64,000 nucleotides of DNA from Ornithinimicrobium humiphilum (lineage in GTDB: Bacteria > Actinomycetota > Actinomycetes > Actinomycetales > Dermatophilaceae): assembly GCF_006716885.1 (NCBI RefSeq), contig NZ_VFPU01000001.1:2728001-2792000 (forward strand). Reading direction: 5' to 3'. Every line of letters begins with the position of its first letter. Within the stretch, counting starts at the first letter, position 1. Under the pieces are notes generated by a model that was given only the letters and a program-made list of their open reading frames with translations, did no database searches and was not told the origin of the DNA. A program made the position numbers and the translations under genes. Shown one piece after another: positions 1 through 64,000 of this stretch.

Positions 1-1
1 G

Positions 2-763
2 CCCATGGACGCCAGCGGCTTCCGGGCGCTCGCGGACCGGTTCCCGGACCGGACCGTGGTCACCTACGACCCCCGGGGCCTGGGGCGGAGCACGCGCAGC
101 GACGGTGAGGTGACCAACTCGCCGACCGCGCAGGCCGAGGACCTCCACGCCCTCGTCCAGGAGCTAGGCACCGGACCGGTCGACGTCTTCGCCAGCAGCG
201 GCGGGGCGGTGACGGCGCTCGCGCTCGTCGCCGCGCACCCGCAGGACGTCGCCACCCTCGTCGCGCACGAGCCCCCGATCCTCGGGGTGCTCCCCGACGC
301 GGACCTGGCGCGGCGTGCCAGCGCGGCCACGACGGACGTCTACGAGGCTCGCGGCTGGGGCGCGGGCATGGCGTCCTTCCTCGCCATGACCATGTGGCAG
401 GGCGAGTTCACCGAGGACTACCTGCGCGCGCCGGCCCCGGACCCCGCGCAGTTCGGGCTGCCGACCGAGGACGACGGCTCCCGCGACGACCCGCTGCTCG
501 GCGACCGCTCGACCGAGGTGACCGACTTCGTGCCGGACGTCGAGGCGCTCCGCGCGGCCCCCACCAGGATCGTGCTGGCCGTCGGGGAGGAGACCGGCGA
601 CACCCTCACCGCGCGGACGGCCCGGGCGACGGCCGCCCTGCTCGGCCAGGAGGCCGTCGTCTTCCCCAGCCACCACGGCGGCTTCGGCGCCGAGGACGGC
701 CCCTGGCCGGGAAGGCCCCGGGAGTTCGCGGAGCGACTGCGCGAGGTGCTCGCCGGGGCGTGA
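2..763 (+). CDS. alpha/beta hydrolase, 5' end cut by window edge
   Basis: Alpha/beta-hydrolase fold enzyme with unknown substrate. The reading frame is open to the left edge and starts in the middle of the fold: the residues at the edge (PMDASGF) look like the oxyanion-hole loop usually preceded by a first beta strand, so the true start lies outside the window. The ATG at position 5 is probably internal. Visible motifs are YDPRGLGRS, the nucleophile elbow FASSGGA (Ser about residue 65), HEPP after it, and a C-terminal SHHGGF that supplies the catalytic His. It converges on the amidohydrolase gene with a 14-base gap. The fold is secure; the reaction is not. Confidence 0.8.
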   Translation, partial: PMDASGFRALADRFPDRTVVTYDPRGLGRSTRSDGEVTNSPTAQAEDLHALVQELGTGPVDVFASSGGAVTALALVAAHPQDVATLVAHEPPILGVLPDADLARRASAATTDVYEARGWGAGMASFLAMTMWQGEFTEDYLRAPAPDPAQFGLPTEDDGSRDDPLLGDRSTEVTDFVPDVEALRAAPTRIVLAVGEETGDTLTARTARATAALLGQEAVVFPSHHGGFGAEDGPWPGRPREFAERLREVLAGA

Positions 764-777
764 CGGCCCACCGGACG

Positions 778-1692
778 TCACCAGCCCTGGGTCACCGGCT
801 CCTCGTCCAGCCCGAGCAGCCGCCGTCCGTTCGTCCACAGCACGTCGCGCAGCCAGTCCTCGCCCAGCCTCCACCGGTGCAGGGCCTCGAGCTGGTGGGC
901 GTAGGGGTAGGGGATGTTCGGGAAGTCGGTGCCGAGCACGACGCGGGGCCGCAGCTCGGCCAGCCGCCCGAGGAAGCGCGGCGGCACCGGCGCGAGCCGC
1001 TCCATGAAGTCGGTGCCGACCATCGTGGTGTCCAGGTGCACCCGGTCGTAGGCCTCGACGAGGTCGGCGAACTCGTCGTAGTCGGGCATCCCCATGTGCG
1101 CGACGACGAGGGTCAGGTCCGGGTGGTCCGCGAGCAGGCGCGCCACCCGCTCCGGTCCGCTGAAGCGACCGGCCCGCGGCCCGTGCCCGGCGTGCAGCAC
1201 CACCGGCACCCCGGCCCGCTCCAGCACCGACCACGCGCCGTCGAGCACCTCGTCGTCGGGGGCGAGCTCGCTGACGGTGACGTGCACCTTGACCAGCTGC
1301 AGCCCGTCGCGGACCGCCTCCTCGACGTAGTCCGTCACGCCCTCCTCCGGGTAGAGGGTGGCGCACCGCAGCACCTGCGGGTGGGCGTCGGCGAAGGACC
1401 GGCACCACACGTTGAGGTCGGCGGCCATATCGGGGCGGTGGGCGTAGGTCAGCGCCGGCACGGCCCGCACGCCGAGCCGCTCGAGCGTGCGCAGGCGCTC
1501 CTCCTCGGACGTCTGGTAGTGGATCGGCCAGGGCGTGCCGTAGTGCTGCTCGGCGTCGTCGAAGTAGGCCCAGATGCGCCGGAGGAGCCGCTCGGGGTGG
1601 AAGTGCACGTGGACGTCGGCCAGACCGGGCAGCCCGAGCGCGTCGAGGTAGGCCGGAACCTCCGCGTCGGACCGCGGCGCCACGGCGCTCAT
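778..1692 (-). CDS. amidohydrolase-family metal-dependent hydrolase
   Basis: 304-residue TIM-barrel amidohydrolase of the amidohydrolase-2 type. Metal-binding features are visible in order: the HxH motif DVHVHFHP (His28, His30), a Lys in VKVHV, VVLHAGHG, VVAHMG, and the late Asp in LGTDFPN. The family includes decarboxylases and lactonases; the substrate here cannot be told. The ATG at 1692 overlaps the stop of the upstream fructosamine-kinase-like gene by four bases (ATGA), so the two genes are translationally coupled. Confidence 0.85.
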   Translation of the reverse strand: MSAVAPRSDAEVPAYLDALGLPGLADVHVHFHPERLLRRIWAYFDDAEQHYGTPWPIHYQTSEEERLRTLERLGVRAVPALTYAHRPDMAADLNVWCRSFADAHPQVLRCATLYPEEGVTDYVEEAVRDGLQLVKVHVTVSELAPDDEVLDGAWSVLERAGVPVVLHAGHGPRAGRFSGPERVARLLADHPDLTLVVAHMGMPDYDEFADLVEAYDRVHLDTTMVGTDFMERLAPVPPRFLGRLAELRPRVVLGTDFPNIPYPYAHQLEALHRWRLGEDWLRDVLWTNGRRLLGLDEEPVTQGW

Positions 1693-2465
1693 GCCGCCGC
1701 CGCCTGCAGCGCGTCGCCGGCCTGCACGCCGTAGCCGCCCCCGAAGAGCAGCGCGTGGACCAGCAACGGCACCGCCTGGTAGACCGGCAGGCGCTCGGCA
1801 TAGCCCTCCGCCAGGGGGAAGGCCTCGACGTAGGCGGCGTAGACCCGCCCGCTGAAGCCGCCGAAGAGCTGCATCATCGCCAGGTCCACCTCGCGGTGCC
1901 CCAGGTGTGCGCACGGGTCGATCAGCCAGCTGTCGCCGTGCGGGTCGAGGAGCCGGTTGCCGCCCCACAGGTCCCCGTGCACGAGGGTCGGAGGCTCGGC
2001 CGGCCCGAGCTGCTCGGGCGTGATCCGCTCCGCGAGCACCGCGGTCGCAGGGTCGAGACGCCCCTCGTCGGCCGCCCGCCGGGCGAGCGGCACGACCCGC
2101 CGCTCCACCCAGGACTCGTGCCAGCTGTCGCTCGGCGCCAGGTCGACCGGACAGGCGCCCAGGTATGCCGTGGGCTCGCCGTCCACCGCGCCCCACCGCT
2201 CCCCAGTGGTCCGGTGCAGCGCGGCGAGCTCGCGCCCGAAGCGGGCCTCGGTGGCGGGCGTGCGCTCGTGGCCCTGGCCGACCCACGCCAGCGTGATGCT
2301 CGTGCTGTCCACCGCGAGGACCTCCGGCACCCGGGCCCCGGCCGCGGCGAGCGCCCGCAGGCCCGCGGCCTCGCGCTCGAAGAACAGCGGCGGTGCACCG
2401 GCCAGCTCCTTGCGGAAGCCGGGCCGGCGGTCGTGCGTGGTGCGCGAGGGGGTACCGGTCGACAT
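1689..2465 (-). CDS. fructosamine kinase-family protein
   Basis: 258-residue protein of the fructosamine/ketosamine-3-kinase family, which phosphorylates sugar adducts on lysine so that they fall off (deglycation). Evidence: a GAPPLFFEREAAGL stretch after a conserved Lys (GFRK), the catalytic loop VHGDLWGGN (residues 162-170) and the metal-binding LIDPCAHLGHREVDLA (181-196). It is shorter at the N-terminus than the classical 290-residue enzymes, as in other actinobacterial members. It is the first gene of a two-gene unit with the downstream amidohydrolase. The start follows a -10-like hexamer by six bases, so the mRNA is probably leaderless. Confidence 0.85.
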   Translation of the reverse strand: MSTGTPSRTTHDRRPGFRKELAGAPPLFFEREAAGLRALAAAGARVPEVLAVDSTSITLAWVGQGHERTPATEARFGRELAALHRTTGERWGAVDGEPTAYLGACPVDLAPSDSWHESWVERRVVPLARRAADEGRLDPATAVLAERITPEQLGPAEPPTLVHGDLWGGNRLLDPHGDSWLIDPCAHLGHREVDLAMMQLFGGFSGRVYAAYVEAFPLAEGYAERLPVYQAVPLLVHALLFGGGYGVQAGDALQAAAA

Positions 2466-2471
2466 GCGGCC

Positions 2472-2477
2472 ATCCTG
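2472..2477 (-). promoter_or_regulatory. candidate -10 element, leaderless promoter
   Basis: CAGGAT on the minus strand ends six bases before the ATG of the fructosamine-kinase-like gene, so transcription would begin at or next to the start codon. There is no Shine-Dalgarno sequence and no clear -35. Confidence 0.4.
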
Positions 2478-2501
2478 TCAGGCCGGCGGGCGCCCGCCTG
2501 G

Positions 2502-2507
2502 GAGACT
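2502..2507 (+). promoter_or_regulatory. candidate -10 element, leaderless promoter
   Basis: GAGACT ends six bases before the ATG of the tyrosine phosphatase gene. It resembles the -10 hexamers before several other genes in the window. Confidence 0.4.
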
Positions 2508-2513
2508 GGGCCC

Positions 2514-3041
2514 ATGCACCTGCTGACCGTCTGCCTCGGCAACATCTGCCGCTCGCCCGCCGCGGAGGCCGTCCTCCTGCACCGGCTCGCCGAGGCCGGC
2601 CTGGACGACGTCACGGTCTCCTCCGCCGGCACCGCCGACTACCACGTGGGCACCCGCCCGCACGAGCTCTCCCGGGCCGAGGGCGAGCACCGGGGCTACT
2701 CCTTCGGCTCGGTCGCCGAGCAGTTCGCCCCCGACCACTTCGACCGGGCCGACCTGGTGCTCGTCATGGACTCCGACAACGAGGCCGACGTGCTGGCTCT
2801 CGCCCGCACGCCCGAGGACGCCGCCAAGGTGGTGCGCCTGGGCGCCTTCGCGAGCGACGCCCCCGAGGGCGTCCGCGACGTGCCGGACCCGTGGGGCCAC
2901 CCGCGGGAGGCCTACGCCGCGATGTACGACCAGGTCGAGGACGCCGTCGACGGCCTCGTCCGGGCGCTCGCCGACGGCACGCTGCAGGACGTTCTCGAGG
3001 CCGCCCGAGGCCCGCGCCCCGGGCACGCGGAGCGGCCCTGA
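2514..3041 (+). CDS. low-molecular-weight protein-tyrosine phosphatase
   Basis: 175-residue LMW-PTP. The active-site P-loop CLGNICRSP carries nucleophile Cys7 and Arg13 of the C-x5-R signature right at the N-terminus. The general-acid loop DPWG lies about 130 residues in, as the family requires, and an SAGT motif follows the first helix. It removes phosphate from phosphotyrosine proteins; in actinobacteria some act as secreted effectors, but no signal peptide is seen here. It is transcribed divergently from the fructosamine-kinase pair across a 48-base gap. Confidence 0.93.
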   Translation: MHLLTVCLGNICRSPAAEAVLLHRLAEAGLDDVTVSSAGTADYHVGTRPHELSRAEGEHRGYSFGSVAEQFAPDHFDRADLVLVMDSDNEADVLALARTPEDAAKVVRLGAFASDAPEGVRDVPDPWGHPREAYAAMYDQVEDAVDGLVRALADGTLQDVLEAARGPRPGHAERP

Positions 3042-3089
3042 CGTGCCACGGGGCGGATTCGATCCTTTTCGCTACGGAGGCGTAGGCTA

Positions 3090-4997
3090 ATGCGTGATAT
3101 GTCCTCCACTCCCCTGACCCAGCTCGACCGGGTGGTGATCCGCTTCGCCGGCGACTCCGGCGACGGTATGCAGCTGACCGGTGACCGGTTCACCTCGGAC
3201 ACCGCCTCGCTCGGAAACGACCTGTCGACCCTGCCCAACTTCCCGGCCGAGATCCGCGCGCCCCAGGGGACCCTCCCGGGCGTCTCGAGCTTCCAGCTGC
3301 ACTTCGCCAACCACGAGATCGCCACGCCGGGCGACGCGCCCGACGTGCTCGTCGCGATGAACCCCGCGGCGCTCAGGGCCAACCTCGGCGACCTTCGCCC
3401 GGGGGCGACGATCATCGCCAACGCCGACGAGTTCACCAAGCGCAACCTCGCCAAGGTGGGCTACGCGGTCAACCCCCTCGAGGACGGCTCGCTGACCACC
3501 GCCGGCTTCTCCGTGCACGCGCTGCCGCTGACGAGCATGACCGTGGACGCGCTGGCCGACTTCGAGCTGACGCGCAAGGAGAAGGAACGCGCCAAGAACA
3601 TGCTGGCCCTGGGCCTGCTGTCCTGGCTCTACTCCCGCGACACCGCCGGCACCGAGGCCTTCCTGCGCGCCAAGTTCGCCCGTGCCCCGCAGATCCTCGA
3701 GGCCAACCTCGTCGCGCTGCGCGCCGGCCACGCCTACGGCGAGACCACCGAGGCGTTCGCGGTCCGCTACGAGGTGGCGCCGGCGCCGATGGCCCCGGGC
3801 ACCTACCGGACGATCACCGGCAACCAGGCGATGGCCCTCGGCCTCGTCGCGGCCGCCGAGCGCTCCGGCCTGCCGCTGGTGCTGGGGTCCTACCCCATCA
3901 CCCCGGCCTCCGACATCCTCCACCAGCTGTCCGCGCTCAAGCAGCACGCCGTGACGACGCTGCAGGCCGAGGACGAGATCGCCGCCGTCGGCATGGCGCT
4001 GGGCGCCTCCTTCGGCGGGGCGCTGGGCGTCACGACGACCTCCGGCCCGGGCCTGGCCCTCAAGAGCGAGACCATCGGCCTGGCCGTCTCGACCGAGCTC
4101 CCGCTCGTCGTCATCGACATCCAGCGCGGCGGCCCCTCCACCGGTCTGCCTACCAAGACCGAGCAGGCCGACCTGCTGCAGGCGATGTACGGCCGCAACG
4201 GCGAGTCGCCGGTCGCGGTCGTGGCCGCCCAGTCCCCGAGCGACTGCTTCACCTCGGCCCTGGAGGCGGTGCGCATCGCGACCACCTACCGGACCCCGGT
4301 GATCCTGCTGTCCGACGGCTACCTGGGCAACGGCTCCGAGCCGTGGGCGATCCCCTCCGTCGACAGCCTGCTCGACCTGACGGTCGAGAAGGCCACGGTC
4401 CCCAACGCGACCGACGAGTCCGGCGAGCCCGTCTTCCACCCGTTCCTGCGCGACGAGCTCACGCTCGCCCGCCCGTGGGCGGTCCCGGGCACCCCGGGCC
4501 TGGAGCACCGCATCGGCGGCATCGAGAAGGCGGACGTCACCGGCCACATCTCCTACGACCCGGCCAACCACGACCGGATGGTGCGGCTGCGGCAGGCGAA
4601 GATCGACCGCATCGCCGACTCCATACCCGACCTGGTGGTCGACGACCCCACCGGCGACGCGCGCCTGCTCGTGCTCGGGTGGGGCTCGACCTACGGCCCG
4701 ATCGCGGCGGCCACCCGGCTCGCCCGCACCACCGGCGCCCGGGTGGCCCGTGCCCACCTGCGCCACCTGAACCCCTTCCCGAGCAACCTCGGCGACGTGC
4801 TGCGGCGCTACGACCGGGTGCTGCTCCCCGAGATGAACCTCGGCCAGCTCGCCCTGCTGCTGCGCGCCCGCTACCTCGTGGACGTGCAGAGCCACACCGC
4901 GGTGCGCGGGCTGCCCTTCACCGCGGCCGAGCTCGCGGAGGTCATCCACGCCCACCTGCTCGAGGTGGCGGACGCGACGACGGAGGCACGCGCGTGA
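3090..4997 (+). CDS. korA: 2-oxoglutarate:ferredoxin oxidoreductase, alpha subunit
   Basis: 635-residue subunit of the CoA-dependent 2-oxoacid:ferredoxin oxidoreductase that, with KorB, oxidises 2-oxoglutarate to succinyl-CoA and reduces ferredoxin. The N-terminal gamma-like domain (RFAGDSGDGMQLTG, about residues 14-200) is fused to the pyruvate-binding alpha domain (SYPITPASDI near residue 270). This fusion is the mycobacterial KorA layout. Start chosen at 3090 because GGAGG lies nine bases upstream; the ATG at 3099 is too far from it. The stop overlaps the GTG of korB (GTGA). Confidence 0.93.
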   Translation: MRDMSSTPLTQLDRVVIRFAGDSGDGMQLTGDRFTSDTASLGNDLSTLPNFPAEIRAPQGTLPGVSSFQLHFANHEIATPGDAPDVLVAMNPAALRANLGDLRPGATIIANADEFTKRNLAKVGYAVNPLEDGSLTTAGFSVHALPLTSMTVDALADFELTRKEKERAKNMLALGLLSWLYSRDTAGTEAFLRAKFARAPQILEANLVALRAGHAYGETTEAFAVRYEVAPAPMAPGTYRTITGNQAMALGLVAAAERSGLPLVLGSYPITPASDILHQLSALKQHAVTTLQAEDEIAAVGMALGASFGGALGVTTTSGPGLALKSETIGLAVSTELPLVVIDIQRGGPSTGLPTKTEQADLLQAMYGRNGESPVAVVAAQSPSDCFTSALEAVRIATTYRTPVILLSDGYLGNGSEPWAIPSVDSLLDLTVEKATVPNATDESGEPVFHPFLRDELTLARPWAVPGTPGLEHRIGGIEKADVTGHISYDPANHDRMVRLRQAKIDRIADSIPDLVVDDPTGDARLLVLGWGSTYGPIAAATRLARTTGARVARAHLRHLNPFPSNLGDVLRRYDRVLLPEMNLGQLALLLRARYLVDVQSHTAVRGLPFTAAELAEVIHAHLLEVADATTEARA

Positions 4998-6184
4998 CCA
5001 TCGACATCGGTATGCCGATCCCCCGCAGCGGCACCGGGGCCGTCCCCCGGCTGCCCGAGGGCGAGCGGCTCACCAAGAGGGACTTCACCTCCGACCAGGA
5101 GGTGCGCTGGTGCCCCGGCTGCGGCGACTACGCCGTGCTCGCGGCGGTCCAGGGCTTCCTGCCCGAGCTGGGCCTGCGCCGGGAGAACATCGTCTTCGTC
5201 TCCGGCATCGGCTGCTCCTCCCGCTTCCCGTACTACCTCGACACCTACGGGATGCACTCGATCCACGGCCGCGCCCCGGCGATCGCCACCGGGCTGGCCA
5301 CCGCCCGCGAGGACCTCTCCGTCTGGGTCGTCACCGGTGACGGCGACGCCCTCTCCATCGGCGGCAACCACCTCATCCACGCGATGCGGCGCAACGTCAA
5401 CCTCACGATCCTGCTGTTCAACAACAAGATCTACGGGCTGACCAAGGGCCAGTACTCCCCCACCTCCGAGGTCGGCGCGATCACCAAGTCGACGCCCGCC
5501 GGGTCGGTGGACCGGCCCTTCAACCCGGTCTCCCTGGCGCTGGGCGCCGAGGCGACCTTCGTGGCCCGCACCATGGACTCCGACCGCGCCCACCTCACCG
5601 AGGTCCTGCGCGCGGCCGCGGCCCACCGCGGCACCGCCCTGGTCGAGATCTACCAGAACTGCCCGATCTTCAACGACGGCGCCTTCCAGCTGCTCAAGGA
5701 CCGCGACGAGGCCACCGCCCGCATCGCGCACCTGCGCGCCGGCGAGCCCGTCCGCGTCGGTCCCGACAACGTCGTGGTCCGCGACGAGCAGGGCCGGATG
5801 GTCGTCGTGACCGAGGCCGGCACCGACCCCGCGCGCGTCGTCGTGCACGACCCGGCCGCCGACGACCCGTCGACCGCCTTCGCGCTCTCGCGCCTGGACG
5901 ACCCGACGATGCAGCACGTGCCGATGGGCATCTTCCGCCAGGTGGAGCGGCCCACCTACGACGACCTCGTCCGCGAGCAGGTCGAGGCCGCGGTCTCGGC
6001 CGACGCCGGGGTCTCGGGCGAGGAGCGCCTGGCCCGCCTGCTGCACGGCCCCGACACCTGGACCGTCGACGGCACCCGCGCGGGCGAGGCCGAGCAGACC
6101 CTGGACGGCGAGCGGACCGACGGTCCGACGCCCGCCGCGGGCGACGCGCTGCGGGCCGAGGGCGAGCGGACCCTGGTGGAGTGA
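4994..6184 (+). CDS. korB: 2-oxoglutarate:ferredoxin oxidoreductase, beta subunit
   Basis: 396-residue TPP-binding subunit of KorAB. Candidate [4Fe-4S] ligands are CPGCGD (Cys40, Cys43), the Cys in SGIGCSSRFPYY and the Cys in YQNCPIFND. The TPP/Mg motif is GDGDALSIGGNH followed by NVNLTILLFNNKIYG. The GTG at 4994 is coupled to korA by a four-base overlap. The C-terminus runs about 40-60 residues past the conserved core as an acidic, repetitive tail (ERTDGPTP, EGERTLVE) that looks disordered. It overlaps the next gene, a RarD-like permease, by four bases. Confidence 0.93.
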   Translation: MTIDIGMPIPRSGTGAVPRLPEGERLTKRDFTSDQEVRWCPGCGDYAVLAAVQGFLPELGLRRENIVFVSGIGCSSRFPYYLDTYGMHSIHGRAPAIATGLATAREDLSVWVVTGDGDALSIGGNHLIHAMRRNVNLTILLFNNKIYGLTKGQYSPTSEVGAITKSTPAGSVDRPFNPVSLALGAEATFVARTMDSDRAHLTEVLRAAAAHRGTALVEIYQNCPIFNDGAFQLLKDRDEATARIAHLRAGEPVRVGPDNVVVRDEQGRMVVVTEAGTDPARVVVHDPAADDPSTAFALSRLDDPTMQHVPMGIFRQVERPTYDDLVREQVEAAVSADAGVSGEERLARLLHGPDTWTVDGTRAGEAEQTLDGERTDGPTPAAGDALRAEGERTLVE

Positions 6185-7224
6185 GCGAGGCGCAGCAGCA
6201 GCGGCACCAGCAGGGCACTGCCTACGGCTTCCTCGCCTACCTGCTGTGGGGCGTCTTCCCCCTCTACTTCGCGATCCTGCGCCCCGCCGGGCCGTGGGAG
6301 ATCGTGGCCCACCGCATCGTGTGGACCCTCCTGCTCTGCGCGATCGTGCTCGTGGTCCTGCGCGACGTGCGCTGGGTCGTCGACCTGGCCCGCACGCCCC
6401 GCCGCGCGCTCGGCGTCGCGGGGGCCGGGCTGCTCATCGCCACCAACTGGGGCATCTACACCTATGCCGTGCTGTCCGGTCACGTGACCGAGGCCGCGCT
6501 CGGCTACTTCCTCAACCCGCTGGTCACGGTCGCCCTCGGCGTCCTCGTGCTGCGCGAGCGGCTGCGCCGCCCGCAGTGGGTGGCCGTCGGCCTGGGCGCG
6601 GCCGCGGCCGTCTACCTGACGATCGACTACGGCCGGCCGCCGTGGGTCTCCCTCGCGCTGGCCTTCACCTTCGCCAGCTACAGCCTGCTGAAGAACCGTC
6701 TGGGCATCACGCTCTCCGCGCTCCGCTCCCTCGCGGGCGAGTCGCTGGCGATCCTGCCGATCGCGGTCGTCATCCTCGTCTGGCTCGGCAGCCGCGGCGA
6801 GACGACCTTCCTGGGCGAGGGCACCGGCCATACCCTGCTGATGGTCAGCACGGGCGTCGCCACCGCCGTCCCCCTGCTGCTCTTCGCGGCCGCCGCCTCG
6901 CGCGTCCCCCTCTCGACCGTCGGGCTGCTGCAGTTCCTCACGCCCGTCCTCCAGCTGCTCATCGGCGTCGTGGTGATGGGCGAGCACGTGCCCGGCTCGC
7001 GCTGGATCGGTTTCGCCCTCGTGTGGCTCGCCCTCGTGATCCTCACCGTCGACATGCTCGGCGCGGCCGGCCGCAGCCGGCGCGACGGCAGGCGCGCCGC
7101 GGCCGCGGCCGCGGCTGAGGAGGCGGCGCAGGCGGAGACCGCGGCGCAGACGCCGGCCGAGGACGCGCCCCGCGACCCCGACGAGCTCGACGAGTCGCTC
7201 GGCCAGCAGCCCCGCTGCCCCTGA
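6181..7224 (+). CDS. rarD: RarD-family EamA permease
   Basis: 347-residue multi-pass membrane protein of the drug/metabolite transporter superfamily, RarD branch. The N-terminus GFLAYLLWGVFPLYF and the later LSGHVTEAALGYFLNPL are RarD signatures, and ten hydrophobic segments fit the family. The substrate is unknown. It starts with GTG overlapping the korB stop, so it is co-transcribed with korAB, although no functional link is obvious. The last 50 residues form an Ala/Glu-rich cytoplasmic tail not typical of RarD. Confidence 0.85.
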   Translation: MSEAQQQRHQQGTAYGFLAYLLWGVFPLYFAILRPAGPWEIVAHRIVWTLLLCAIVLVVLRDVRWVVDLARTPRRALGVAGAGLLIATNWGIYTYAVLSGHVTEAALGYFLNPLVTVALGVLVLRERLRRPQWVAVGLGAAAAVYLTIDYGRPPWVSLALAFTFASYSLLKNRLGITLSALRSLAGESLAILPIAVVILVWLGSRGETTFLGEGTGHTLLMVSTGVATAVPLLLFAAAASRVPLSTVGLLQFLTPVLQLLIGVVVMGEHVPGSRWIGFALVWLALVILTVDMLGAAGRSRRDGRRAAAAAAAEEAAQAETAAQTPAEDAPRDPDELDESLGQQPRCP

Positions 7225-7273
7225 CGGCCCGCCGACCGCGACCTGACACGGCGCGCCCCGGCGGAGCCGCCGC

Positions 7274-7474
7274 TCAGTCGTCGTCGACGAGCGGGAAGAC
7301 GTCGAGGTAGACGCGCAGCCGTCGCGTGGGCCCGGCCTCGGCCGGCGCCTCGCCGGACCGCTCGGCCTCGCGCCGCTCCTTGGCGGCGTCGGTGTGACGG
7401 GCCAGCACCTTGGCGAGCGCCCGGGCCAGGTCCGCCGCCTCCTCCTGGGTCATCTCGGAGGTGCTGCGCGTCTC
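7274..7474 (-). pseudogene. remnant of a winged-helix (ArsR-like) regulator, C-terminal end only
   Basis: About 65 codons with good coding character (residues EMTQEEAADLARALAKVL onward, ending LRVYLDVFPLVDDD) match the C-terminal part of ArsR-like winged-helix regulators that sit divergently next to MFS efflux genes. The DNA-binding N-terminal half is missing: upstream, the frame runs into the MFS remnant on the other strand. One deletion appears to have removed the regulator's 5' half, the shared promoter region and the transporter's first segments. An ATG at 7453 could still initiate a 59-residue peptide. Family assignment is moderate. Confidence 0.55.
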
Positions 7475-7515
7475 CGACCCGCCGACGCCGCCGCGGTCGA
7501 GCCGCTCGGACGGGC

Positions 7516-8372
7516 CTTCGGGGTCCACCTCGGCGGCGTGGTCGTGGACCGGCTCGACCGCCGTCACGTGCAGCTCGCCGGGGCGGGCCTCCGGGTCCTG
7601 CTGCTCGCGGGCCTGACCTGGACGGTCGCGGCCGACCACCTCACGCTGCCGCTGCTCGTCGCGGGCGTCGCGCTCTACGGCGTCACCCAGGTCTTCGTCG
7701 ACCTGGCCGGGTCCTCGATCATCCCCCAGCTGGCGCCCCGCTCCCGCCTCTCGGCGGCCAACAGCCGGGTGATGGGGACCGAGCAGGTCATGAACAGCTT
7801 CCTCGGGGCACCGGTCGGCGGCCTCCTCGACCCTCAACTTCGCCAGCACCGCCTACTTCGCGGTCTTCGTGCTCTGGATGGTGGGGCCGGGCTCGGGGGT
7901 GGGCCTCGAGCCTCAGCAGTTCCCCCTCCTGCTCGCCGTGCTGGCGGTCGGCGCCGTCACGGGGGCGGTCGTCGCCGAGCCGCTGGTCCGCCGCATCCCC
8001 GAGGTGCCGCTGCTCGTCGGCTGCTGGGCCGTCAACTCCGGGCTGCTCCTCGTGCCGGTGCTGCTGCCGACCGCCCCGGCCATCGGGGCGGCCTTCCTCG
8101 TCGTCGGGCTGACCAACATGGTGGGCAACGTGGTGGGGCGGACCCTCCGTCAGCGCCTCGTGCCCACCGACCGGCTGGGCCGGGTGGGCGGAGCCTCGGG
8201 GATGATCGGCTACGGGCTCATGCCGCTCGGCGCTCTCACGGGCAGGGTCGTCGGCGAGATCTGGGGCCTGCCGGTGGCCTTCGTCGGCGCCGCGGCCGTC
8301 AGCCTGGCCACCGTGGGATATGTCGCCACCGCCGCCAGCACCACCCTCGTCCGCGCCCACGAGATCGCCTGA
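7516..8372 (+). pseudogene. MFS efflux transporter, truncated and frameshifted
   Basis: Two pieces of one major facilitator transporter lie in different frames. Piece one (7516 to about 7830) starts inside the protein at FGVHLGGVVVDRLDRR, the loop 2-3 motif, and ends at APVGGLL. Piece two (about 7833-8372) begins at LNFASTAYFAVFVLW, about 70-90 residues later in the family, and runs to a normal C-terminus. So the first one or two membrane segments, the central loop region and the reading frame are lost. The pieces keep good codon bias, suggesting recent decay. Divergent from the regulator remnant at 7274-7474. Confidence 0.8.
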
Positions 8373-8418
8373 GGCAGCGCCGGCGCGCCGTCGACGCCCT
8401 ACCCCGGCGCAGCATCCT

Positions 8419-8463
8419 TGCACCCGGTGCAGATTTGCACGGTGTGCAAACTCTTCCTAGACT
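8419..8463 (+). promoter_or_regulatory. TetR-gene promoter with two palindromic operators
   Basis: Two adjacent dyads precede the TetR gene: TGCACC-C-GGTGCA at 8419-8431 and the perfect 7-bp inverted repeat TTTGCAC-GGT-GTGCAAA at 8434-8450. The second contains the -35 TTGCAC (8435-8440), followed after 17 bases by the -10 TAGACT (8458-8463). The GTG start at 8470 is six bases further on, so the transcript would be leaderless and the operator covers the -35, fitting autorepression by the TetR protein. Confidence 0.7.
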
Positions 8464-8469
8464 GGACGG

Positions 8470-9102
8470 GTGACCCAGACGACCGTGAGCCGCCGTGAGC
8501 TCAACAAGGTCCGCACGAGGGAGTCCATCATCACCGCGCTGCGCGAGCTCGTCGGTGAGCGCCCGGTCGACCAGGTGACGGTGGACCAGATCGCCGCCAC
8601 CGCGGGCGTCTCCCGCCGGACCTTCTTCAACTACTTCTCGGGCGTCCCCGCCGTGATCTCCGAGGTCATCGGCGCGGGCACCGAGCGGCTCGTCGAGGCG
8701 CTCGGCCCGCTCGACGAGGGCACCTCCCCCGTCGAGCAGGTGCGCGCCCTGCTGCGTCGGGTGAGCCTGCCCGGGGAGTTGCTCGACTGGCTGGCCGTGC
8801 TCAACCTGCACGCCACCGACCGCCACGCCAGCGAGTCGCTCCTGGCGCTGGAACGCTCGATCTGGGCCGACAAGGGGGCATGGCTGCAGCACGAGCTGAC
8901 CAGCCGTCTCCCGGCCGGCACCGACGACCTCTACGTCGCCACCCTGGCGACCACGATCATGGGCTGCTTCGCCGCCGCGGAGCAGTCGTGGCTGGCGGGC
9001 CGCGCCCCCGGCGCTCCCGTCGACGCGACGGCCGTGGCCGCCTTCCACGGCGAGCTCGACCGCGCGCTCGCCCATGCCTCGGCCGGCTGGGCCGCCCCCT
9101 GA
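8470..9102 (+). CDS. TetR-family transcriptional regulator
   Basis: 210-residue regulator. The N-terminal helix-turn-helix DQIAATAGVSRRTFFNYF (about residues 38-55) is the TetR signature; the rest is an all-helical ligand domain with no recognisable ligand. GTG start placed just after a -10 element. The MMPL transporter follows in the same direction after 81 bases, and palindromes sit over the TetR promoter, so it most likely controls itself and the transporter. It lies beside the MFS remnant, which it could once have served. Confidence 0.9.
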   Translation: MTQTTVSRRELNKVRTRESIITALRELVGERPVDQVTVDQIAATAGVSRRTFFNYFSGVPAVISEVIGAGTERLVEALGPLDEGTSPVEQVRALLRRVSLPGELLDWLAVLNLHATDRHASESLLALERSIWADKGAWLQHELTSRLPAGTDDLYVATLATTIMGCFAAAEQSWLAGRAPGAPVDATAVAAFHGELDRALAHASAGWAAP

Positions 9103-9183
9103 CCCCCTCTTCCCCCTCCCGGTGAGCCAGCGACGTCCTGCCGGGCCCGCACCTTCCTGCACCACCATCTGAAAGGACCCCCC

Positions 9184-12006
9184 GTGGCCACCCTCCTGCA
9201 CCGCCTGGGCCGCTGGTGCGCCCGGCACCCGTGGCGCGTCGTCGTCGCCTGGGCCGCGCTGCTCGCCCTGACGCTGACGGGCATGCTCACGCTCGCCAAG
9301 CCGCTGTCCAACGAGTTCTCCATCCCCGGCAGCCGGTTCGAGGCCGTGCTGGAGACCCTCCAGGAGGAGATCCCCGAGGCGGCCGGCACGACCGGCACGA
9401 TCGTCTTCTCCACCGACGCGCCGTTCACCGCGGAGCAGGAGGAGGCCGTCGCCGGGGCCGTCGAGCGCTGGAACGAGCTGCCCGACGTCACCGCCACCGA
9501 CCCCTTCGTCGCGCAGGCCGAGATCGACTCGACCGAGGACGACCTCGCCGACGGCCAGGCCGAGCTCGACGACGGGCGCGCCCAGCTGGAGCAGGGCGAG
9601 GCCGACCTCGAGGAGGCCCGCCAGCAGGTCGCCGACGGTCGGGAGCAGCTCGAGGCGGGCGAGGCCCAGCTCGAGGAGAGCCGGGCCCAGCTCGAGGCCG
9701 GCCGGACGCAGCTGGAGGCCGCCCAGGCCGACCTGGACGCGCAGCGCCAGCAGCTCGAGGCCGGGGCCGCCGCCGGGATGGTCCCGCCGGAGCAGGCCGC
9801 CGCCGCCCGTGCCCAGCTCGACGCCGGCCAGGCGCAGATCGACGCGCAGCGCCAGCAGCTCGAGGCCGGTGAGGCCGAGCTGGCCGCCGGCGAGGCGCAG
9901 CTGGAGGAGAGCCGCACCCAGCTCGAGGAGGCCGAGGCGCAGATCGCCGACGGCGAGCAGGAGCTCGCCGACGGTCGCACCGAGCTCGAGGAGGGCGAGG
10001 CCGCCGTCGCCGTCGGCCGCCGGATGGCCGACCTCACCGAGGGCTTCCGCCTCGTCAACGAGGACGCCACGGTCGCGATGACCCAGCTGTCCGTGCAGGA
10101 CGCCGGCGGCCTCATCCCGCCGGAGACCACCGAGGCGATCCAGCAGATCGGTGGCGAGCTGGTCGACGACGGCATCACCGTCACCTTCTCCAAGGAGATC
10201 ACCGACGACCTCAACAGCCTGCTCGGCCCCGGCGAGGTGCTCGGCCTGGTCTTCGCCGGCGTCGTGCTCATGGTCATGCTCGGCACCCTCGTGGCCGCGG
10301 GCCTTCCGCTCCTCATGGCGCTCGTCGGCGTGGGGGTCGGCCTCACCGGCGCCCTGGCGCTCTCGACGTGGGTGGACATGATGTCGATCACCCCGGTGCT
10401 GGCGCTGATGCTCGGTCTGGCGGTCGGCATCGACTACTCGCTCTTCCTCATCAACCGCCACCGCCAGCAGCTGCGCCGGGGCATGCCGGTGCGCGAGTCG
10501 ATCGCGCTCGCGGTCGGCACCTCCGGCAATGCGGTGACCTTCGCCGGCCTGACGGTGATCATCGCGCTCGCCGCGCTCACGCTCACCGGCATCCCTTTCC
10601 TCGGCGTCATGGGCCTGGTCGCGGCCGCGACCGTGGCGATCGCGGTGCTCGTCGCCATCACCCTGACCCCGGCCGCCCTCTCCCTCATGGGTGACAAGGT
10701 GCTGCCGCGCAAGGCCCGCGCCACGCTGGCCGAGACGCGCACGCGCCTCGCCGAGCGGGCCGCCGCCGACGAGCCCCACCACGAGCCCGAGGACACCACC
10801 AAGGGTTGGGCCGCGATCGTGCAGCGCCGTCCCTGGCTGGCCATCCTCGCCGTGCTGGCGCTGGTCGCCGGCCTGGGCTACCCGACCGGGCAGCTGCGCC
10901 TCGGCCTGCCCGACGGCAGCTCCGAGCCCGACGGCTCCTCGGCCTACCTCACCTACGACACCGTCCGCGAGGAGTTCGGCGCCGGCGCCAACGGCCCGAT
11001 CATCGCCGTGGCCGAGCTCGACGCCCCGGTGGCCGACGGCGAGACCGCGCTGCTCGAGGCGCAGGCCGACATCGCCGAGGACCTGGCGGCCGTCGACGGC
11101 GTCGTCCGAGTGCTGCCCGCCGGCGTCAACGACGACCGCGACGTGCTCGCCTTCCAGGTGCAGCCCGAGGGCGGCCCTGCGGAGGCCTCGACCGAGGACC
11201 TCGTGCACCGGCTCTCGGACACCGTCGAGCAGATCGGTGCCGACCACGGCGCGACGATCGGCATCACCGGCCAGACGGTCGCCAACATCGACATCTCGGG
11301 CCAGCTGGCCGACGCGCTGCCGATCTACCTCCTCGTGGTCGTGGGCCTCTCGCTCATCCTGCTGCTGCTGGTCTTCCGCTCGATCGTGATCCCGCTGCTG
11401 GCCACCGGTGGCTTCCTCCTCAGCGTGGTCGCGGCCTTCGGCGCCGTCGTCGCGGTCTACCAGCTGGGCCACCTGTCGCCGATCTTCGACGTGCACGAGC
11501 CCGGGCCGATCCTGTCGTTCCTGCCCATCCTGCTCATCGGCATCCTCTTCGGGCTGGCGATGGACTACCAGGTCTTCCTGGTCTCGGCGATGCGCGAGGA
11601 GCACGTGCACGGCACGGACGCCCGGACCGCGGTCGTCACCGGCTTCAACCACAGCGCGCGGGTCGTCACCGCGGCCGCGATCATCATGATCTCGGTGTTC
11701 GCCGGATTCGTCTGGGCACACCTGGCGATGGTCCGCCCGATCGGCATGGGCCTGGCGATCGGCGTGCTCGTCGACGCCTTCCTGGTCCGGATGACCCTGA
11801 CCCCGGCCGTGATGACGCTGCTCGGCGAGAAGGCCTGGTGGCTGCCGCGCTGGCTCGACAAGATCCTGCCTGACGTCGACGTGGAGGGCGCCAAGCTGGA
11901 GCGCACCGTCGCGGTGGCCCCGGCCACCGGCACCGTCGACGTCGACCCCGAGGCCCCCGAGGCGCCGGAGGCTCAGACCGAGCCGGAGGTCTCCCCCAGC
12001 CGCTGA
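9184..12006 (+). CDS. MMPL-family RND transporter with long coiled-coil domain
   Basis: 940-residue RND-superfamily transporter of the MMPL type, likely an exporter of lipids or hydrophobic drugs. Layout: TM1 at about 18-38; a large extracytoplasmic domain that includes a predicted coiled coil at about 120-280; the first TM bundle at about 350-505 (GLAVGIDYSLFLINRHR is the MMPL motif); a TM near 545; a second extracytoplasmic domain; and a final bundle with ILFGLAMDYQVFLVSAMREE. GTG start with AAAGGA seven bases upstream. The 3' end overlaps the convergent DUF1648 gene by 34 bases. The TetR gene upstream is the probable regulator. Confidence 0.9.
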   Translation: MATLLHRLGRWCARHPWRVVVAWAALLALTLTGMLTLAKPLSNEFSIPGSRFEAVLETLQEEIPEAAGTTGTIVFSTDAPFTAEQEEAVAGAVERWNELPDVTATDPFVAQAEIDSTEDDLADGQAELDDGRAQLEQGEADLEEARQQVADGREQLEAGEAQLEESRAQLEAGRTQLEAAQADLDAQRQQLEAGAAAGMVPPEQAAAARAQLDAGQAQIDAQRQQLEAGEAELAAGEAQLEESRTQLEEAEAQIADGEQELADGRTELEEGEAAVAVGRRMADLTEGFRLVNEDATVAMTQLSVQDAGGLIPPETTEAIQQIGGELVDDGITVTFSKEITDDLNSLLGPGEVLGLVFAGVVLMVMLGTLVAAGLPLLMALVGVGVGLTGALALSTWVDMMSITPVLALMLGLAVGIDYSLFLINRHRQQLRRGMPVRESIALAVGTSGNAVTFAGLTVIIALAALTLTGIPFLGVMGLVAAATVAIAVLVAITLTPAALSLMGDKVLPRKARATLAETRTRLAERAAADEPHHEPEDTTKGWAAIVQRRPWLAILAVLALVAGLGYPTGQLRLGLPDGSSEPDGSSAYLTYDTVREEFGAGANGPIIAVAELDAPVADGETALLEAQADIAEDLAAVDGVVRVLPAGVNDDRDVLAFQVQPEGGPAEASTEDLVHRLSDTVEQIGADHGATIGITGQTVANIDISGQLADALPIYLLVVVGLSLILLLLVFRSIVIPLLATGGFLLSVVAAFGAVVAVYQLGHLSPIFDVHEPGPILSFLPILLIGILFGLAMDYQVFLVSAMREEHVHGTDARTAVVTGFNHSARVVTAAAIIMISVFAGFVWAHLAMVRPIGMGLAIGVLVDAFLVRMTLTPAVMTLLGEKAWWLPRWLDKILPDVDVEGAKLERTVAVAPATGTVDVDPEAPEAPEAQTEPEVSPSR
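9736..9869 (+). repeat. 29-bp direct repeat within the MMPL coiled-coil region
   Basis: The same 29 bases occur at 9736-9764 and 9841-9869, in frame, encoding DAQRQQLEAG twice. They sit in a longer array of degenerate units of the form LEAGEAQLEESRAQ from about 9541 to 10010. The array probably grew by slippage or unequal recombination and predicts a long rod outside the membrane. Confidence 0.8.
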
Positions 12007-12974
12007 CCGGCGGCCTGGAGCAGCGTGCGGGCGCCGGCTCGCGCCGCGGCGTCACCCTCGGTGACCTGCAGCGCGAGCCGGCGCCCGTCGCGCTTCCACA
12101 CCACGATGCCGGGGCCGCCGTTGGCGATGTAGGCGGTCCGCTCCGGCAGCACGCGCAACCCGATCCCGCCCCAGGCCATCGGGTCGAGGTCGAGCACCTC
12201 GACACCCGCCACGTCCTCGGCGGCGATCCGGGTGAGGCGCACCGGCGCCACGCGCGAGCGCACCTGGAGGCCGTCGGCGTCGACCGACAGCCGCACCGCG
12301 GACCAGGAGAGCGCCAGCACGGCTGCGCCACCGACGGCGACCACCACGAGCGCGACGAAGGCCAGGCTCTCCCCCATCGTGACCATGAGCGTCACGACCG
12401 CCAGGAAGACGACGAGCATGCCCCAGCCGATCACCCGCAGCGTGGTCGAGGAGACCTCGGTGCTCCATGGCTCGACCGGCCCCACCGCCCGCCCGCGCAC
12501 CGGCTGCGTGCGGGCCCGGTCCGGGATCCGCTCCCGCAGCTCGGCGGCGGAGGGCACCCGGCGCCCGTGCACGGCATACGCCCCCGCCCCGCCGATGACG
12601 GCGGCGAGGAGGGCCAGCAGCACCCACGCCTCGTCGACGGCGTCCGGCCCGTCGAGCCGCGCCCGCCAGACCGTGACGACGTAGACGACCACGGCGCCCC
12701 AGCCCACGGCCGCACCCGCGGTGACGATCCAGCGCGACCAGGCCTGCGGCACGGCACGCTGCAGCACCGCCGTGGCGGCCGCCGCGATGGCGCTCAGGAC
12801 GGTCACCGTCAGCACTCCGGAGAGGAAGGACGGCCCCGCGGCCCAGGCGTCCGGACCGCCGCCGGACCAGTGGGTCGGCACCCGCGCGGGCGGGGGCAGC
12901 AGGACGACGACGACCAGGAGCACCGCGAGCGGTGCGATGGCGAGGAGCCCGGAGAGGGCGCGGCGGGGGTTCAT
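11973..12974 (-). CDS. DUF1648-type membrane protein
   Basis: 333-residue membrane protein of unknown function. An N-terminal TM is followed by VPTHWSGGGPDAW, the DUF1648 pattern. Further TMs lie at about 50-75, 85-105 and 115-135. After a cytoplasmic stretch two more TMs (about 205-250) precede a soluble C-terminal domain of PH-like look (RLSVDADGLQVRSR, VWKRDGRRLALQV). ATG at 12974 chosen as the start of the hydrophobic N-terminus; a longer in-frame extension lacks coding character. Its 3' end runs 34 bases into the convergent MMPL gene. Confidence 0.7.
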   Translation of the reverse strand: MNPRRALSGLLAIAPLAVLLVVVVLLPPPARVPTHWSGGGPDAWAAGPSFLSGVLTVTVLSAIAAAATAVLQRAVPQAWSRWIVTAGAAVGWGAVVVYVVTVWRARLDGPDAVDEAWVLLALLAAVIGGAGAYAVHGRRVPSAAELRERIPDRARTQPVRGRAVGPVEPWSTEVSSTTLRVIGWGMLVVFLAVVTLMVTMGESLAFVALVVVAVGGAAVLALSWSAVRLSVDADGLQVRSRVAPVRLTRIAAEDVAGVEVLDLDPMAWGGIGLRVLPERTAYIANGGPGIVVWKRDGRRLALQVTEGDAAARAGARTLLQAAGQRLGETSGSV

Positions 12975-13014
12975 CGGGGCCTTCCGGCGCAGGGGACGCG
13001 GTTCGCGGACCAGG

Positions 13015-13024
13015 GTATGCCGTG
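13015..13024 (+). repeat. GTATGCCGTG dispersed decamer, intergenic copy
   Basis: Exact copy in the 150-base divergent gap between the DUF1648 gene and the histidine kinase gene. Part of a window-wide family (see findings). Nothing else clear is seen in this gap apart from the kinase -10 element. Confidence 0.7.
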
Positions 13025-13110
13025 CCCCGCGCCCCGGCGGGGCGCGTCCGCCGTCCACCGTCGCTCTCCCGCCCACGCCCTGCCCGGGCCTGCCCGTCCC
13101 GGCCCTGGAC

Positions 13111-13116
13111 TAGCGT
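13111..13116 (+). promoter_or_regulatory. candidate -10 element of histidine kinase gene
   Basis: TAGCGT ends eight bases before the ATG at 13125, with no Shine-Dalgarno between, suggesting a leaderless mRNA. The same hexamer precedes the DUF2500-like gene at 59401. Confidence 0.4.
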
Positions 13117-13124
13117 GTCCTCCG

Positions 13125-14639
13125 ATGGACGCGACGAACCCGGCCGCCGCGACGGCCGACGAGGCCCTGCGGATCCTGCGCGCGGTCGAGCAGCTGGGCG
13201 ACGCCGAGGAGGCCGGTGACCTGATGCGCCGCGGCCTGCGGCTCGCGCGGTCGCTCAGCGGCGCCGGGGCCGCCCTGCTGGCGATCGACGACGAGACCCA
13301 CCCGGGGTGGTACGCCCAGGTCGCCACGGACGGGATCCCCGACGACGACCCGCTGGCCGTCGCCGTGCTCGAGGGCCGCCCCGGGGACGAGGCCGACAGC
13401 CCGCTGGTGCGGGCACCCGTGCGGGTCGCCGGCCAGGACTTCGCGACCCTGGTGCTGGCGCGGTGGGACGTCCTGCCCGCCCACCGGGAGCAGGCGGTCG
13501 CCGCCGCCGTGGCCACCGTGCTGGGGCTGCGGGTCGAGGCGTTGCGGCACCGGCGGGTCAGCGAGCTGCACGAGCACGTCACGCAGACGGTGTGGGAGCT
13601 CAACCGGACCCTCGTCGACCACGTCGACCTCGAGGTGACCTTGCCGCTGCTCGCCCGGCGCGTGCGTGATCTGACATCGGCCGACGCGGTCGCGATCGTC
13701 GGCACACGTCCCGACGGGGAGCAGCGAGTGCTGGCCGCGAGCGGCGAGGGGGCCGGTGCGGCGCTGGCCGAGCTCGCGCCCGACCTCGGCGAGGTGCTGC
13801 GCGAGGGCCTGCCGCAGCACTGGTCGGCGACCCCGGCGGGCGACCAGCTCAGCAGCGACAGCCGCGTGTGCACCAGCGTGGTCCCGCTGGAGACGCGCGC
13901 CGGCCACCCCGTGGTGCTGGCCGTGCACGGCTGGAAACCGTCCCGCGGCGTCTCCCAGCAGCAGGTCCGGGACGTGCTCAGCGCCCTCGCGCTGCACGCC
14001 TCGGTCATCCTCGACCGCGAGCAGGCCGAGCGCGAGCACGACCAGCTCACGGTGCTCCAGGACCGCGACCGCATCGCGCGCGACCTGCACGACCTGGTCA
14101 TCCAGCGCCTCTTCGCCGTCGGTCTGACCCTGCAGGGGGCCAGCAGACGGGCCGTGGTGCCCGAGGTGATGGAGCGCCTCGAGGGTGCCGTCGCCGAGCT
14201 CGACCAGACCATCCGCGACATCCGGGCGACGATCTTCGAGCTGAGGCACCGTCCGGGGGCGGGCACCTTCCGGGCCGACCTGCGCCAGCTGGTCGAGTCC
14301 TACACCTCGACCCTGGGCTTCGCGCCCGTCCTGCACCTCGTGGGCCCGCTCGACTCGGTCGCCGACGACGAGGTGCAGACCCAGGTGCTCATGGTGGTGC
14401 GCGAGGCCCTGTCCAACGTGGTGCGGCACGCGCACGCCGGCTCCGTGACGGTCCAGGTGGAGGCGACCGCCGAGCGCCTGTCGGTCACCGTGCGCGACGA
14501 CGGCGTCGGCATCTCGGCCGACGCCGTCGAGAGCGGGCTGGGCAACGTCCGGGCTCGCGCCTCCGAGCACGGCGGTGCCGTGGAGCTCTCTCGGGGAGAG
14601 CCCCACGGCACCGTCCTCCGGTGGTCCGTGCCCGTGTAG
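13125..14639 (+). CDS. GAF-domain sensor histidine kinase, DevS/NarX type
   Basis: 504-residue soluble sensor kinase. Two GAF-like domains (about 35-165 and 175-310) precede a HisKA_3 dimerisation domain with DRDRIARDLHDLVIQRLF; His322 is the predicted phosphorylation site. The ATPase domain follows, with REALSNVVRHAHA (N box) and DDGVGI (G1 box). This arrangement and the core motif are those of DevS/DosS, which sense O2, NO or redox state; whether a GAF domain here binds haem cannot be read from sequence. Its likely partner is the DevR-like regulator at 16906-17559, on the opposite strand with three genes between. Confidence 0.88.
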   Translation: MDATNPAAATADEALRILRAVEQLGDAEEAGDLMRRGLRLARSLSGAGAALLAIDDETHPGWYAQVATDGIPDDDPLAVAVLEGRPGDEADSPLVRAPVRVAGQDFATLVLARWDVLPAHREQAVAAAVATVLGLRVEALRHRRVSELHEHVTQTVWELNRTLVDHVDLEVTLPLLARRVRDLTSADAVAIVGTRPDGEQRVLAASGEGAGAALAELAPDLGEVLREGLPQHWSATPAGDQLSSDSRVCTSVVPLETRAGHPVVLAVHGWKPSRGVSQQQVRDVLSALALHASVILDREQAEREHDQLTVLQDRDRIARDLHDLVIQRLFAVGLTLQGASRRAVVPEVMERLEGAVAELDQTIRDIRATIFELRHRPGAGTFRADLRQLVESYTSTLGFAPVLHLVGPLDSVADDEVQTQVLMVVREALSNVVRHAHAGSVTVQVEATAERLSVTVRDDGVGISADAVESGLGNVRARASEHGGAVELSRGEPHGTVLRWSVPV

Positions 14640-14658
14640 ACCACCGGGCCCGGGGGTG

Positions 14659-15207
14659 TCAGCGCAGCCAGGCCGGGGCGACCTTGGCCCACCAGGAGCC
14701 GAGGCCCAGGTAGCTCCAGGACGCCGGGATGGCGGCGATGACCAGCATGACGATCGCACCGGTGAAGTGGTCGTCCAGGACCGGGTTGGTCGTGGTGGGC
14801 AGCGAGGCGAGGTACATGAAGGCGTACATCGCGGCTCCGCAGAGGGCACCGACGCGGGCGCCCATGCCCAGGACGAGGGTGATGCCGATGCCGAACAGGC
14901 CGGCCATGAAGAGAACGTCGACGACGCCGTTGCCGGCCATCGCGTTGAACATCCCGGCGAACGGGCCCTCGACGCCGGACAGATAGCCGGTGGTCGGGGA
15001 GCCGCCGTTGACGACCGCACGCTCTGCGGGGGTGGCGAAGCCGAAGCCGAACATCTTGTCGACGAACGCCCACAGGAAGTAGAACCCGAAGGCGATGCGC
15101 ATGGCACCGAGCGCGTAGCCGGCCGCGGAGGGCAGGTTGTGCTGCTCGGGGTGGGCGACGTCGAACGTGCTGTCGACGTGGGTGCTCTTGCGGGTCGCGG
15201 TGGTCAT
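14659..15207 (-). CDS. DoxX-like membrane protein
   Basis: 182-residue protein with four hydrophobic segments (about 30-50, 90-115, 120-140, 147-165), matching the DoxX / thiosulfate:quinone oxidoreductase large-subunit family. The conserved GFYFLWAFVDKMFGFGF follows an R at the start of TM1. Members are linked to redox and sulfur chemistry at the quinone pool; the exact role here is unknown. ATG at 15207 has AAGGAG eight bases upstream. It faces the sensor kinase across 19 bases. A DevR-box-like palindrome lies about 100 bases upstream of the start. Confidence 0.8.
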   Translation of the reverse strand: MTTATRKSTHVDSTFDVAHPEQHNLPSAAGYALGAMRIAFGFYFLWAFVDKMFGFGFATPAERAVVNGGSPTTGYLSGVEGPFAGMFNAMAGNGVVDVLFMAGLFGIGITLVLGMGARVGALCGAAMYAFMYLASLPTTTNPVLDDHFTGAIVMLVIAAIPASWSYLGLGSWWAKVAPAWLR

Positions 15208-15273
15208 GTCAGCCAGCTCCTTGAGACGTGGTGTTTGTGTGGCTGACTTCAGGTTCTCAATTTCCTACCGTCA

Positions 15274-15316
15274 GTAGTAGAGGCCGAGGTCCGCAGTCTG
15301 GGGGGACCTTGGTCCT
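15274..15316 (-). promoter_or_regulatory. DevR/DosR-box-like palindrome and -10 for doxX
   Basis: The plus-strand sequence 15303-15316, GGGACCTTGGTCCT, matches the mycobacterial DosR box core GGGACTWWAGTCCC at 11 of 14 positions and contains the perfect palindrome GGACCTTGGTCC. On the minus strand a TACTAC (15274-15279) would place the transcription start near 15268, putting the box centre about 42 bases upstream, which suits an activator. A DevR-like regulator gene lies 1.6 kb away. The link is inference. Confidence 0.5.
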
Positions 15317-16199
15317 ACGTCCTGTCGTAGGGCGGGAAGCCGTCGGTGGGAGGCACCAGGAGGGCCGCCGGGTCGTCCAGCAGGCCCTGCAGCACCTCGG
15401 CGCTGCGCACCAGGTAGAAGCCGTCAGCCGCCCGCTCGTCGATGGTGTAGACCATGTCGACCCGACGCCGGGCGACGACGGCGCCGTTCTCGTCGACGAC
15501 GGGCTCGGGGCGGATGGTCCCGATGGACGCGAAGATGCTCGCGGTCCCCCGCTGGTAGAGGTGGTGGAAGGGCGCCTCGGCGCCCAGCGAGCCCAGGTTG
15601 ACCAGGTAGGAGCTGGTGTAGACCGGGATCGCCCCCTTGAGCTGCTGCGGGAGCAGGTCGACCGCGTCCAGGGCCCAGACCAGCCTGCCCACGCCGGCGA
15701 GCACCGGCCGCGGCAGCCGCACGAGCGCGTCGACCAGCTTGTCGCTCTCCTCGGCCTCCCCCGCCCGGGCGGACGACAGCGACCGGTCGACCATCCGGCG
15801 GACCTCGTCGACCGTCTCGGTGCCCGTGAAGACCATCTGCACCTGGGTGTCCTCGGCCTCGTCGGCCATGGCCCGCTTGACCGTGAACGAGAACGAGATG
15901 TCGCGGTGCTGGTAGGTCTGCCGCCGGTGGACGAAGCGGTTGAGCTCGGGCCGCAGCCGGAACAGCCGGGCGTAGGCCGTGAGGAAGACGTGGAAGAAGC
16001 GGAGCCGCTCCTCCGGTGCGCGACCGGCGTTGACCTCCTCGAGCCAGTCCATCAGCCGTTCGACGTCGAGGTGCTGGCGGTAGTAGACGGTCGACTCGAC
16101 GCGGGTCGGCATGAGGTGGGGCAGCACCACCCGCTCGGCGGCAAGGTCGCGCACCACGACCCCGTCCCGGCGGTCCCTGCCCCGGCCCAGCAACGCCAT
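15315..16199 (-). CDS. stand-alone 2-oxoacid dehydrogenase E2-like acyltransferase domain protein
   Basis: 294-residue protein made only of a chloramphenicol-acetyltransferase-fold domain like the catalytic core of dehydrogenase E2 subunits; no lipoyl or E1-binding domain. Family signs: VVLPHLMPTRVESTVYYRQ, RPELNRFVHRRQTYQHRDISFSF, SSYLVNLGSLG, FASIG, and a final DERAADGFY. In true E2 enzymes that last motif is HRxxDG; here Glu takes the catalytic His position while Asp-Gly is kept, so a different or lost chemistry is possible. Lies between doxX and a PAP2 phosphatase. Function unknown. Confidence 0.7.
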   Translation of the reverse strand: MALLGRGRDRRDGVVVRDLAAERVVLPHLMPTRVESTVYYRQHLDVERLMDWLEEVNAGRAPEERLRFFHVFLTAYARLFRLRPELNRFVHRRQTYQHRDISFSFTVKRAMADEAEDTQVQMVFTGTETVDEVRRMVDRSLSSARAGEAEESDKLVDALVRLPRPVLAGVGRLVWALDAVDLLPQQLKGAIPVYTSSYLVNLGSLGAEAPFHHLYQRGTASIFASIGTIRPEPVVDENGAVVARRRVDMVYTIDERAADGFYLVRSAEVLQGLLDDPAALLVPPTDGFPPYDRT

Positions 16200-16224
16200 A
16201 CCTGCTCCCTCGCACGCTCTCCGC

Positions 16225-16245
16225 CCCGCGGCACGGCGCCGCGGG
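16225..16245 (-). terminator. strong hairpin between PAP2 and E2-like genes
   Basis: CCCGCGGC and GCCGCGGG form a perfect 8-bp GC stem around a 5-base loop, about 30 bases after the PAP2 stop and 26 before the E2-like start. No U-tract follows. It may stop or attenuate transcription coming from the devR-PAP2 side. Confidence 0.4.
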
Positions 16246-16276
16246 CTCGGGGGTCAATCTAGGGCCAGGGGCGTGC

Positions 16277-16894
16277 TCAGCGGCCCGTCACGGCCGAGAG
16301 TCGCCGGAACAGGCGTCCGGACCGCCACGTGGTGGCCACGGCGTAGGCGAGCAGGAAGCCGCCCACCACGTCGATGGAGTAGTGGCCGCGGGCCAGGAGC
16401 AGGCCGGCGACCATGAGCACCGCCGTGGCGACCTGCAGCCGACGCTGCCCGACCCTCTCCGTCGGCGTCAGCAGCACCAGCAGGGTGACGGCGCCGACGT
16501 GGCCCGAGGGGAACATGCCGTACTGCTGCTCGGAGAAGACGAAGGGGCCGTCGCCCTGGGCCGGGGCGAGCGGGGTGAGCACCATGGTCACGGCGCGGCA
16601 GAGGTACATGAGGGCGAAGACGCAGCCCGCCGCCGGGATCGACCGGGGCCGGTGCCGGACGGCGTCGACCAGGAAGGCACCGAAGCCCACGACCAGCGCT
16701 CCGACCGTCAGCCACCGGGCGGGGCGGACGTAGGGCAGCGTCTCGAAGAGCAGGTCCCCGGGGCGGGGGAACTCCTCGACCCGCGTGGCCAGGTAGGCGT
16801 TGCCGAGCATCGTGGCCGACAGCGCCAGCACCCCGAGCCCGAGGGCGAGCCCCCAGGCGGCCGCGAGCGAGCGCGGCCCGGTGTCCTGCTCCAT
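16277..16894 (-). CDS. PAP2-like (phosphatidic acid phosphatase) membrane protein
   Basis: 205-residue integral membrane phosphatase-like protein with about six hydrophobic segments. The catalytic residues of the PAP2 C-terminal / sphingomyelin-synthase-like branch are visible: His in FPSGHVGA, then His and Asp in RGHYSIDVVGG. Expected to act on a lipid phosphate or transfer a head group at the outer face. ATG at 16894 lies 11 bases after the devR stop, so the two are probably co-transcribed. Confidence 0.8.
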   Translation of the reverse strand: MEQDTGPRSLAAAWGLALGLGVLALSATMLGNAYLATRVEEFPRPGDLLFETLPYVRPARWLTVGALVVGFGAFLVDAVRHRPRSIPAAGCVFALMYLCRAVTMVLTPLAPAQGDGPFVFSEQQYGMFPSGHVGAVTLLVLLTPTERVGQRRLQVATAVLMVAGLLLARGHYSIDVVGGFLLAYAVATTWRSGRLFRRLSAVTGR

Positions 16895-16905
16895 CCGGTC
16901 CGGGC

Positions 16906-17559
16906 CTACTTGTCGAAGAGCTTGGCGCCCAGCACGGCCGCCTGCGTGCGCCGCTCGAGGCCGAGCTTGGACAGCAGGCTCGTGACGTAGTTCTTCACGG
17001 TCTTCTCCGCGAGGAAGAGCGTCTCCGCGATCTGCCGGTTGGTCATGCCCTCGGCGATGAGCTCGAGGATCCGACGCTCCTGCTCGGTGAGCAGCGCCAG
17101 CTTGTCGGCCTGCGGGTCGCCGCGGCGCAGCCGCTCCATGACCTTGGTGACCAGGGTGGGGTCGAGCAGCGAGCGGCCGGAGGCGATGCTGCGGATGCCG
17201 TCGACGAGGTCGGTGCCGGCGATCTGCTTGAGCACGTAGCCGTCGGCCCCGGCCATGATCGAGGCGAAGAGCGCCTCGTCGTCGTCGTAGCTGGTGAGGA
17301 TCAGCGCGCGCACCTGCGGGTTGGCGGCGCGCACGTCGCGGCAGACCTCGACCCCGCTGCCGTCGGGCAGCCGCCCGTCGAGCACGGCGACGTCGGGGGC
17401 CAGCTCGACGATCTCGCGGGTGGCTGTCACGGCGCTGCCGGACTCCCCCACGATCTCGAGGTCCGGCTCGGCGGAGAGCAGGTCGTGCAGACCCCGACGC
17501 ACCAGCTCGTGGTCGTCGAGCAGGTAGACGCGGATCTTCCGCCCGGGCGCTGCCTCCAT
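16906..17559 (-). CDS. DevR/DosR-like NarL-family response regulator
   Basis: 217-residue regulator. The receiver domain has the acidic pair DDHE (Asp15-Asp16), phospho-acceptor Asp61 in VAVLDGRLPDGSG, and Lys in YVLKQI. The C-terminal LuxR-type HTH (TNRQIAETLFLAEKTVKNYV, then LLSKLGLERRTQAA) is very close to mycobacterial DevR/DosR. The sensor at 13125-14639 is the likely partner. Unusually, it follows the polyprenyl synthase by 14 bases, so it may be read from the complex I operon as well as from its own promoter. Likely targets include doxX. Confidence 0.88.
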   Translation of the reverse strand: MEAAPGRKIRVYLLDDHELVRRGLHDLLSAEPDLEIVGESGSAVTATREIVELAPDVAVLDGRLPDGSGVEVCRDVRAANPQVRALILTSYDDDEALFASIMAGADGYVLKQIAGTDLVDGIRSIASGRSLLDPTLVTKVMERLRRGDPQADKLALLTEQERRILELIAEGMTNRQIAETLFLAEKTVKNYVTSLLSKLGLERRTQAAVLGAKLFDK

Positions 17560-17573
17560 CGTGCCAGTGTGCC

Positions 17574-18620
17574 TCAGCGGGAGCGCTCGGCGACACCGTC
17601 CACGAGCGCGCGCAGGGCGGCGACCGCGGGGCCGGGGTCGAGGGCGTCCAGCAGCACCCGGGCCTCGTCGGCGACGCGGGCCAGGTGCTGACGTGCCTGC
17701 CCCATGGCCGGGTGGGCCCGGAGCAGCTCCAGCGCCTCGGCGAGCTCCTCGGGGTCCTCGATCGGGCCACGGGTGAGCTCCTGCAGCCGCACGTCGGCCG
17801 GGTCGGTCGAGGTGCGGGCGTAGAGGACGGGCAGCGTGGCCTTGCCCTCGCGCAGGTCGGTGCCGGGGGTCTTGCCCGAGGTGTCGGAGTCGACGTCGAG
17901 CAGGTCGTCCGCGAGCTGGAAGACGACGCCCAGGCGCTCGCCGTACTCGGTGAGCGTCCGCACGGTCGCCGGGTCGCAGCCGCCGAACATCGCGCCGTAG
18001 CGCGCCGAGGTCGCGATGAGCGCGCCGGTCTTGTCCGCGAGGATCTGCAGGTATGCCGTGACCGCGGCCGGGTCGTGCGCGTCACCGGCGAGGGCGGCGC
18101 CCTCCGGGGCGGGGTCGGTCGTCTGGCGGTCGTCGCGGATCTGACCGGCGCACAGCCGCACGAAGGTCTCGGCCTGGATGCGGACCGCCTCGGCGCCCAG
18201 CCCCGCGACCACCGAGGAGGCGGTGCCGAAGAGCAGGTCGCCGACGAGGATCGCGGTGGCGTTGCCGTAGCGGGCATTGGCGCTCTGCACGCCGCGGCGC
18301 AGGTCGGCCTCGTCCATGACGTCGTCGTGGTAGAGCGACGCCAGGTGCGTCAGCTCCACCCCGACGGCCGCGTCGACGACGCGCTCGTCCCAGCCGTTGC
18401 CGACCTCGCTCGCGAGCAGGGTCAGCAGCGGCCGGAACCGCTTGCCGCCGGCCGCGGCCAGGTGGCCGGCGGCCTCGGCGACGAAGGGGTCGTCGTGGTC
18501 GACGACCTCGCGCAGGCGGGTGTCGACCGCGGCCATGCCCGCCGCGACGCGAGCCGTGAGGGCCTCGTCGACCCCCGGGAGGGAGCCGACGGCCACGGCG
18601 GGGCTGACCGGGGCGGTCAC
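17574..18620 (-). CDS. polyprenyl diphosphate synthase (menaquinone side chain)
   Basis: 348-residue long-chain trans-prenyl transferase. The first Asp-rich motif HDDVMDEADLRRG (DDVMD at 99-103) and the second FQLADDLLDVDSD, plus GGKRFRP, are diagnostic. Position directly after nuoN, coupled by a GTGA overlap, is the common actinobacterial order and points to making the hepta- to nonaprenyl tail of menaquinone. Chain length cannot be read reliably from sequence. Confidence 0.92.
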   Translation of the reverse strand: MTAPVSPAVAVGSLPGVDEALTARVAAGMAAVDTRLREVVDHDDPFVAEAAGHLAAAGGKRFRPLLTLLASEVGNGWDERVVDAAVGVELTHLASLYHDDVMDEADLRRGVQSANARYGNATAILVGDLLFGTASSVVAGLGAEAVRIQAETFVRLCAGQIRDDRQTTDPAPEGAALAGDAHDPAAVTAYLQILADKTGALIATSARYGAMFGGCDPATVRTLTEYGERLGVVFQLADDLLDVDSDTSGKTPGTDLREGKATLPVLYARTSTDPADVRLQELTRGPIEDPEELAEALELLRAHPAMGQARQHLARVADEARVLLDALDPGPAVAALRALVDGVAERSR

Positions 18621-20161
18621 CGCAGGAAGGCGGCGGTGCTCTGCGCCAGGTCGAGCAGCGGCGAGGGCATGACGCCCAGGCCCAGGGTCACGACGACGCC
18701 GGCCACGATCGCGAAGGTCGTGAGCACCGAGGGGCTCACCACCGCGGTGTCGCCGGTCCGCGCGTCGTCACCGAGCCACATCACGACCACGAGGCGGAAG
18801 TAGATGTAGGCGGTGACGGCGCTGGCGAGCACGCCGATGACGGCCAGCCACGCCCAGCCCTGGCTGATCGCGGCCGAGAAGACCGCGAACTTGCCGGTGA
18901 AGCCGGAGGTCAGCGGGATGCCCGCGAAGGCCAGCATGAGGAAGCTGAAGGCCGCGGCCACCCACGGGCTGCGCCGGCCCAGCCCGGCCCACTGGCCGAC
19001 CTGGGTGGCCTCGCTGCCGGAGGAGCGGACGAGGAAGACGATCGCGAAGGCCGGGATCGTCATGAAGCCGTAGGCCGCCAGGTAGAACATCGTGCTGGAG
19101 ATGCCGGCCTGGTCCATGGCGATCAGGCCCACCAGCACGAAGCCGGCGTGCGCGATCGAGGAGTAGGCCAGGATCCGCTTGACGTCGGTCTGGACGATCG
19201 ACAGGACCGCACCGACGACCATCGTCAGGGCGGCGACGCCGGCGATGACCGGCTGCCACTCCAGACGGGCGCCCTCGACGGCCACGTAGAGCACGCGGAG
19301 CATCGCGCCGAAGGCCGCGACCTTGGTGATCGCCGCCATGAAGCCGGTGACCGGGGTCGGGGCGCCCTGGTAGACGTCCGGGGTCCACATGTGGAAGGGC
19401 ACGGCGCCGACCTTGAAGAGCAGGCCGACGGCGAGCAGCAGGATGCCCGGGACGAGCAGCCCGTCCATGCCGGAGCTGGAGCCGATGGCCGCCGCGATGT
19501 CGCCGAAGCGCATCGAGCCGGCGTAGCCGTAGAGCATCGTCGCGCCGAAGAGGAAGAACGCCGAGCTGAAGGACCCCAGCAGGAAGTACTTCAGCGAGGC
19601 CTCCTGCGAGAGCAGGCGGCGACGGCGTGCCAGACCGGTGAGGACGTAGAGCGGCAGCGACAGCACCTCGAGGGCGATGAAGAGCAGCAGCAGGTCGTTG
19701 GCCGAGACGAAGAGCATCATGCCGCCGACCGACAGCAGCGCGAGCGGGAAGACCTCGGTCGTCGTCGCGCCGTGGCGGACCGCGAAGTCCTCCTCGGCCG
19801 AGCCCGGGCTGGCTGCGCCGGACTGGGTGAAGGCGTCCGGCTGGGTGCCGCCGAGGCGCTCGGACATGACGAGCAGGCCGAGCAGCGCCAGCAGCAGGAT
19901 CAGGCCCTGCAGCACCAGCGCGGGCCCGTCGAGGGCGAGGGTGCTCGCGGCGGTCAGGCCCTGGTTGTCCGGGCCCAGCACGACGAGGGCGACGAAGGCC
20001 AGGACGAGCGTGGCGAGGGACAGCGGCAGCTGCACGGCATACCGGGTGCGGCGACCCGCGAAGCCCTCCACGAGGACGCCGGCGAGGGCGCCCACGAACA
20101 CGATGATCAGCGGCAGCAGCCCGACGTAGTCGATGGCGGGCGCGACGAACTGGTCGGTCAT
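18617..20161 (-). CDS. nuoN: NADH-quinone oxidoreductase subunit N
   Basis: 514-residue antiporter-like membrane subunit of complex I with about 14 TM helices. The proton-channel pattern is visible (GLLFKVGAVPFHMWTPDVYQGAP with Lys, and KRILAYSSIAHAG). The ATG overlaps the nuoM stop by one base (TGATG) and the stop overlaps the polyprenyl synthase GTG. A charged loop near residue 110-130 (TQPDAFTQSGAASPGSAEED) is longer than in E. coli. Confidence 0.95.
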   Translation of the reverse strand: MTDQFVAPAIDYVGLLPLIIVFVGALAGVLVEGFAGRRTRYAVQLPLSLATLVLAFVALVVLGPDNQGLTAASTLALDGPALVLQGLILLLALLGLLVMSERLGGTQPDAFTQSGAASPGSAEEDFAVRHGATTTEVFPLALLSVGGMMLFVSANDLLLLFIALEVLSLPLYVLTGLARRRRLLSQEASLKYFLLGSFSSAFFLFGATMLYGYAGSMRFGDIAAAIGSSSGMDGLLVPGILLLAVGLLFKVGAVPFHMWTPDVYQGAPTPVTGFMAAITKVAAFGAMLRVLYVAVEGARLEWQPVIAGVAALTMVVGAVLSIVQTDVKRILAYSSIAHAGFVLVGLIAMDQAGISSTMFYLAAYGFMTIPAFAIVFLVRSSGSEATQVGQWAGLGRRSPWVAAAFSFLMLAFAGIPLTSGFTGKFAVFSAAISQGWAWLAVIGVLASAVTAYIYFRLVVVMWLGDDARTGDTAVVSPSVLTTFAIVAGVVVTLGLGVMPSPLLDLAQSTAAFLR

Positions 20162-21693
20162 CAGCGGCCACTCCCCTCAGCGGTAGCGGTGTCGACGGCC
20201 GGGGCGGGATCCGTGGCGCCCACGTGCTGCAGCGACTGCTGCACCGCGGGCTCCAGGACGTCGAGCACCGGCTTGGGGAAGAACCCCAGGAGCAGGAAGG
20301 CGGCCAGGACCGGCGCGACGGCCAGCTTCTCCCGGCCCGTCATGTCGGGCACGTCGGCCATGACCGGACGGGGCCCGGTCGCGATGCGCTGGTACATGAG
20401 CAACATGTAGAGCGCGGCCAGGACCACACCGACGGCGGCGACCACCGCGAAGAGCTGGTAGCGCTGGAAGACGCCGATGACGACCATGAACTCGCTGACG
20501 AAGGAGTTCAGGCCCGGCAGGGCCAGACCGGACATCGCCGAGAAGAGCAGGACGCCGGCGATGACCGGGGTGACCCGCTGCCAGCCGCCGTAGTCGCGGA
20601 TGTCACGCGAGCCGTGGCGCGCGATGAGCATGCCGGCGACGAGGAACAGCCCGGCCGTGGTGAAGCCGTGGTTGACCATGTAGAGGGTCGCGCCGACGCC
20701 GCCGACGGTGGTGAAGGCGAAGATGCCCATGACGATGAAGCCGAAGTGGCTCACCGAGGTGTAGGAGATCAGGCGCAGCATGTCGGTCTGGCCGATGGCC
20801 AGCAGCGCGCCGACGATCATCGACACCAGCGCCAGGCCCAGGATGACCGGGGTCGCCCACTGGCTGGCCTCGGGGAAGAGCGCCAGGCAGAAGCGGATCA
20901 TGCCGTAGGTGCCGACCTTGTCGAGGACGCCGATGAGCAGCACCGAGGTCGTCGGGCGCGCCTGCTCGGCGGCCAGCGGCAGCCAGGTGTGCACCGGCCA
21001 CATCGGGGCCTTGATCGCGAACGCGATGAAGAAGCCCATGAAGAGCCAGCGTCCGGTCGCGATCGACAGGTCCAGCCCGGTGAGGTTCTCGACGAGGAAG
21101 CCGTCGGTGCCGCGCGGGCCGGCGAGGTAGATGCCGATGACCGCGACGAGCATGACCAGACCGCCGACGAGGGAGTACAGCAGGAAGGTCGTGGCGGCCT
21201 TCCAGCGGCGGGCCCCGCCGAACATCCCGATGAGGAAGAACACCGGGATGAGCATGGCCTCGAAGAAGACGTAGAAGAGGAACACGTCGATCGCCGCGAA
21301 GACACCCACCATGGACGCGAGCAGCGTGAGCATGAGCGCGAAGTAGGTGTGCTGGCGACGGTCGTCGGCAGCGGGCACGTCGTTCCAGGCCGCGAGCATG
21401 CAGACCGGCACCAGGATCAGGCCCAGCAGGATCATCGTCAGCGAGATGCCGTCGACGCCGAGGGCGTAGGACACCCCGAACTGCGGGATCCAGGAGTGGA
21501 TCTCGGTGAGCTGGAACTGCTCGCCCGAGCCGGTGTCGTACTGCGTCAGCGCGCCGATCCCGACGGCCAGGGTGGCCAGCGAGAAGCCGAGCGCGACCGG
21601 CCGCACCGCGGTGCTGGCCCGCGGCAGCAGGGCCACCACCAGCGCGCCGACGAGCGGCAGCACCAGGAGCGTGGTCAACCAGGGGACGTTCAT
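20161..21693 (-). CDS. nuoM: NADH-quinone oxidoreductase subunit M
   Basis: 510-residue proton-pumping membrane subunit. The conserved FYVFFEAMLIPVFFLIG (channel Glu), AIKAPMWPVHTWLPLAA and LRLISYTSVSHFGF are present. Start taken at the ATG at 21693 (MNVPWLTT), which shares one base with the nuoL stop; frame upstream is a shadow of nuoL. The C-terminal tail after the last TM is Ala/Thr-rich. Confidence 0.95.
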   Translation of the reverse strand: MNVPWLTTLLVLPLVGALVVALLPRASTAVRPVALGFSLATLAVGIGALTQYDTGSGEQFQLTEIHSWIPQFGVSYALGVDGISLTMILLGLILVPVCMLAAWNDVPAADDRRQHTYFALMLTLLASMVGVFAAIDVFLFYVFFEAMLIPVFFLIGMFGGARRWKAATTFLLYSLVGGLVMLVAVIGIYLAGPRGTDGFLVENLTGLDLSIATGRWLFMGFFIAFAIKAPMWPVHTWLPLAAEQARPTTSVLLIGVLDKVGTYGMIRFCLALFPEASQWATPVILGLALVSMIVGALLAIGQTDMLRLISYTSVSHFGFIVMGIFAFTTVGGVGATLYMVNHGFTTAGLFLVAGMLIARHGSRDIRDYGGWQRVTPVIAGVLLFSAMSGLALPGLNSFVSEFMVVIGVFQRYQLFAVVAAVGVVLAALYMLLMYQRIATGPRPVMADVPDMTGREKLAVAPVLAAFLLLGFFPKPVLDVLEPAVQQSLQHVGATDPAPAVDTATAEGSGR

Positions 21694-23657
21694 CACTGCA
21701 TCACCCACACAGCACCGAGGATGGCGACGACACCGAGCAGCATCGTCAGGGCATAGGAACGGACGAAGCCGTTCTGGGCGCGGCGGAGCACGCCCGAGAG
21801 GCCGGTCAGACCGGCGGAGGTGCCGCCGGTGAGGCCGCCCTCCACGACCACGCGATCGCTCTCGACGAGGGTGTCGACCAGCGCGGCGCCAGGGGCCCGG
21901 AAGAAGGCCTCGTTGACGTCGTCCTGGAAGAGATCGCGACGGGCGGCGCGGACCGCGAAGCTGCCCTCGGGGGCGACCTCCGGCACGTCCGCGCGGCCGT
22001 AGCGCAGCCAGGCGTAGGCGACGCCGGCGAGCATGAGCACGAAGACCGCCACCTGGATGACGATGACCGGGATCACCGGCTCGTGGTGCTCGGCGTGGCC
22101 GAAGACCGGCTCGAGCCAGCCGTCGAGCACGCCGGTCGGCCAGAGCGCGGCGCCCAGGAAGAGCGAACCGACCGCGAGGACCATCATCGGCACGGTCATG
22201 ACCAGCGGGGCCTCGTGCGGGTCGATGTCGTCCTCCCAGCGGGCCTTCCCGTGGAAGGTCATGAAGAAGAGGCGCGACATGTAGAAGGCGGTGACGCCGG
22301 CGGTGACCAGCGTGGCCAGGCCGAAGACCCAGGGGCGCCAGCCCTCGCCGACGAAGGCGGCCTCGATGATGAGGTCCTTGCTCCACCAGCCGGACAGCAG
22401 CGGCACACCGATGATGGCGGCCCAGCCGGCGGCGAAGGTCAGCCAGGTGATCTTGACCTTCGTCGACAGGGCACCGAAGCGGCGCATGTCGACCCGGTCC
22501 CGCATGGCGTGCATGACGGACCCGGCACCGAGGAACATGCCGGCCTTGAAGAAGCCGTGCGTGACCAGGTGGAAGATCGCGAAGGTGTAGCCGACCGGGC
22601 CGAGGCCGACCGCCAGCATCATGTAGCCGATCTGCGACATCGTGGAGGCGGCCAGCGCCTTCTTGATGTCGTCCTTGGCGCAACCCACGACCGCCCCGTA
22701 GACCAGGGTGATCGCACCCACGATCGTGACGGCCAGCTGGGCGTCCGGCGTGAGGTTGTAGATGTGCTGCGAGCGGGCCACGAGGTAGACACCGGCGGTG
22801 ACCATGGTCGCCGCGTGGATGAGGGCCGACACGGGGGTCGGACCGGCCATCGCGTCGCCCAGCCAGCTCTGCAGCGGGAACTGCGCCGACTTGGCGCACG
22901 CACCGAGCAGCAGGGCCAGGCCGATGAGCGTCAGCGTCAGGTCGGAGGCGCCGGAGGCCGCCCCGTGCACGGTGGCGTAGTCGAGGGCGCCGAAGGTGGC
23001 GAACATCAGACCCATCGCCAGGATCATCCCGACGTCACCGATGCGGTTGACGATGAACGCCTTGTTGGCCGCGGTGGCGTAGGCCGGGTTGTGGTTCCAG
23101 AAGCCGATGAGCAGGTAGGACGCCAGACCGACGCCCTCCCAGCCGACGAAGAGCAGCATGTAGGAGTCGGCCAGCACCAGCAGCAGCATCGCGGCCACGA
23201 ACAGGTTGAGGTAGCCGAAGAACCGCCGCTTGTCGGGGTCGTGCTCCATGTAGCCCAGCGAGTAGACGTGGATCAGCGAGCCCACGAACGTGATGAGCAT
23301 GACGAAGGTCAGCGACAGCGGGTCGAGGAGGAGACCGGCGGAGAGCTGCAGGTCGCCGGCGGAGACCCAGTCCCACAGGTTCAGCTGCAGGGCACGCTCG
23401 GCCTCGTCCTGGCCGCGCAGCTGGAGGATGACCAGCACGCCGACCACGAAGGAGGACCAGGACAGGGCGGTGGCGAGCAGCGGCCCCCAACGGTCGGTGC
23501 GGCGCCCGCCGAAGAGCAGGACCGCGGCACCCAGCAGCGGGAGCGCGATCATCAGCCAGCCCACCTGCGCGACACCACCGTCGACCGGGGTGTAGGCCGC
23601 GGGTTCGGCCGCAGCCGGGGCGACGCTGACGAGGCGCGTCAGTTCGGACACAGACAC
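21693..23657 (-). CDS. nuoL: NADH-quinone oxidoreductase subunit L
   Basis: 654-residue proton-pumping subunit with the long C-terminal lateral helix. Conserved blocks: FVGWEGVGLASYLLIGFW, KSAQFPLQSWLGDAMAGPTPVSALIHAATMV and KDDIKKALAASTMSQIGYM. GTG start at 23657 has AAGGAG nine bases upstream, in the 13-base gap after nuoK; a second GTG six bases on is possible. Confidence 0.95.
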   Translation of the reverse strand: MSVSELTRLVSVAPAAAEPAAYTPVDGGVAQVGWLMIALPLLGAAVLLFGGRRTDRWGPLLATALSWSSFVVGVLVILQLRGQDEAERALQLNLWDWVSAGDLQLSAGLLLDPLSLTFVMLITFVGSLIHVYSLGYMEHDPDKRRFFGYLNLFVAAMLLLVLADSYMLLFVGWEGVGLASYLLIGFWNHNPAYATAANKAFIVNRIGDVGMILAMGLMFATFGALDYATVHGAASGASDLTLTLIGLALLLGACAKSAQFPLQSWLGDAMAGPTPVSALIHAATMVTAGVYLVARSQHIYNLTPDAQLAVTIVGAITLVYGAVVGCAKDDIKKALAASTMSQIGYMMLAVGLGPVGYTFAIFHLVTHGFFKAGMFLGAGSVMHAMRDRVDMRRFGALSTKVKITWLTFAAGWAAIIGVPLLSGWWSKDLIIEAAFVGEGWRPWVFGLATLVTAGVTAFYMSRLFFMTFHGKARWEDDIDPHEAPLVMTVPMMVLAVGSLFLGAALWPTGVLDGWLEPVFGHAEHHEPVIPVIVIQVAVFVLMLAGVAYAWLRYGRADVPEVAPEGSFAVRAARRDLFQDDVNEAFFRAPGAALVDTLVESDRVVVEGGLTGGTSAGLTGLSGVLRRAQNGFVRSYALTMLLGVVAILGAVWVMQ

Positions 23658-23670
23658 TTCAGCTCGCTCC

Positions 23671-23970
23671 TTACAGCTTCAGCAGGTTGGCGTCGTCGAC
23701 GGAGGCCGACCGGCGCGCACGGAAGATGGACATGATGATCGCCAGGCCGACCACGACCTCGGCCGCAGCGACGACCATGACGAACAGGGCGTAGACCTGC
23801 CCGTCCAGACCGCCGTGCATGCGCGAGAAGGTCACCAGCGAGAGGTTGCAGGCGTTGAGCATGAGCTCGATGCCCATGAACACGATGATCGTGTTGCGGC
23901 GCACCAGCACCGTGATCGCGCCGATGGTGAAGAGCACCACCGACAGGTAGATGTAGGCCTCGAGCCCCAT
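23671..23970 (-). CDS. nuoK: NADH-quinone oxidoreductase subunit K
   Basis: 99-residue three-TM subunit of usual length. The membrane Glu residues sit in [17 protein letters not shown] and [13 protein letters not shown]. Ends with TAA, rare in this window. ATG overlaps the nuoJ stop by one base. Confidence 0.95.
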
Positions 23971-24815
23971 CAGCGCTCAACCTCCTGGGTCTGCGGAAGG
24001 TCGGTGGTCGTCGTGGGCGGGGTGTCCGTCTGCTCCGGCTCGCGCGTGAGCAGCGTCTCGCGCGGGTCCTGCAGCCGGTAGGCGTCGGGCTCGGCCATCT
24101 GGCCGCGGGCCACGAGGATGCGGGGCACGGACTCCTCCACCGGGGTACCGTCCGGCGCCAGGGCGGGGGTGTCGGCGGCGTTGTGGCGGGCGTAGACGCC
24201 AGGGTTGGGCTTGCCGGCGAGCCACTTGCCCGAGCGCATCTTCTCCTCGGCCGCCTCGCGCTGGGTGCGGCGCGGCAGCAGCCGCTCGCGGTGCGCCAGC
24301 GCCATCGCGCCCATGACCGCGATGACCAGGAGCGCACCGAGGACCTCGAAGGGGAGCACCTGGCGCTCGAAGATCTCGCGCGCCAGCGCGGTGACCGGGC
24401 CCTCCTCCTGCGCCTGGGCCAGGCCCGCCGCGGCCGGCCACTCCACGCGGGTCAGGCCGAAGACGGCCGCGGCGGCGAAGCCGGCACCCAGGAGGAACGC
24501 CCAGAAGCGCTGGCCCCTGAGCGTCTCGACCATGGACTCCGAGGCGTCGCGCCCGACGAGCATGACGACGAAGAGGAAGAGCATCATCACGGCGCCGGAG
24601 TAGACGAACACCTGGATGATGCCGACGAACTCGGCGTCCTGGACGATGTAGACGACACCCAGGCTGACCATCGTCACGGCCATCGCCATGGCGGCGTGCA
24701 CGGCCTTGCGCGCGAAGAGCAGGCCCAGCGCCCCGGCGACGGTCAGGATGGCCAGCACCCAGAACATCACCTGCTCACCCCCCGAGACCAGCTCGGGTCC
24801 TGTGGTCTCGATCAT
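23970..24815 (-). CDS. nuoJ: NADH-quinone oxidoreductase subunit J
   Basis: 281-residue membrane subunit; five TM helices in the first 180 residues, with the pi-bulge region [24 protein letters not shown]. The last 100 residues form a soluble, proline- and acid-rich tail ([27 protein letters not shown]) absent from E. coli NuoJ but usual in actinobacteria. The ATG overlaps the end of nuoI. Confidence 0.95.
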
Positions 24816-25498
24816 CGGGTGGCCTCCTCGGTGGTGCGCTCGCCCTCGGCGTCCCGCCGGGCGACGTACTCACGCTGCTCCTGGGTCGGGCCGGTGACCT
24901 GACCGCGGTAGTAGTCGCGCTCCTCCATACCGGCGGCCATCGGGAACGGCGGCTGGAGCATGTCCTGGCCCAGCGGCGCGAGCAGCTGGTGCTTCTCGTA
25001 GATGAGCGGGGCGCGACGGCTGTCGGTCAGCTCGTACTCGTTGGTCATCGTCAGCGCGCGGGTCGGGCACGCCTCGATGCACAGGCCGCAGAAGATGCAG
25101 CGCAGGTAGTTGATCTGGTAGACGCGGCCGTAGCGCTCGCCGGGGCTGAAGCGGGCCTCGTCGGTGTTGTCCGCACCCTCGACGTAGATGGCGTCGGCCG
25201 GGCAGGCCCAGGCGCACAGCTCGCAGCCGACGCACTTCTCGAGCCCGTCGGGGTGACGGTTGAGCTGGTGCCGACCGTGGAAGCGCGGCGCCGTGGGGCG
25301 CTTGACCTCGGGGTACTCCGTCGTGGCCACCTTGCGGAACTGGGTGGCGAAGGTGATCCCGAAGCCGGCCACGGGGGCGAAGAGCTGGGCGAGCAGCCCC
25401 GGCTCCTTGCGGCCGCCGCTGCGGTCGCTCTCCGGGCGCGCCGGAGCCGCTGCCGGCTCCCGGCGGCTGGGGGTGGTCGGGTCGTTCTGGTCAGCCAC
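24812..25498 (-). CDS. nuoI: NADH-quinone oxidoreductase subunit I, 2x[4Fe-4S]
   Basis: 228-residue ferredoxin-like subunit carrying clusters N6a and N6b, shown by [12 protein letters not shown] and [15 protein letters not shown] start at 25498 (VADQNDPT) chosen because it overlaps the nuoH stop; frame further upstream is a shadow of nuoH. It has about 30 extra charged residues at the N-terminus and a short C-terminal tail compared with E. coli. Confidence 0.95.
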
Positions 25499-26909
25499 GA
25501 CGCTCCTCCGTGTCGGTGTCGTTGTGGGCGGGCTCCGTGCGGGCGGCGACCGGCTGGGCGGCCTCCACGGCGCGTCGGGGCTCGACGAGCTTCTGGCCGG
25601 GCAGCGGCGGCACCGGGTAGCCGTCGGCGAAGGGGTCGACCTCCGGCGGCACCGCCATCCGCTGCTCACGCTCGGCCTGCCGCGTCTGGGCCCGGCGGTC
25701 CCACAGGAAGATCCCGAGCAGGACGAAGATGCCGATGACGACCAGGGTCGCGACGGTGGTCCAGCGGCCCTCGCCGAAGTAGCCCTCCTGCGCCGCGCGG
25801 ATCGCGATGACCGCGACCACCCAGGCGAGGGACAGCGGAATGAGCAGCTTCCAGCCCAGCTTCATGAACTGGTCGTAGCGGACGCGCGGCAGGGAGCCGC
25901 GGAGCCAGACGAACACCCAGATGAAGAACCACATCTTGAGGGTGAACCAGAGCAGGCCCCACCAGCCCTCGCTCAGCATGCCGTCGCCGATGAGGTTGAG
26001 CGGCCACGGGGCGTGGTAGCCACCGAGGAAGAGCGTGGTCGCCAGCGCCGAGACGGTGAACATGTTGATGTACTCGCCGAGGAAGAACATCGCGAACTTC
26101 ATCGAGGAGTACTCGGTGTGGAAGCCACCACCGAGCTCGCCCTCGCCCTCGGCGAGGTCGAAGGGCAGGCGGTTGGTCTCGCCGACCATCGTGATGACGT
26201 AGACCACGAAGCTGAAGAACAGCGGCACGACGTACCAGGACGGAATCCCGAGGATCCACTCCTGCGACTGGGCCGCGACGATCTGGGTGGTCGACATCGA
26301 CCCGGCGTAGAGGAAGACCGCGACGAGCGACAGACCCATGGCGATCTCGTAGGAGATGACCTGGGCGGTCGAGCGCAGACCACCGAGCAACGGGTAGGTC
26401 GACCCGGATGACCAGCCGGCGAGCACGAAGCCGTAGGCCCCGACGCCCGCGGCGGCGAGCACCAGCAGGACCGCGACCGGGGTGTCGGTCAGCTGCAGCG
26501 GCGTGGTGTGCCCGAACATCTGGACGTCGCCGCCGAGCGGGATGATCGCGAAGGAGACGAACGCCATCGACGCCACGATGAGCGGGGCGGCGATGTACAT
26601 CACCTTGTCGACGGCCTTGGGGGTGATGTCCTCCTTGAGGAACAGCTTGATGCCGTCCGCGAGGGTCTGGAGGAGGCCGAGCGGGCCGAGCCGGTTGGGG
26701 CCCGGGCGCTGCTGCATCCGTCCGATCACCCGGCGCTCGAACCAGATGACGATGACCATCGAGATCATCACGTAGACGAAGAGGAACAGCGCCTTGACGA
26801 ACGACAGCCACACCGGGGTGTCGCTGAAGTCGGCCACCGGCAGGTCGGAGGCCACCAGGGCGGGACCGGCCGCCAGCAGGTCGGGGTATGCGGTCAGGAT
26901 GCCGCTCAT
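25491..26909 (-). CDS. nuoH: NADH-quinone oxidoreductase subunit H
   Basis: 472-residue membrane subunit forming the quinone-binding chamber with NuoB and NuoD. Signatures: [32 protein letters not shown] (shown in part) and [23 protein letters not shown]. The last 70 residues (after the final TM) are a soluble tail. ATG overlaps the nuoG stop by four bases. Confidence 0.95.
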
Positions 26910-29446
26910 GCCTCACCTCGCGTGATCGTGACGACGGCGCCGGCGTCGACGCCGAGGGTCGCGCGGACCGCGGACCCGACGGAGTTGGTCGGGAGCCAGA
27001 CGACGCCGTCGTGCATGGCGGTGACCTCCACGGGCAGGACGATCGAGCCGCGCTCGGTCGAGACCGCGACCGGCTCGCCGTCGGCCACGCCGACGGACGC
27101 CGCGGTGGCGGCCGACAGGCGGGCCACCGGGCGCGGCGCGGTGCCGGCGAGGAAGGGCTCCCCGTCCTGCATCGAGCCGGCGTCCAGCAGGTGGTGCCAG
27201 GTCGCCAGGACGGCCTGGCCGGTGCCCAGGGCCGGCGGGTCGGCCGGCGCCACGCTCGGCGAGGCCGCGCGGACGGCGGAGGTGCCGAGCGCGGTGATCT
27301 CGCGCCGGACGGCGTCCAGCGTCGCGGTCCCCAGCCGGACGCCCATGGCGTCGGCGAGGCGGTCGAGCACCACGTGGTCGGGCAGGGCGTCCGAGGCCAG
27401 CGCCTGCTCGAAGGGCCGCAGGCGCCCTTCCCAGTCGGCGTAGGCACCGGCCTTCTCCTGCTGCGGGGCGACCGGCAGGATCACGTCGGCGTGCTCGTGG
27501 ACGTCGGTCTCGCGCAGCTCCAGGGAGACGACGAACGCACGCTCCAGCGCCTGGCGGGCCAGGACCGGGTCGGGCAGGTCGTCGATCTCGACGCCGCCGA
27601 CCACGAGGGCGGCCAGCTCGCCGCGGGCCGCGGCCTCGAGCATCGCGGTGGTGTCGCGACCGGGGCCGGCCGGCAGCTCGGCGCCGGTCCAGGCGGTCGA
27701 GACCTCGCCGCGGACGGTGTCGTCGGCGACCGGGCGACCGCCCGGGAGCAGGGTCGGCAGGGCGCCGACCTCGACGGCACCGCGCTCGCCGGCACGGCGG
27801 GGCACCCAGGCCAGCGCGGCCCCGGTGGCCTCGGCCAGGGCGGCCGCGGCCGACAGGGCGCCGGGCACGGTGGCCAGACGCTCGCCGACGAGGATGACCG
27901 ACGTGGCGCCGAGGGTGTCGGCCGCGGCGTGGTAGTCGTTCACCGCGGCGTCGTCGACCGGGGCGGCCGGGCCGTCGGTGGCCGGGGCGTCGCCGGAGGC
28001 CGTGCGCTCGCGCAGGGCCTGCAGCACCTCCGCCTCGGTGCCCGGGGCGGACGCCAGCAGCGTGCCGCCCATCTTGGTCAGGCCGCGCGTCGCGAAGGGG
28101 GCGACGGCATACACCTTGGTCTTGTTGCGGCGCATCGCCTTGCGCAGGCGGAGGAAGACCATCGGGCTCTCCTCCTCCGGCTCCAGGCCGACGAGCAGGA
28201 CCGAGGTGGCCTTCTCGAGCGTCTCGTAGCTGACGTCCCGCGAGCCGACGACGTGGGCGGCCAGGAAGTCGGCCTCCTCGGCGCTGTGCGGGCGGGCGCG
28301 CATGTCGACGTCGTTGGTGCCGAGGGCCACGCGGGCGAGCTTGGCGTAGGCGTAGGCGTCCTCGACGGTGGCTCGGCCCCCGACCAGCACGCCGACACCG
28401 CCGGCGGTGCGCGCGGCGGTCAGGCCGCGGGCGGCTTCCTGGTAGGCGCGGCGCCACGGGACGACGGCGTAGCTGCCGTCGGCCTCGCGGACGACCGGGT
28501 CGTGCAGGCGGTCCGGCAGGGTCGGGTAGGTGAAGGCCCACCGACCCTTGTCGCAGTTCCACTCCTCGTTGACCTGCGGGTCCTCCAGCGCCATGCGGCG
28601 CAGCACGCCGCCGCGGCGGTGGTCGGTGCGGATCGCGCAGCCGGAGGCGCAGTGCTCGCAGACGCTCGGCGTGGAGACCAGGTCGAACGGGCGCGCGCGG
28701 AAGCGGTAGGCCGCACCGGTAAGCGCGCCGACCGGGCAGATCTGCACGGTGTTGCCGGAGAAGTAGCTCTCGAAGGGCTTCTCCTCGTAGATGCCGACCT
28801 GCTGCAGCGCACCGCGCTCGATCAGCGCGATGAACGGGTCGCCGGCGATCTGGTCGGAGAACCGGGTGCACCGGGCACACAGGATGCAGCGCTCGCGGTC
28901 GAGCAGCACCTGGCTGGAGATGTTGACCGGCTTGGGGAAGGTGCGCTTGACGTCGTCGAAGCGCGAGGTCGGCCGGCCGTTGGACAGCGCCTGGTTCTGC
29001 AGGGGGCACTCGCCGCCCTTGTCGCAGACCGGGCAGTCCAGCGGGTGGTTGATGAGCAGCAGCTCCATGACGCCGTGCTGGGCCTTGTCGGCCACGGCGC
29101 TGGTGTGCTGGGTGCGCACGACCATGCCCTCGGAGGCCACCATGGTGCAGGATGCCTGCGGCTTGGGCATCGGCTTGACGTTGCCCTCGCGGTCCGGGAG
29201 CGAGACGTCGACCAGGCACTGGCGGCAGGCGCCGACCGGGTCCAGGAGCGGGTGGTCGCAGAACCGGGGGATCTGGATGCCGACGGTCTCGGCGGCGCGG
29301 ATCACCAGGGTGCCCTCGGGCACGGTGACGTCCACGTCGTCGATCGTCAGCGTGATCGTGCGGACGTCCGGCTCGTCGGGGGTCGCCGCGTCGCCACCCT
29401 CGGTGACGGCGTTCCCGCCCGCGGCGGGAGAGGTGTTGACGGTCAT
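26906..29446 (-). CDS. nuoG: NADH-quinone oxidoreductase subunit G
   Basis: 846-residue iron-sulfur subunit. Cluster ligands in order: [15 protein letters not shown] ([2Fe-2S] N1b), the His/Cys set around [13 protein letters not shown] (N5), [10 protein letters not shown] (N4), and CEHCASGC with a fourth Cys in WNCDKGR, the extra N7 site kept in some bacteria. A molybdopterin-oxidoreductase-like region follows. ATG at 29446 (MTVNTSP) is used because it overlaps the nuoF stop. Confidence 0.95.
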
Positions 29447-30756
29447 GCGGACAGCGTCTCCTTCGCGAACAGCGTCGAGCGCTCGGGCGGGAACAGCTCG
29501 TACCACGGGGTGTGCATGCCGGCCTCGAACTCCTCGCGGAAGTACTTGATCGCGGAGGTGATCGGGCTGGTGGCGCCGTCACCGAGCGCGCAGAAGGCCC
29601 GGCCGAGGATGTTGTCGCAGATGTCGTCCAGCTTCTCGATGTCGCCCGGAAGGCCCTTGCCCTCCTCGAGACGGTGCATGATCTGCTTCAGCCAGTAGGT
29701 GCCCTCGCGGCAGGGGGTGCACTTGCCGCAGGACTCGTGGGCGTAGAAGTCGGTCCAGCGCGCCACGGCGTGGACGACCGAGGTTGTCTCGTCGAAGATC
29801 TGCAGCGCGCGGGTGCCGAGCATCGAACCCTCCTTGGCGACCGACTCGAAGTCGAGCGGCACGTCGAGGTGGGCGTCGGTGAACAGCGGCGTCGAGGATC
29901 CGCCCGGCGTCCAGAACTTCAGCGCGTGGCCGTTGCGCATGCCGCCGGCCATGTCGATGAGCTCGCGGAGCGTGATGCCCAGCGGCGCTTCGTACTGGCC
30001 CGGGCGGTTGACGTGGCCGGAGAGGCTGAAGATGCCGAAGCCGGTCGACTTCTCGGTGCCCATGTCGGCGAACCACTCGGGACCGTGCAGCACGATCGGC
30101 GGGATCGAGGCGATGGACTCGACGTTGTTGACGACGGTCGGGCGCGCGTAGAGACCCGCCACCGCCGGGAACGGCGGCTTGAGGCGCGGCTGGCCGCGGC
30201 GGCCCTCGAGCGAGTCGAGGAGCGCGGTCTCCTCGCCGCAGATGTAGGCGCCCGCGCCGGCGTGCACGGTGATGTCGAGGTCGAAGCCGGTGCCCAGGAT
30301 GTTCTTGCCCAGGTACCCGGCCGCGTAGGCCTCCTCCACCGCGCGCAGCAGGCGGCGGTAGACGTGGACGACCTCGCCGCGCAGGTAGATGAACGCGTGG
30401 TTGCAGCCGATCGCGTAGCTGGTGATGATCATGCCCTCGACGAGGAAGTGCGGGGCGGCCATCAGCAGCGGGATGTCCTTGCAGGTGCCCGGCTCGGACT
30501 CGTCGGCGTTGACGACGAGGTAGCGGGGGCCGCCGTCCGGCGGGGGCAGGAAGCCCCACTTCATGCCGGTCGGGAAGCCCGCACCGCCACGGCCGCGGAG
30601 GCCGGAGTCCTTTGCCGCCTGCACGAGGTCGGCCGCCGGGGTCTCGAGGGCCTGGCGCAGCGCCTGGTAGCCCTCGTTGTCCTCGTAGGTCGCCAGCGTC
30701 CAGGACTGCGGGTGGTCCCAGAACTTCGTCAGGATCGGGGTCAGCTGGGTGCTCAC
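29443..30756 (-). CDS. nuoF: NADH-quinone oxidoreductase subunit F
   Basis: 437-residue NADH- and FMN-binding subunit where electrons enter. FMN loop [20 protein letters not shown] loop [19 protein letters not shown], and N3 cluster ligands [13 protein letters not shown] with a later Cys in [11 protein letters not shown] start overlaps the nuoE stop. FMN supply comes from the rib operon at the end of this window. Confidence 0.96.
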
Positions 30757-31649
30757 TGTCCGTCCTCCTTCGTCTCCGGCAGCTCGTCGGCCTCGTTGGC
30801 CGGGGTGTTGACCGAGCCGTAGCCGCCGCGCTCGACGTCGCCGTCCTCCGCCTGCGGGGTGGCCTCGGTGTCGGTGGTCGTGCCGTCCTGCTGCTCGCCG
30901 GGGGCAGCCCAGCCCTGCTCCTTGGCCAGGCGGGTGCCCTGCAGCGACGCCTCGCCGGCGCCGACGCCCTCGTCCGCGAGCCCGTCCGGGAAGCCGGCGA
31001 GGACCCGGGAGACCTGCTTGAAGGTGCAGACGCGCGAGGGGCCGCGCGTGGGGGCGACCGGCTCGCCGGAGCGGAGGCGGTCGACGACCTGCTTGCTCGA
31101 CTCCGGGGTCTGGTTGTCGAAGAACTCCCAGTTGACCATCATCACGGGCGCGAAGTCGCAGGCCGCGTTGCACTCGAGGCGCTCGAGGGTGATCTTGCCG
31201 TCCTCGGTCGTCTCGTCGTGCCCGACCCCGAGGTGCTCGCTGAGCTCGTCGAAGATCTGGTCGCCGCCCATGATGGCGCAGAGCGTGTTGGTGCAGACGC
31301 CGACGGTGTAGTCGCCGTTGGGGTGGCGCTTGTACTGCGTGTAGAAGGTCGCCACGCCGCTGACCTCGGCGGTCGTCAGGTCGAGCTGCTCGGCGCAGAA
31401 GTTCACGCCGCGGCCGGTGACGTAGCCGTCGACCGACTGGACCAGGTGCAGCATTGGCAGCAGGGCCGAGCGCTTCTGCGGGTAGCGGGCGATGATCGCC
31501 GCCGCGTCGGTGCGCAGCTGCTCAAGGACCTCGTCGGAGTAGGGCTCGTCCGAGGCGTGCAGCGGCGTCTGCGGGTGCAGCGGCGACTCGGCGAACATCG
31601 TCTCGTGGCGCTCCACGGCACCTCCCTGCGCGTTGTGAGTCGTGCTCAC
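30753..31649 (-). CDS. nuoE: NADH-quinone oxidoreductase subunit E
   Basis: 298-residue [2Fe-2S] subunit; ligands lie in [12 protein letters not shown] and [10 protein letters not shown]. The GTG at 31649 overlaps the nuoD stop. A second GTG at 31616 is preceded by GGGAGG about four bases away and could be the real start, giving a protein 11 residues shorter. After the conserved 165-residue fold there is a tail of about 100 residues ending in acidic low-complexity sequence ([15 protein letters not shown]), longer than in most NuoE. Confidence 0.94.
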
Positions 31650-33028
31650 CGGTCCACGCCTCCCATCACGGGGTCGATCGAGGCCACGGCGACGATGACG
31701 TCGGCGACGAGGCCGCCCTCCGCCAGCGCCGAGGCCGCCTGCAGGTTGTGGAAGCTGGGGTCGCGGAAGTGGGCCCGCCAGGGTCGGGTCCCGCCGTCGG
31801 AGACCACGTGCACGCCGAGCTCGCCCTTGGGCGACTCGATGGCGTGGTAGGCCTGGCCCGGCGGCACCCGGAAGCCCTCGGTCACCAGCTTGAAGTGGTG
31901 GATGAGGCCCTCCATGGACTCGCCCATGATCTCGCGGATGTGGTCCAGGGAGTTGCCCTGGCCGTCCGCGCCGACCGACAGCTGCGCCGGCCAGGCGATC
32001 TTGCGGTCCTCGACCATGACCGGCTGGCCCTGGCTCGCGCGCAGGCGCTCGATGGCCTGCTCGGCGATGCGCAGCGACTGCCACATCTCGTCGAAGCGGA
32101 TGACCACACGGCCGTAGGCGTCGGCGTCGCGCCGGGTGATGACGTCGAACTCGTAGGTCTCGTAGCCGCAGTAGGGGTCGGACTTGCGCAGGTCGTGCGG
32201 CAGGCCGGTCGAGCGCAGGATCGGACCGGTGACGCCCAGCGCCATGCAGCCCGAGAGCGACAGGTGGCCGACGTCGACGGTGCGACCCTTGAAGACGGGG
32301 TTCTCCAGGAGGAGCAGCTCCATCTCGCGGATGCCGCGGCGCAGGTCCGGCAGCTCCTTCTCGAGCAGGTCGAGGTGCTCGGGCAGCACGTCCTGGGCCA
32401 CGCCGCCGGGGCGGACGTAGGCGTGGTTCATGCGCAGGCCGGTGACGGCCTCGAAGAACCGCAGGATGCGCTCGCGCTCGCGGAAGCCGATCGTCATGAT
32501 CGTCGTCGCGCCGAGCTCCATACCGCCGGTCGCCAGGCAGATGAGGTGGGAGCCGATGCGGTTGAGCTCCATCATCAGCACGCGGATGTCGCTGGCACGC
32601 TGCGGGATCTGGTCGGTGATGCCGAGCAGCTTCTCGACCGCGAGGCAGTAGGCGGCCTCGTTGAAGATCGGCGTCAGGTAGTCCATACGGGTGCAGAACG
32701 TGGTGCCCTGCACCCAGGTGCGGTACTCCATGTTCTTCTCGATGCCGGTGTGCAGGAAGCCGATGCCCGCGCGCGCCTCGCGCACGGTCTCGCCGTCCAG
32801 CTCCAGCACGAGGCGGAGCACGCCGTGGGTCGACGGGTGCTGGGGACCCATGTTGACCACGATGCGCTCGGCGCCCAGCGCCGCGACCTCGTTGGCCATC
32901 TCGTCCCAGTCGCCGCCGCCGCCGACGGTGTAGGTGGGGGTTTCGTCCTCCGGACCGCCGGGCGTGCCGTAGTAGTCCTGGGAGGTCTCCGCGCTCTCGC
33001 CGGTGCGCGTCGTGTCGTGGGTGCTCAC
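31646..33028 (-). CDS. nuoD: NADH-quinone oxidoreductase subunit D
   Basis: 460-residue 49-kDa-type subunit that shapes the quinone site. [15 protein letters not shown] holds the conserved His, and [15 protein letters not shown] follows. About 40 acidic residues precede the conserved domain. GTG start overlaps the nuoC stop. Not fused to NuoC, unlike E. coli. Confidence 0.95.
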
Positions 33029-33846
33029 GTGTAGCTCCTGCGCTGGTCGGGGGCGGGGATGGTGGCGCCCTTGTACTCCACCGGGATGCCGCCGAGCGGG
33101 TAGTCCTTGCGCTGCGGGTGTCCCGGCCAGTCGTCCGGCATGAGGATCCGGGTCAGGCCCGGGTGGCCCTCGAAGACGATGCCGAACATGTCGAACGTCT
33201 CGCGCTCGTGCCAGTCGATGCCCGGGTAGATGTCGACGATCGACGGGATGCGCGGGTCGGCGTCGGGGCAGGTGACCTCGAAGCGGACGCGGCGCGTGCC
33301 GTGGGTGATCGAGACGAAGTGGTAGACGGCGTGCAGCTCTGCGCCGGTCTGCTCGGGCCAGTGCACCCCGGAGACGCCGGAGGTGAGCTCGAAGCGCAGG
33401 CGCGGGTCGTCGCGCAGCGGGCGGAGCAGGTCGCGCAGGTGGTCGCGGTGCACGACGAGCGTCAGCTCGTTGCGGTCGACCACGACCTGCTGGACGCCGG
33501 CCTCGAAGGCCGCCGGGGCGGCGTCCTGGAGGGCGTCGACGACCTCGTCGAAGTAGCTGCCGTAGGGCCGCTCGGCGGAGCCGGGGTAGAGCACCGGCAC
33601 CTCGAGGCCGCCGAAGCCGGAGGTGTCGTTGCCCAGCGACGAGCCGAACATGCCCTTCTTGCGGGCGACCACCACGGGCTGGCCGGGGCGGCCGTGCTCG
33701 GCCGGCACCGACGCGGCGCCGGTCTCCTGGGCCAGGGTCGTGTCGACCTTCTGGTCCTCGGTCTGCGTGGGCTGGGCGGCCTCGTCGCGCGTGGTCTCCT
33801 GCGCGGGCGGGGTCTTGTCGGGCGTCTCGGGTCCGGTGGAGGTCAC
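33025..33846 (-). CDS. nuoC: NADH-quinone oxidoreductase subunit C
   Basis: 273-residue 30-kDa-type subunit. The signature [20 protein letters not shown] and [19 protein letters not shown] are near the C-terminus. The first 75 residues are a Thr/Gln/Glu-rich extension of low complexity. GTG start at 33846, 31 bases after the nuoB stop. Confidence 0.94.
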
Positions 33847-33877
33847 GCCGCGTTCCTTCCTGGCTGCACGGTGGTCG

Positions 33878-34432
33878 TCACGGGAGCAGGCCCTTCATCT
33901 GGTGCGTCGGCACGGCGGCCAGCGCGGCGGCCTCGGCGGCCCGGGCCGCCTCCTCGCGGTTGACCGAGAACTTGAACTCGCGGATCTGGCGCTGCAGCTC
34001 CAGGACCGAGTTGAGCAGCATCTCGGGCCGCGGCGGGCAGCCGGGCAGGTAGATGTCGACCGGGACGATGTGGTCGACGCCCTGCACGATCGCGTAGTTG
34101 TTGAACATGCCGCCGGAGCTGGCGCACACACCCATCGAGATGACCCACTTGGTGTTGGGCATCTGGTCGTAGACCTGGCGCACGACCGGGGCCATCTTCT
34201 GCGACACGCGACCGGCGACGATCATCAGGTCCGCCTGGCGCGGGGTGGCGGCGAAGCGCTCCATGCCGAAGCGGGCGATGTCGTAGTCGGGGGTGCCCAC
34301 GGCCATCATCTCGATGGCGCAGCAGGCCAGACCGAAGGTCACCGGCCACACGGAGTTCTGGCGCAGCTGCCCGACGAGACCCTCGACCGTGGTCAGCAGG
34401 ATGCCGCCAGGAATCTTGTCCTCAAGACCCAT
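33878..34432 (-). CDS. nuoB: NADH-quinone oxidoreductase subunit B
   Basis: 184-residue subunit carrying the terminal cluster N2; vicinal Cys37-Cys38 in [10 protein letters not shown], a third Cys in GVCASSGG and a fourth in [13 protein letters not shown] at 34432 (MGLEDKIP) matches the start conserved in the family. A TTG at 34441, three codons upstream, has better spacing from AAGGA and cannot be excluded. Confidence 0.95.
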
Positions 34433-34457
34433 CTGTCTCAATCCATCCTTCCGCCGG

Positions 34458-34474
34458 CCCGGGAGGATCCCGGG
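34458..34474 (-). other. hairpin in the nuoA-nuoB gap
   Basis: CCCGGGA-GGA-TCCCGGG is a perfect 7-bp stem in the 73-base gap, the only sizeable gap of the operon. It could protect or process the nuoA end of the mRNA. Confidence 0.4.
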
Positions 34475-34505
34475 AGAGCCGGCACTACGTCATACCCGCT
34501 GCTGG

Positions 34506-34868
34506 TCAGTCCCACTCCAGACCGCCCCGGCTCCACTCGTAGACGAACGGCACGGAGACCACGACGAGGAAGAGCACCATGGCCAGCACGGAGAAGAGCC
34601 CGACCTGGTCGAAGGCGACCGCGAACGGGTAGAGGAAGAGCACCTCGACGTCGAAGACGATGAAGAGCATCGCCGTCAGGTAGAACTTGATCGGCACCCG
34701 GCCGCCCTCGGCCTGCGGCGTGGGCTGGATGCCGCACTCGTAGGCCTCGGCCTTCGCGCGGTTGTACTGCGCCTTGCCGAGCAGCCCGCCCCCGAAGACG
34801 GAGCCGAACGCGAAGAGCGCACCGAAGAACAGGAAGAAGAGGACCGGGAGATACGGGTGGTAGTCCAT
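34506..34868 (-). CDS. nuoA: NADH-quinone oxidoreductase subunit A
   Basis: 120-residue three-TM subunit, first gene of the operon. The diagnostic YECGIQPTPQAEGGRVPIKFY loop (shown to 21 residues only by its ends YECGI and IKFY) and TAMLFIVFDVEVLFLYP are present. ATG at 34868 gives the normal length; AAAGGAG lies about 11 bases upstream, a little far. Operon order A-N follows without rearrangement. Confidence 0.95.
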   Translation of the reverse strand: MDYHPYLPVLFFLFFGALFAFGSVFGGGLLGKAQYNRAKAEAYECGIQPTPQAEGGRVPIKFYLTAMLFIVFDVEVLFLYPFAVAFDQVGLFSVLAMVLFLVVVSVPFVYEWSRGGLEWD

Positions 34869-34937
34869 CAGAGCCTGGACTCCTTTCGGGAGGTGCTCGG
34901 CGTCGTGCACTCGGTGTCAGGGGTCGGACCGGGACCC

Positions 34938-34943
34938 AGCCTA
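34938..34943 (-). promoter_or_regulatory. candidate -10 of the nuo operon
   Basis: TAGGCT on the minus strand in the 91-base gap before nuoA would give a leader of about 60 bases. No convincing -35; read-through from the reductase gene upstream is also likely. Confidence 0.35.
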
Positions 34944-34959
34944 GTGGTCTCGGACGAGG

Positions 34960-36252
34960 TCATGCGGCAGGCACCATCCTGGTCAGCGCGTTGATGACGC
35001 GGTCGTCCAGGCCGCCCCCGCGCTCCTGCGGGAGGTTGGCCATGATCTTGAGCAGCAGCCGCATGAGCGACTTGCGCGGCAGACCGTAGCGCACGGCCAG
35101 TCGCATGATCTCGGGCTTGCCGATGAGCGTGGCGAAGTGGCGGCCCAGCGTGTAGTAGCCCCCGAGCTCGTCCTTCATCACCTTGGGGTAGGACTGCAGG
35201 ACCGCCTCGCGCTCGCCCGGCGTGGTGCGGCGCAGCGCGGAGGCGATGATCTCGGCCGAGTGCCGGCCGGACTCCATCGCCTCGGCGATGCCCTCGCCGT
35301 TGAACGGGTTGACCATGCCGCCCGCGTCGCCGGCGAGCAGCAGGCCACGGTCGTAGAGGGGCTGGCGGTTGAAGCACATCGGCAGCGCCGCACCGCGGAT
35401 GGGGGCGAGCTGGGTCTCCTCGCTGATCCCCCACTCCTCCGGCATCGCCGCGACCCAGCGGCGCATGACGTCGCGGTAGTCGAACGTGCCGAAGGCCTCG
35501 GCCGTGTCGAGGATGCCGAGGCCCACGTTGGCGGTGCCGTCCCCGAGGGGGAAGAGCCAGCCGTAGCCGGGCATCAGCACGTCCTCGCCGTCGTCGCCCT
35601 TGGTCCACAGCTCCAGCCAGGACTCGAGGTAGTCGTCGTCGTGACGGGGCGTCTGGTAGTAGGTGCGCACGGCCACCCCCATCGGGCGGTCGTCGCGCTT
35701 GGGCCGGTCCATCGACAGCGAGAGGCGGCTGGAGTTGCCGTCGGCGGCCACGACGATGGGGGCGCGGAACTCGCGCGTCTCGCCGGTCGCCCGGCCGTTC
35801 TCCCCCATGACCTTGGCGGTCACGCCGCAGATGTGGCCACGGTGGTCGAGGATCGGCTCGTGGACGTTCATCCGCTCGTGCAGGCGGGCGCCGCGCGACT
35901 CCGCGTGGCGGGCGAGGATCTCGTCGAGGTCCATGCGGCTGCGGACCAGGCCGTAGGACGGGAAGGTCTCGCTGCCGGGCCAGTCCAGCTCCATGCGGAC
36001 GCCGCCGCCGAGGATGCGCAGACCCTTGGTGCGGTGCCAGCCGTCCTCCTCGCGGGTCGGCACACCGAGGTGGATCAGCTCGCGGACGGCGCGGGGGGTC
36101 AGGCCGTCCCCGCAGACCTTGTCGCGCGGGAAGGCGCTCTTCTCCAGCAGCAGGGTGTCGACCCCGTGGGAGGCGAGATAGGCGGCGGTCGCGGAGCCGC
36201 CGGGGCCCGCCCCGACGACGATCACCTCGGCCGTCTCGACCTGTCCACTCAC
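34960..36252 (-). CDS. geranylgeranyl reductase-family FAD oxidoreductase (menaquinone reductase, MenJ-like)
   Basis: 430-residue FAD-dependent reductase. The N-terminal dinucleotide fold VIVVGAGPGGSATAAYLA, the KVCGDGLTPRAV motif typical of geranylgeranyl reductases, and the second FAD motif LLAGDAGGMVNPFNGEGI are clear. Next to complex I and among men genes, it most likely saturates one isoprene unit of menaquinone as MenJ does in mycobacteria; archaeal-type lipid reduction is the alternative family role. GTG start with GAGG ten bases upstream. Confidence 0.88.
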   Translation of the reverse strand: MSGQVETAEVIVVGAGPGGSATAAYLASHGVDTLLLEKSAFPRDKVCGDGLTPRAVRELIHLGVPTREEDGWHRTKGLRILGGGVRMELDWPGSETFPSYGLVRSRMDLDEILARHAESRGARLHERMNVHEPILDHRGHICGVTAKVMGENGRATGETREFRAPIVVAADGNSSRLSLSMDRPKRDDRPMGVAVRTYYQTPRHDDDYLESWLELWTKGDDGEDVLMPGYGWLFPLGDGTANVGLGILDTAEAFGTFDYRDVMRRWVAAMPEEWGISEETQLAPIRGAALPMCFNRQPLYDRGLLLAGDAGGMVNPFNGEGIAEAMESGRHSAEIIASALRRTTPGEREAVLQSYPKVMKDELGGYYTLGRHFATLIGKPEIMRLAVRYGLPRKSLMRLLLKIMANLPQERGGGLDDRVINALTRMVPAA

Positions 36253-36296
36253 GTTGTCTGCGCCTCGCTTGTGCCAACTTTCACGAACAACGGACC

Positions 36297-36302
36297 AGTC
36301 TA
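36297..36302 (-). promoter_or_regulatory. candidate -10 for the reductase gene
   Basis: TAGACT on the minus strand, identical to the TetR-gene -10, would start transcription about 38 bases before the GTG. The -35 region is not obvious. Confidence 0.4.
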
Positions 36303-36344
36303 GGACTCGTGTCGGGGCGCCCCAGGTCAGGCCCTCCTGATCCG

Positions 36345-36371
36345 GATTAGGACATGCTCACTTTCCTAATC
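36345..36371. promoter_or_regulatory. inverted repeat GATTAGGA / TCCTAATC
   Basis: Perfect 8-bp arms separated by 11 bases, in the most AT-rich part of the gap upstream of the reductase gene and its -10. The place and symmetry suggest an operator for an unknown dimeric regulator. Confidence 0.45.
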
Positions 36372-36391
36372 TGGCCGTCTCCCACTCACCT

Positions 36392-36443
36392 CACGTCGTT
36401 GTCAGGTTGGACTGATGCATCGGTCCATCCTGACAACGACGTG
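36392..36443. repeat. 52-bp near-perfect palindrome
   Basis: Outer arms CACGTCGTTGTCAGG / CCTGACAACGACGTG are perfect 15-mers. The inner part continues as a palindrome centred on GATGCATC with only two mismatched pairs, leaving almost no loop. It lies between the stop of the exonuclease gene and the promoter of the reductase gene, both on the minus strand. It could be a terminator of the menG-DUF294-exonuclease unit (no U-tract), a REP/MITE-like element, or a protein-binding site. Confidence 0.75.
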
Positions 36444-36476
36444 TGGGAAGTGCCCTGGCCGGACGACGCACCCGGG

Positions 36477-36486
36477 GTATGCCGTG
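36477..36486 (+). repeat. GTATGCCGTG dispersed decamer, intergenic copy
   Basis: Exact copy in the 270-base gap 36253-36522. That gap also holds a 52-bp palindrome, an 8-bp inverted repeat and a -10 element, and no gene: the short open frames are produced by the palindrome reading alike on both strands. Confidence 0.7.
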
Positions 36487-36522
36487 GGCCGGGCCGGCTG
36501 CTGCCACCCCTCCGGCGGGGGG

Positions 36523-37191
36523 TCAGCTCCGGACGTCGCCGAGCACCACAGGTCGCCCCAGCCGCTCCTCGAGCACCGCGCACTGGGCCAGGAACAGCTC
36601 GGCGCAGGCGATGGCGTCGACGACGGCGGAGTGGGCGCGGTAGCGCGGCAGCCCGTGCCGCACGCGGCAGGCGTCCAGGCGCACGGCTCCCGCCGCGTGC
36701 GGGGTGCCGCGGAGCAGCCGACGCTCCACCTCCAGGGTGTCGACGACCGGCACCCGCAGCGGCGCTCCCCAGGCCTCCCTGCAGGCGGCCCCGAGGAAGG
36801 TGGTCTCGACGCGGGAGAAGTGGGCGACGAGGACGCGGCGGACCGGTCCCGGTCCAATCAGCGCGGTGACCACCTCGGGCAGCACCTCCTCCAGCGTCGG
36901 GGCGGAGGCGAGCGCGTCGTCGGTCAGACCGTGCACGACCGCCGAGTCGCCGACGTTCCCGCGGGGACGGACGGGCAGGTGTCGCGCACCGCCGAGCACG
37001 ACCTCGCCGCCGCGGACCGGTACCCACCCCACCGAGAGCACCTCGTGGCGCCGGGGGTCGAGACCGGTGGTCTCCAGGTCGAGGGCGACCAGCTCGAGCT
37101 CGGCCACCGGGGTGTCCCGTGCCGGCTCTGCCGCGGCCTCGAGGTCCGCCAGCGGCCCCGGCGACGCCGGACGCCGCAGCAGGTCGCGCAT
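36523..37191 (-). CDS. DnaQ-like DEDDh 3'-5' exonuclease
   Basis: 222-residue exonuclease domain protein. Exo I ALDLETTGLDPRRHEVLSVG gives the DxE pair, exo II region VVHGLTDD and a later Asp, exo III YRAHSAVVDAIA gives His-x4-Asp. Such stand-alone domains trim DNA or RNA ends. ATG at 37191 chosen because GAGG lies about six bases before it, while an in-frame GTG at 37197 would sit on that site. It follows the DUF294 gene by seven bases and probably shares its transcript. Confidence 0.85.
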   Translation of the reverse strand: MRDLLRRPASPGPLADLEAAAEPARDTPVAELELVALDLETTGLDPRRHEVLSVGWVPVRGGEVVLGGARHLPVRPRGNVGDSAVVHGLTDDALASAPTLEEVLPEVVTALIGPGPVRRVLVAHFSRVETTFLGAACREAWGAPLRVPVVDTLEVERRLLRGTPHAAGAVRLDACRVRHGLPRYRAHSAVVDAIACAELFLAQCAVLEERLGRPVVLGDVRS

Positions 37192-37198
37192 CCCCACC

Positions 37199-39049
37199 TC
37201 AGGGCACCTGCGGGAGCCGGGTGGTCAGCCAGTGCTGGGCCGACCGCACGACCTGGAAGGCGTCGCGCAGGTGACGACGGTCGAGGCTGCCGAGGGTGGA
37301 GGGGTTGAGGTGGTTGTCCGGCGTCAGCCCCTGCCGGGCCTGCTCGGCCTGGTGCCGCAGCCGCAGGTAGGACATGAGCTCGAAGGCGTCGATGAGGTCG
37401 GTGGCCGCCTCCGCCGAGAGCACGCCGCGGGCGCGCGCCACGGCGAGCCGCTCGGAGGTCGGCAGCACCGGCGAGGCGGCGCGCAGCGCGTGCACGCGCG
37501 CGATCTGCACCACGGCGGAGATGCCGCGCTTGATGTCGAGGGTGTCCCGGTGCTCGCCGGCGTCCTCCAGCACGAAGCCGCGGAAGAAGCCGATCGGCGG
37601 GCGCTGCCTGGCCGCCTGGCCGGTGAGGTAGGCCAGCAGCAGCTCCGACCGCGACCCGAGGGCGACGACGTCGTCGCGCAGGGCGGTGACGAGCGCGGTG
37701 TCGCCGTGGACCGGCCGCATGTCGTAGAAGATCGCCGCGGCGAGCACGGCGTCGGGCTCCGGCTCGTGGGACCAGCGGCCGAACTCCCGCCGCCATCCCC
37801 GGGCGGTGGTGCGCCAGCGCGGGTTGGTGGCCATGACGTCGCCGGGGCAGCGCTCGCGGCCGCAGGCCTCCAGCCCGGCGACCACGCGCTCGGCCAGCAT
37901 CCCCCACCACGGGTGGGAGGGGTCGGCGTCGTCGGCGAGCACCATCGCGTTGTCCTGGTCGCCGGCGAGCGCGAGCTCCTCCCGCGCCGCCGACCCCAGC
38001 GCCACCCAGCACCAGGACGCGGGCGCGGGACCGAGCTCGGCCTCGGCGATCTGGATCAGCCGCACCGTCAGGGCGTCGGTCAGCGCCGCGGTCACCCGTC
38101 CGATGTCGGCCGCGGTGGCGTCCTCCTGCACCAGCTGGTCGACGATGCGCGGCACACGCCCGGCCAGCCTCACCACCCCCTCGACGTCGGTCTGCCGCTC
38201 GAGGTCGGTGACGAGGTAGACCGGGTTGGAGCGCTCGAGCCGCACCAGGTCGGTGGTGGTGACCAGGCCCGCCACCGCGTCGTGCTCGTCGAGGACGGGC
38301 AGGTGGTGGATGTTGCGGCCGGTCATCTCCAGCAGGACCTCGAGCGCGAGCGCGTCGGCGCGGACCGTGACCGGGTCGGGCGTCATGACCTCCCGCACCG
38401 GGCGGTCGGGCGACACCTCGGCGGCGAGCACCCGCCTCCGCAGGTCGCGGTCGGTGAGGATGCCGACGAGGCGACCGTGCTCCATGAGCAGCAACGACGA
38501 CACCCCGGCCTCGGCCATCGCCCTGGCGGCCTCGGTGATCGACACGTCGGGCGAGGCCGTCACGGGCGTCACCCGCAGCAGGTCGCGGACCGACGTTCGG
38601 AAGACCGCCGAGCCCCGTTGCGGCTGCTGCAGCTGGCCGAGGGCCGAGCGCAGCCGCTCGCGGTGGGTGGCGGCGAAGTGGACGGCGACCGGCTCGTGCT
38701 GCTCGAGCAGGTCGTCGACGTAGGGCTGGGGGATGGTGATGAGGAGGGTGTCCTCGATGGCGGTGACGTCATATCTCGTCGGGGCCTTCTCGATGAGGGC
38801 GGACATCCCGAAGCACCCGCCGGCCCCGACCCGGTCGACGAGGCGGGTGCCGTCGGTGATGTCGACGGCGCCGGAGCGCACGACGAAGAGCCGGTCGTTG
38901 GTCAGCCCGGCGCGCAGCACGAGGCTGCCGCGCCGGGCGTAGCGCAGCGTGCAGCGCGTCGGGAGCTCGTCCAGGACGGTGCCGGGCAGGCTGTCGAAGG
39001 GCGGGTGGGCCGCGAGGAAGTCACGGACCTCGGCGAGCTCGACCTCCAT
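37199..39049 (-). CDS. cNMP-binding / double-CBS / DUF294 nucleotidyltransferase-like protein
   Basis: 616-residue cytoplasmic signalling protein. A cyclic-nucleotide-binding-like domain (about 10-125) is followed by two CBS domains (about 160-215 and 225-280, with MTPDPVTVRADA), a DUF294 nucleotidyltransferase-like domain (GSAAREELALAGDQDNAM, about 350-368) and the DUF294 C-terminal helical domain. The architecture resembles GlnD-like signal transferases, but the substrate is unknown. In line with menG upstream (27-base gap) and the exonuclease downstream. Confidence 0.85.
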   Translation of the reverse strand: MEVELAEVRDFLAAHPPFDSLPGTVLDELPTRCTLRYARRGSLVLRAGLTNDRLFVVRSGAVDITDGTRLVDRVGAGGCFGMSALIEKAPTRYDVTAIEDTLLITIPQPYVDDLLEQHEPVAVHFAATHRERLRSALGQLQQPQRGSAVFRTSVRDLLRVTPVTASPDVSITEAARAMAEAGVSSLLLMEHGRLVGILTDRDLRRRVLAAEVSPDRPVREVMTPDPVTVRADALALEVLLEMTGRNIHHLPVLDEHDAVAGLVTTTDLVRLERSNPVYLVTDLERQTDVEGVVRLAGRVPRIVDQLVQEDATAADIGRVTAALTDALTVRLIQIAEAELGPAPASWCWVALGSAAREELALAGDQDNAMVLADDADPSHPWWGMLAERVVAGLEACGRERCPGDVMATNPRWRTTARGWRREFGRWSHEPEPDAVLAAAIFYDMRPVHGDTALVTALRDDVVALGSRSELLLAYLTGQAARQRPPIGFFRGFVLEDAGEHRDTLDIKRGISAVVQIARVHALRAASPVLPTSERLAVARARGVLSAEAATDLIDAFELMSYLRLRHQAEQARQGLTPDNHLNPSTLGSLDRRHLRDAFQVVRSAQHWLTTRLPQVP

Positions 39050-39076
39050 GTCGTCCCCTGCCCTTCCGCCCCGGGC

Positions 39077-39796
39077 TCAGCTCAGCGGACCCGGCCGGTC
39101 CGGGGCCACCGCGTGGTGGATCGCGGCGATGCCCCCGGTGAGGTTGCGCCAGCGCACCTGCTGCCAGCCCGCGTCGCGGACGCGCTCGGCGAGCGCCTTC
39201 TGGTCGGGCCACTCGCGGATGGTCTCGGTCAGGTAGACGTAGGAGTCGGGGTTGGAGCTCACCCGGCGCGCCACCGCGGGCAGCGCCCGCAGCACGACCT
39301 GGTCGTAGACGGTCGAGAGGACCGGCACCACCGGCTGGGAGAACTCGCAGACGACGAGCCGCCCGCCCGGGCGCACCACGCGCAGGAAGTCGCGCAGCGC
39401 GGCGTCCACGTCGGCGACGTTGCGCAGGCCGAAGCTGATCGTCACGACGTCGAAGGACCCGTCGGCGAAGGGCAGCGACATGGCGTCGGCGGCCGTGAAG
39501 GGCAGGTCGGGCCGGCGGCGGTAGCCCTCGCGCAGCATGCCCAGGGAGAAGTCGGCGGGCACGACCTGCACGCCCCGGTCGGCGTAGGGCTCGCTCGAGG
39601 TGCCGGTGCCCGCGGCGATGTCGAGGACCCGCTCCCCCGGCCGCGCGGCGACGGCCCTGGCCACCGAGCGGCGCCACAGGTGGTCGATGCCACCGGTCAG
39701 CACGGTGTTGGTCAGGTCGTAGCGGCGGGCGACGTCGTCGAACATCTCGGCGACCTCGTGCGGCAACTTGTCGAGACTGGCGCGCGACGGGCTCAT
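39077..39796 (-). CDS. menG: demethylmenaquinone methyltransferase
   Basis: 239-residue SAM-dependent methyltransferase of the UbiE/MenG family, last step of menaquinone synthesis. SAM motif [17 protein letters not shown], the family block [36 protein letters not shown] (seen from ISFGLRN to CEFSQP), and a C-terminal [13 protein letters not shown] at 39796 fits GGAGG nine bases upstream; an ATG at 39805 overlaps that site. Divergent from menF across 38 bases. Confidence 0.94.
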
Positions 39797-39820
39797 GACC
39801 ACCATCCTCCCAGACCCACC

Positions 39821-39826
39821 TACAGT
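39821..39826 (+). promoter_or_regulatory. candidate -10 element of menF, leaderless
   Basis: TACAGT ends eight bases before the GTG of menF. No Shine-Dalgarno is present. The short gap is shared with the divergent menG promoter. Confidence 0.4.
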
Positions 39827-39834
39827 GGTGGCCC

Positions 39835-41157
39835 GTGCCGTCCAATCCGCTGCCCTCCCGCCTGCGCGTCCGCACCGTCCCCGTGGACGTCACCGGCGAC
39901 CTGCTGACCCGGATCCCGGACGAGGTCGACCCGCGCGAGGTCGTCACCTGGCTCCGCGAGGGCGACGGCATGGTCGGCTGGGGTCGCGCGGTGACCGTGC
40001 GGACCTCCGGTCCCGCCCGCTTCGCCGACGCCGAGTCCTGGTGGGACCGGGTCCGCGAGCTCGCCGAGGTCGAGGACGAGGTCCGCGACGCCGGCAGCGG
40101 GCTGGTCGCCTTCGGCTCCTTCGCCTACTCCCCCGCCTCGGCCGACGAGAGCGTGCTCACGGTGCCGCGCGTGGTCGTCGGGCGCCGGGACGGCCAGGGC
40201 TGGGTCACCCACGTCGTCCTCGACGACGAGCCGTGGCCGCCGGCCCATCCCGCCGAGATGCTGGCCCGCTCCAACCCGCGGATCGACGAGCTCGACCCGG
40301 TCGTCGAGACCCCCGGCACCGTGCCGGCCGAGCGCTGGCCCGAGGTCGTCGGCCGCGCCGTCGAGCGCATCACCTCCGGCGCCGTGGAGAAGGTCGTGCT
40401 CGCCCGCGACGTCACGGTGCGCCACCGCGACGGCGACGTCGTCCGCGTCGCCCCGGTGCTGGAGCGGCTGCAGCGGCGCTATGCCGCCACCTGGACCTTC
40501 GCCGTCGACGGCCTCGTCGGCGCCACCCCGGAGATGCTCGTGCGGCTGCAGGGCGGACGCGCCCGGTCCCGGGTGCTGGCCGGCACGATCCGCCGCGGCG
40601 CCGCCGCCCTGCACGAGACCCCGCAGGGCGACCCCGAGCATCCCGTGGACCCGCGGCTGCGCCTGGTGAGCAGCGAGAAGGACCTGGACGAGCACGCCTA
40701 CGCCGTGCGCTCCGTCGTGGAGGCCCTCGCCCCGCACTGCTCCGACCTGCAGGTCCCGACGGCGCCCTACGTCCTGGAGCTGCCGGACGTCTACCACCTG
40801 GCCACCGACCTCACCGGTCGGATGCGCAGCGGCGCCACCTCGCTGCGGCTGGCCGCCGCCCTCCACCCGTCCGCCGCGATCTGCGGCACCCCGACCGCGG
40901 CCGCGGCAGCGGTCATCGCCGAGCTGGAGGGCATGGACCGGGGTCGCTACTCCGGCCCGGTCGGCTGGGTGGACGGGGACGGCGACGGCGACTGGGGCAT
41001 CGCGCTGCGCTGCGGCGAGCTCGCTCCCGACCGCCGCTCGCTGCGGATCTTCGCCGGCGGCGGCATCGTCGCGGCCTCCAACCCGCACGCCGAGCTCGCC
41101 GAGACCGAGGTCAAGCTCACCGCGATGCGTCACGCCCTGGGCCTCGCGACGCGCTGA
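39835..41157 (+). CDS. menF: isochorismate synthase
   Basis: 440-residue chorismate-utilising enzyme that makes isochorismate for menaquinone. Conserved blocks: [58 protein letters not shown] and [12 protein letters not shown]. menD, the next enzyme, is 3.6 kb downstream on the other strand, and menG is adjacent, which favours menaquinone over siderophore synthesis. GTG start just after a -10 element. Confidence 0.92.
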
Positions 41158-41181
41158 CCCGACCCGCCCGCGCCCGTGGGG

Positions 41182-41187
41182 CAGGAT
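41182..41187 (+). promoter_or_regulatory. candidate -10 element, leaderless
   Basis: CAGGAT ends seven bases before the ATG at 41195 of the acetyltransferase gene; the same hexamer and spacing occur before the fructosamine-kinase-like gene at 2.47 kb. Confidence 0.35.
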
Positions 41188-41194
41188 GGGGCCG

Positions 41195-41704
41195 ATGAGC
41201 CTGGTCCTGCGTCCGCCGACCGTCGACGACGAGGAGCCCCTGCGCGCCCTGCACGCCGAGCTGCTGCCCGAGGGGTTCGAGGTGCTGCTCGCCGAGGGCA
41301 CCTGGTCCGAGATCCTGGCCCAGGTGCGTCGCGAGGCCGAGGGGACCGACCTGCCCGAGGGACGGGTGCCGGCCGACTTCCTCGTCGCCGAGGTCGACGG
41401 GGAGATCGTGGGGCGGGTCTCGATCCGCCACCGCCTCACCCCCTTCCTGCTCGCCGAGGGCGGCCACGTGGGGTATGCCGTGGCACCGGCCCACCGCCGC
41501 CGCGGCCACGCCACGGAGATGCTGCGGCAGTCCGTGGCCCGGCTCGCCGCGCTCGGCGTGGACCGGGTGCTCGTGACCTGCGACGACGACAACCTGGCGT
41601 CGGCGCGCACGATCGAGGCCAACGGCGGGGTCCTCGAGGACGTCGTCCCCACGGGCCCCGGCCGCCCGGCGAAGCGCCGCTACTGGATCGACGCCTCGCG
41701 CTGA
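41195..41704 (+). CDS. GNAT-family N-acetyltransferase
   Basis: 169-residue GCN5-related acetyltransferase. The acetyl-CoA loop is HVGYAVAPAHRRRGHATEML (about residues 91-110), and VTCDDDNLASARTIEANGG is the usual beta5-helix region. Substrate unknown. ATG at 41195 preferred over one nine bases upstream. The coding strand carries an exact GTATGCCGTG decamer at 41473 inside the acetyl-CoA loop. Overlaps the convergent MFS gene by 25 bases. Confidence 0.85.
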   Translation: MSLVLRPPTVDDEEPLRALHAELLPEGFEVLLAEGTWSEILAQVRREAEGTDLPEGRVPADFLVAEVDGEIVGRVSIRHRLTPFLLAEGGHVGYAVAPAHRRRGHATEMLRQSVARLAALGVDRVLVTCDDDNLASARTIEANGGVLEDVVPTGPGRPAKRRYWIDASR

Positions 41705-42870
41705 CGCCGGCGCGAGCGCTCGCGCATGACGGGCGCCAGCGCCGACATGAGCAGCAGGAAGCCGACGACGAGCAGCAGCGCCCGGTCCAGGCCGACGACC
41801 TCGGCGAGCACGCCGATGCTCGGCCCGCCGAAGAGGAAGGCGCCGTAGGCCACCGTCGAGACCGTGGTGATCGCGCGGTTGCCCCGTCCGGGCACCTCGC
41901 CGGCCGCGGACATCGCGGCGGGGAAGATCGTCGAGATCCCCAACCCCCACAGCAGCGCACCGACGAGGGCGAGCACCAGCGAGGGGGCGCTGGCGACGAG
42001 GATGATGCCGGCCGCGGACAGCAGGCCGCCGCCGCGCACCAGCACGGCCCGGCCGAAGCGGTCGATGACCGGCCCGCCGACGACCCGCCCCACGGTCATC
42101 GTCACGTTGAAGGCCGTCAGCACCAGCGCGCCCCAGGCCTCGGGGGCGGCGTGCACGTCGACCAGCACCAGGGCCAGCCAGTCGTTGGCCGCGCCCTCCC
42201 CCAGCGCCGCGGACAGGCAGACCAGACCGATGAGCACCTCGACCCCGGTCAGGCCGCGGCGGGCGACCGGCCCGGTCTCCTCGTCCCCACGCTCCTCGAC
42301 GTGCTCCTCCGGCACGAAGCGCGCCGCCCCGAGCAGGGCGACGACCGCTGCCGCGGCGGCCACGACCGGCAGCTGCATCAGACCGACCCCGCGCCAGGCC
42401 GCGAGGGCCCCGATCCCGGCCCCGACGACCGCGCCGGCGGAGAACGCCGCGTGGAAGTAGGGCATCCAGGACCGGCCCCGCTGCCGTTCGACGTGCGTGG
42501 CCTGGATGTTCATCCCCACGTCCCACACCCCCACCGCCGTGCCCGTGAGCGTGAGCGTGAGCAGCAGGAGCGGCACGGACGGCACCAGGGACAGCGCGGC
42601 ATATCCGGTGCAGGCGAGCACGACGCAGGCGCTGACCACGCGCCGGCTGCCGAAGCGGTCGACGAGGCGTCCCGTGAACGGCATGGCCAGCAGGGAGCCC
42701 AGTCCCATGCCCATGAGGGCGATGCCGAGCTGCGCCTTGTCGGCACCGATCGCGTCACGCAGGGCGGGCACCCGCGCGAGCGCCTGGCCCATCGCCAGAC
42801 CGGCGGCGGCGAAGACGACGAGCACAGCGGGGACGGAGCCCGGGCGCACCGGGACGGGGCGGGTGGGCAC
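41680..42870 (-). CDS. MFS transporter
   Basis: 396-residue major facilitator with 12 hydrophobic segments. GRLVDRFGSRRVV is the loop 2-3 motif and GGPVIDRFGRAVLV its repeat in the second half. A long loop between TM6 and TM7 is charged (EEHVEERGDEET). No substrate can be assigned. GTG at 42870 fits GAGGAGG five bases upstream; the frame continues further up but as an Arg/Pro-rich shadow. Convergent with the acetyltransferase gene. Confidence 0.83.
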   Translation of the reverse strand: MPTRPVPVRPGSVPAVLVVFAAAGLAMGQALARVPALRDAIGADKAQLGIALMGMGLGSLLAMPFTGRLVDRFGSRRVVSACVVLACTGYAALSLVPSVPLLLLTLTLTGTAVGVWDVGMNIQATHVERQRGRSWMPYFHAAFSAGAVVGAGIGALAAWRGVGLMQLPVVAAAAAVVALLGAARFVPEEHVEERGDEETGPVARRGLTGVEVLIGLVCLSAALGEGAANDWLALVLVDVHAAPEAWGALVLTAFNVTMTVGRVVGGPVIDRFGRAVLVRGGGLLSAAGIILVASAPSLVLALVGALLWGLGISTIFPAAMSAAGEVPGRGNRAITTVSTVAYGAFLFGGPSIGVLAEVVGLDRALLLVVGFLLLMSALAPVMRERSRRRQREASIQ

Positions 42871-42906
42871 GGGTCCTCCTCGGACGGGTCGGGGCAGGCC
42901 GCCAGG

Positions 42907-42916
42907 GTATGCCGTG
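42907..42916 (+). repeat. GTATGCCGTG dispersed decamer, intergenic copy
   Basis: Exact copy in the 95-base divergent gap between the MFS gene and the Eis-like gene. Confidence 0.7.
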
Positions 42917-42953
42917 CGCCGCAAACCGGTGGCACGCGAGGTCGGGCGGCCGC

Positions 42954-42959
42954 CAGACT
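42954..42959 (+). promoter_or_regulatory. candidate -10 element, leaderless
   Basis: CAGACT ends six bases before the GTG at 42966 of the Eis-like gene, with no Shine-Dalgarno. Confidence 0.4.
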
Positions 42960-42965
42960 GGCCCG

Positions 42966-44267
42966 GTGAGCGACGACCCGACGATGACCGACCTGACACC
43001 CCAGGACTACCCGCGCATCCAGGAGCTGGAGGACCTGGTCTGGTTCGAGACGGTGCCCGGCCAGGTGCCGGACGACCTGCGCGACCACCTCGACCTGCGC
43101 CACGCCCGTGCGATCGAGCGCTCCGGCGACCCGCTGCCGGGCGAGGCGGCCGGGGACCGGCCCCCGCTGATCGGGATCTACAGCGCCTACGACATGGCGG
43201 TCACCGTCCCGGGTCCGTCGGGCAGCCTCACGCGGGTCCCGATGGACGGCCTGACCTGGGTCGGCATCCACCCCGACCACCGGCGCCGCGGCCTGCTCAC
43301 CCGGATGATGAAGGACCACCTGCACCGGGTGCACGACCGCGGCGAGTGCGCGGTCGCGGGCCTGCACGCCTCCGAGGCCGGGATCTACGGCCGCTTCGGC
43401 TACGGCTGCGCGACGCTCGACGTCGCGCTGACGCTGGGCCGTGGCACGCAGCTGCGCGCCCCGGCGGCGGTCGCCGTGGCCGCCGACGACGTGCAGGTGC
43501 ACCTCGTCACGCTGCCGACCCCGGAGGGGACGACCGCCCTGCACGAGGCGCACCTGGCGAGCGCCGCCTCGACGCTGGGCGCGGTCACGCGGCCCGACGC
43601 CATGGCCACCTCCTGGTGGCGCGACTATCCGAAGGCCCGTGGCTCGAAGGAGCCGCGACGCCTCCTGCTCGCCCGCCGCGACGGGCACCTCACGGGCTAT
43701 GCCGCCTTCCGGCGCGAGAGCAAGTGGCAGGACGAGATGCCCCAGGGCACGGTCCAGGTCGCCGAGCTGGGCGCGTCCGACTCCCCCACGCTGCTGGCCC
43801 TGGCGCGCCGGCTCGTGAACTTCGACCTCACCGGCAAGGTCGTGCTGTGGAACCGCTCGGTCGACGACCCGCTGCTGTGGTGGGCCGGCGGCCCGCGACC
43901 GTCGGGGGTCAAGGTCCACGACTCGCTGTGGCTGCGGCTCGTGGACCTGCCCCGGGCGCTGACCGAGCGCGGCTACGCCCAGGCCTGCGACCTCGTCGTC
44001 GAGGTCGAGGACGAGGTCTGCCCGTGGAACGCCGGCCGCTGGCGCCTCACGGTCGGCGAGGACGGCACCGCGAGCTGCACCGCCACGCAGGACGAGCCCG
44101 ACCTGACGGTGCCCGTCGCCGTGCTCGGCGCGGCCTACGCCGGCGGGCGCCCCGTCGCGGCGCTGCTCCCGGCGCTGGGTGGCACCGAGCACACGCCCGG
44201 CGCGGTCCGCCGGCTGTCGCGGACGATGCTGGCCGACACCGCGCCCTACGGGGCGATCGGCTTCTAG
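42966..44267 (+). CDS. Eis-like GNAT acetyltransferase
   Basis: 433-residue protein with the three-part Eis layout: an N-terminal GNAT domain with WVGIHPDHRRRGLLTRMM as acetyl-CoA loop (about 98-115), a second degenerate GNAT domain, and a C-terminal SCP2-like domain ending in Phe whose carboxylate acts as base in Eis. Eis enzymes acetylate amines, including aminoglycosides and host proteins in mycobacteria; in this environmental-looking genome the substrate is open. Its TAG stop lies in a CTAG shared with the convergent RidA gene. Confidence 0.85.
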   Translation: MSDDPTMTDLTPQDYPRIQELEDLVWFETVPGQVPDDLRDHLDLRHARAIERSGDPLPGEAAGDRPPLIGIYSAYDMAVTVPGPSGSLTRVPMDGLTWVGIHPDHRRRGLLTRMMKDHLHRVHDRGECAVAGLHASEAGIYGRFGYGCATLDVALTLGRGTQLRAPAAVAVAADDVQVHLVTLPTPEGTTALHEAHLASAASTLGAVTRPDAMATSWWRDYPKARGSKEPRRLLLARRDGHLTGYAAFRRESKWQDEMPQGTVQVAELGASDSPTLLALARRLVNFDLTGKVVLWNRSVDDPLLWWAGGPRPSGVKVHDSLWLRLVDLPRALTERGYAQACDLVVEVEDEVCPWNAGRWRLTVGEDGTASCTATQDEPDLTVPVAVLGAAYAGGRPVAALLPALGGTEHTPGAVRRLSRTMLADTAPYGAIGF

Positions 44268-44671
44268 GCCCGTCCGGGCGGCAGCGCGGCCACCGCGCTC
44301 AGCTCGAGGAGCGCACCCGGCACCGTGAGCCCCGCCACCAGCGCGGCGGTGACCAGGGGCGGCGCGCCCGGGCGGGCCAGCCGCGGCCCGACGACCGCGT
44401 AGGCCTCCCGCACGTCCGCACGGGGGTCGAGCAGCACGGTCCACTGCACGACGTCGTCGAGGGTGGCCCCGGCCGCGGCCAGGGCCACCTCGGCGTTGTC
44501 GAGGGCGTGGGCCGCCTGGGCCGCGACGCCTCCGGGGACGACCTGACCGGTCTCGTCGACGCCGTTCTGACCGCCGAGGTAGATCGTGGTCGACCCGGGC
44601 GGCACGACGGCCACGTGGCTGAAGGCCGGGCTCGTCACCAGCCCGGCCGGCTGCAGCAGCTGGATGTCCAT
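44264..44671 (-). CDS. RidA-family protein
   Basis: 135-residue YjgF/YER057c/UK114-family protein. Pattern IYLGGQNGVDETGQVVPGG, AHALDNAEVALAAAGATLDDVV, and a C-terminal VPGALLELSAVAALP. The deaminase Arg usually seen near residue 105 (in an R-x-A/C context) is not evident, so enamine/imine deaminase activity is uncertain. Convergent with the Eis-like gene; both stop codons lie in the same CTAG. Confidence 0.85.
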   Translation of the reverse strand: MDIQLLQPAGLVTSPAFSHVAVVPPGSTTIYLGGQNGVDETGQVVPGGVAAQAAHALDNAEVALAAAGATLDDVVQWTVLLDPRADVREAYAVVGPRLARPGAPPLVTAALVAGLTVPGALLELSAVAALPPGRA

Positions 44672-44760
44672 GACCCCAGGGTGCCTCCCGTGGCGGACAG
44701 GTCCGGTCCGCGTTGGCGCGTGCCGCAGGGCACCCCGTCCGGACCCGGGGGTGGCGCCCG

Positions 44761-46482
44761 TCAGCGGAGCCGGTCGCGCAGGGCGCGGTGGCCGGCGCGG
44801 TCCACCCGGACCTCGAGCACCCGCAGCCCGCGGGCCGGCTCCGCCAGCAGGTCGGACAGGTGGTCCAGCGACCGGACCCGGGTGTGCGCGACGTGGTGGG
44901 CGGCGCACAGGGCGGCCAGCTCGGTGCCGTGCGGCGTGCCGAAGATCCGCTCGGTGGCCGCGGCGGCGCCCTCGCCCGCCGACCGGTCGGGCTCGCCGTA
45001 CTCGAGCGTGGAGAAGATGCCGCCCCCGTCGTCGTTGACGACGACCAGGGTCAGGTCCGGGCGGGGCTCCGCGGGGCCGACGAGCAGCCCGTTGGCGTCG
45101 TGGAGGAAGGTCAGGTCGCCGAGGAGGGCGACCGTCCGGCCGGGGTGGCACAGGGCCACACCGACGGCGGTGGACACCGTGCCGTCGATGCCGGCCAGCC
45201 CGCGGGAGGCGACCACCCGGGCACGCTCGACGGCGCCCGGGTCGAGGACCAGGGCGAGGTCGCGCGGGGCGTTGCTCGAGCCGAGCACCAGAGCGTCCTC
45301 GGCGGACAGCGCGTGGGCGACGACGGAGGCGACGCCGGGGCCGGTCAGCGGCGCGTCGGGTCCCGTGTCGAGGGCGGCAGCCTCCCGCACGCGAGGCGTG
45401 AGTGCCCGGCCCGCCTCCTGCCAGGCGTCCACCCAGGCGTCGGCACCGTCGGCGCGCGGCGTCGGCTCTCTCAGGACGTCGGTGGGATGCACGCGGTGGA
45501 CCACGTGACCGGGATCGGTCCACCGCGGCAGGGCCGAGACCTGCTCGACCCGCGTGCCCGGCCGGCGCGACAGCGCGCCGAGCTCGCGGAAGAGCGTCAG
45601 CCGTCCCACGACCACGACGCGGTCCGGCACGAGGTGGGCGAGATCGGGTGCGCCCGTGGCCACCCGCCCCGCCACCAGGACGCCGTGCGGCACCACGGTC
45701 GCTCCCGACGGCAGCACCCCGAACGGCTCGGCGAGCACCGGCCAGCCGCACTCCGCCGCCCAGTCCAGGGCCCGGCTGGTCAGCCCCGCCGAGGGCAGGT
45801 CGCCGAGCAGGACGACGGTGCGCTCTCCCCCGGCGAGCGGCGCCGCCGCGGGCCGGGCGACGGGGGCCAGGTCCGTCCAGGGCCCGCCGTCGGCGCGCCC
45901 GGCAGGTGCTGACCGGTCGCTCGTCAGGTCGGGGGCCAGCGGGTCGCGGAAGGAGACGTTGAGGTGGGCCGGCCCGGCGGGCTCGTCCGGTCGGCCCCCC
46001 GCAGCGGCCAGGGCACGGCAGACCGAGGTCCGCCAGAAGCCGTTGGCGGCGTCGGAGACGGACTCGGGCGCGGGGAGGTCGGCCTCCCACCGCACCGCCG
46101 GGCCGAGGAGGCCGGGCTGGACCGTCGTCTGGTTGGCCCCGGTCCCTCGCAGCTCGGCGGGACGGTCGGCGGAGACGACGAGCAGGGGGACTCCGCCGTG
46201 GTGCGCCTCGAGCACCGCGGGGTGCAGGTTGGCGACCGCGGTGCCGGAGGTGGTGACGACGGGCACGGGCCGCCCGGAGGCGCGCGCCATACCGAGGGCC
46301 AGGAAGCCGGCCGAGCGCTCGTCGATCCGCACGTGGAGGCGGAGCCGGCCGGCCCGGTCGGCCTCCTCCAGGGCGTAGGCCAGCGGCGCCGAGCGCGAGC
46401 CCGGGCAGAGCACCGCCTCCTCGACCCCGCCACGCACCAGCTCGTCGACGAGCACGGTGGCCAGGGCGGTCGAGGGGTGCAC
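44761..46482 (-). CDS. menD: SEPHCHC synthase (menaquinone synthesis)
   Basis: 573-residue ThDP enzyme that joins 2-oxoglutarate-derived succinyl semialdehyde to isochorismate. N-terminal VLCPGSRSAPLAYAL, then HVRIDERSAGFLALG with the catalytic Glu, TSGTAVANLHPAVLEA, and the C-terminal cofactor block VVVNDDGGGIFS. GTG at 46482 (VHPSTALA) fits the conserved family start, with AGGA eight bases upstream. Gap to RidA, 89 bases, holds only weak GC dyads. Confidence 0.94.
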   Translation of the reverse strand: MHPSTALATVLVDELVRGGVEEAVLCPGSRSAPLAYALEEADRAGRLRLHVRIDERSAGFLALGMARASGRPVPVVTTSGTAVANLHPAVLEAHHGGVPLLVVSADRPAELRGTGANQTTVQPGLLGPAVRWEADLPAPESVSDAANGFWRTSVCRALAAAGGRPDEPAGPAHLNVSFRDPLAPDLTSDRSAPAGRADGGPWTDLAPVARPAAAPLAGGERTVVLLGDLPSAGLTSRALDWAAECGWPVLAEPFGVLPSGATVVPHGVLVAGRVATGAPDLAHLVPDRVVVVGRLTLFRELGALSRRPGTRVEQVSALPRWTDPGHVVHRVHPTDVLREPTPRADGADAWVDAWQEAGRALTPRVREAAALDTGPDAPLTGPGVASVVAHALSAEDALVLGSSNAPRDLALVLDPGAVERARVVASRGLAGIDGTVSTAVGVALCHPGRTVALLGDLTFLHDANGLLVGPAEPRPDLTLVVVNDDGGGIFSTLEYGEPDRSAGEGAAAATERIFGTPHGTELAALCAAHHVAHTRVRSLDHLSDLLAEPARGLRVLEVRVDRAGHRALRDRLR

Positions 46483-46596
46483 GGGGCGATCCTGCCACGG
46501 CCCGGCGGCCGGGACGGAGCGCGGGCGGGCCGCTGGACGGGCGCTGACCGCTCTGCCCCCGGGGCTCGCGCGGGACGGCGCGGCCGCACGCGCACG

Positions 46597-46602
46597 TAGA
46601 GT
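46597..46602 (+). promoter_or_regulatory. candidate -10 element, leaderless
   Basis: TAGAGT ends seven bases before the ATG at 46610 of the FGGY kinase gene. The rest of the 127-base divergent gap to menD shows nothing clear. Confidence 0.45.
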
Positions 46603-46609
46603 GCGTCCT

Positions 46610-48109
46610 ATGGCACCCGCCTTCGACATCGAGCTCAAGGACGCCGTCGCGCCGCTGGTGCTCGCGCTGGACGTGGGCTCGACCGCCACCCGCGGTGCGG
46701 TCTACGACGCCGCCGGCCGGCCCGTCGGGCGACGCGCCAAGGTGCCCCACGCCTTCACCACCGCCCCGGACGGCACCTCCGAGATCGACCCCGAGCAGGT
46801 CGTGGCCGAGGTCCGCAGCGTCCTCGACCAGCTCACCGCGACGCTCGGTGACCAGCCCGTCGCCGGCGTGGCCCTCGACACCTTCGCCTCCTCCCTCGTG
46901 GTCGTCGACGCCGAGGGCCGCGCCCTCACGCCGTGCTTCACCTACGCCGACGGGCGCTGCGCCAGGCAGGTGCGCGCCCTCCGCGAGGAGATCGACGACG
47001 AGGCCCTCCAGCAGCGCACCGGCACCCGGGTGCACTCCAGCTACTGGCCGCCCCGGCTGCGGTGGCTCGCCGCGGAGCGCCCGGACGTGGTCCGGCAGGC
47101 CGCCGCCTACCTCTCCCTGGGCGACTACGTGCTCCGTCGTCTGACCGGCACCGTGGCGACCGGGACCTCCTCGGCGTCGTGGACCGGGATGGTCGACCGG
47201 CACCGGGCCGACTGGTATCCCGAGCTCGTCGAGATCGTCGGCATCTCCCTCGACCAGCTGCCCCCGGTGCACCACCTCGACCAGCCCGTCGAGGTCGACG
47301 CGCGGCGGGCGGCGAAGATCGCCCGGCGCTGGCCGGTCCTGACCGACGCCCGGTGGTACGCCCCGATCACCGACGGCCTGGCGGCCAACGTCGGGCTGGG
47401 GGCGCACGACGAGACGAGCATCGGCGCCTCGTGCGCCACGTCCGGCGCCCTGCGGGTCCTCGTCCGGGAGATGCCCGAGGAGCTGCCCGGCGGGCTCTGG
47501 TGCTACCGCGTCTCGCACGACCGGGCCCTCCTCGGCGGCGCGCTCAACGACGTGGGGCGAGCCCTGGCCTGGGCGGACGTCACGCTCGCCGTCGGCCAGG
47601 TGCCGCCGGAGGAGCTCTCGGCCGCCCTCGTTGCGGAGCCGCACGAGACCACCCCGCTCGTGCTGCCGTTCTTCACCGGCGAGCGCAGCACCGGGTGGGC
47701 GGCCGACGCCCGCGCCGTGATCACCGGGGTCGGGGCGGCCTCCGCCCCCGTGGAGGTCTACCGCGGGGTGGTGGAGGGCATCGCGCTCGCCTACGCCCGT
47801 ATCGCCAGCCAGCTGCGCCAGGTCGCGCCGCAGCCGGAGCGGCTCTTCGCCGGCGGCAGCGTGACCAGCGACCACCCCGAGCTGCTCCAGGTCATGGCCG
47901 ACGCCATGCGCACCCCGGTCACCCCCGTGCAGATCAAGCGGACCACGCTGCACGGCACTGCCCTGCTGGCGCTGGAGGACCTGGCGCCCGACGTGCGCCG
48001 GGCCCGGCCCGAGCGCGGCCGGGCACTGGTCCCGGACTACAACCGGAGGCCCTACTACACCGAGCGCTTCCAGCGCTTCGAGCGCGTCTACGAGGCGCTC
48101 TTCGCGTGA
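46610..48109 (+). CDS. FGGY-family carbohydrate kinase (gluconokinase-like)
   Basis: 499-residue sugar kinase. N-terminal phosphate loop ALDVGSTATRGAVYDAAGRPVG, the middle SASWTGMVD, ATP-site SIGASCATSGALRVL, and C-terminal LFAGGSVTSDHPELLQVMADAM. The overall pattern is nearest to gluconokinase-type FGGY enzymes, but the sugar is not certain. Its stop overlaps the GTG of the helicase-associated gene, an odd pairing for a metabolic kinase. Confidence 0.85.
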   Translation: MAPAFDIELKDAVAPLVLALDVGSTATRGAVYDAAGRPVGRRAKVPHAFTTAPDGTSEIDPEQVVAEVRSVLDQLTATLGDQPVAGVALDTFASSLVVVDAEGRALTPCFTYADGRCARQVRALREEIDDEALQQRTGTRVHSSYWPPRLRWLAAERPDVVRQAAAYLSLGDYVLRRLTGTVATGTSSASWTGMVDRHRADWYPELVEIVGISLDQLPPVHHLDQPVEVDARRAAKIARRWPVLTDARWYAPITDGLAANVGLGAHDETSIGASCATSGALRVLVREMPEELPGGLWCYRVSHDRALLGGALNDVGRALAWADVTLAVGQVPPEELSAALVAEPHETTPLVLPFFTGERSTGWAADARAVITGVGAASAPVEVYRGVVEGIALAYARIASQLRQVAPQPERLFAGGSVTSDHPELLQVMADAMRTPVTPVQIKRTTLHGTALLALEDLAPDVRRARPERGRALVPDYNRRPYYTERFQRFERVYEALFA

Positions 48110-50379
48110 GCCCGGCCCGGTCCCGAGGGGTGACGGCCCGGTCGCTGGCCGACGACCTGCGCGCCCGCACCGACGAGGAGCTCGCCGGCCTGCTGCTGGC
48201 GCGTCCCGACCTCGCCCGGCCGGCCCCTGCGGACGTCACCGCGCTGGCGGCCCGGGCCACCACACGGACCAGCGTCCAGCGCGTGCTCGACGGGCTCGAC
48301 CTGGCCCACCTGCAGGCGCTGGAGGCGGTCGTCGTGGCCGCCCCCGCACGGGTGGAGCAGGTGGCCGCCCTGCTCGGCACCTCCCGGCGCCGAGCCACCG
48401 AGCTGGTGTCCCGGCTCGTCGAGCTCGCCCTCTGCTGGCGCGCACCCGAGGGGGTCCGCCCGGCCCGACCGGTCGCCGACGTCGTGGGCGACCCGGCCGG
48501 CCTGGGCCCGGCCCTGCCCGGGGTGCCCGAGGGTGACCGGCTCGAGGCGGCGCTGGCCGGTCTCGACGCGCGACAGCGCCAGGTGCTCGAGGCCCTGGCC
48601 TGGGGCCCTCCGGTCGGGACGCTCAGCCTGCCCGCCGAGGGCACGCCCGCCCCGGGGTCGGTCGCCGAGGCGGGGACCGCCCTCGTGGCCGCCGGCCTGC
48701 TCGCCCGGGTCGACGAGTCCCACGTGCAGCTGCCCCGCCAGGTCGCGCTGGCGCTCCGTGCCGGGCGCCTCCACCGCACCCCGGCCAGCGAGCCCCCGGC
48801 CGTCGAGCACACCGCCCTCGACCCCGACGTCGTCGACGCGGCGGCCGGGGGCCGGGCCGCGGACCTCGTCGTGCTCGTCACCGAGATCGTCGACCTGTGG
48901 GGGTCCCGCCCGCCCCGCGTGCTGCGGACCGGGGGCCTGGCCGTGCGCGATCTCGCGCGCCTCGCGGCCCACCTGGAGATCGGCACCGACGAGGCCGCCT
49001 GGCTGCTCGAGACCGCCGCGGCGGCCGGGCTCGTCGCCGTCGACGGCTCCCGGCGCGCCGTCGACGAGCCGGCCTGGGTGCCGACGACCCGGGCCGACGA
49101 CTGGCTGGCCGAGGACGCCGGCCGCCGCTGGGCCGAGCTGGCCCGGGCCTGGTGGACGATGCCCGCCGCCCCCGGCCTCGTCGGCACCGGCGAGGGCGGG
49201 AGGGTCAACGCGCTGTCGACCGCGACGTCATACCCGCTGGGGCGGCTGCGCCGCCAGGACGCGCTGCGCGGGCTCGCCACGCTCCCCGCCGGAGCCGCCC
49301 CCACCGAGGACGGGCTCGCGGCGCTGCTGCGCTGGCGCCATCCGCTGCGCTCGGCCCGCGGTGGCACCGACGGGGCCGCCGGTCTCGGGGTCGCCCTCCG
49401 TGAGGCCGAGTGGGCCGGCGTGACGGGGCGGGGGGCGATGTCCTCCCCCGGCCGTGCCGTGGTCGGCGACGACGCCGAGGACGCGGTGGAGCAGGCCGCC
49501 ACCCTCATGGAGCCGCTGGTGCCGCCGGCCGTCGACCACGTGCTCCTGCAGGCCGACCTCACCGCGGTCGCCCCCGGCCGGCTGGACGGGCCCGTCCGCA
49601 CGCTGCTGCACCTCGTCAGCGACGTGGAGTCCCGGGGCGGCGCGACGGTGCACCGCTTCACGGAGACCAGCGTGCGCCGGGCCCTCGACGTCGGCTGGAC
49701 CGCCGACCGGCTGCTCGCCGAGCTGGCCACGGCCTCGCGGACCGGGGTCCCCCAACCCCTGGACTACCTGGTGCGCGACGTCGCCCGGCGCCACGGTCAG
49801 GCCCGGGTCGGCCCGTGCGCCGCCTACCTGCGCTCGGAGGACCCGGCGCTGCTCGACCGGGTGGAGCGCGACCGGGCGCTGTCGATGCTGCAGTGGCGGC
49901 GCATCGCCCCCACCGTCCTCGTCTCCCCCGTCCCGGCCCCGACGGTGCTCGACGTGCTCCGCGAGGAGCAGTACGGCCCGGTGGCCGAGGGCGGCGACGG
50001 CGGGCTGGAGCTCGCGATCGCGGCGGTGCGCCGCACGCCCGGTCCCGCGAGCGTGCCGGTGCACGTCAGCGGGGTCGACGACGAGGTCGCCCGGCAGGTC
50101 GTGGCCCTCCTGCGCCGCGGCGAGGGGGCGCGCGCCTCCGGGCTCGACGATCCGGGCACGCACACCGACCCGGTCGTCGTGAGCGCCGTGCTGCGCGAGG
50201 CGGCGGTCTCCGGCGACGCGGTGTGGATCGGCTACGCCGACGACGTCGGGGGCGTGTCCACGCACCTGGTGCGCCCGCTCTCGGTCGAGGCCGGCCGGGT
50301 GCGCGCGACCGTCGGTGACGGGGACGTGCAGCGGACCTTCCTCGTGCACCGCGTGACACGGGTGCGGGCCGCCGACTGA
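48106..50379 (+). CDS. helicase-associated (XPB N-terminal-like, Helicase_C_3) protein
   Basis: 757-residue protein without helicase motifs, of the actinobacterial family annotated with a helicase-associated / XPB-Ssl2 N-terminal-like domain. The N-terminal 150 residues carry winged-helix-like segments (VEQVAALLGTSRRRATELVSRLVEL), a middle region holds DHVLLQADLTAVAPGRL, the family hallmark, and the C-terminus has a WYL-like stretch (AVWIGYADDVGGVSTHLVRPL). It usually accompanies the XPB helicase gene, here 6.6 kb away at 56966, and is thought to act with it in DNA repair. Confidence 0.8.
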   Translation: MSPARSRGVTARSLADDLRARTDEELAGLLLARPDLARPAPADVTALAARATTRTSVQRVLDGLDLAHLQALEAVVVAAPARVEQVAALLGTSRRRATELVSRLVELALCWRAPEGVRPARPVADVVGDPAGLGPALPGVPEGDRLEAALAGLDARQRQVLEALAWGPPVGTLSLPAEGTPAPGSVAEAGTALVAAGLLARVDESHVQLPRQVALALRAGRLHRTPASEPPAVEHTALDPDVVDAAAGGRAADLVVLVTEIVDLWGSRPPRVLRTGGLAVRDLARLAAHLEIGTDEAAWLLETAAAAGLVAVDGSRRAVDEPAWVPTTRADDWLAEDAGRRWAELARAWWTMPAAPGLVGTGEGGRVNALSTATSYPLGRLRRQDALRGLATLPAGAAPTEDGLAALLRWRHPLRSARGGTDGAAGLGVALREAEWAGVTGRGAMSSPGRAVVGDDAEDAVEQAATLMEPLVPPAVDHVLLQADLTAVAPGRLDGPVRTLLHLVSDVESRGGATVHRFTETSVRRALDVGWTADRLLAELATASRTGVPQPLDYLVRDVARRHGQARVGPCAAYLRSEDPALLDRVERDRALSMLQWRRIAPTVLVSPVPAPTVLDVLREEQYGPVAEGGDGGLELAIAAVRRTPGPASVPVHVSGVDDEVARQVVALLRRGEGARASGLDDPGTHTDPVVVSAVLREAAVSGDAVWIGYADDVGGVSTHLVRPLSVEAGRVRATVGDGDVQRTFLVHRVTRVRAAD

Positions 50380-50424
50380 GGCGACCCGCACCGCACGGTC
50401 AGCAGGGCGTCAGACGGCCTGGCG

Positions 50425-52401
50425 TCAGAAGACTCGGACGCGGTCCTCCGGGGCCAGCCAGAGGCCGTCGCCCTCGGTCGTGCCGAAGGCCTCGTGGAAG
50501 GCGTCGACGTTGCGCACCGTGTTGGCGCGCAGGTCCGCCGGCGCGTGCGGGTCGACCGAGAGGAGGCGGCGGGCCTCCTCCTCCCGGGCCACTCCGCGCC
50601 AGACCGAGGCCCAGCCGAGGAAGAAGCGCTGCTCGCCGGTCCAGCCGTCCAGGACGGGGGCGTCGTCTCCGGCCGCGATCGTGTAGGCCAGGTGGGCCAG
50701 CTCGAGGCCGCACAGGTCGCCGATGTTCTCCCCGACGGTCAGCCCGCCGTTGACGGTCACCGCGTCGTCGGGGACGTCGCGCGGCGAGAGCCGGTCGAAC
50801 TGCGCGACCAGACGCTGCGCGCGCTCGTCGAAGCGGGCGCGGTCCTCCTCGGTCCACCAGTCGGTGAGCGAGCCGTCGCCGGCGTAGCGGCTGCCCTGGT
50901 CGTCGAAGCCGTGGCCGATCTCGTGCGCGATGACCGCGCCGATGCCGCCGTAGTTGACGGCGTCGTCGGCGTCAACGTCGAAGAAGGGCGGCTGCAGGAT
51001 CGCGGCCGGGAAGACGATCTCGTTGAGCATCGGGTGGTAGTAGGCGTTGACCGTCTGCGGGGTCATCAGCCACTCGTCGCGGTCGATCGGGGCGCCCACC
51101 TTGGCCAGCTGGCGGTCGGTCTCGAAGGCCGAGCCGCGCCGCACGTTGCCCACCAGGTCCTGCGGGTCGAGGACGTAGGCGGAGTAGTCACGGAAGGTCG
51201 GCGGGTGGCCGATCTTGGGGCGGAAGGCCGCCAGCTTCTCCAGGGCCTTCGCCCGCGTCTCCTCGCCCATCCACTCCAGCTCGCCGATGCGGCGGCGGAA
51301 GGCCTCCAGGACGTTGTCGACCAGCTCGCCCATCCGCTCCCGCGCGGCGGGCGGGAAGTGCGCCTCGACGTACATCTGCCCGGCGGCCTCGCCGAGCAGG
51401 CTCTCGACCAGGCCCACGCCGCGCTTCCAGCGCTCCCGGTTGGTCGGGGTGCCGGAAAGGGTGCGGCCGTGGAAGTCGAAGCTCGCCTCCACCAGCTCGT
51501 CGGTGAGGTAGGGGGCGAGTCCGTCGAGCAGGCGCACGGTGAGCCAGGCGCGCCAGTCGGCGACGGGCACCTCGGCGAGCGCCGAGCCGACGGCCGCCAG
51601 CACGTCGGGCTGGCGCGCGACGACCTGGCGCCAGGCCACGTCGGGCACCCCGAGCCCGTCGGCCCAGGCCTGCCAGTCCCAACCGGGCGTCTGCGCGGCC
51701 AGCTCCTCGCGGGTCAGACGGGTGTAGGAGCGCACGGCGTCGCGGGCGGCGACCCGGTCCCAGTGCGCGGCGGCGATCCGCTCCTCGAGCACGTAGACGC
51801 GGTCGACGGCGTCGGCGCCCAGGTCGAGGCCGGCCTCGGTCAGGGCCGGTCCGGCGAGCTCGAGCAGGCCGGCCAGGTAACTGCGGTAGGCGTCGCGCAC
51901 CGCGGCGTGCTCCTCCGCGGTGTAGTAGGCCTCGTCGGGCAGGCCGATGCCGCCCTGGTGCAGGTAGACGACGTAGTCCTCGGGGCTGCCGGCGTCGGCG
52001 GTGACCCAGACGTGCACGAGCCCGTCGGTCCCCTCCCGCTCCTGCTGGGCCGCGACCCGCACCACGTCTGAGGGGGACGTCACTGCGGCCACCCGGCGCA
52101 GCGGGTCGACGAGCGGCGTGAGCCCGACCTCCGCCACGCGGTCGGTGTCCATGAAGCTGGCGTAGAGCGCCCCGACCTTGCCGGCCGGGGTGTCGAGCGC
52201 GGGCTGCTGCTCGGCGGCCCGCTCGATGAGCTCGCGCACGGCGGCCTCGGCGTTCTCGCGCAGCATGTCGAAGGCGCCGTAGCGGGCGCGGTCCTCGGGG
52301 ATGGTCGCCGTCGCCAGCCAGCCACCGTTGACGTGGCCGAAGAGGTCGTCCTGGGGTCGGACCGAGGGGTCCAGGTGGGCGCGGTCGATGCCGTGGTGCA
52401 T
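50425..52401 (-). CDS. M13-family metallopeptidase (neprilysin/PepO-like)
   Basis: 658-residue zinc endopeptidase. HEIGH at 493-497 and the third zinc ligand Glu558 in GENIGDLCG with Asp562; substrate-binding TVNAYYHP upstream. No signal peptide or TM, so it is cytoplasmic like other bacterial PepO proteins. ATG at 52401 (MHHGIDRA) has AGGA five bases upstream; the longer frame is not coding-like. Confidence 0.93.
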   Translation of the reverse strand: MHHGIDRAHLDPSVRPQDDLFGHVNGGWLATATIPEDRARYGAFDMLRENAEAAVRELIERAAEQQPALDTPAGKVGALYASFMDTDRVAEVGLTPLVDPLRRVAAVTSPSDVVRVAAQQEREGTDGLVHVWVTADAGSPEDYVVYLHQGGIGLPDEAYYTAEEHAAVRDAYRSYLAGLLELAGPALTEAGLDLGADAVDRVYVLEERIAAAHWDRVAARDAVRSYTRLTREELAAQTPGWDWQAWADGLGVPDVAWRQVVARQPDVLAAVGSALAEVPVADWRAWLTVRLLDGLAPYLTDELVEASFDFHGRTLSGTPTNRERWKRGVGLVESLLGEAAGQMYVEAHFPPAARERMGELVDNVLEAFRRRIGELEWMGEETRAKALEKLAAFRPKIGHPPTFRDYSAYVLDPQDLVGNVRRGSAFETDRQLAKVGAPIDRDEWLMTPQTVNAYYHPMLNEIVFPAAILQPPFFDVDADDAVNYGGIGAVIAHEIGHGFDDQGSRYAGDGSLTDWWTEEDRARFDERAQRLVAQFDRLSPRDVPDDAVTVNGGLTVGENIGDLCGLELAHLAYTIAAGDDAPVLDGWTGEQRFFLGWASVWRGVAREEEARRLLSVDPHAPADLRANTVRNVDAFHEAFGTTEGDGLWLAPEDRVRVF

Positions 52402-52498
52402 GTCAGTCCTGGTCGTCGGGGACGGGGGTCGCGCGGATGACGCGTCACCGACACGGTATGCGGTGCCCAGCCGGTTCGGCGGCACCGGGGCCGCGTCG

Positions 52499-53485
52499 TC
52501 AGGAGCCGTCGGACCCGGGAGCTCCCGGCGGGGCCACCCGCACGGCGAGCAGCGCGCCGCCCGCGGCCAGCAGGTCGCCGGCCGTCACGAGGACCCGCGA
52601 GAGCAGCACGACGACGAGGATCCCTCCGGCGTCGAGGACGGGCGCGAGCGCCAGCGCGAGGACGGTCTCCCGCGCACCCACCCCGGCGGGCAGGAAGACG
52701 AGGGCGGTGCCCACCAGCCAGGCGAGGGCGTAGCCGCCCGTCGTGAGCCGCAGCAGGTCCACCCCTGGCTCGGCCCCCACCGCGAGCGCGAGCACGAGCA
52801 CCTGCAGGCCGACGACCACCCACGACGCGATCGACCAGAGGGTCGCGGCCGCCACGGCCCGCCCGCCGATCCGTTCCTCCAGGGGCGTCTGCCGGGTGAG
52901 GTGCAGCACCGTCACGAGGATGCGGTTGAGGACGGCCGGGTGGACGAGCAGGAGCGCGACGGGGGCGAGCAGCGCGGGCCACCACCACGCCTCGAGGCGG
53001 GTGCCCGGGACCCCCGGCAGCGTCGCCAGCGCCGTCGCCCCGGCCACGACCGCCGAGAGCAGAGCGGCGAGCAGCATGGTCCCGACGGTGCGGCGGCGCG
53101 CGATGCCGCGGTCGCTGCCCAGCTCGGCGGAGGCCAGCAGGTTCCACACCCCGCCGGGCAGGTACTTGCCGACCTGGCCCACGAGGTAGACCACGCTCGC
53201 GTCGCGCTTGCCGAGCGGGGCGCCGAGCCCCGCGCTGACGGAGCGCCACGACAGCGCCGCCAGGAGGACGTTGACGACGGAGAGCAGCAGCGCGAGCGCG
53301 ACGTAGGACCAGGAGACGGTGCGCAGCGCCTCGCCCACGGCCTCGCGCTCCAGGACGACCGCGACCACCGCCGCCGCGACCGCGGCCACGACGAAGCCGC
53401 GCCGGACCCAGGGTGACCCGAGGACGCGGCGCACGCGGGTCATACTGGACGGAGGCCGGGCGGCTGCGGCCCCGAGGTCGGACAT
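52499..53485 (-). CDS. lysylphosphatidylglycerol synthase TM-region-like / UPF0104 membrane protein
   Basis: 328-residue membrane protein with seven to eight TMs, similar to the flippase-like N-terminal half of LPG synthase and to UPF0104 proteins. Family signs: GQVGKYLPGGVWNLLASAELGSDRG and VFLPAGVGARETVLALAL. The transferase domain is absent, so it is not an aminoacyl-PG synthase; a lipid or glycolipid translocase role is possible. Start overlaps the -10 of the divergent glycosyltransferase-like gene. The 97-base gap to the M13 gene holds only a decamer variant at 52456. Confidence 0.8.
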   Translation of the reverse strand: MSDLGAAAARPPSSMTRVRRVLGSPWVRRGFVVAAVAAAVVAVVLEREAVGEALRTVSWSYVALALLLSVVNVLLAALSWRSVSAGLGAPLGKRDASVVYLVGQVGKYLPGGVWNLLASAELGSDRGIARRRTVGTMLLAALLSAVVAGATALATLPGVPGTRLEAWWWPALLAPVALLLVHPAVLNRILVTVLHLTRQTPLEERIGGRAVAAATLWSIASWVVVGLQVLVLALAVGAEPGVDLLRLTTGGYALAWLVGTALVFLPAGVGARETVLALALAPVLDAGGILVVVLLSRVLVTAGDLLAAGGALLAVRVAPPGAPGSDGS

Positions 53486-53500
53486 AGTGCAGCGATGCTA
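53483..53500. promoter_or_regulatory. interlocked divergent leaderless promoters
   Basis: On the plus strand CATAGT (53483-53488) ends six bases before the ATG at 53495. On the minus strand TAGCAT (53500-53495) ends nine bases before the ATG at 53485. Each hexamer contains the start codon, or its complement, of the opposite gene, so both promoters and both starts fit in 18 bases. Confidence 0.45.
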
Positions 53501-55282
53501 ACCGGACGGGCGACGGGGGCCGTCGTGAGGAGGACCGGCGTGGACGGTGGATCGGGCGGTCCCCGGCCCCGGGAGCGTGATCCCCAGTCGCGGCTCGTGG
53601 CGGCCCTGGCCGTGGCGCTGGCCTGCTTCGCCCTCTGGCGGGTCCGGCAGGGGGTCGACCACGGCGACGGTGCCCACGTCGTGGCCCAGGCGGTGCGGAT
53701 GGCGCGCGGCGCGACGCCCTTCGTGGACGAGATGAACGCCCAGGCGCTGGGCGCCCTGCTCGCGGTGCCGTTCACCTGGGTCTGGCTGCAGGTCGTCGGC
53801 CTCGAGGGGATCGTGCTGGCGTCCCGGGTCTGGTACCTCGCCCTGGCGTTCTCCGCGGGAGCCCTCTGCTACCGGGCGCTGAGGACCGGCCTGCGACCCC
53901 TGCCGGCCCTCGCCGGCGCGGTGCTGGCGTGCACGCCCACGGCCTACAACCTCCTGGTCACCAGCTACAACACGGTGCCGGGGCTGGCTCTCGCGGTCGC
54001 CACCTTCGCCGGGTGGGCGGCCCTCACCCGGCCGAGCGGCCGGTGGGCGGCCGTCGGCGGTCTGGCGCTCGCGCTCGCCGTGCTCTCCCACCCCGCCTCC
54101 CTGCCCGCGGCGGCCGTGCTGGGTCTCGTCCTCCTGGTGCTGGCCCGGCACCGGGCCGGCGTCGTCCGGGGGCTGCTCCTCGGGGGCGGCGGGCTCTCGC
54201 TCCTGGTCCTCGTCTGGGTCGTGGCAGGCCCGGGCCTCGGCGCGCTCCTGGAGACGCTGTCCTACACCGCCGACTACCAGGCGGGGCGTCCGCACCCGCT
54301 CGACCGGGTGCAGGACACCACGGGCCGCCTCGTCCGGGCCCTGGTCGCACCGGCGACGTGGCCGGCGATCTGCCTGGCCGCGCTCGCCGCCCTGCCGCCC
54401 CTCCCCGACCGAGCTCGGGGCGCCGCGCTGGCCCTCGTGCCGGTCGCCATGGCGCTCCCCGCCCTGCTCTCGCTCCCGACGGAGGGGCAGCCGGTCGTCG
54501 GCGCGACGAGCGGCACCTACGCAATCCTGCTGTGCGCTCTCCTGCTGCTCCCCGTCGCGCTGTCCGCCCGGCAGGAACCCGTGCTGCGCCTGCTGCTCCT
54601 CGTGGCGGGGCCGACCGCGGTGGTGGGGCTCCTCACCTATGCCGCGACCACCTCGTCCTCGGCCCGGTGGGGGGCGGTGGTCCCGCCAGTCGTGCCCCTC
54701 CTCGGGGTGCTGGGGGTCGGCGTGGTGCTGCTGTGCGCCCGACGCGGGGTGGCGCCCGGGATCGCCGTCGCCTGCCTGCTGCTCCCGCTGCTCGGGGTCC
54801 AGAGCCTGCACGCCTTCCGGGACCCGGCGCCGTGGGTGGCGCACGTCCGGATCCCGGAGGGCCCCAACGCCGGGCTGCGGACCACGCCCGGTCGCGCGGC
54901 GGAGGACTGCGGCTTCCGCACCGCCGCGGCCTCCTGGATCGCTCCGGGCGAGAGCGTCCTGGCCTACGCCGGACCGGCCGTCTACCTCTACACGGACGGG
55001 CCCGCCGCGACCAACATCGTCTGGCTCGCGGGCTTCGGGAAGGCCAACCGGACCACGGTCGAGCGGCTCGACGAGCAGGGCGCCTGGCCCGACGTCGTCA
55101 CCGTCCTGGCGTCGGTCGCCCGGGCGTGGGACGAGCACGCGGCGGACGACCCCCTCCTCCGACGGCTGGAGCGCGACTACGGGGAGCCGGTGCCCGCCGG
55201 GCCGTTCTGGGTGCTGCGCCGCGACGGGACGACGACCCCGCCGGGCGGCGAGCCCGACCTCGCCGCCTGCGGCCTCTCCTGA
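53495..55282 (+). CDS. multi-pass membrane protein, GT-C glycosyltransferase-like
   Basis: 595-residue protein with about 11 hydrophobic segments and a soluble C-terminal domain of about 130 residues. An early loop after TM1 (VDHGDGAHVVAQAVRMARGATPFVDEMNAQ, here given by its ends) contains acidic residues followed by a conserved-looking Pro/Phe-Asp-Glu, as in polyprenol-dependent GT-C enzymes. No specific family recognised. Divergent from an LPG-synthase-like membrane protein, suggesting envelope glycolipid work. Confidence 0.6.
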   Translation: MLTGRATGAVVRRTGVDGGSGGPRPRERDPQSRLVAALAVALACFALWRVRQGVDHGDGAHVVAQAVRMARGATPFVDEMNAQALGALLAVPFTWVWLQVVGLEGIVLASRVWYLALAFSAGALCYRALRTGLRPLPALAGAVLACTPTAYNLLVTSYNTVPGLALAVATFAGWAALTRPSGRWAAVGGLALALAVLSHPASLPAAAVLGLVLLVLARHRAGVVRGLLLGGGGLSLLVLVWVVAGPGLGALLETLSYTADYQAGRPHPLDRVQDTTGRLVRALVAPATWPAICLAALAALPPLPDRARGAALALVPVAMALPALLSLPTEGQPVVGATSGTYAILLCALLLLPVALSARQEPVLRLLLLVAGPTAVVGLLTYAATTSSSARWGAVVPPVVPLLGVLGVGVVLLCARRGVAPGIAVACLLLPLLGVQSLHAFRDPAPWVAHVRIPEGPNAGLRTTPGRAAEDCGFRTAAASWIAPGESVLAYAGPAVYLYTDGPAATNIVWLAGFGKANRTTVERLDEQGAWPDVVTVLASVARAWDEHAADDPLLRRLERDYGEPVPAGPFWVLRRDGTTTPPGGEPDLAACGLS

Positions 55283-55284
55283 CC

Positions 55285-55309
55285 GGCGCCGACCCGGCCG
55301 GCCGGCGCC
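55285..55309. terminator. candidate bidirectional hairpin
   Basis: GGCGCCG and CGGCGCC make a 7-bp stem with an 11-base loop in the 30-base gap between two convergent genes. No U-tract. Confidence 0.4.
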
Positions 55310-55312
55310 TGC

Positions 55313-56254
55313 TCAGGCGCCCGCGAGCGCCCGCACGACCCGCGAGGGCGAGGGCCGGCCCAGCTGCTCGGCCATCCACACGCTCGCCGACACCAGCGCC
55401 CGCAGGTCGACCCCGTGCTCGATCCCCAGGCCGTCCAGGGCCCACACCAGGTCCTCGGTCGCCAGGTTGCCGGTGGCGGACTTCGCGTAGGGGCAGCCGC
55501 CCAGGCCACCCGTGGAGGCGTCGACGACCCTCACGCCGCGCTGCAGCGCGGTGACGGTGTTGGAGAGCGCCTGGCCGTAGGTGTCGTGGAAGTGGACGCC
55601 GACCTGGTCGGGCCCGATGCCCGCGTCGTCGAGCGCGTCGAGCAGCCGCAGCACGTGACCGGGCGTCCCGACCCCGATGGTGTCGCCGATCGAGAGCTGG
55701 TCGCAGCCGAGGTCCATGAGCCGGGAGCAGACGTCGACCGCCTGCTCGACCGGCACCGGGCCCTCCCACGGGTCGCCGAAGCACATGGACACGTAGGCGC
55801 GCACCCACGCGCCGCCGTCCAGCGCCCGCTTGACCACCGGGGCGAACATCTCGACCGACCCGGCGACCGAGCGGTTGAGGTTCTTGCGGGCGAAGGTCTC
55901 GGTGGCGCTGCCGAAGATCGCGACGGACGTCACGCCCTTCTCCAGCGCCCGGTCCAGGCCCCGCTCGTTGGGCACGAGCACCGGCCGCTGCTGGCCGGTG
56001 CCCACCGGGCCCAGCAGGTCGAGCAGCTCCTCGGCGTCACCCAGCTGCGGCACCCAGGCACGCGGGACGAAGCTCGTGAGCTCGACGGTCTCGAGACCGG
56101 CGGCCAGGAGGCGCCGGACGAACTCGGCCTTCACCTCGACCGGCACGGCCGTCTTCTCGTTCTGCAGCCCGTCGCGCGGACCCACCTCGTAGATCGTCAC
56201 GCGCTCGGGCAGCCCCGGCATCGGCTCCGTCATCGGCAGCGCAGGAGTCGTCAT
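55313..56254 (-). CDS. hydroxymethylglutaryl-CoA lyase
   Basis: 313-residue HMG-CoA lyase, which splits HMG-CoA into acetyl-CoA and acetoacetate at the end of leucine breakdown. EVGPRDGLQNE at 23-33 holds the catalytic Arg and Asp; VHFHDTYGQAL the metal His pair; and GLGGCPYAKSATGN the active-site Cys. ATG at 56254 has GGGAGG nine bases upstream; an ATG at 56263 abuts that site, the same arrangement as at menG. No other leucine-degradation gene is nearby. Confidence 0.92.
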   Translation of the reverse strand: MTTPALPMTEPMPGLPERVTIYEVGPRDGLQNEKTAVPVEVKAEFVRRLLAAGLETVELTSFVPRAWVPQLGDAEELLDLLGPVGTGQQRPVLVPNERGLDRALEKGVTSVAIFGSATETFARKNLNRSVAGSVEMFAPVVKRALDGGAWVRAYVSMCFGDPWEGPVPVEQAVDVCSRLMDLGCDQLSIGDTIGVGTPGHVLRLLDALDDAGIGPDQVGVHFHDTYGQALSNTVTALQRGVRVVDASTGGLGGCPYAKSATGNLATEDLVWALDGLGIEHGVDLRALVSASVWMAEQLGRPSPSRVVRALAGA

Positions 56255-56290
56255 GGGGACCATCCTCCCGCACCGGCGCGCGGGAGGCCG

Positions 56291-56871
56291 TCACCGCGGT
56301 GCCAGGAGGCGCTCCAGCCCCGCCGCCAGGGCGGCGATCGGCGGCGGCACCCGGTCGGGCGGCAGTGCCTGCGCCATCTCCCGCGCCAGCCGGATCTTGC
56401 GGCCGCTCGCGACCCCGGCGAAGCGGTGCAGCTGCTCCTCCACCGGCCGCCCGGCCCAGGCACGCTGCCCGCCGAAGGCCCGGAAGCCCTCCCCCAGACC
56501 GATCCGCTCCAGCAGGTCGAGGCACCCGGGCACGCCGAGGGCCCTGATCAGCTCGTCCTCGAGGTCGCGACGGCACACGAAGAAGCCGTGCTCCGGCAGG
56601 TCGTCCACGTCGACCACCGGCACCCCCGACCGCGCAGCGCCCGCACCACCACCCGGGCCTCCCCCGCGTCGCACAGGCCCACCACCCGGGACCCGGGCGC
56701 GGCCTCCGCGAGCTCGCGCAGCGCCCGCGCCGTGTTCGTCACCCCGCCCAGGTCCACCAGCCGGTATGCCGTGCCCGGCACGGCGGGTGCGCAGCGCGGC
56801 AGCAGCACCTCGAGGGCGGCGACGTCGCTCGGCCCCTCGAGGAGCACGTGCACGGGCGTCCCGGTGTCCAT
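56291..56871 (-). pseudogene. TOPRIM-domain (OLD-like) nuclease, broken by a one-base frameshift
   Basis: Two frames together give one protein of about 193 residues. The first (from ATG 56871) reads VHVLLEGPSDVAALEVLL, then LCDAGEARVVVRAL, the TOPRIM Glu and Asp motifs. The second, from about 56634, reads SGVPVVDVDDLPEHGFFVCRRDLEDELIRALG and a conserved C-terminus (VEEQLHRFAGVASGRKIRLA). One base appears missing after the CTG codon near 56635. Whole pieces match the small actinobacterial TOPRIM family. Could be a real pseudogene or an assembly error. Divergent from XPB. Confidence 0.75.
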
Positions 56872-56965
56872 GGCCTCCCCATCGTGCCGTCGTCGGCCGG
56901 CGCCGGCCACCCGGTTCCGGCGGAAGGGCGGAATGCCGGGGGCGCGGCATACCGTTGACCCCACG

Positions 56966-58633
56966 ATGAACGGCCCCCTGATCGTCCAGTCCGACAAGAC
57001 CCTGCTCCTCGAGGTCGACCACCCCGACGCCGAGGTGGCGCGCCGCGACATCGCGCCGTTCGCCGAGCTGGAGCGTGCCCCCGAGCACATCCACACCTAC
57101 CGCGTCACGCCCCTCGGGCTGTGGAACGCCCGCGCCGCCGGCCACGACGCCGAGCAGGTCGTGCACGCCCTGATCACCCACAGCCGCTACCCGGTGCCGC
57201 AGGCGCTGCTCGTCGACGTCGCCGACACGATGGCGCGCTACGGCCGTCTCACGCTCGACAAGGACGAGGAGCACGGGCTGGTCCTGCGCGCGAGCGACCG
57301 GGCCGTGCTCACCGAGGTGCTGCGGCACAAGAAGATCAAGCCCCTCATCGGTGACCGGATCGACGACGACACCGTCGCGGTCCACCCCTCCGAGCGGGGC
57401 CACCTCAAGCAGGAGCTGCTCAAGGTCGGCTGGCCGGCGGAGGACCTCGCGGGCTACGTCGACGGCGAGGCGCACCCGATCGCGCTCGACACCTCCGAGG
57501 GCGACTGGTCGCTGCGGCCCTACCAGCAGCAGGCCGTCGACGGCTTCTGGGACGGCGGCTCGGGCGTCGTCGTCCTCCCCTGCGGCGCGGGCAAGACGCT
57601 GGTCGGCGCGGGCGCCATGGCGCGCAGCTCGACGACGACGCTCATCCTCGTCACCAACACGGTCTCGGCCCGCCAGTGGCGCGACGAGCTGCTGCGGCGC
57701 ACGACGCTGACCGAGGACGAGATCGGCGAGTACTCCGGCGCCCGCAAGGAGGTCCGCCCGGTCACCATCGCGACCTACCAGGTGCTGACGACCAAGCGGA
57801 AGGGCGTCTTCCCGCACCTGGACCTGCTCGACGCCCGTGACTGGGGCCTCGTGGTCTACGACGAGGTGCACCTGCTGCCGGCGCCGATCTTCCGGATGAC
57901 CGCCGACCTCCAGGCACGGCGCCGCCTCGGCCTGACCGCGACCCTGGTGCGCGAGGACGGCCGCGAGTCCGACGTCTTCTCCCTCATCGGGCCCAAGCGC
58001 TACGACGCCCCGTGGAAGGACATCGAGGCGCAGGGCTACATCGCCCCCGCCGACTGCGTCGAGGTGCGGGTGACGCTGCCGGAGTCGATGCGGATGGCGT
58101 ATGCCGTCGCCGAGCCCGAGGAGCGCTACCGCTTCGCCGCCTGCGCGCCCGCCAAGGACGACGTGGTGCGGGCCCTCGTGGCACGGCACCGCGGCGAGCC
58201 GACGCTGATCATCGGGCAGTACCTCGACCAGCTCGGCCAGCTCGCCGAGGCGCTCGACGCCCCGCTCATCACCGGCGAGACCTCGGTCAAGCAGCGCCAG
58301 GAGCTCTTCCGGCAGTTCCGCGAGGGCGAGATCGACCTGCTCGTCGTGAGCAAGGTCGCCAACTTCTCCATCGACCTGCCCGAGGCCTCGGTCGCGATCC
58401 AGGTGTCGGGCACCTTCGGATCGCGCCAGGAGGAGGCCCAGCGGCTGGGGCGCGTGCTGCGCCCCAAGGGTGACGGCCGGACCGCGCACTTCTACACCAC
58501 GGTCGCGCGCGACACGGTCGACGCGGAGTTCGCGGCGCACCGCCAGCGCTTCCTCGCCGAGCAGGGCTACGCCTACCGCATCGTCGACGCCGAGGACCTC
58601 GGCTCGCTCGACGCGACGTCGGGCGCCGGCTGA
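56966..58633 (+). CDS. XPB-like DNA repair helicase
   Basis: 555-residue superfamily 2 helicase of the bacterial XPB group. An N-terminal DNA-damage-recognition-like domain (about 1-175) precedes Walker A VLPCGAGKTLVG (about 203-214), DEVH at 299-302, GLTATLVREDG, SKVANFSIDLPEA and QRLGRVLRPKG (motif VI). It unwinds 3'-5' in vitro in known relatives. The probable partner, a helicase-associated protein, is at 48106-50379 rather than adjacent. ATG at 56966 is 10 bases after TACCGT, which overlaps a decamer variant. Confidence 0.93.
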   Translation: MNGPLIVQSDKTLLLEVDHPDAEVARRDIAPFAELERAPEHIHTYRVTPLGLWNARAAGHDAEQVVHALITHSRYPVPQALLVDVADTMARYGRLTLDKDEEHGLVLRASDRAVLTEVLRHKKIKPLIGDRIDDDTVAVHPSERGHLKQELLKVGWPAEDLAGYVDGEAHPIALDTSEGDWSLRPYQQQAVDGFWDGGSGVVVLPCGAGKTLVGAGAMARSSTTTLILVTNTVSARQWRDELLRRTTLTEDEIGEYSGARKEVRPVTIATYQVLTTKRKGVFPHLDLLDARDWGLVVYDEVHLLPAPIFRMTADLQARRRLGLTATLVREDGRESDVFSLIGPKRYDAPWKDIEAQGYIAPADCVEVRVTLPESMRMAYAVAEPEERYRFAACAPAKDDVVRALVARHRGEPTLIIGQYLDQLGQLAEALDAPLITGETSVKQRQELFRQFREGEIDLLVVSKVANFSIDLPEASVAIQVSGTFGSRQEEAQRLGRVLRPKGDGRTAHFYTTVARDTVDAEFAAHRQRFLAEQGYAYRIVDAEDLGSLDATSGAG

Positions 58634-58639
58634 GGTGGG

Positions 58640-59344
58640 ATGGTGCGCATGACGCGCACCACCCCTGCCGACACGGTCGTCCTGGACGTCGACGGCACGC
58701 TCGCCGACTCCACCTACCACCACGCGCTCGCCTGGGCGCGGGCCTTCGCCCGCGTCGACCTGCACCCGCCGCTGTGGCGGGTCCACCGGACCATCGGGAT
58801 GGGCGGTGACAAGCTCGTCGCCGAGGTGGCCGGCGAGGAGGTCGAGGCCGAGCACGGCGACGCCCTGCGGGAGGCGTGGGAGGAGGAGTACGACGCCCTC
58901 CTGCCCGAGGTCGGGCTGCTCCCCGGCGCCCGCGACCTGGTCCTCGCCCTCGCCGACCGCGGCCTGACGGTGACGCTCGCGACCTCGGGCAAGGACCGCT
59001 TCACCGAGCACGTCCTGCGCCAGCTCGACCTGCCCGAGGGCACCCTCGCCGCCGGCGCGAGCAGCGAGGAGGTCGAGGAGTCCAAGCCCGCCCCCGACGT
59101 GGTCGCCCGGGCGGTCGAGCAGGCCGGCGGCACCGCCGCGGTCATGGTCGGCGACACCACCTACGACGTGGCCGCGGCCGCCCGGGTGGGCGCGCCCTGC
59201 GTCGCCGTGCGCACCGGCGGCTTCGGCGACCAGGAGCTCCTCGACGCCGGCGCCGTCCTCGTCGTCGACACCCCCGCCGACCTGGTCGACGCCGACTGGG
59301 ACCGGCTGCTCACGCTGGAGCCGGGGTCCTCCTCCGGCGCCTGA
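58640..59344 (+). CDS. HAD-family hydrolase (phosphoglycolate phosphatase-like)
   Basis: 234-residue HAD phosphatase. Motif I VVLDVDGTLADSTYHHALAW, motif II LATSGKDRF, motif III Lys in ESKPAPDVV, motif IV MVGDTTYDVAAAARVG. The first Asp nucleophile is in DVDGT. Substrate unknown. ATG at 58640 with GAGG four bases upstream; an ATG at 58649 is an alternative. Seven bases after XPB, so same transcript. Confidence 0.88.
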   Translation: MVRMTRTTPADTVVLDVDGTLADSTYHHALAWARAFARVDLHPPLWRVHRTIGMGGDKLVAEVAGEEVEAEHGDALREAWEEEYDALLPEVGLLPGARDLVLALADRGLTVTLATSGKDRFTEHVLRQLDLPEGTLAAGASSEEVEESKPAPDVVARAVEQAGGTAAVMVGDTTYDVAAAARVGAPCVAVRTGGFGDQELLDAGAVLVVDTPADLVDADWDRLLTLEPGSSSGA

Positions 59345-59400
59345 GGGGTATGCCGTCCTCGCTCCCCGTGCGGCACCGCCCGGAACCGTCGCGCGGCGGG

Positions 59401-59441
59401 TAGCGTCCGAGCGGCAGCCGAGGGCCTTCCCCCGGCCCTCG
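59401..59441 (+). promoter_or_regulatory. -10 element and leader hairpin of the DUF2500-like gene
   Basis: TAGCGT (59401-59406) is followed by CGAGGGCC and GGCCCTCG (59419-59426 and 59434-59441), a perfect 8-bp stem with 7-base loop, ending two bases before the GAGGAGG ribosome site. The hairpin should sit near the 5' end of the mRNA. A decamer variant GTATGCCGTC lies at 59348. Confidence 0.5.
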
Positions 59442-59457
59442 ACGAGGAGGTGGGCAG

Positions 59458-60003
59458 ATGTCCCTCACCGCACCGACCAGCCGCTGGTCCCAGGACGGGC
59501 CGGACCTGCCCGACGACGTCTTCCTCGAGGACCTCCCCGCAGGCGGCGTCCTCGACCCGGGCTCGCCCTTCGGGTCCGGGACGGCATCCACCGGCGACGG
59601 GCTGTTCGCGGTCGCGCCGCTCTTCCTCGGCGTCGTCGTCCTCGTGGTCGTGGTGATGGTCGTCGTCAGGCTCGCCCAGGGGGCGCGGACGATCGCCGAG
59701 AACTCCGCCCAGCCCGAGCGCACCGTCTCCGCCAGGGTCATCGGGAAGCGGACGCAGGTCGAGGGCGGCGGCAACGACACCCCGGTGCGGAGCCTCTACT
59801 TCGTGACCTTCCAGCTGCCCGACGGCGAGCGCGTCGAGCTCAAGGTCCCCGCCCGCCTGCACGGCCAGGTCGCCGAGGGCGACGAGGGGCGGCTGACGCA
59901 CCAGGGCACGTGGTTCCGCGGCTTCGAGCGGCGCCGGGTCATCCCGGTCGACGGCACCTGGGAGGCCCCGGGCGGCCCGTCGCTCACGCCTCCGCCGGGC
60001 TGA
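59458..60003 (+). CDS. DUF2500-like membrane protein
   Basis: 181-residue protein: an N-terminal acidic 45 residues, one TM (LFLGVVVLVVVVMVVV, about 57-72), then a soluble domain matching the DUF2500 pattern (RVIGKRTQVEG, YFVTFQLPDGERVELKVP, GDEGRLTHQGTWF). Function unknown. ATG with GAGGAGG eight bases upstream. Convergent with ribH. Confidence 0.7.
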   Translation: MSLTAPTSRWSQDGPDLPDDVFLEDLPAGGVLDPGSPFGSGTASTGDGLFAVAPLFLGVVVLVVVVMVVVRLAQGARTIAENSAQPERTVSARVIGKRTQVEGGGNDTPVRSLYFVTFQLPDGERVELKVPARLHGQVAEGDEGRLTHQGTWFRGFERRRVIPVDGTWEAPGGPSLTPPPG

Positions 60004-60006
60004 CCC

Positions 60007-60483
60007 TCAGACCCGGGCGGCCCGCAGCGCCACGGCGGTCGCGAGGGCGGCCGTGGCCGCCTCGTGGCCCTTGTCCTCGGAGGACCCGGGCAGGCCCGCC
60101 CTGTCGAGCGCCTGCTGCTCGTCGTCGCAGGTCAGCACGCCGAAACCCACCGGGACGCCGGTCTCGACGGACACCCTCGTCAGACCGTCGGTGGCCGCGC
60201 TGCAGACGTAGTCGAAGTGCGGCGTGCCACCCCGGACCACGACACCGAGGGCGACGAGGGCGTCGAAGCGGCTGCTGCGGGCCAGACGGGCGCACGCGAC
60301 CGGCAGCTCGAAGCTTCCGGGCACCCGGACCACGGGGACGTCGGCCACCCCCGCCTCCTCCAGTGCCCGGCGGGCGCCGTCGAGCAGCCCGTCCATCACC
60401 CGCTCGTGCCAGGACGCGGCGACGACGGCGACGTGCAGGCCCGACCCGGCGACGGTCAGGGTGGGTGCTCCGGCCTTGCTCAT
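60007..60483 (-). CDS. ribH: 6,7-dimethyl-8-ribityllumazine synthase
   Basis: 158-residue lumazine synthase, condensing the pyrimidine from RibD with the butanone phosphate from Rib[55 protein letters not shown] (catalytic His) and [18 protein letters not shown] are standard. Last gene of the rib operon, ATG overlapping the ribBA stop by four bases. Confidence 0.96.
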
Positions 60484-61709
60484 GCGATGGTCCTCCTCGG
60501 GGTGGTGGGGACGGCGTGGGGCGCGTGCCCCAGCCGCTCGGTCTTGGTCCGCAGGTAGGCCCACGCCTCCGGCGGGGGCGTGGTGGCCGACGGCTCGCGC
60601 GCGGCGACGGTCAGCCCGAGCCGGGTGAGCGCGGCCACCTTGTCGGGGTTGTGGGTCAGCAGGCGCAGCGGGCGGTCGGCGAGCCCCAGGTCGCGCAGCA
60701 CGGCGGCCCCGGCGGCGTAGTCGCGGGCGTCGACGGGCAGCCCCAGCGCCTCCTGCGCCTCGACGGTGTCGAGGCCGGTGTCCTGGGCGGCGTAGGCGCG
60801 CAGCTTGTCCACCAGCCCCACCCCCCGGCCCTCGTGCCCGCGCAGGTAGACGACGACGCCGCCCTCCGTGGCGACCCGGCGGAGGGCGTCGTCCAGCTGG
60901 GGCCCGCAGTCGCAGCGGCGCGACCCGAGGGCCTCGCCCGTGAGGCACTCCGAGTGCAGACGCACGAGCGGGCGGGGCCCGGGGTCGGGGCGCCCGACCA
61001 GGGCCAGGTGCTCTACGCCGGTGACCAGGTCGCGGTAGGCGTGCACGACCAGCTCGCCGGCGTCGGTGGGCAGCGTCGTCGTGGCCTCCCGCCGCACCGT
61101 GCCGGTCTCGAGCCGGTGGGCGACGAGGTCGGCGATGGTGATGACCGGGAGGTCGTGCTCGGCGCCGAGGGCGACCACCTGCGGCCCGCGCAGCATCTCT
61201 CCCTCGTCGTCCACCAGCTCGGCGATCGCCGCGACGGGCGCCAGCCCGGCGAGCCGGCAGAGGTCGACGGCGGCCTCGGTGTGGCCGCGCCGGACCAGCA
61301 CCCCGCCGTCGCGGGCGCGCAGCGGGACGACGTGACCGGGGCGGCGCAGGTCGGCCGCGGTGGTGACCGGGTCGGCCAGTGCGCGCAGGGTCGTGGCCCG
61401 GTCGGAGGCGCTGATGCCGGTGCTCACACCGGCCGCGGCGTCCACCGTCACCGTGTATGCCGTGCGCAGCAGGTCCTCGTTGTGCTCCACCATGAGCGGC
61501 AGCTCGAGGCGGTCCGCCAGCTCGCCCGTCAGCGGCGCGCAGACGTAGCCGGAGGTGTGGCGCACCGTCCACCCCATCCAGGCCGGCGTGAGCGTCTCCG
61601 CGGCGAGCACGACGTCGCCCTCGTTCTCGCGGTCGGCGTCGTCGAGGACGAGCACCGGCCGCCCGGCGCGCAGTGCCTCGAGCGCCTCGGGGACGGTCGC
61701 GAGGGCCAT
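60480..61709 (-). CDS. ribBA: bifunctional DHBP synthase / GTP cyclohydrolase II
   Basis: 409-residue fusion feeding both branches of riboflavin synthesis. N-terminal Rib[18 protein letters not shown] and [24 protein letters not shown]-terminal RibA from about residue 205: zinc ligands in [20 protein letters not shown] and the loop [15 protein letters not shown] at 61709 shares one base with the ribE stop. Confidence 0.95.
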
Positions 61710-62344
61710 CACCCCTCCCTCCGCCCGATGGCGACGGTCTCCGGCACGAGCCCGTCGGCGAGCATCGACTCGACGTACTTCGCCAGCACGTCCACCTCGA
61801 CGTTGACCTCCTCCCCCGGCCGCCGCCTCCCCAGCGTCGTCAGCGCCAGGGTGGTCGGGATGAGGCTGACCGCGAAGGTCTCGTCGGTCCGACCGGAGAC
61901 GGTGAGGGAGACGCCGTCGAGGGCGACCGAGCCCTTGAGCACGACGTAGCGGCGCAGCGTGGGCGGCAGCGCGAAGGTCACGACCTCCCACCGCTCCCCC
62001 GGCTCGCGGGAGAGCACGGTCGTCGTCCCGTCGACGTGACCCTGGACGACGTGGCCGCCCAGCCGGCCGTCGGCGCGGAGGGCGCGCTCGAGGTTGACGG
62101 GGTCGCCGGGCCGCAGCCGGCCGAGCGTGGTGCGGGCCAGCGTCTCGGCCATGACGTCGGCCGTGAAGCCCTGGGGACTGCTGCCGGTGACGGTCAGGCA
62201 GACCCCGTCTACGGCGATCGATTCGCCGTGCCGCGCGTCGGCGGCGACCGTGGGGGCGTGCACCTCCAGCACGCAGGAGTCGCCGTCCGACCCGTCGGTG
62301 CGGGCGGTCAGGGTGCCGAGCTCTTCGACGATGCCGGTGAACAT
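61709..62344 (-). CDS. ribE: riboflavin synthase alpha chain
   Basis: 211-residue riboflavin synthase made of two lumazine-binding repeats: [12 protein letters not shown] with GVCLTVTG, then [11 protein letters not shown] with [15 protein letters not shown]. Makes riboflavin from two lumazines. ATG four bases after the ribD stop. Confidence 0.95.
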
Positions 62345-62348
62345 GGGG

Positions 62349-63416
62349 TCAGTCCTCCTGGAGGGAGCGGGTGGTGGTGGGAAGCAGGGAGGCCGGGCCG
62401 GGCTCCGAGGCGGCGCCGGCGGGGACCAGGCGCAGCCGGACGTCGGGCCCGACGCGCGCCACGTCGACGAGGCGCAGCCGGGGTGCGTCGGCGAGGGTGC
62501 CGACGCCGAGGTCGGGGACGGCCGGGGCGCCGCTCCCGAGCAGCACGGGCGCGACGTAGGACAGGACCTCGTCGACGCAGCCGGCGGCCCAGAAGGCGCC
62601 GGCCAGGGTGGGCCCGCCCTCCAGGAGCACGGTGCGCGCACCGTGCTCCACCAGCACACGCAGCACCTCCCGGGGGTCGTGCGTGCGCAGGTGCAGCACC
62701 GGGGACGGGCCGCCACGGAGGCGGGCGCCGGCGGGAAGCTCGCGACGCCCGACCACCACGCGCAGCGGCTGGGTGGCCAGCTCGTGCCCCTCCGGCGTGC
62801 GGGCGGTCAGGGCGGGATCGTCCGCGAGGGCGGTGCCGGTGCCGACGACGATCGCGTCGACCCGGGCACGCAGGGCGTGGGCGTCGGCGCGGGACTCGGG
62901 CGAGGAGATCCAGCGGCTGGTCCCGTCGGCCGCGGCGACCCTGCCGTCGAGGGAGCCCGCGATCTTCCAGGTCACGTGGGGGCGGCCCAGCGCGGCGGCC
63001 CGGGCCCAGTCGGCGACGAGGGCGTAGGAGGCGGCGTGCGGGTGCTGCTCGACGGCCACCCCGGCTCTCGTCAGCCGGGCGGCACCCCCGGTGGCGGACG
63101 CGGTCGGCTCGGGCACGGCATACACGACCGCGGCGACGCCCGCCTCGAGGAGGGCCTGCGTGCAGGGCGGCGTCCGGCCGTGGTGCGCGCACGGCTCGAG
63201 GGTCACGTAGGCGGTGGCGCCCCGGGCCCGCCCGCCGGCCGCGGCGATCGCGGCGACCTCGGCGTGCGGGGTGCCCGCGCCGCGGTGGTGACCCTCCCCG
63301 ACGATCTCGCCGTCGGGGGCGACCAGGACGCACCCGACGCGAGGGTTGCGGTCGCGGGCCGGGCCCAGGCGGGCGCGGGCGACCGCTCGGTCCAGGTAGT
63401 GGTCGGTGCTCGTCAC
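62349..63416 (-). CDS. ribD: bifunctional riboflavin deaminase/reductase
   Basis: 355-residue fusion. The N-terminal deaminase has the zinc motifs GTPHAEVAAI and TLEPCAHHGRTPPC; the C-terminal reductase has WKIAGSLDGRVAAADGTSRWI and LLEGGPTLAGAF. First gene of the operon, behind an FMN riboswitch and a 125-base spacer. GTG start; the ribosome site GGAGGAGACG directly precedes it. A GTATGCCGTG decamer lies inside at 63114, minus orientation, encoding VYAV. Confidence 0.95.
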   Translation of the reverse strand: MTSTDHYLDRAVARARLGPARDRNPRVGCVLVAPDGEIVGEGHHRGAGTPHAEVAAIAAAGGRARGATAYVTLEPCAHHGRTPPCTQALLEAGVAAVVYAVPEPTASATGGAARLTRAGVAVEQHPHAASYALVADWARAAALGRPHVTWKIAGSLDGRVAAADGTSRWISSPESRADAHALRARVDAIVVGTGTALADDPALTARTPEGHELATQPLRVVVGRRELPAGARLRGGPSPVLHLRTHDPREVLRVLVEHGARTVLLEGGPTLAGAFWAAGCVDEVLSYVAPVLLGSGAPAVPDLGVGTLADAPRLRLVDVARVGPDVRLRLVPAGAASEPGPASLLPTTTRSLQED

Positions 63417-63466
63417 CGTCTCCTCCGTCTCGTCGTGCGACCCCGGAGGGGGACGACGGGAGACGG
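63416..63466 (-). promoter_or_regulatory. candidate ribosome-site-sequestering stem before ribD
   Basis: GGAGACGG, which contains part of the ribD ribosome site and the first base of its GTG (63416-63423), has an exact complement 36 bases upstream (63459-63466). Pairing would hide the start, a plausible expression platform for translational control by the FMN riboswitch. Confidence 0.4.
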
Positions 63467-63541
63467 GTGCGACGACGAGGGACCGCCGTGCCCGGACGCC
63501 GGGTCGCCAGGACCCGACGCCGACGGCGATCCGTCGACGCT

Positions 63542-63666
63542 CGCGCTGCCTCCCATCCGGACTTTCACCGTCGGTCCCGGAGTTTCACCGGGTCAACCGG
63601 CCGCTGGCTGCGGTCGGGTCGCGGACTGTCACCGCCGGCTCGGAGTTTCACCGACCCCGGAGCGCG
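63542..63666 (-). promoter_or_regulatory. FMN riboswitch (RFN element)
   Basis: The minus strand carries the RFN consensus in order: GGTGAAACTCCGAGCCGGCG, GGTGACAGTCCGCGACCC, then GGTGAAACTCCGGGACCGAC and GGTGAAAGTCCGGATGGGAG. The ends CGCGCT and AGCGCG close stem P1. It lies 125 bases upstream of ribD and should turn the rib operon down when FMN is plentiful. Confidence 0.95.
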
Positions 63667-63679
63667 TGTCGTGCCCGGG

Positions 63680-63685
63680 AGGCTA
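63680..63685 (-). promoter_or_regulatory. candidate -10 of the rib operon
   Basis: TAGCCT on the minus strand would place the RNA start near 63673, just ahead of riboswitch stem P1. No clear -35. Confidence 0.4.
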
Positions 63686-63788
63686 GCAGCCGTTGCTGGG
63701 GGTTCCGTCGTCCGCGAGGCCCGACCACCCCGCACCGCATCCAGCAGTTCCCCAGGACATTCCCAGGAATGGGGCGGACCCTGGGAGC

Positions 63789-64000
63789 ATGAGCACGACT
63801 CCCCCCACCGAGCCCGAGGCCACCCTGCTGGTGGTCGAGGACGAGACCAACATCCGCGAGCTGCTCACCACGAGCCTGCGGTTCGCGGGGTTCGAGGTGC
63901 ACGCCGCGCCCGACGGCCGCACCGCCCTGGAGCTGGCGGCCAAGCACGACGTCGACCTCGCCGTGCTCGACATCATGCTCCCGGACATCGACGGCTTCCA
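63789..64000 (+). CDS. OmpR/PhoP-family response regulator, 3' end cut by window
   Basis: First 70 residues of a response regulator receiver domain: LLVVEDETNIRELLTTSLRFAGFEV with the acidic pocket, and AVLDIMLPDIDGF with the phospho-acceptor Asp about residue 61. The sequence style is that of the TcrA/MprA group with a C-terminal winged helix, which lies outside. ATG at 63789 is the first in a clean frame; the ribosome site is poor. Divergent from the rib operon. Confidence 0.8.
   Translation, partial: MSTTPPTEPEATLLVVEDETNIRELLTTSLRFAGFEVHAAPDGRTALELAAKHDVDLAVLDIMLPDIDGF

Follow-up and report, generated by a model that had tools for sequence, protein, structure and literature searches.

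DNA uptake sequences of the DUS and USS class are defined by a highly enriched motif of 9–12 bases present in hundreds to thousands of copies, according to the available part of PMC12616744. The USS of the Pasteurellaceae are described there as short, asymmetric and genome-enriched, with family-specific variants. The DUS of the Neisseriaceae, as set out in the accessible portion of PMC3630211, are asymmetric and 10–12 bases long and number from hundreds to thousands, spread over both strands, with dialects that differ by a few bases between genera, copies in permissive or intergenic places and some inverted pairs. Neisseria itself has ∼1900 DUS in 2.2–2.3 Mb, many of them as inverted pairs, and an exact-to-one-mismatch ratio of 1:1.15 to 1:1.45 (PMC3630211, in the same portion). 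The class is further marked by dialects across a family that keep an inner core, by inverted pairs, often at terminators, and by a surface receptor of the ComP minor-pilin type. In Micrococcus luteus, transformation is Flp/tad-dependent and needs the tad genes together with a ComEA/ComEC set; the term ‘uptake sequence’ is absent from the available part of that paper (PMC4322843).

The word described here, the decamer GTATGCCGTG, came to attention in a window of 64,000 nucleotides of Ornithinimicrobium humiphilum (GCF_006716885.1, NZ_VFPU01000001.1, positions 2,728,001 to 2,792,000 of the forward strand). No other 10-mer in the window is over-represented to the same degree: there are 11 exact copies where a third-order Markov model expects 0.05; 100 dinucleotide shuffles gave the same mean of 0.05 and never more than one copy. 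When up to one mismatch is allowed, the window holds 20 copies against an expected 2.62, the largest number in any shuffle being 8. All 11 exact copies listed in the original prediction were found, at the coordinates and on the strands given there. Within genes on the minus strand the word lies antisense, read as Thr-Ala-Tyr, at 2163..2172 (+, gene 1689-2465), 18051..18060 (+, gene 17574-18620) and 61455..61464 (+, gene 60480-61709), and sense, read as Tyr-Ala-Val, at 12570..12579 (−, gene 11973-12974), 20033..20042 (−, in a nuo-type Proton_antipo_M gene, 18617-20161) and 63114..63123 (−, gene 62349-63416). The copy at 41473..41482 (+) is likewise sense and Tyr-Ala-Val, in a plus-strand gene (41195-41704). 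Those at 13015..13024 (+) and 56764..56773 (+) are intergenic between divergent genes, and that at 36477..36486 (+) is intergenic between tandem genes. The copy at 42907..42916 (+) is intergenic by our gene calls, with an ATG at 42909 as a possible start of an open reading frame (42909-44267). By these calls the original count of three intergenic exact copies becomes four, depending on that start codon.

The one-mismatch copies comprise GTATGCCGTC at 28103..28112 (−), 58099..58108 (+) and 59348..59357 (+) and GTATGCCGCG at 56943..56952 (−), all with the core GTATGCCG intact, CTATGCCGTG at 6462..6471 (+), GTATGCGGTG at 52456..52465 (+), and three that may be due to chance: GTAGGCCGTG at 15972..15981 (+) and 53938..53947 (−), and GTCTGCCGTG at 46014..46023 (−). 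The last three are additional to the six near copies reported earlier, all of which recur in this set, the one given as 56944 really starting at 56943.

Genome-wide there are 407 copies, 195 on the plus and 212 on the minus strand, against 0 and 0 for the reversed control, which amounts to one per 8.4 kb over 3.44 Mb. In a 453 kb sample of the genome GTATGCCGTG is again the top 10-mer (59 copies, 0.36 expected), and longer forms are enriched up to GGGTATGCCGTG (28 versus 0.03); the fuller form of the word is approximately GGGTATGCCGTGC. One-mismatch copies number 85 in the sample against ∼13 expected, an exact-to-one-mismatch ratio of 1:1.44. The word occurs on both strands and at all contig ends sampled, and the gaps between copies are exponential, indicating random spacing. 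No sharing of flanks was seen beyond ∼2 bases, on which ground a mobile element was rejected, and no helically spaced motif was seen within 30 bases of the word. Inverted pairs within 60 bp are few: in 1.47 Mb there were three head-to-head and no tail-to-tail pairs. One head-to-head pair constitutes a 17-bp hairpin.

Chi sites, which have an orientation bias with replication, and KOPS, which orient FtsK and have a strong origin-to-dif polarity, are likewise short, abundant and non-palindromic. In contrast, GTATGCCGTG is not oriented with replication. Its strand counts are near parity genome-wide, contig 1 gives 83:100 (+:−) in its first 1.47 Mb, and neither figure shows a clear polarity of this kind (the origin is not mapped); the worst imbalance in any 200-kb bin is 6:17. 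The 8:3 orientation bias noted in the window is real there but local.

The word leaves a marked imprint on the coding sequence. Gene calls were made with our own script, not a standard caller, and its training was weak for the genomes G002, G014 and G041. Among 780 called genes, TAT makes up 5.4% of Tyr codons and GCA 3.1% of Ala codons; even so, Tyr-Ala-Val is written TAT GCC GTG in 43 of 89 cases and Thr-Ala-Tyr is written ACG GCA TAC in 31 of 74, which bears out the earlier suggestion that the word is read in two frames with rare codons. Synonymous-codon shuffles gave a mean of 3.5 copies and a maximum of 9 in 200 shuffles, against 80 coding copies observed, so that over-representation held against codon-shuffled as well as third-order Markov backgrounds, and a codon-pair artefact was rejected. 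Generic words too exceed their codon shuffles, by 2- to 3-fold. Coding copies are sense in 41 cases and antisense in 39, on the basis of which an RNA-level motif was rejected, and one tolerant frame per orientation takes 66 of the 80. Intergenic copies make up 28 of 110, while non-coding DNA is ∼10%. The codon shuffles, the two orientations and the intergenic excess together give strong support to the view, also put forward originally, that selection or drive acts on the DNA word itself.

In the sample of the order that was compared, the word was confined to one family. The Dermatophilaceae include many genera with strong enrichment of the core GTATGCCG, among them Ornithinimicrobium, Knoellia, Terrabacter and their relatives; across 19 other families of the order, no such enrichment was present in any of 202 genomes. 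At least 40 copies are present in 30 of 53 sampled genera, and some genera are almost without the word. In some of the genera lacking GTATGCCG there are related words, strong in G015 and G026 and weaker in G040, G057, G023 and G069: GTATGCCGCTG and GGATGCCG, and, weaker, GTACGCCG and CGATGCGG. Of the 14 word-poor genomes that were sampled for such words, 8 had none that was clear. Among congeners, in a small sample, the sites turn over and positions are hardly kept.

Set against the described systems, GTATGCCGTG has the enrichment and copy number of the DUS/USS class, the excess at permissive and intergenic places, and a host that encodes competence apparatus, itself near-universal in the family. 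It shares with the Neisseriaceae DUS its asymmetry and length, its frequency on both strands, the copies in permissive and intergenic places and a similar excess of one-mismatch copies, and the related words and few inverted pairs may correspond to the dialects and pairs described there; the stretch ATGCCGT common to both is probably a coincidence. It differs in that the host is Gram-positive with ∼74% GC, the density is lower, inverted pairs are few, and uptake is predicted here in a setting without the type IV pilus protein PilM or a known ComP-like receptor. The resemblance to the Pasteurellaceae USS lies in the general traits given above, whereas the sequence is unrelated and no helically spaced flanking motif was seen within the 30 bases covered. 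Among the literature matches listed for GTATGCCGTG and 9-mers there were only unrelated titles, and among those listed for actinobacterial or other Gram-positive uptake sequences no relevant one, many subscription papers and bioRxiv preprints lying outside the coverage.

As in M. luteus, the genome combines at least two tad clusters with ComEA and ComEC, and it also encodes DprA, an A24 peptidase and small TadE/Flp-like pilins. No reader protein was found. Across the family, ComEC was present in 58 of 60 genomes, T2SSF in 62 of 63 and the A24 peptidase in 61 of 63, word-rich (40 or more decamers) and word-poor alike; being near-universal, these are not discriminating genes. The A24 peptidase had no match in G026, one of the genomes with a strong related word, and ComEC had none in the word-rich G033 and G034, both fragmented assemblies. 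The type IV pilus was rejected as a discriminating feature, as 2 of 60 genomes have PilM. At least three T2SSF domains were found in 22 of 28 word-poor genomes, and in 30 of 35 in a held-out set comprising 80 of the 89 family genomes that remained. Of the genomes with no more than two, 6 of 7 were word-poor, compared with 22 of the 53 others (one-sided Fisher test, p 0.034); in the held-out set the corresponding figures were 5 of 5 and 30 of 75 (p 0.014). This low count is a hint only of a correlate of word-poverty, since the threshold was picked after the first set and most of the held-out cases belong to genera already in it. The single word-rich genome with two or fewer T2SSF domains is 81% complete.

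Of the functions proposed originally, an uptake-like signal fits best, and we think it probable that the word works as a DNA uptake sequence, that is, a self tag. Competence, sequence-specific uptake and the identity of the reader are all things that we infer. The surface apparatus of a competent cell, presumably a pilus of the tad/Flp type acting with ComEA and ComEC, on the model of M. luteus, would bind or import tagged DNA better than untagged DNA, and recombination would bring tagged fragments into genomes more often. As a consequence of this more frequent entry, the tag would accumulate at permissive places on both strands and turn over between species, and dialects would arise when the reader protein changes. 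Counted against an uptake tag were the failure to find a reader, the near-universal com and tad genes, the genomes noted above that gave no A24 peptidase or ComEC match, the word-poor genomes with no related word, the scarcity of inverted pairs, a density below that of Neisseria, and the lack of a type IV pilus setting in the style of Neisseria or Haemophilus.

That a nucleoid, segregation or condensin-type protein reads the word in chromosome handling, with weak selection keeping scattered copies, seems to us unlikely. The enrichment, the presence on both strands and at contig ends, and the restriction to one lineage would suit a family-specific binding protein, but there is neither polarity nor regular spacing, congeners hardly keep positions, some genera have almost no copies, and the related but different words of sister genera would mean that hundreds of sites had changed along with the protein; the binding site proposed originally is less favoured. 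A Chi-like signal, with RecBCD or a helicase-nuclease of the AdnAB type as its reader, is rather improbable. Such a signal is frequent, non-palindromic and by nature linked to recombination, and RecC is encoded in the genome. However, RecC is present in 11 of 30 word-rich against 14 of 28 word-poor genomes, G007 and G022 exceed 800 copies yet are without it, the word shows no strand bias, and its 10–12 specified bases are longer than known Chi sites. With these counts and no clear polarity, the polar signal suggested earlier, KOPS- or Chi-like, is not supported; a modification site, suggested with it, would not alone explain the enrichment. We give a similarly small probability to some drive, or some bias in repair, that would multiply the word independently of uptake. 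Its DNA-level signature would be identical, and no reader is known. The comparable case is HIP1 of cyanobacteria, an unexplained repeat that is palindromic, whereas GTATGCCGTG is not self-complementary; a mutational or repair bias would not easily yield an asymmetric word of 10–12 bases, an enrichment of more than 100-fold, or the choice of reading frame. That the word is frequent by accident, through codon-pair preferences, a motif shared among proteins or a mobile repeat, is very improbable: some weaker sister-genus words such as GTACGCCG do hold preferred Tyr-Ala codons and generic words exceed their shuffles, but codon-shuffle and Markov expectations are more than tenfold too low, and the divergent flanks and intergenic excess also speak against it.

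The best reading of the word remains a candidate uptake-sequence-like self tag, which would make the Dermatophilaceae the third family to have one and the first among Gram-positives. We regard as evenly balanced the broader proposal that the Dermatophilaceae evolved self-tagged transformation with dialects independently of the Neisseriaceae and Pasteurellaceae, the receptor in these single-membrane, Gram-positive cells belonging to a tad/Flp pilus or to the ComEA side, so that specific uptake extends beyond bacteria with an outer membrane and type IV pili. If the self-tag reading is true, self-tagged bacterial sex arose again, in a Gram-positive family with apparent dialects, whose genomes would form a ready-made series for tracing the reader protein by comparison. 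It would also predict which Dermatophilaceae are naturally transformable, and tagged DNA would be a practical route to try for transforming these bacteria.

All 11 exact copies of the decamer GTATGCCGTG claimed in the original prediction were found in the window at the places given for them, against a mean of 0.05 in 100 dinucleotide shuffles; allowing one mismatch brings the number of sites to 20 (2.62 expected). Under a third-order Markov model the decamer tops all 10-mers in the window. Genome-wide (3,437,881 bases in five contigs, the window being C1:2728001-2792000), there are 195 copies on the plus and 212 on the minus strand, against 0 for the letters read backwards. A palindrome, GCCGTCGACGGC, is also over-represented in the window, its both-strand count of 10 corresponding to five places (0.82 expected).

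The shape of the word was examined in 453 kb, comprising the window and 20 further stretches of the genome, which hold 59 copies (0.36 expected). Enrichment grows in longer forms, such as GGGTATGCCGTG with 28 copies against 0.03 expected, so that the full word is approximately GGGTATGCCGTGC. One-mismatch copies number 85 by table sums (about 13 expected), or 1.44 per exact copy; positions 5 and 8 of the decamer are without any single-base variant, and positions 6, 9 and 10 have the most. In this sample, the flanking sequences have nothing clear in common further out than some two bases to each side.

We then placed the word relative to genes in 853 kb of the genome, where a purpose-written gene-calling script gave 780 genes and 89.7% coding. 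Of 110 copies, 80 are genic, 28 intergenic and two at gene edges. The coding copies compare with a mean of 3.5 and a maximum of 9 in 200 synonymous-codon shuffles, which rules out a coding origin of the word, and their balance of 41 sense and 39 antisense rules out an RNA-level motif; as predicted, orientation is independent of gene strand. The two predicted readings also hold: TAT GCC GTG encodes 43 of the 89 Tyr-Ala-Val strings, and ACG GCA TAC 31 of the 74 Thr-Ala-Tyr strings, using codons that are indeed avoided (TAT is 5.4% of Tyr and GCA 3.1% of Ala codons). A single frame per orientation, yielding these tripeptides, accounts for 66 of the 80 coding copies, and among 3,690 tripeptides Thr-Ala-Tyr ranks second and Tyr-Ala-Val 32nd for over-representation under a first-order model. 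At 42907-42916 in the window, the word's ATG may start an acetyltransferase-domain ORF (42909-44267).

Selection on the DNA word itself, as proposed, or drive is strongly supported by the codon shuffles, the two orientations and the intergenic excess. The proposed polar signal is not supported: in contig coordinates, the initial 1.47 Mb of contig 1 carries 83 and 100 copies on its two strands. In the same region the most uneven 200-kb bin by strand is 6:17, and copies are spread uniformly (KS p 0.16) with gaps that look exponential. Three head-to-head pairs no more than 60 bp apart occur there, where simple arithmetic gives ∼0.3, and no tail-to-tail pairs within 60 bp. Another head-to-head pair, L063:11832-11880, forms a perfect 17-bp stem with a 3-base loop (−41 kcal/mol) between two tandem genes, terminator-like. 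In 5-kb windows, word density climbs with local GC from 0.059/kb in the lowest-GC tenth to 0.205/kb in the highest quarter, a trend that fits, but does not prove, scarcity of the word in foreign DNA.

In a comparison of ComEC, whose record set may omit those nearest to O. humiphilum, Ornithinimicrobium ranks first among named relatives (55–68% identity over the best segments), followed by other members of GTDB Dermatophilaceae, formerly Intrasporangiaceae and kin. The core GTATGCCG was counted on both strands of 40 named genomes against a reversed-letter control. Core and control counts are 1758/29 in O. tianjinense, 1637/221 in O. cavernae, 1692/112 in O. sp. F0845, 841/12 in O. sp. CNJ-824, 2765/357 in Intrasporangium oryzae, 1660/578 in Arsenicicoccus bolidensis, 1025/101 in a Phycicoccus MAG, 2300/237 in Terrabacter, 3277/276 in Knoellia remsis, 2614/80 in Phycicoccus elongatus and 2311/150 in Tetrasphaera. 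The core is not or barely enriched in Janibacter indicus (18/12), Phycicoccus 4-1443 (35/7) and Dermacoccus abyssi (46/28), and is at most about 3-fold over control in the remaining 26. Across the family, 82 of 149 genomes and 30 of 53 genera are word-rich, with at least 40 exact decamers; five or more times the control count is reached by 77 of these genomes. Five genera are mixed, one spanning 163, 1 and 615 copies. The core is about 50-fold over control in O. humiphilum and at most about 4-fold in 202 genomes from 19 other families of the order; the order sample also includes 16 genomes of the family itself, and seven of these too are without enrichment. As far as sampled, the word is confined to one family. 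Individual sites seem to be replaced rather than maintained, judging from a small sample of 24 kb aligned with the congener G133 (77.6% identity): two of five O. humiphilum core sites and two of 15 in G133 are intact in the other genome, roughly as neutral divergence would predict (0.776⁸ = 13%).

Fourteen word-poor genomes (fewer than 40 decamers; 40 to 100 kb each) were screened for top words of their own against Markov and codon-shuffled backgrounds. In G015, the word is CGTATGCCGCTG, and its 10-mer GTATGCCGCT occurs 24 times (0.08 by Markov), and nine times in the within-gene count (0.1 after codon shuffling). Ranked against codon shuffles, the leading 8-mer within genes is GGATGCCG in G026 (68 versus 11.7), GTACGCCG in both G040 (67 versus 17.3) and G023 (35 versus 10.1) and CGATGCGG in G057 (71 versus 18.4), and the second in G069 is GTACGGCG (52 versus 16.1). 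No clear word-like top word was seen in G001, G002, G010, G014, G024, G041, G045 or G061, three of which have weak gene models. Where present, top words differ from GTATGCCG by one to three changes or an altered tail, as dialects of one recognition system would. G015 and G026 are the strong cases; words at only 3- to 4-fold must be treated as tentative, because generic words are also 2- to 3-fold above codon shuffles. Separately, the palindrome CGCCGTACGGCG is over-represented in G069 (L106-L110; both-strand count 18, or nine places, versus 0.46). Overlapping 12-mers around GCTCTTCACGAACGAGGGTGTA in G057 (L121-L125), and around GGTCTCGATACG and CTGGTCGAGTAG in G040 (L116-L120), at 6–7 copies per 100 kb, point to separate dispersed repeats or to the ends of insertion sequences.

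The O. humiphilum genome encodes DprA and ComEC, with ComEA (SLBB and helix-hairpin-helix domains) directly upstream of ComEC, two A24 prepilin peptidases and eight T2SSF domains. One tad cluster (L269) has a 64-residue Flp-like pilin with a G/XXXXEY-type site, a second (L045) TadE-like small pilins, two TadE Pfam hits being below the curated cut-off, and a third (L270) a TadA-type ATPase; the Flp, TadF and TadG labels are our own assignments. In Micrococcus luteus, transformation requires two tad clusters and ComEA/EC, according to PMC4322843. Nearly every genome of the family has com and tad genes, which are therefore compatible with the word without accounting for it. No A24 peptidase match was found in G026, despite its strong related word, and no ComEC match in word-rich G033 and G034, both fragmented assemblies. 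Genomes with at most two T2SSF domains are word-poor in six of seven cases, and in five of five of a held-out set, counts that ignore kinship; this hints that tad cluster loss accompanies word loss.

In sum, the word is genuine, extends over the whole genome and is subject, as DNA, to selection or drive. A chromosomal-protein site, a Chi-like signal and an unknown drive are less probable alternatives. RecC does not track the word, being present in 11 of 30 word-rich versus 14 of 28 word-poor genomes; overall, its distribution across the family is uneven, with 25 of 58 genomes and 17 of 45 genera having it. Uptake discrimination by genome-enriched motifs of 9–12 nt is, according to PMC12616744, known only in Neisseriaceae and Pasteurellaceae, and the present word is like these motifs in kind. 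PMC3630211 describes eight DUS dialects, with ratios of exact to one-mismatch copies of 1:1.15 and 1:1.45, and abundant inverted pairs located at terminators; inverted pairs of the present word are few by comparison. A DNA-uptake-sequence-like self tag is the best explanation of the word, and a moderately probable one.
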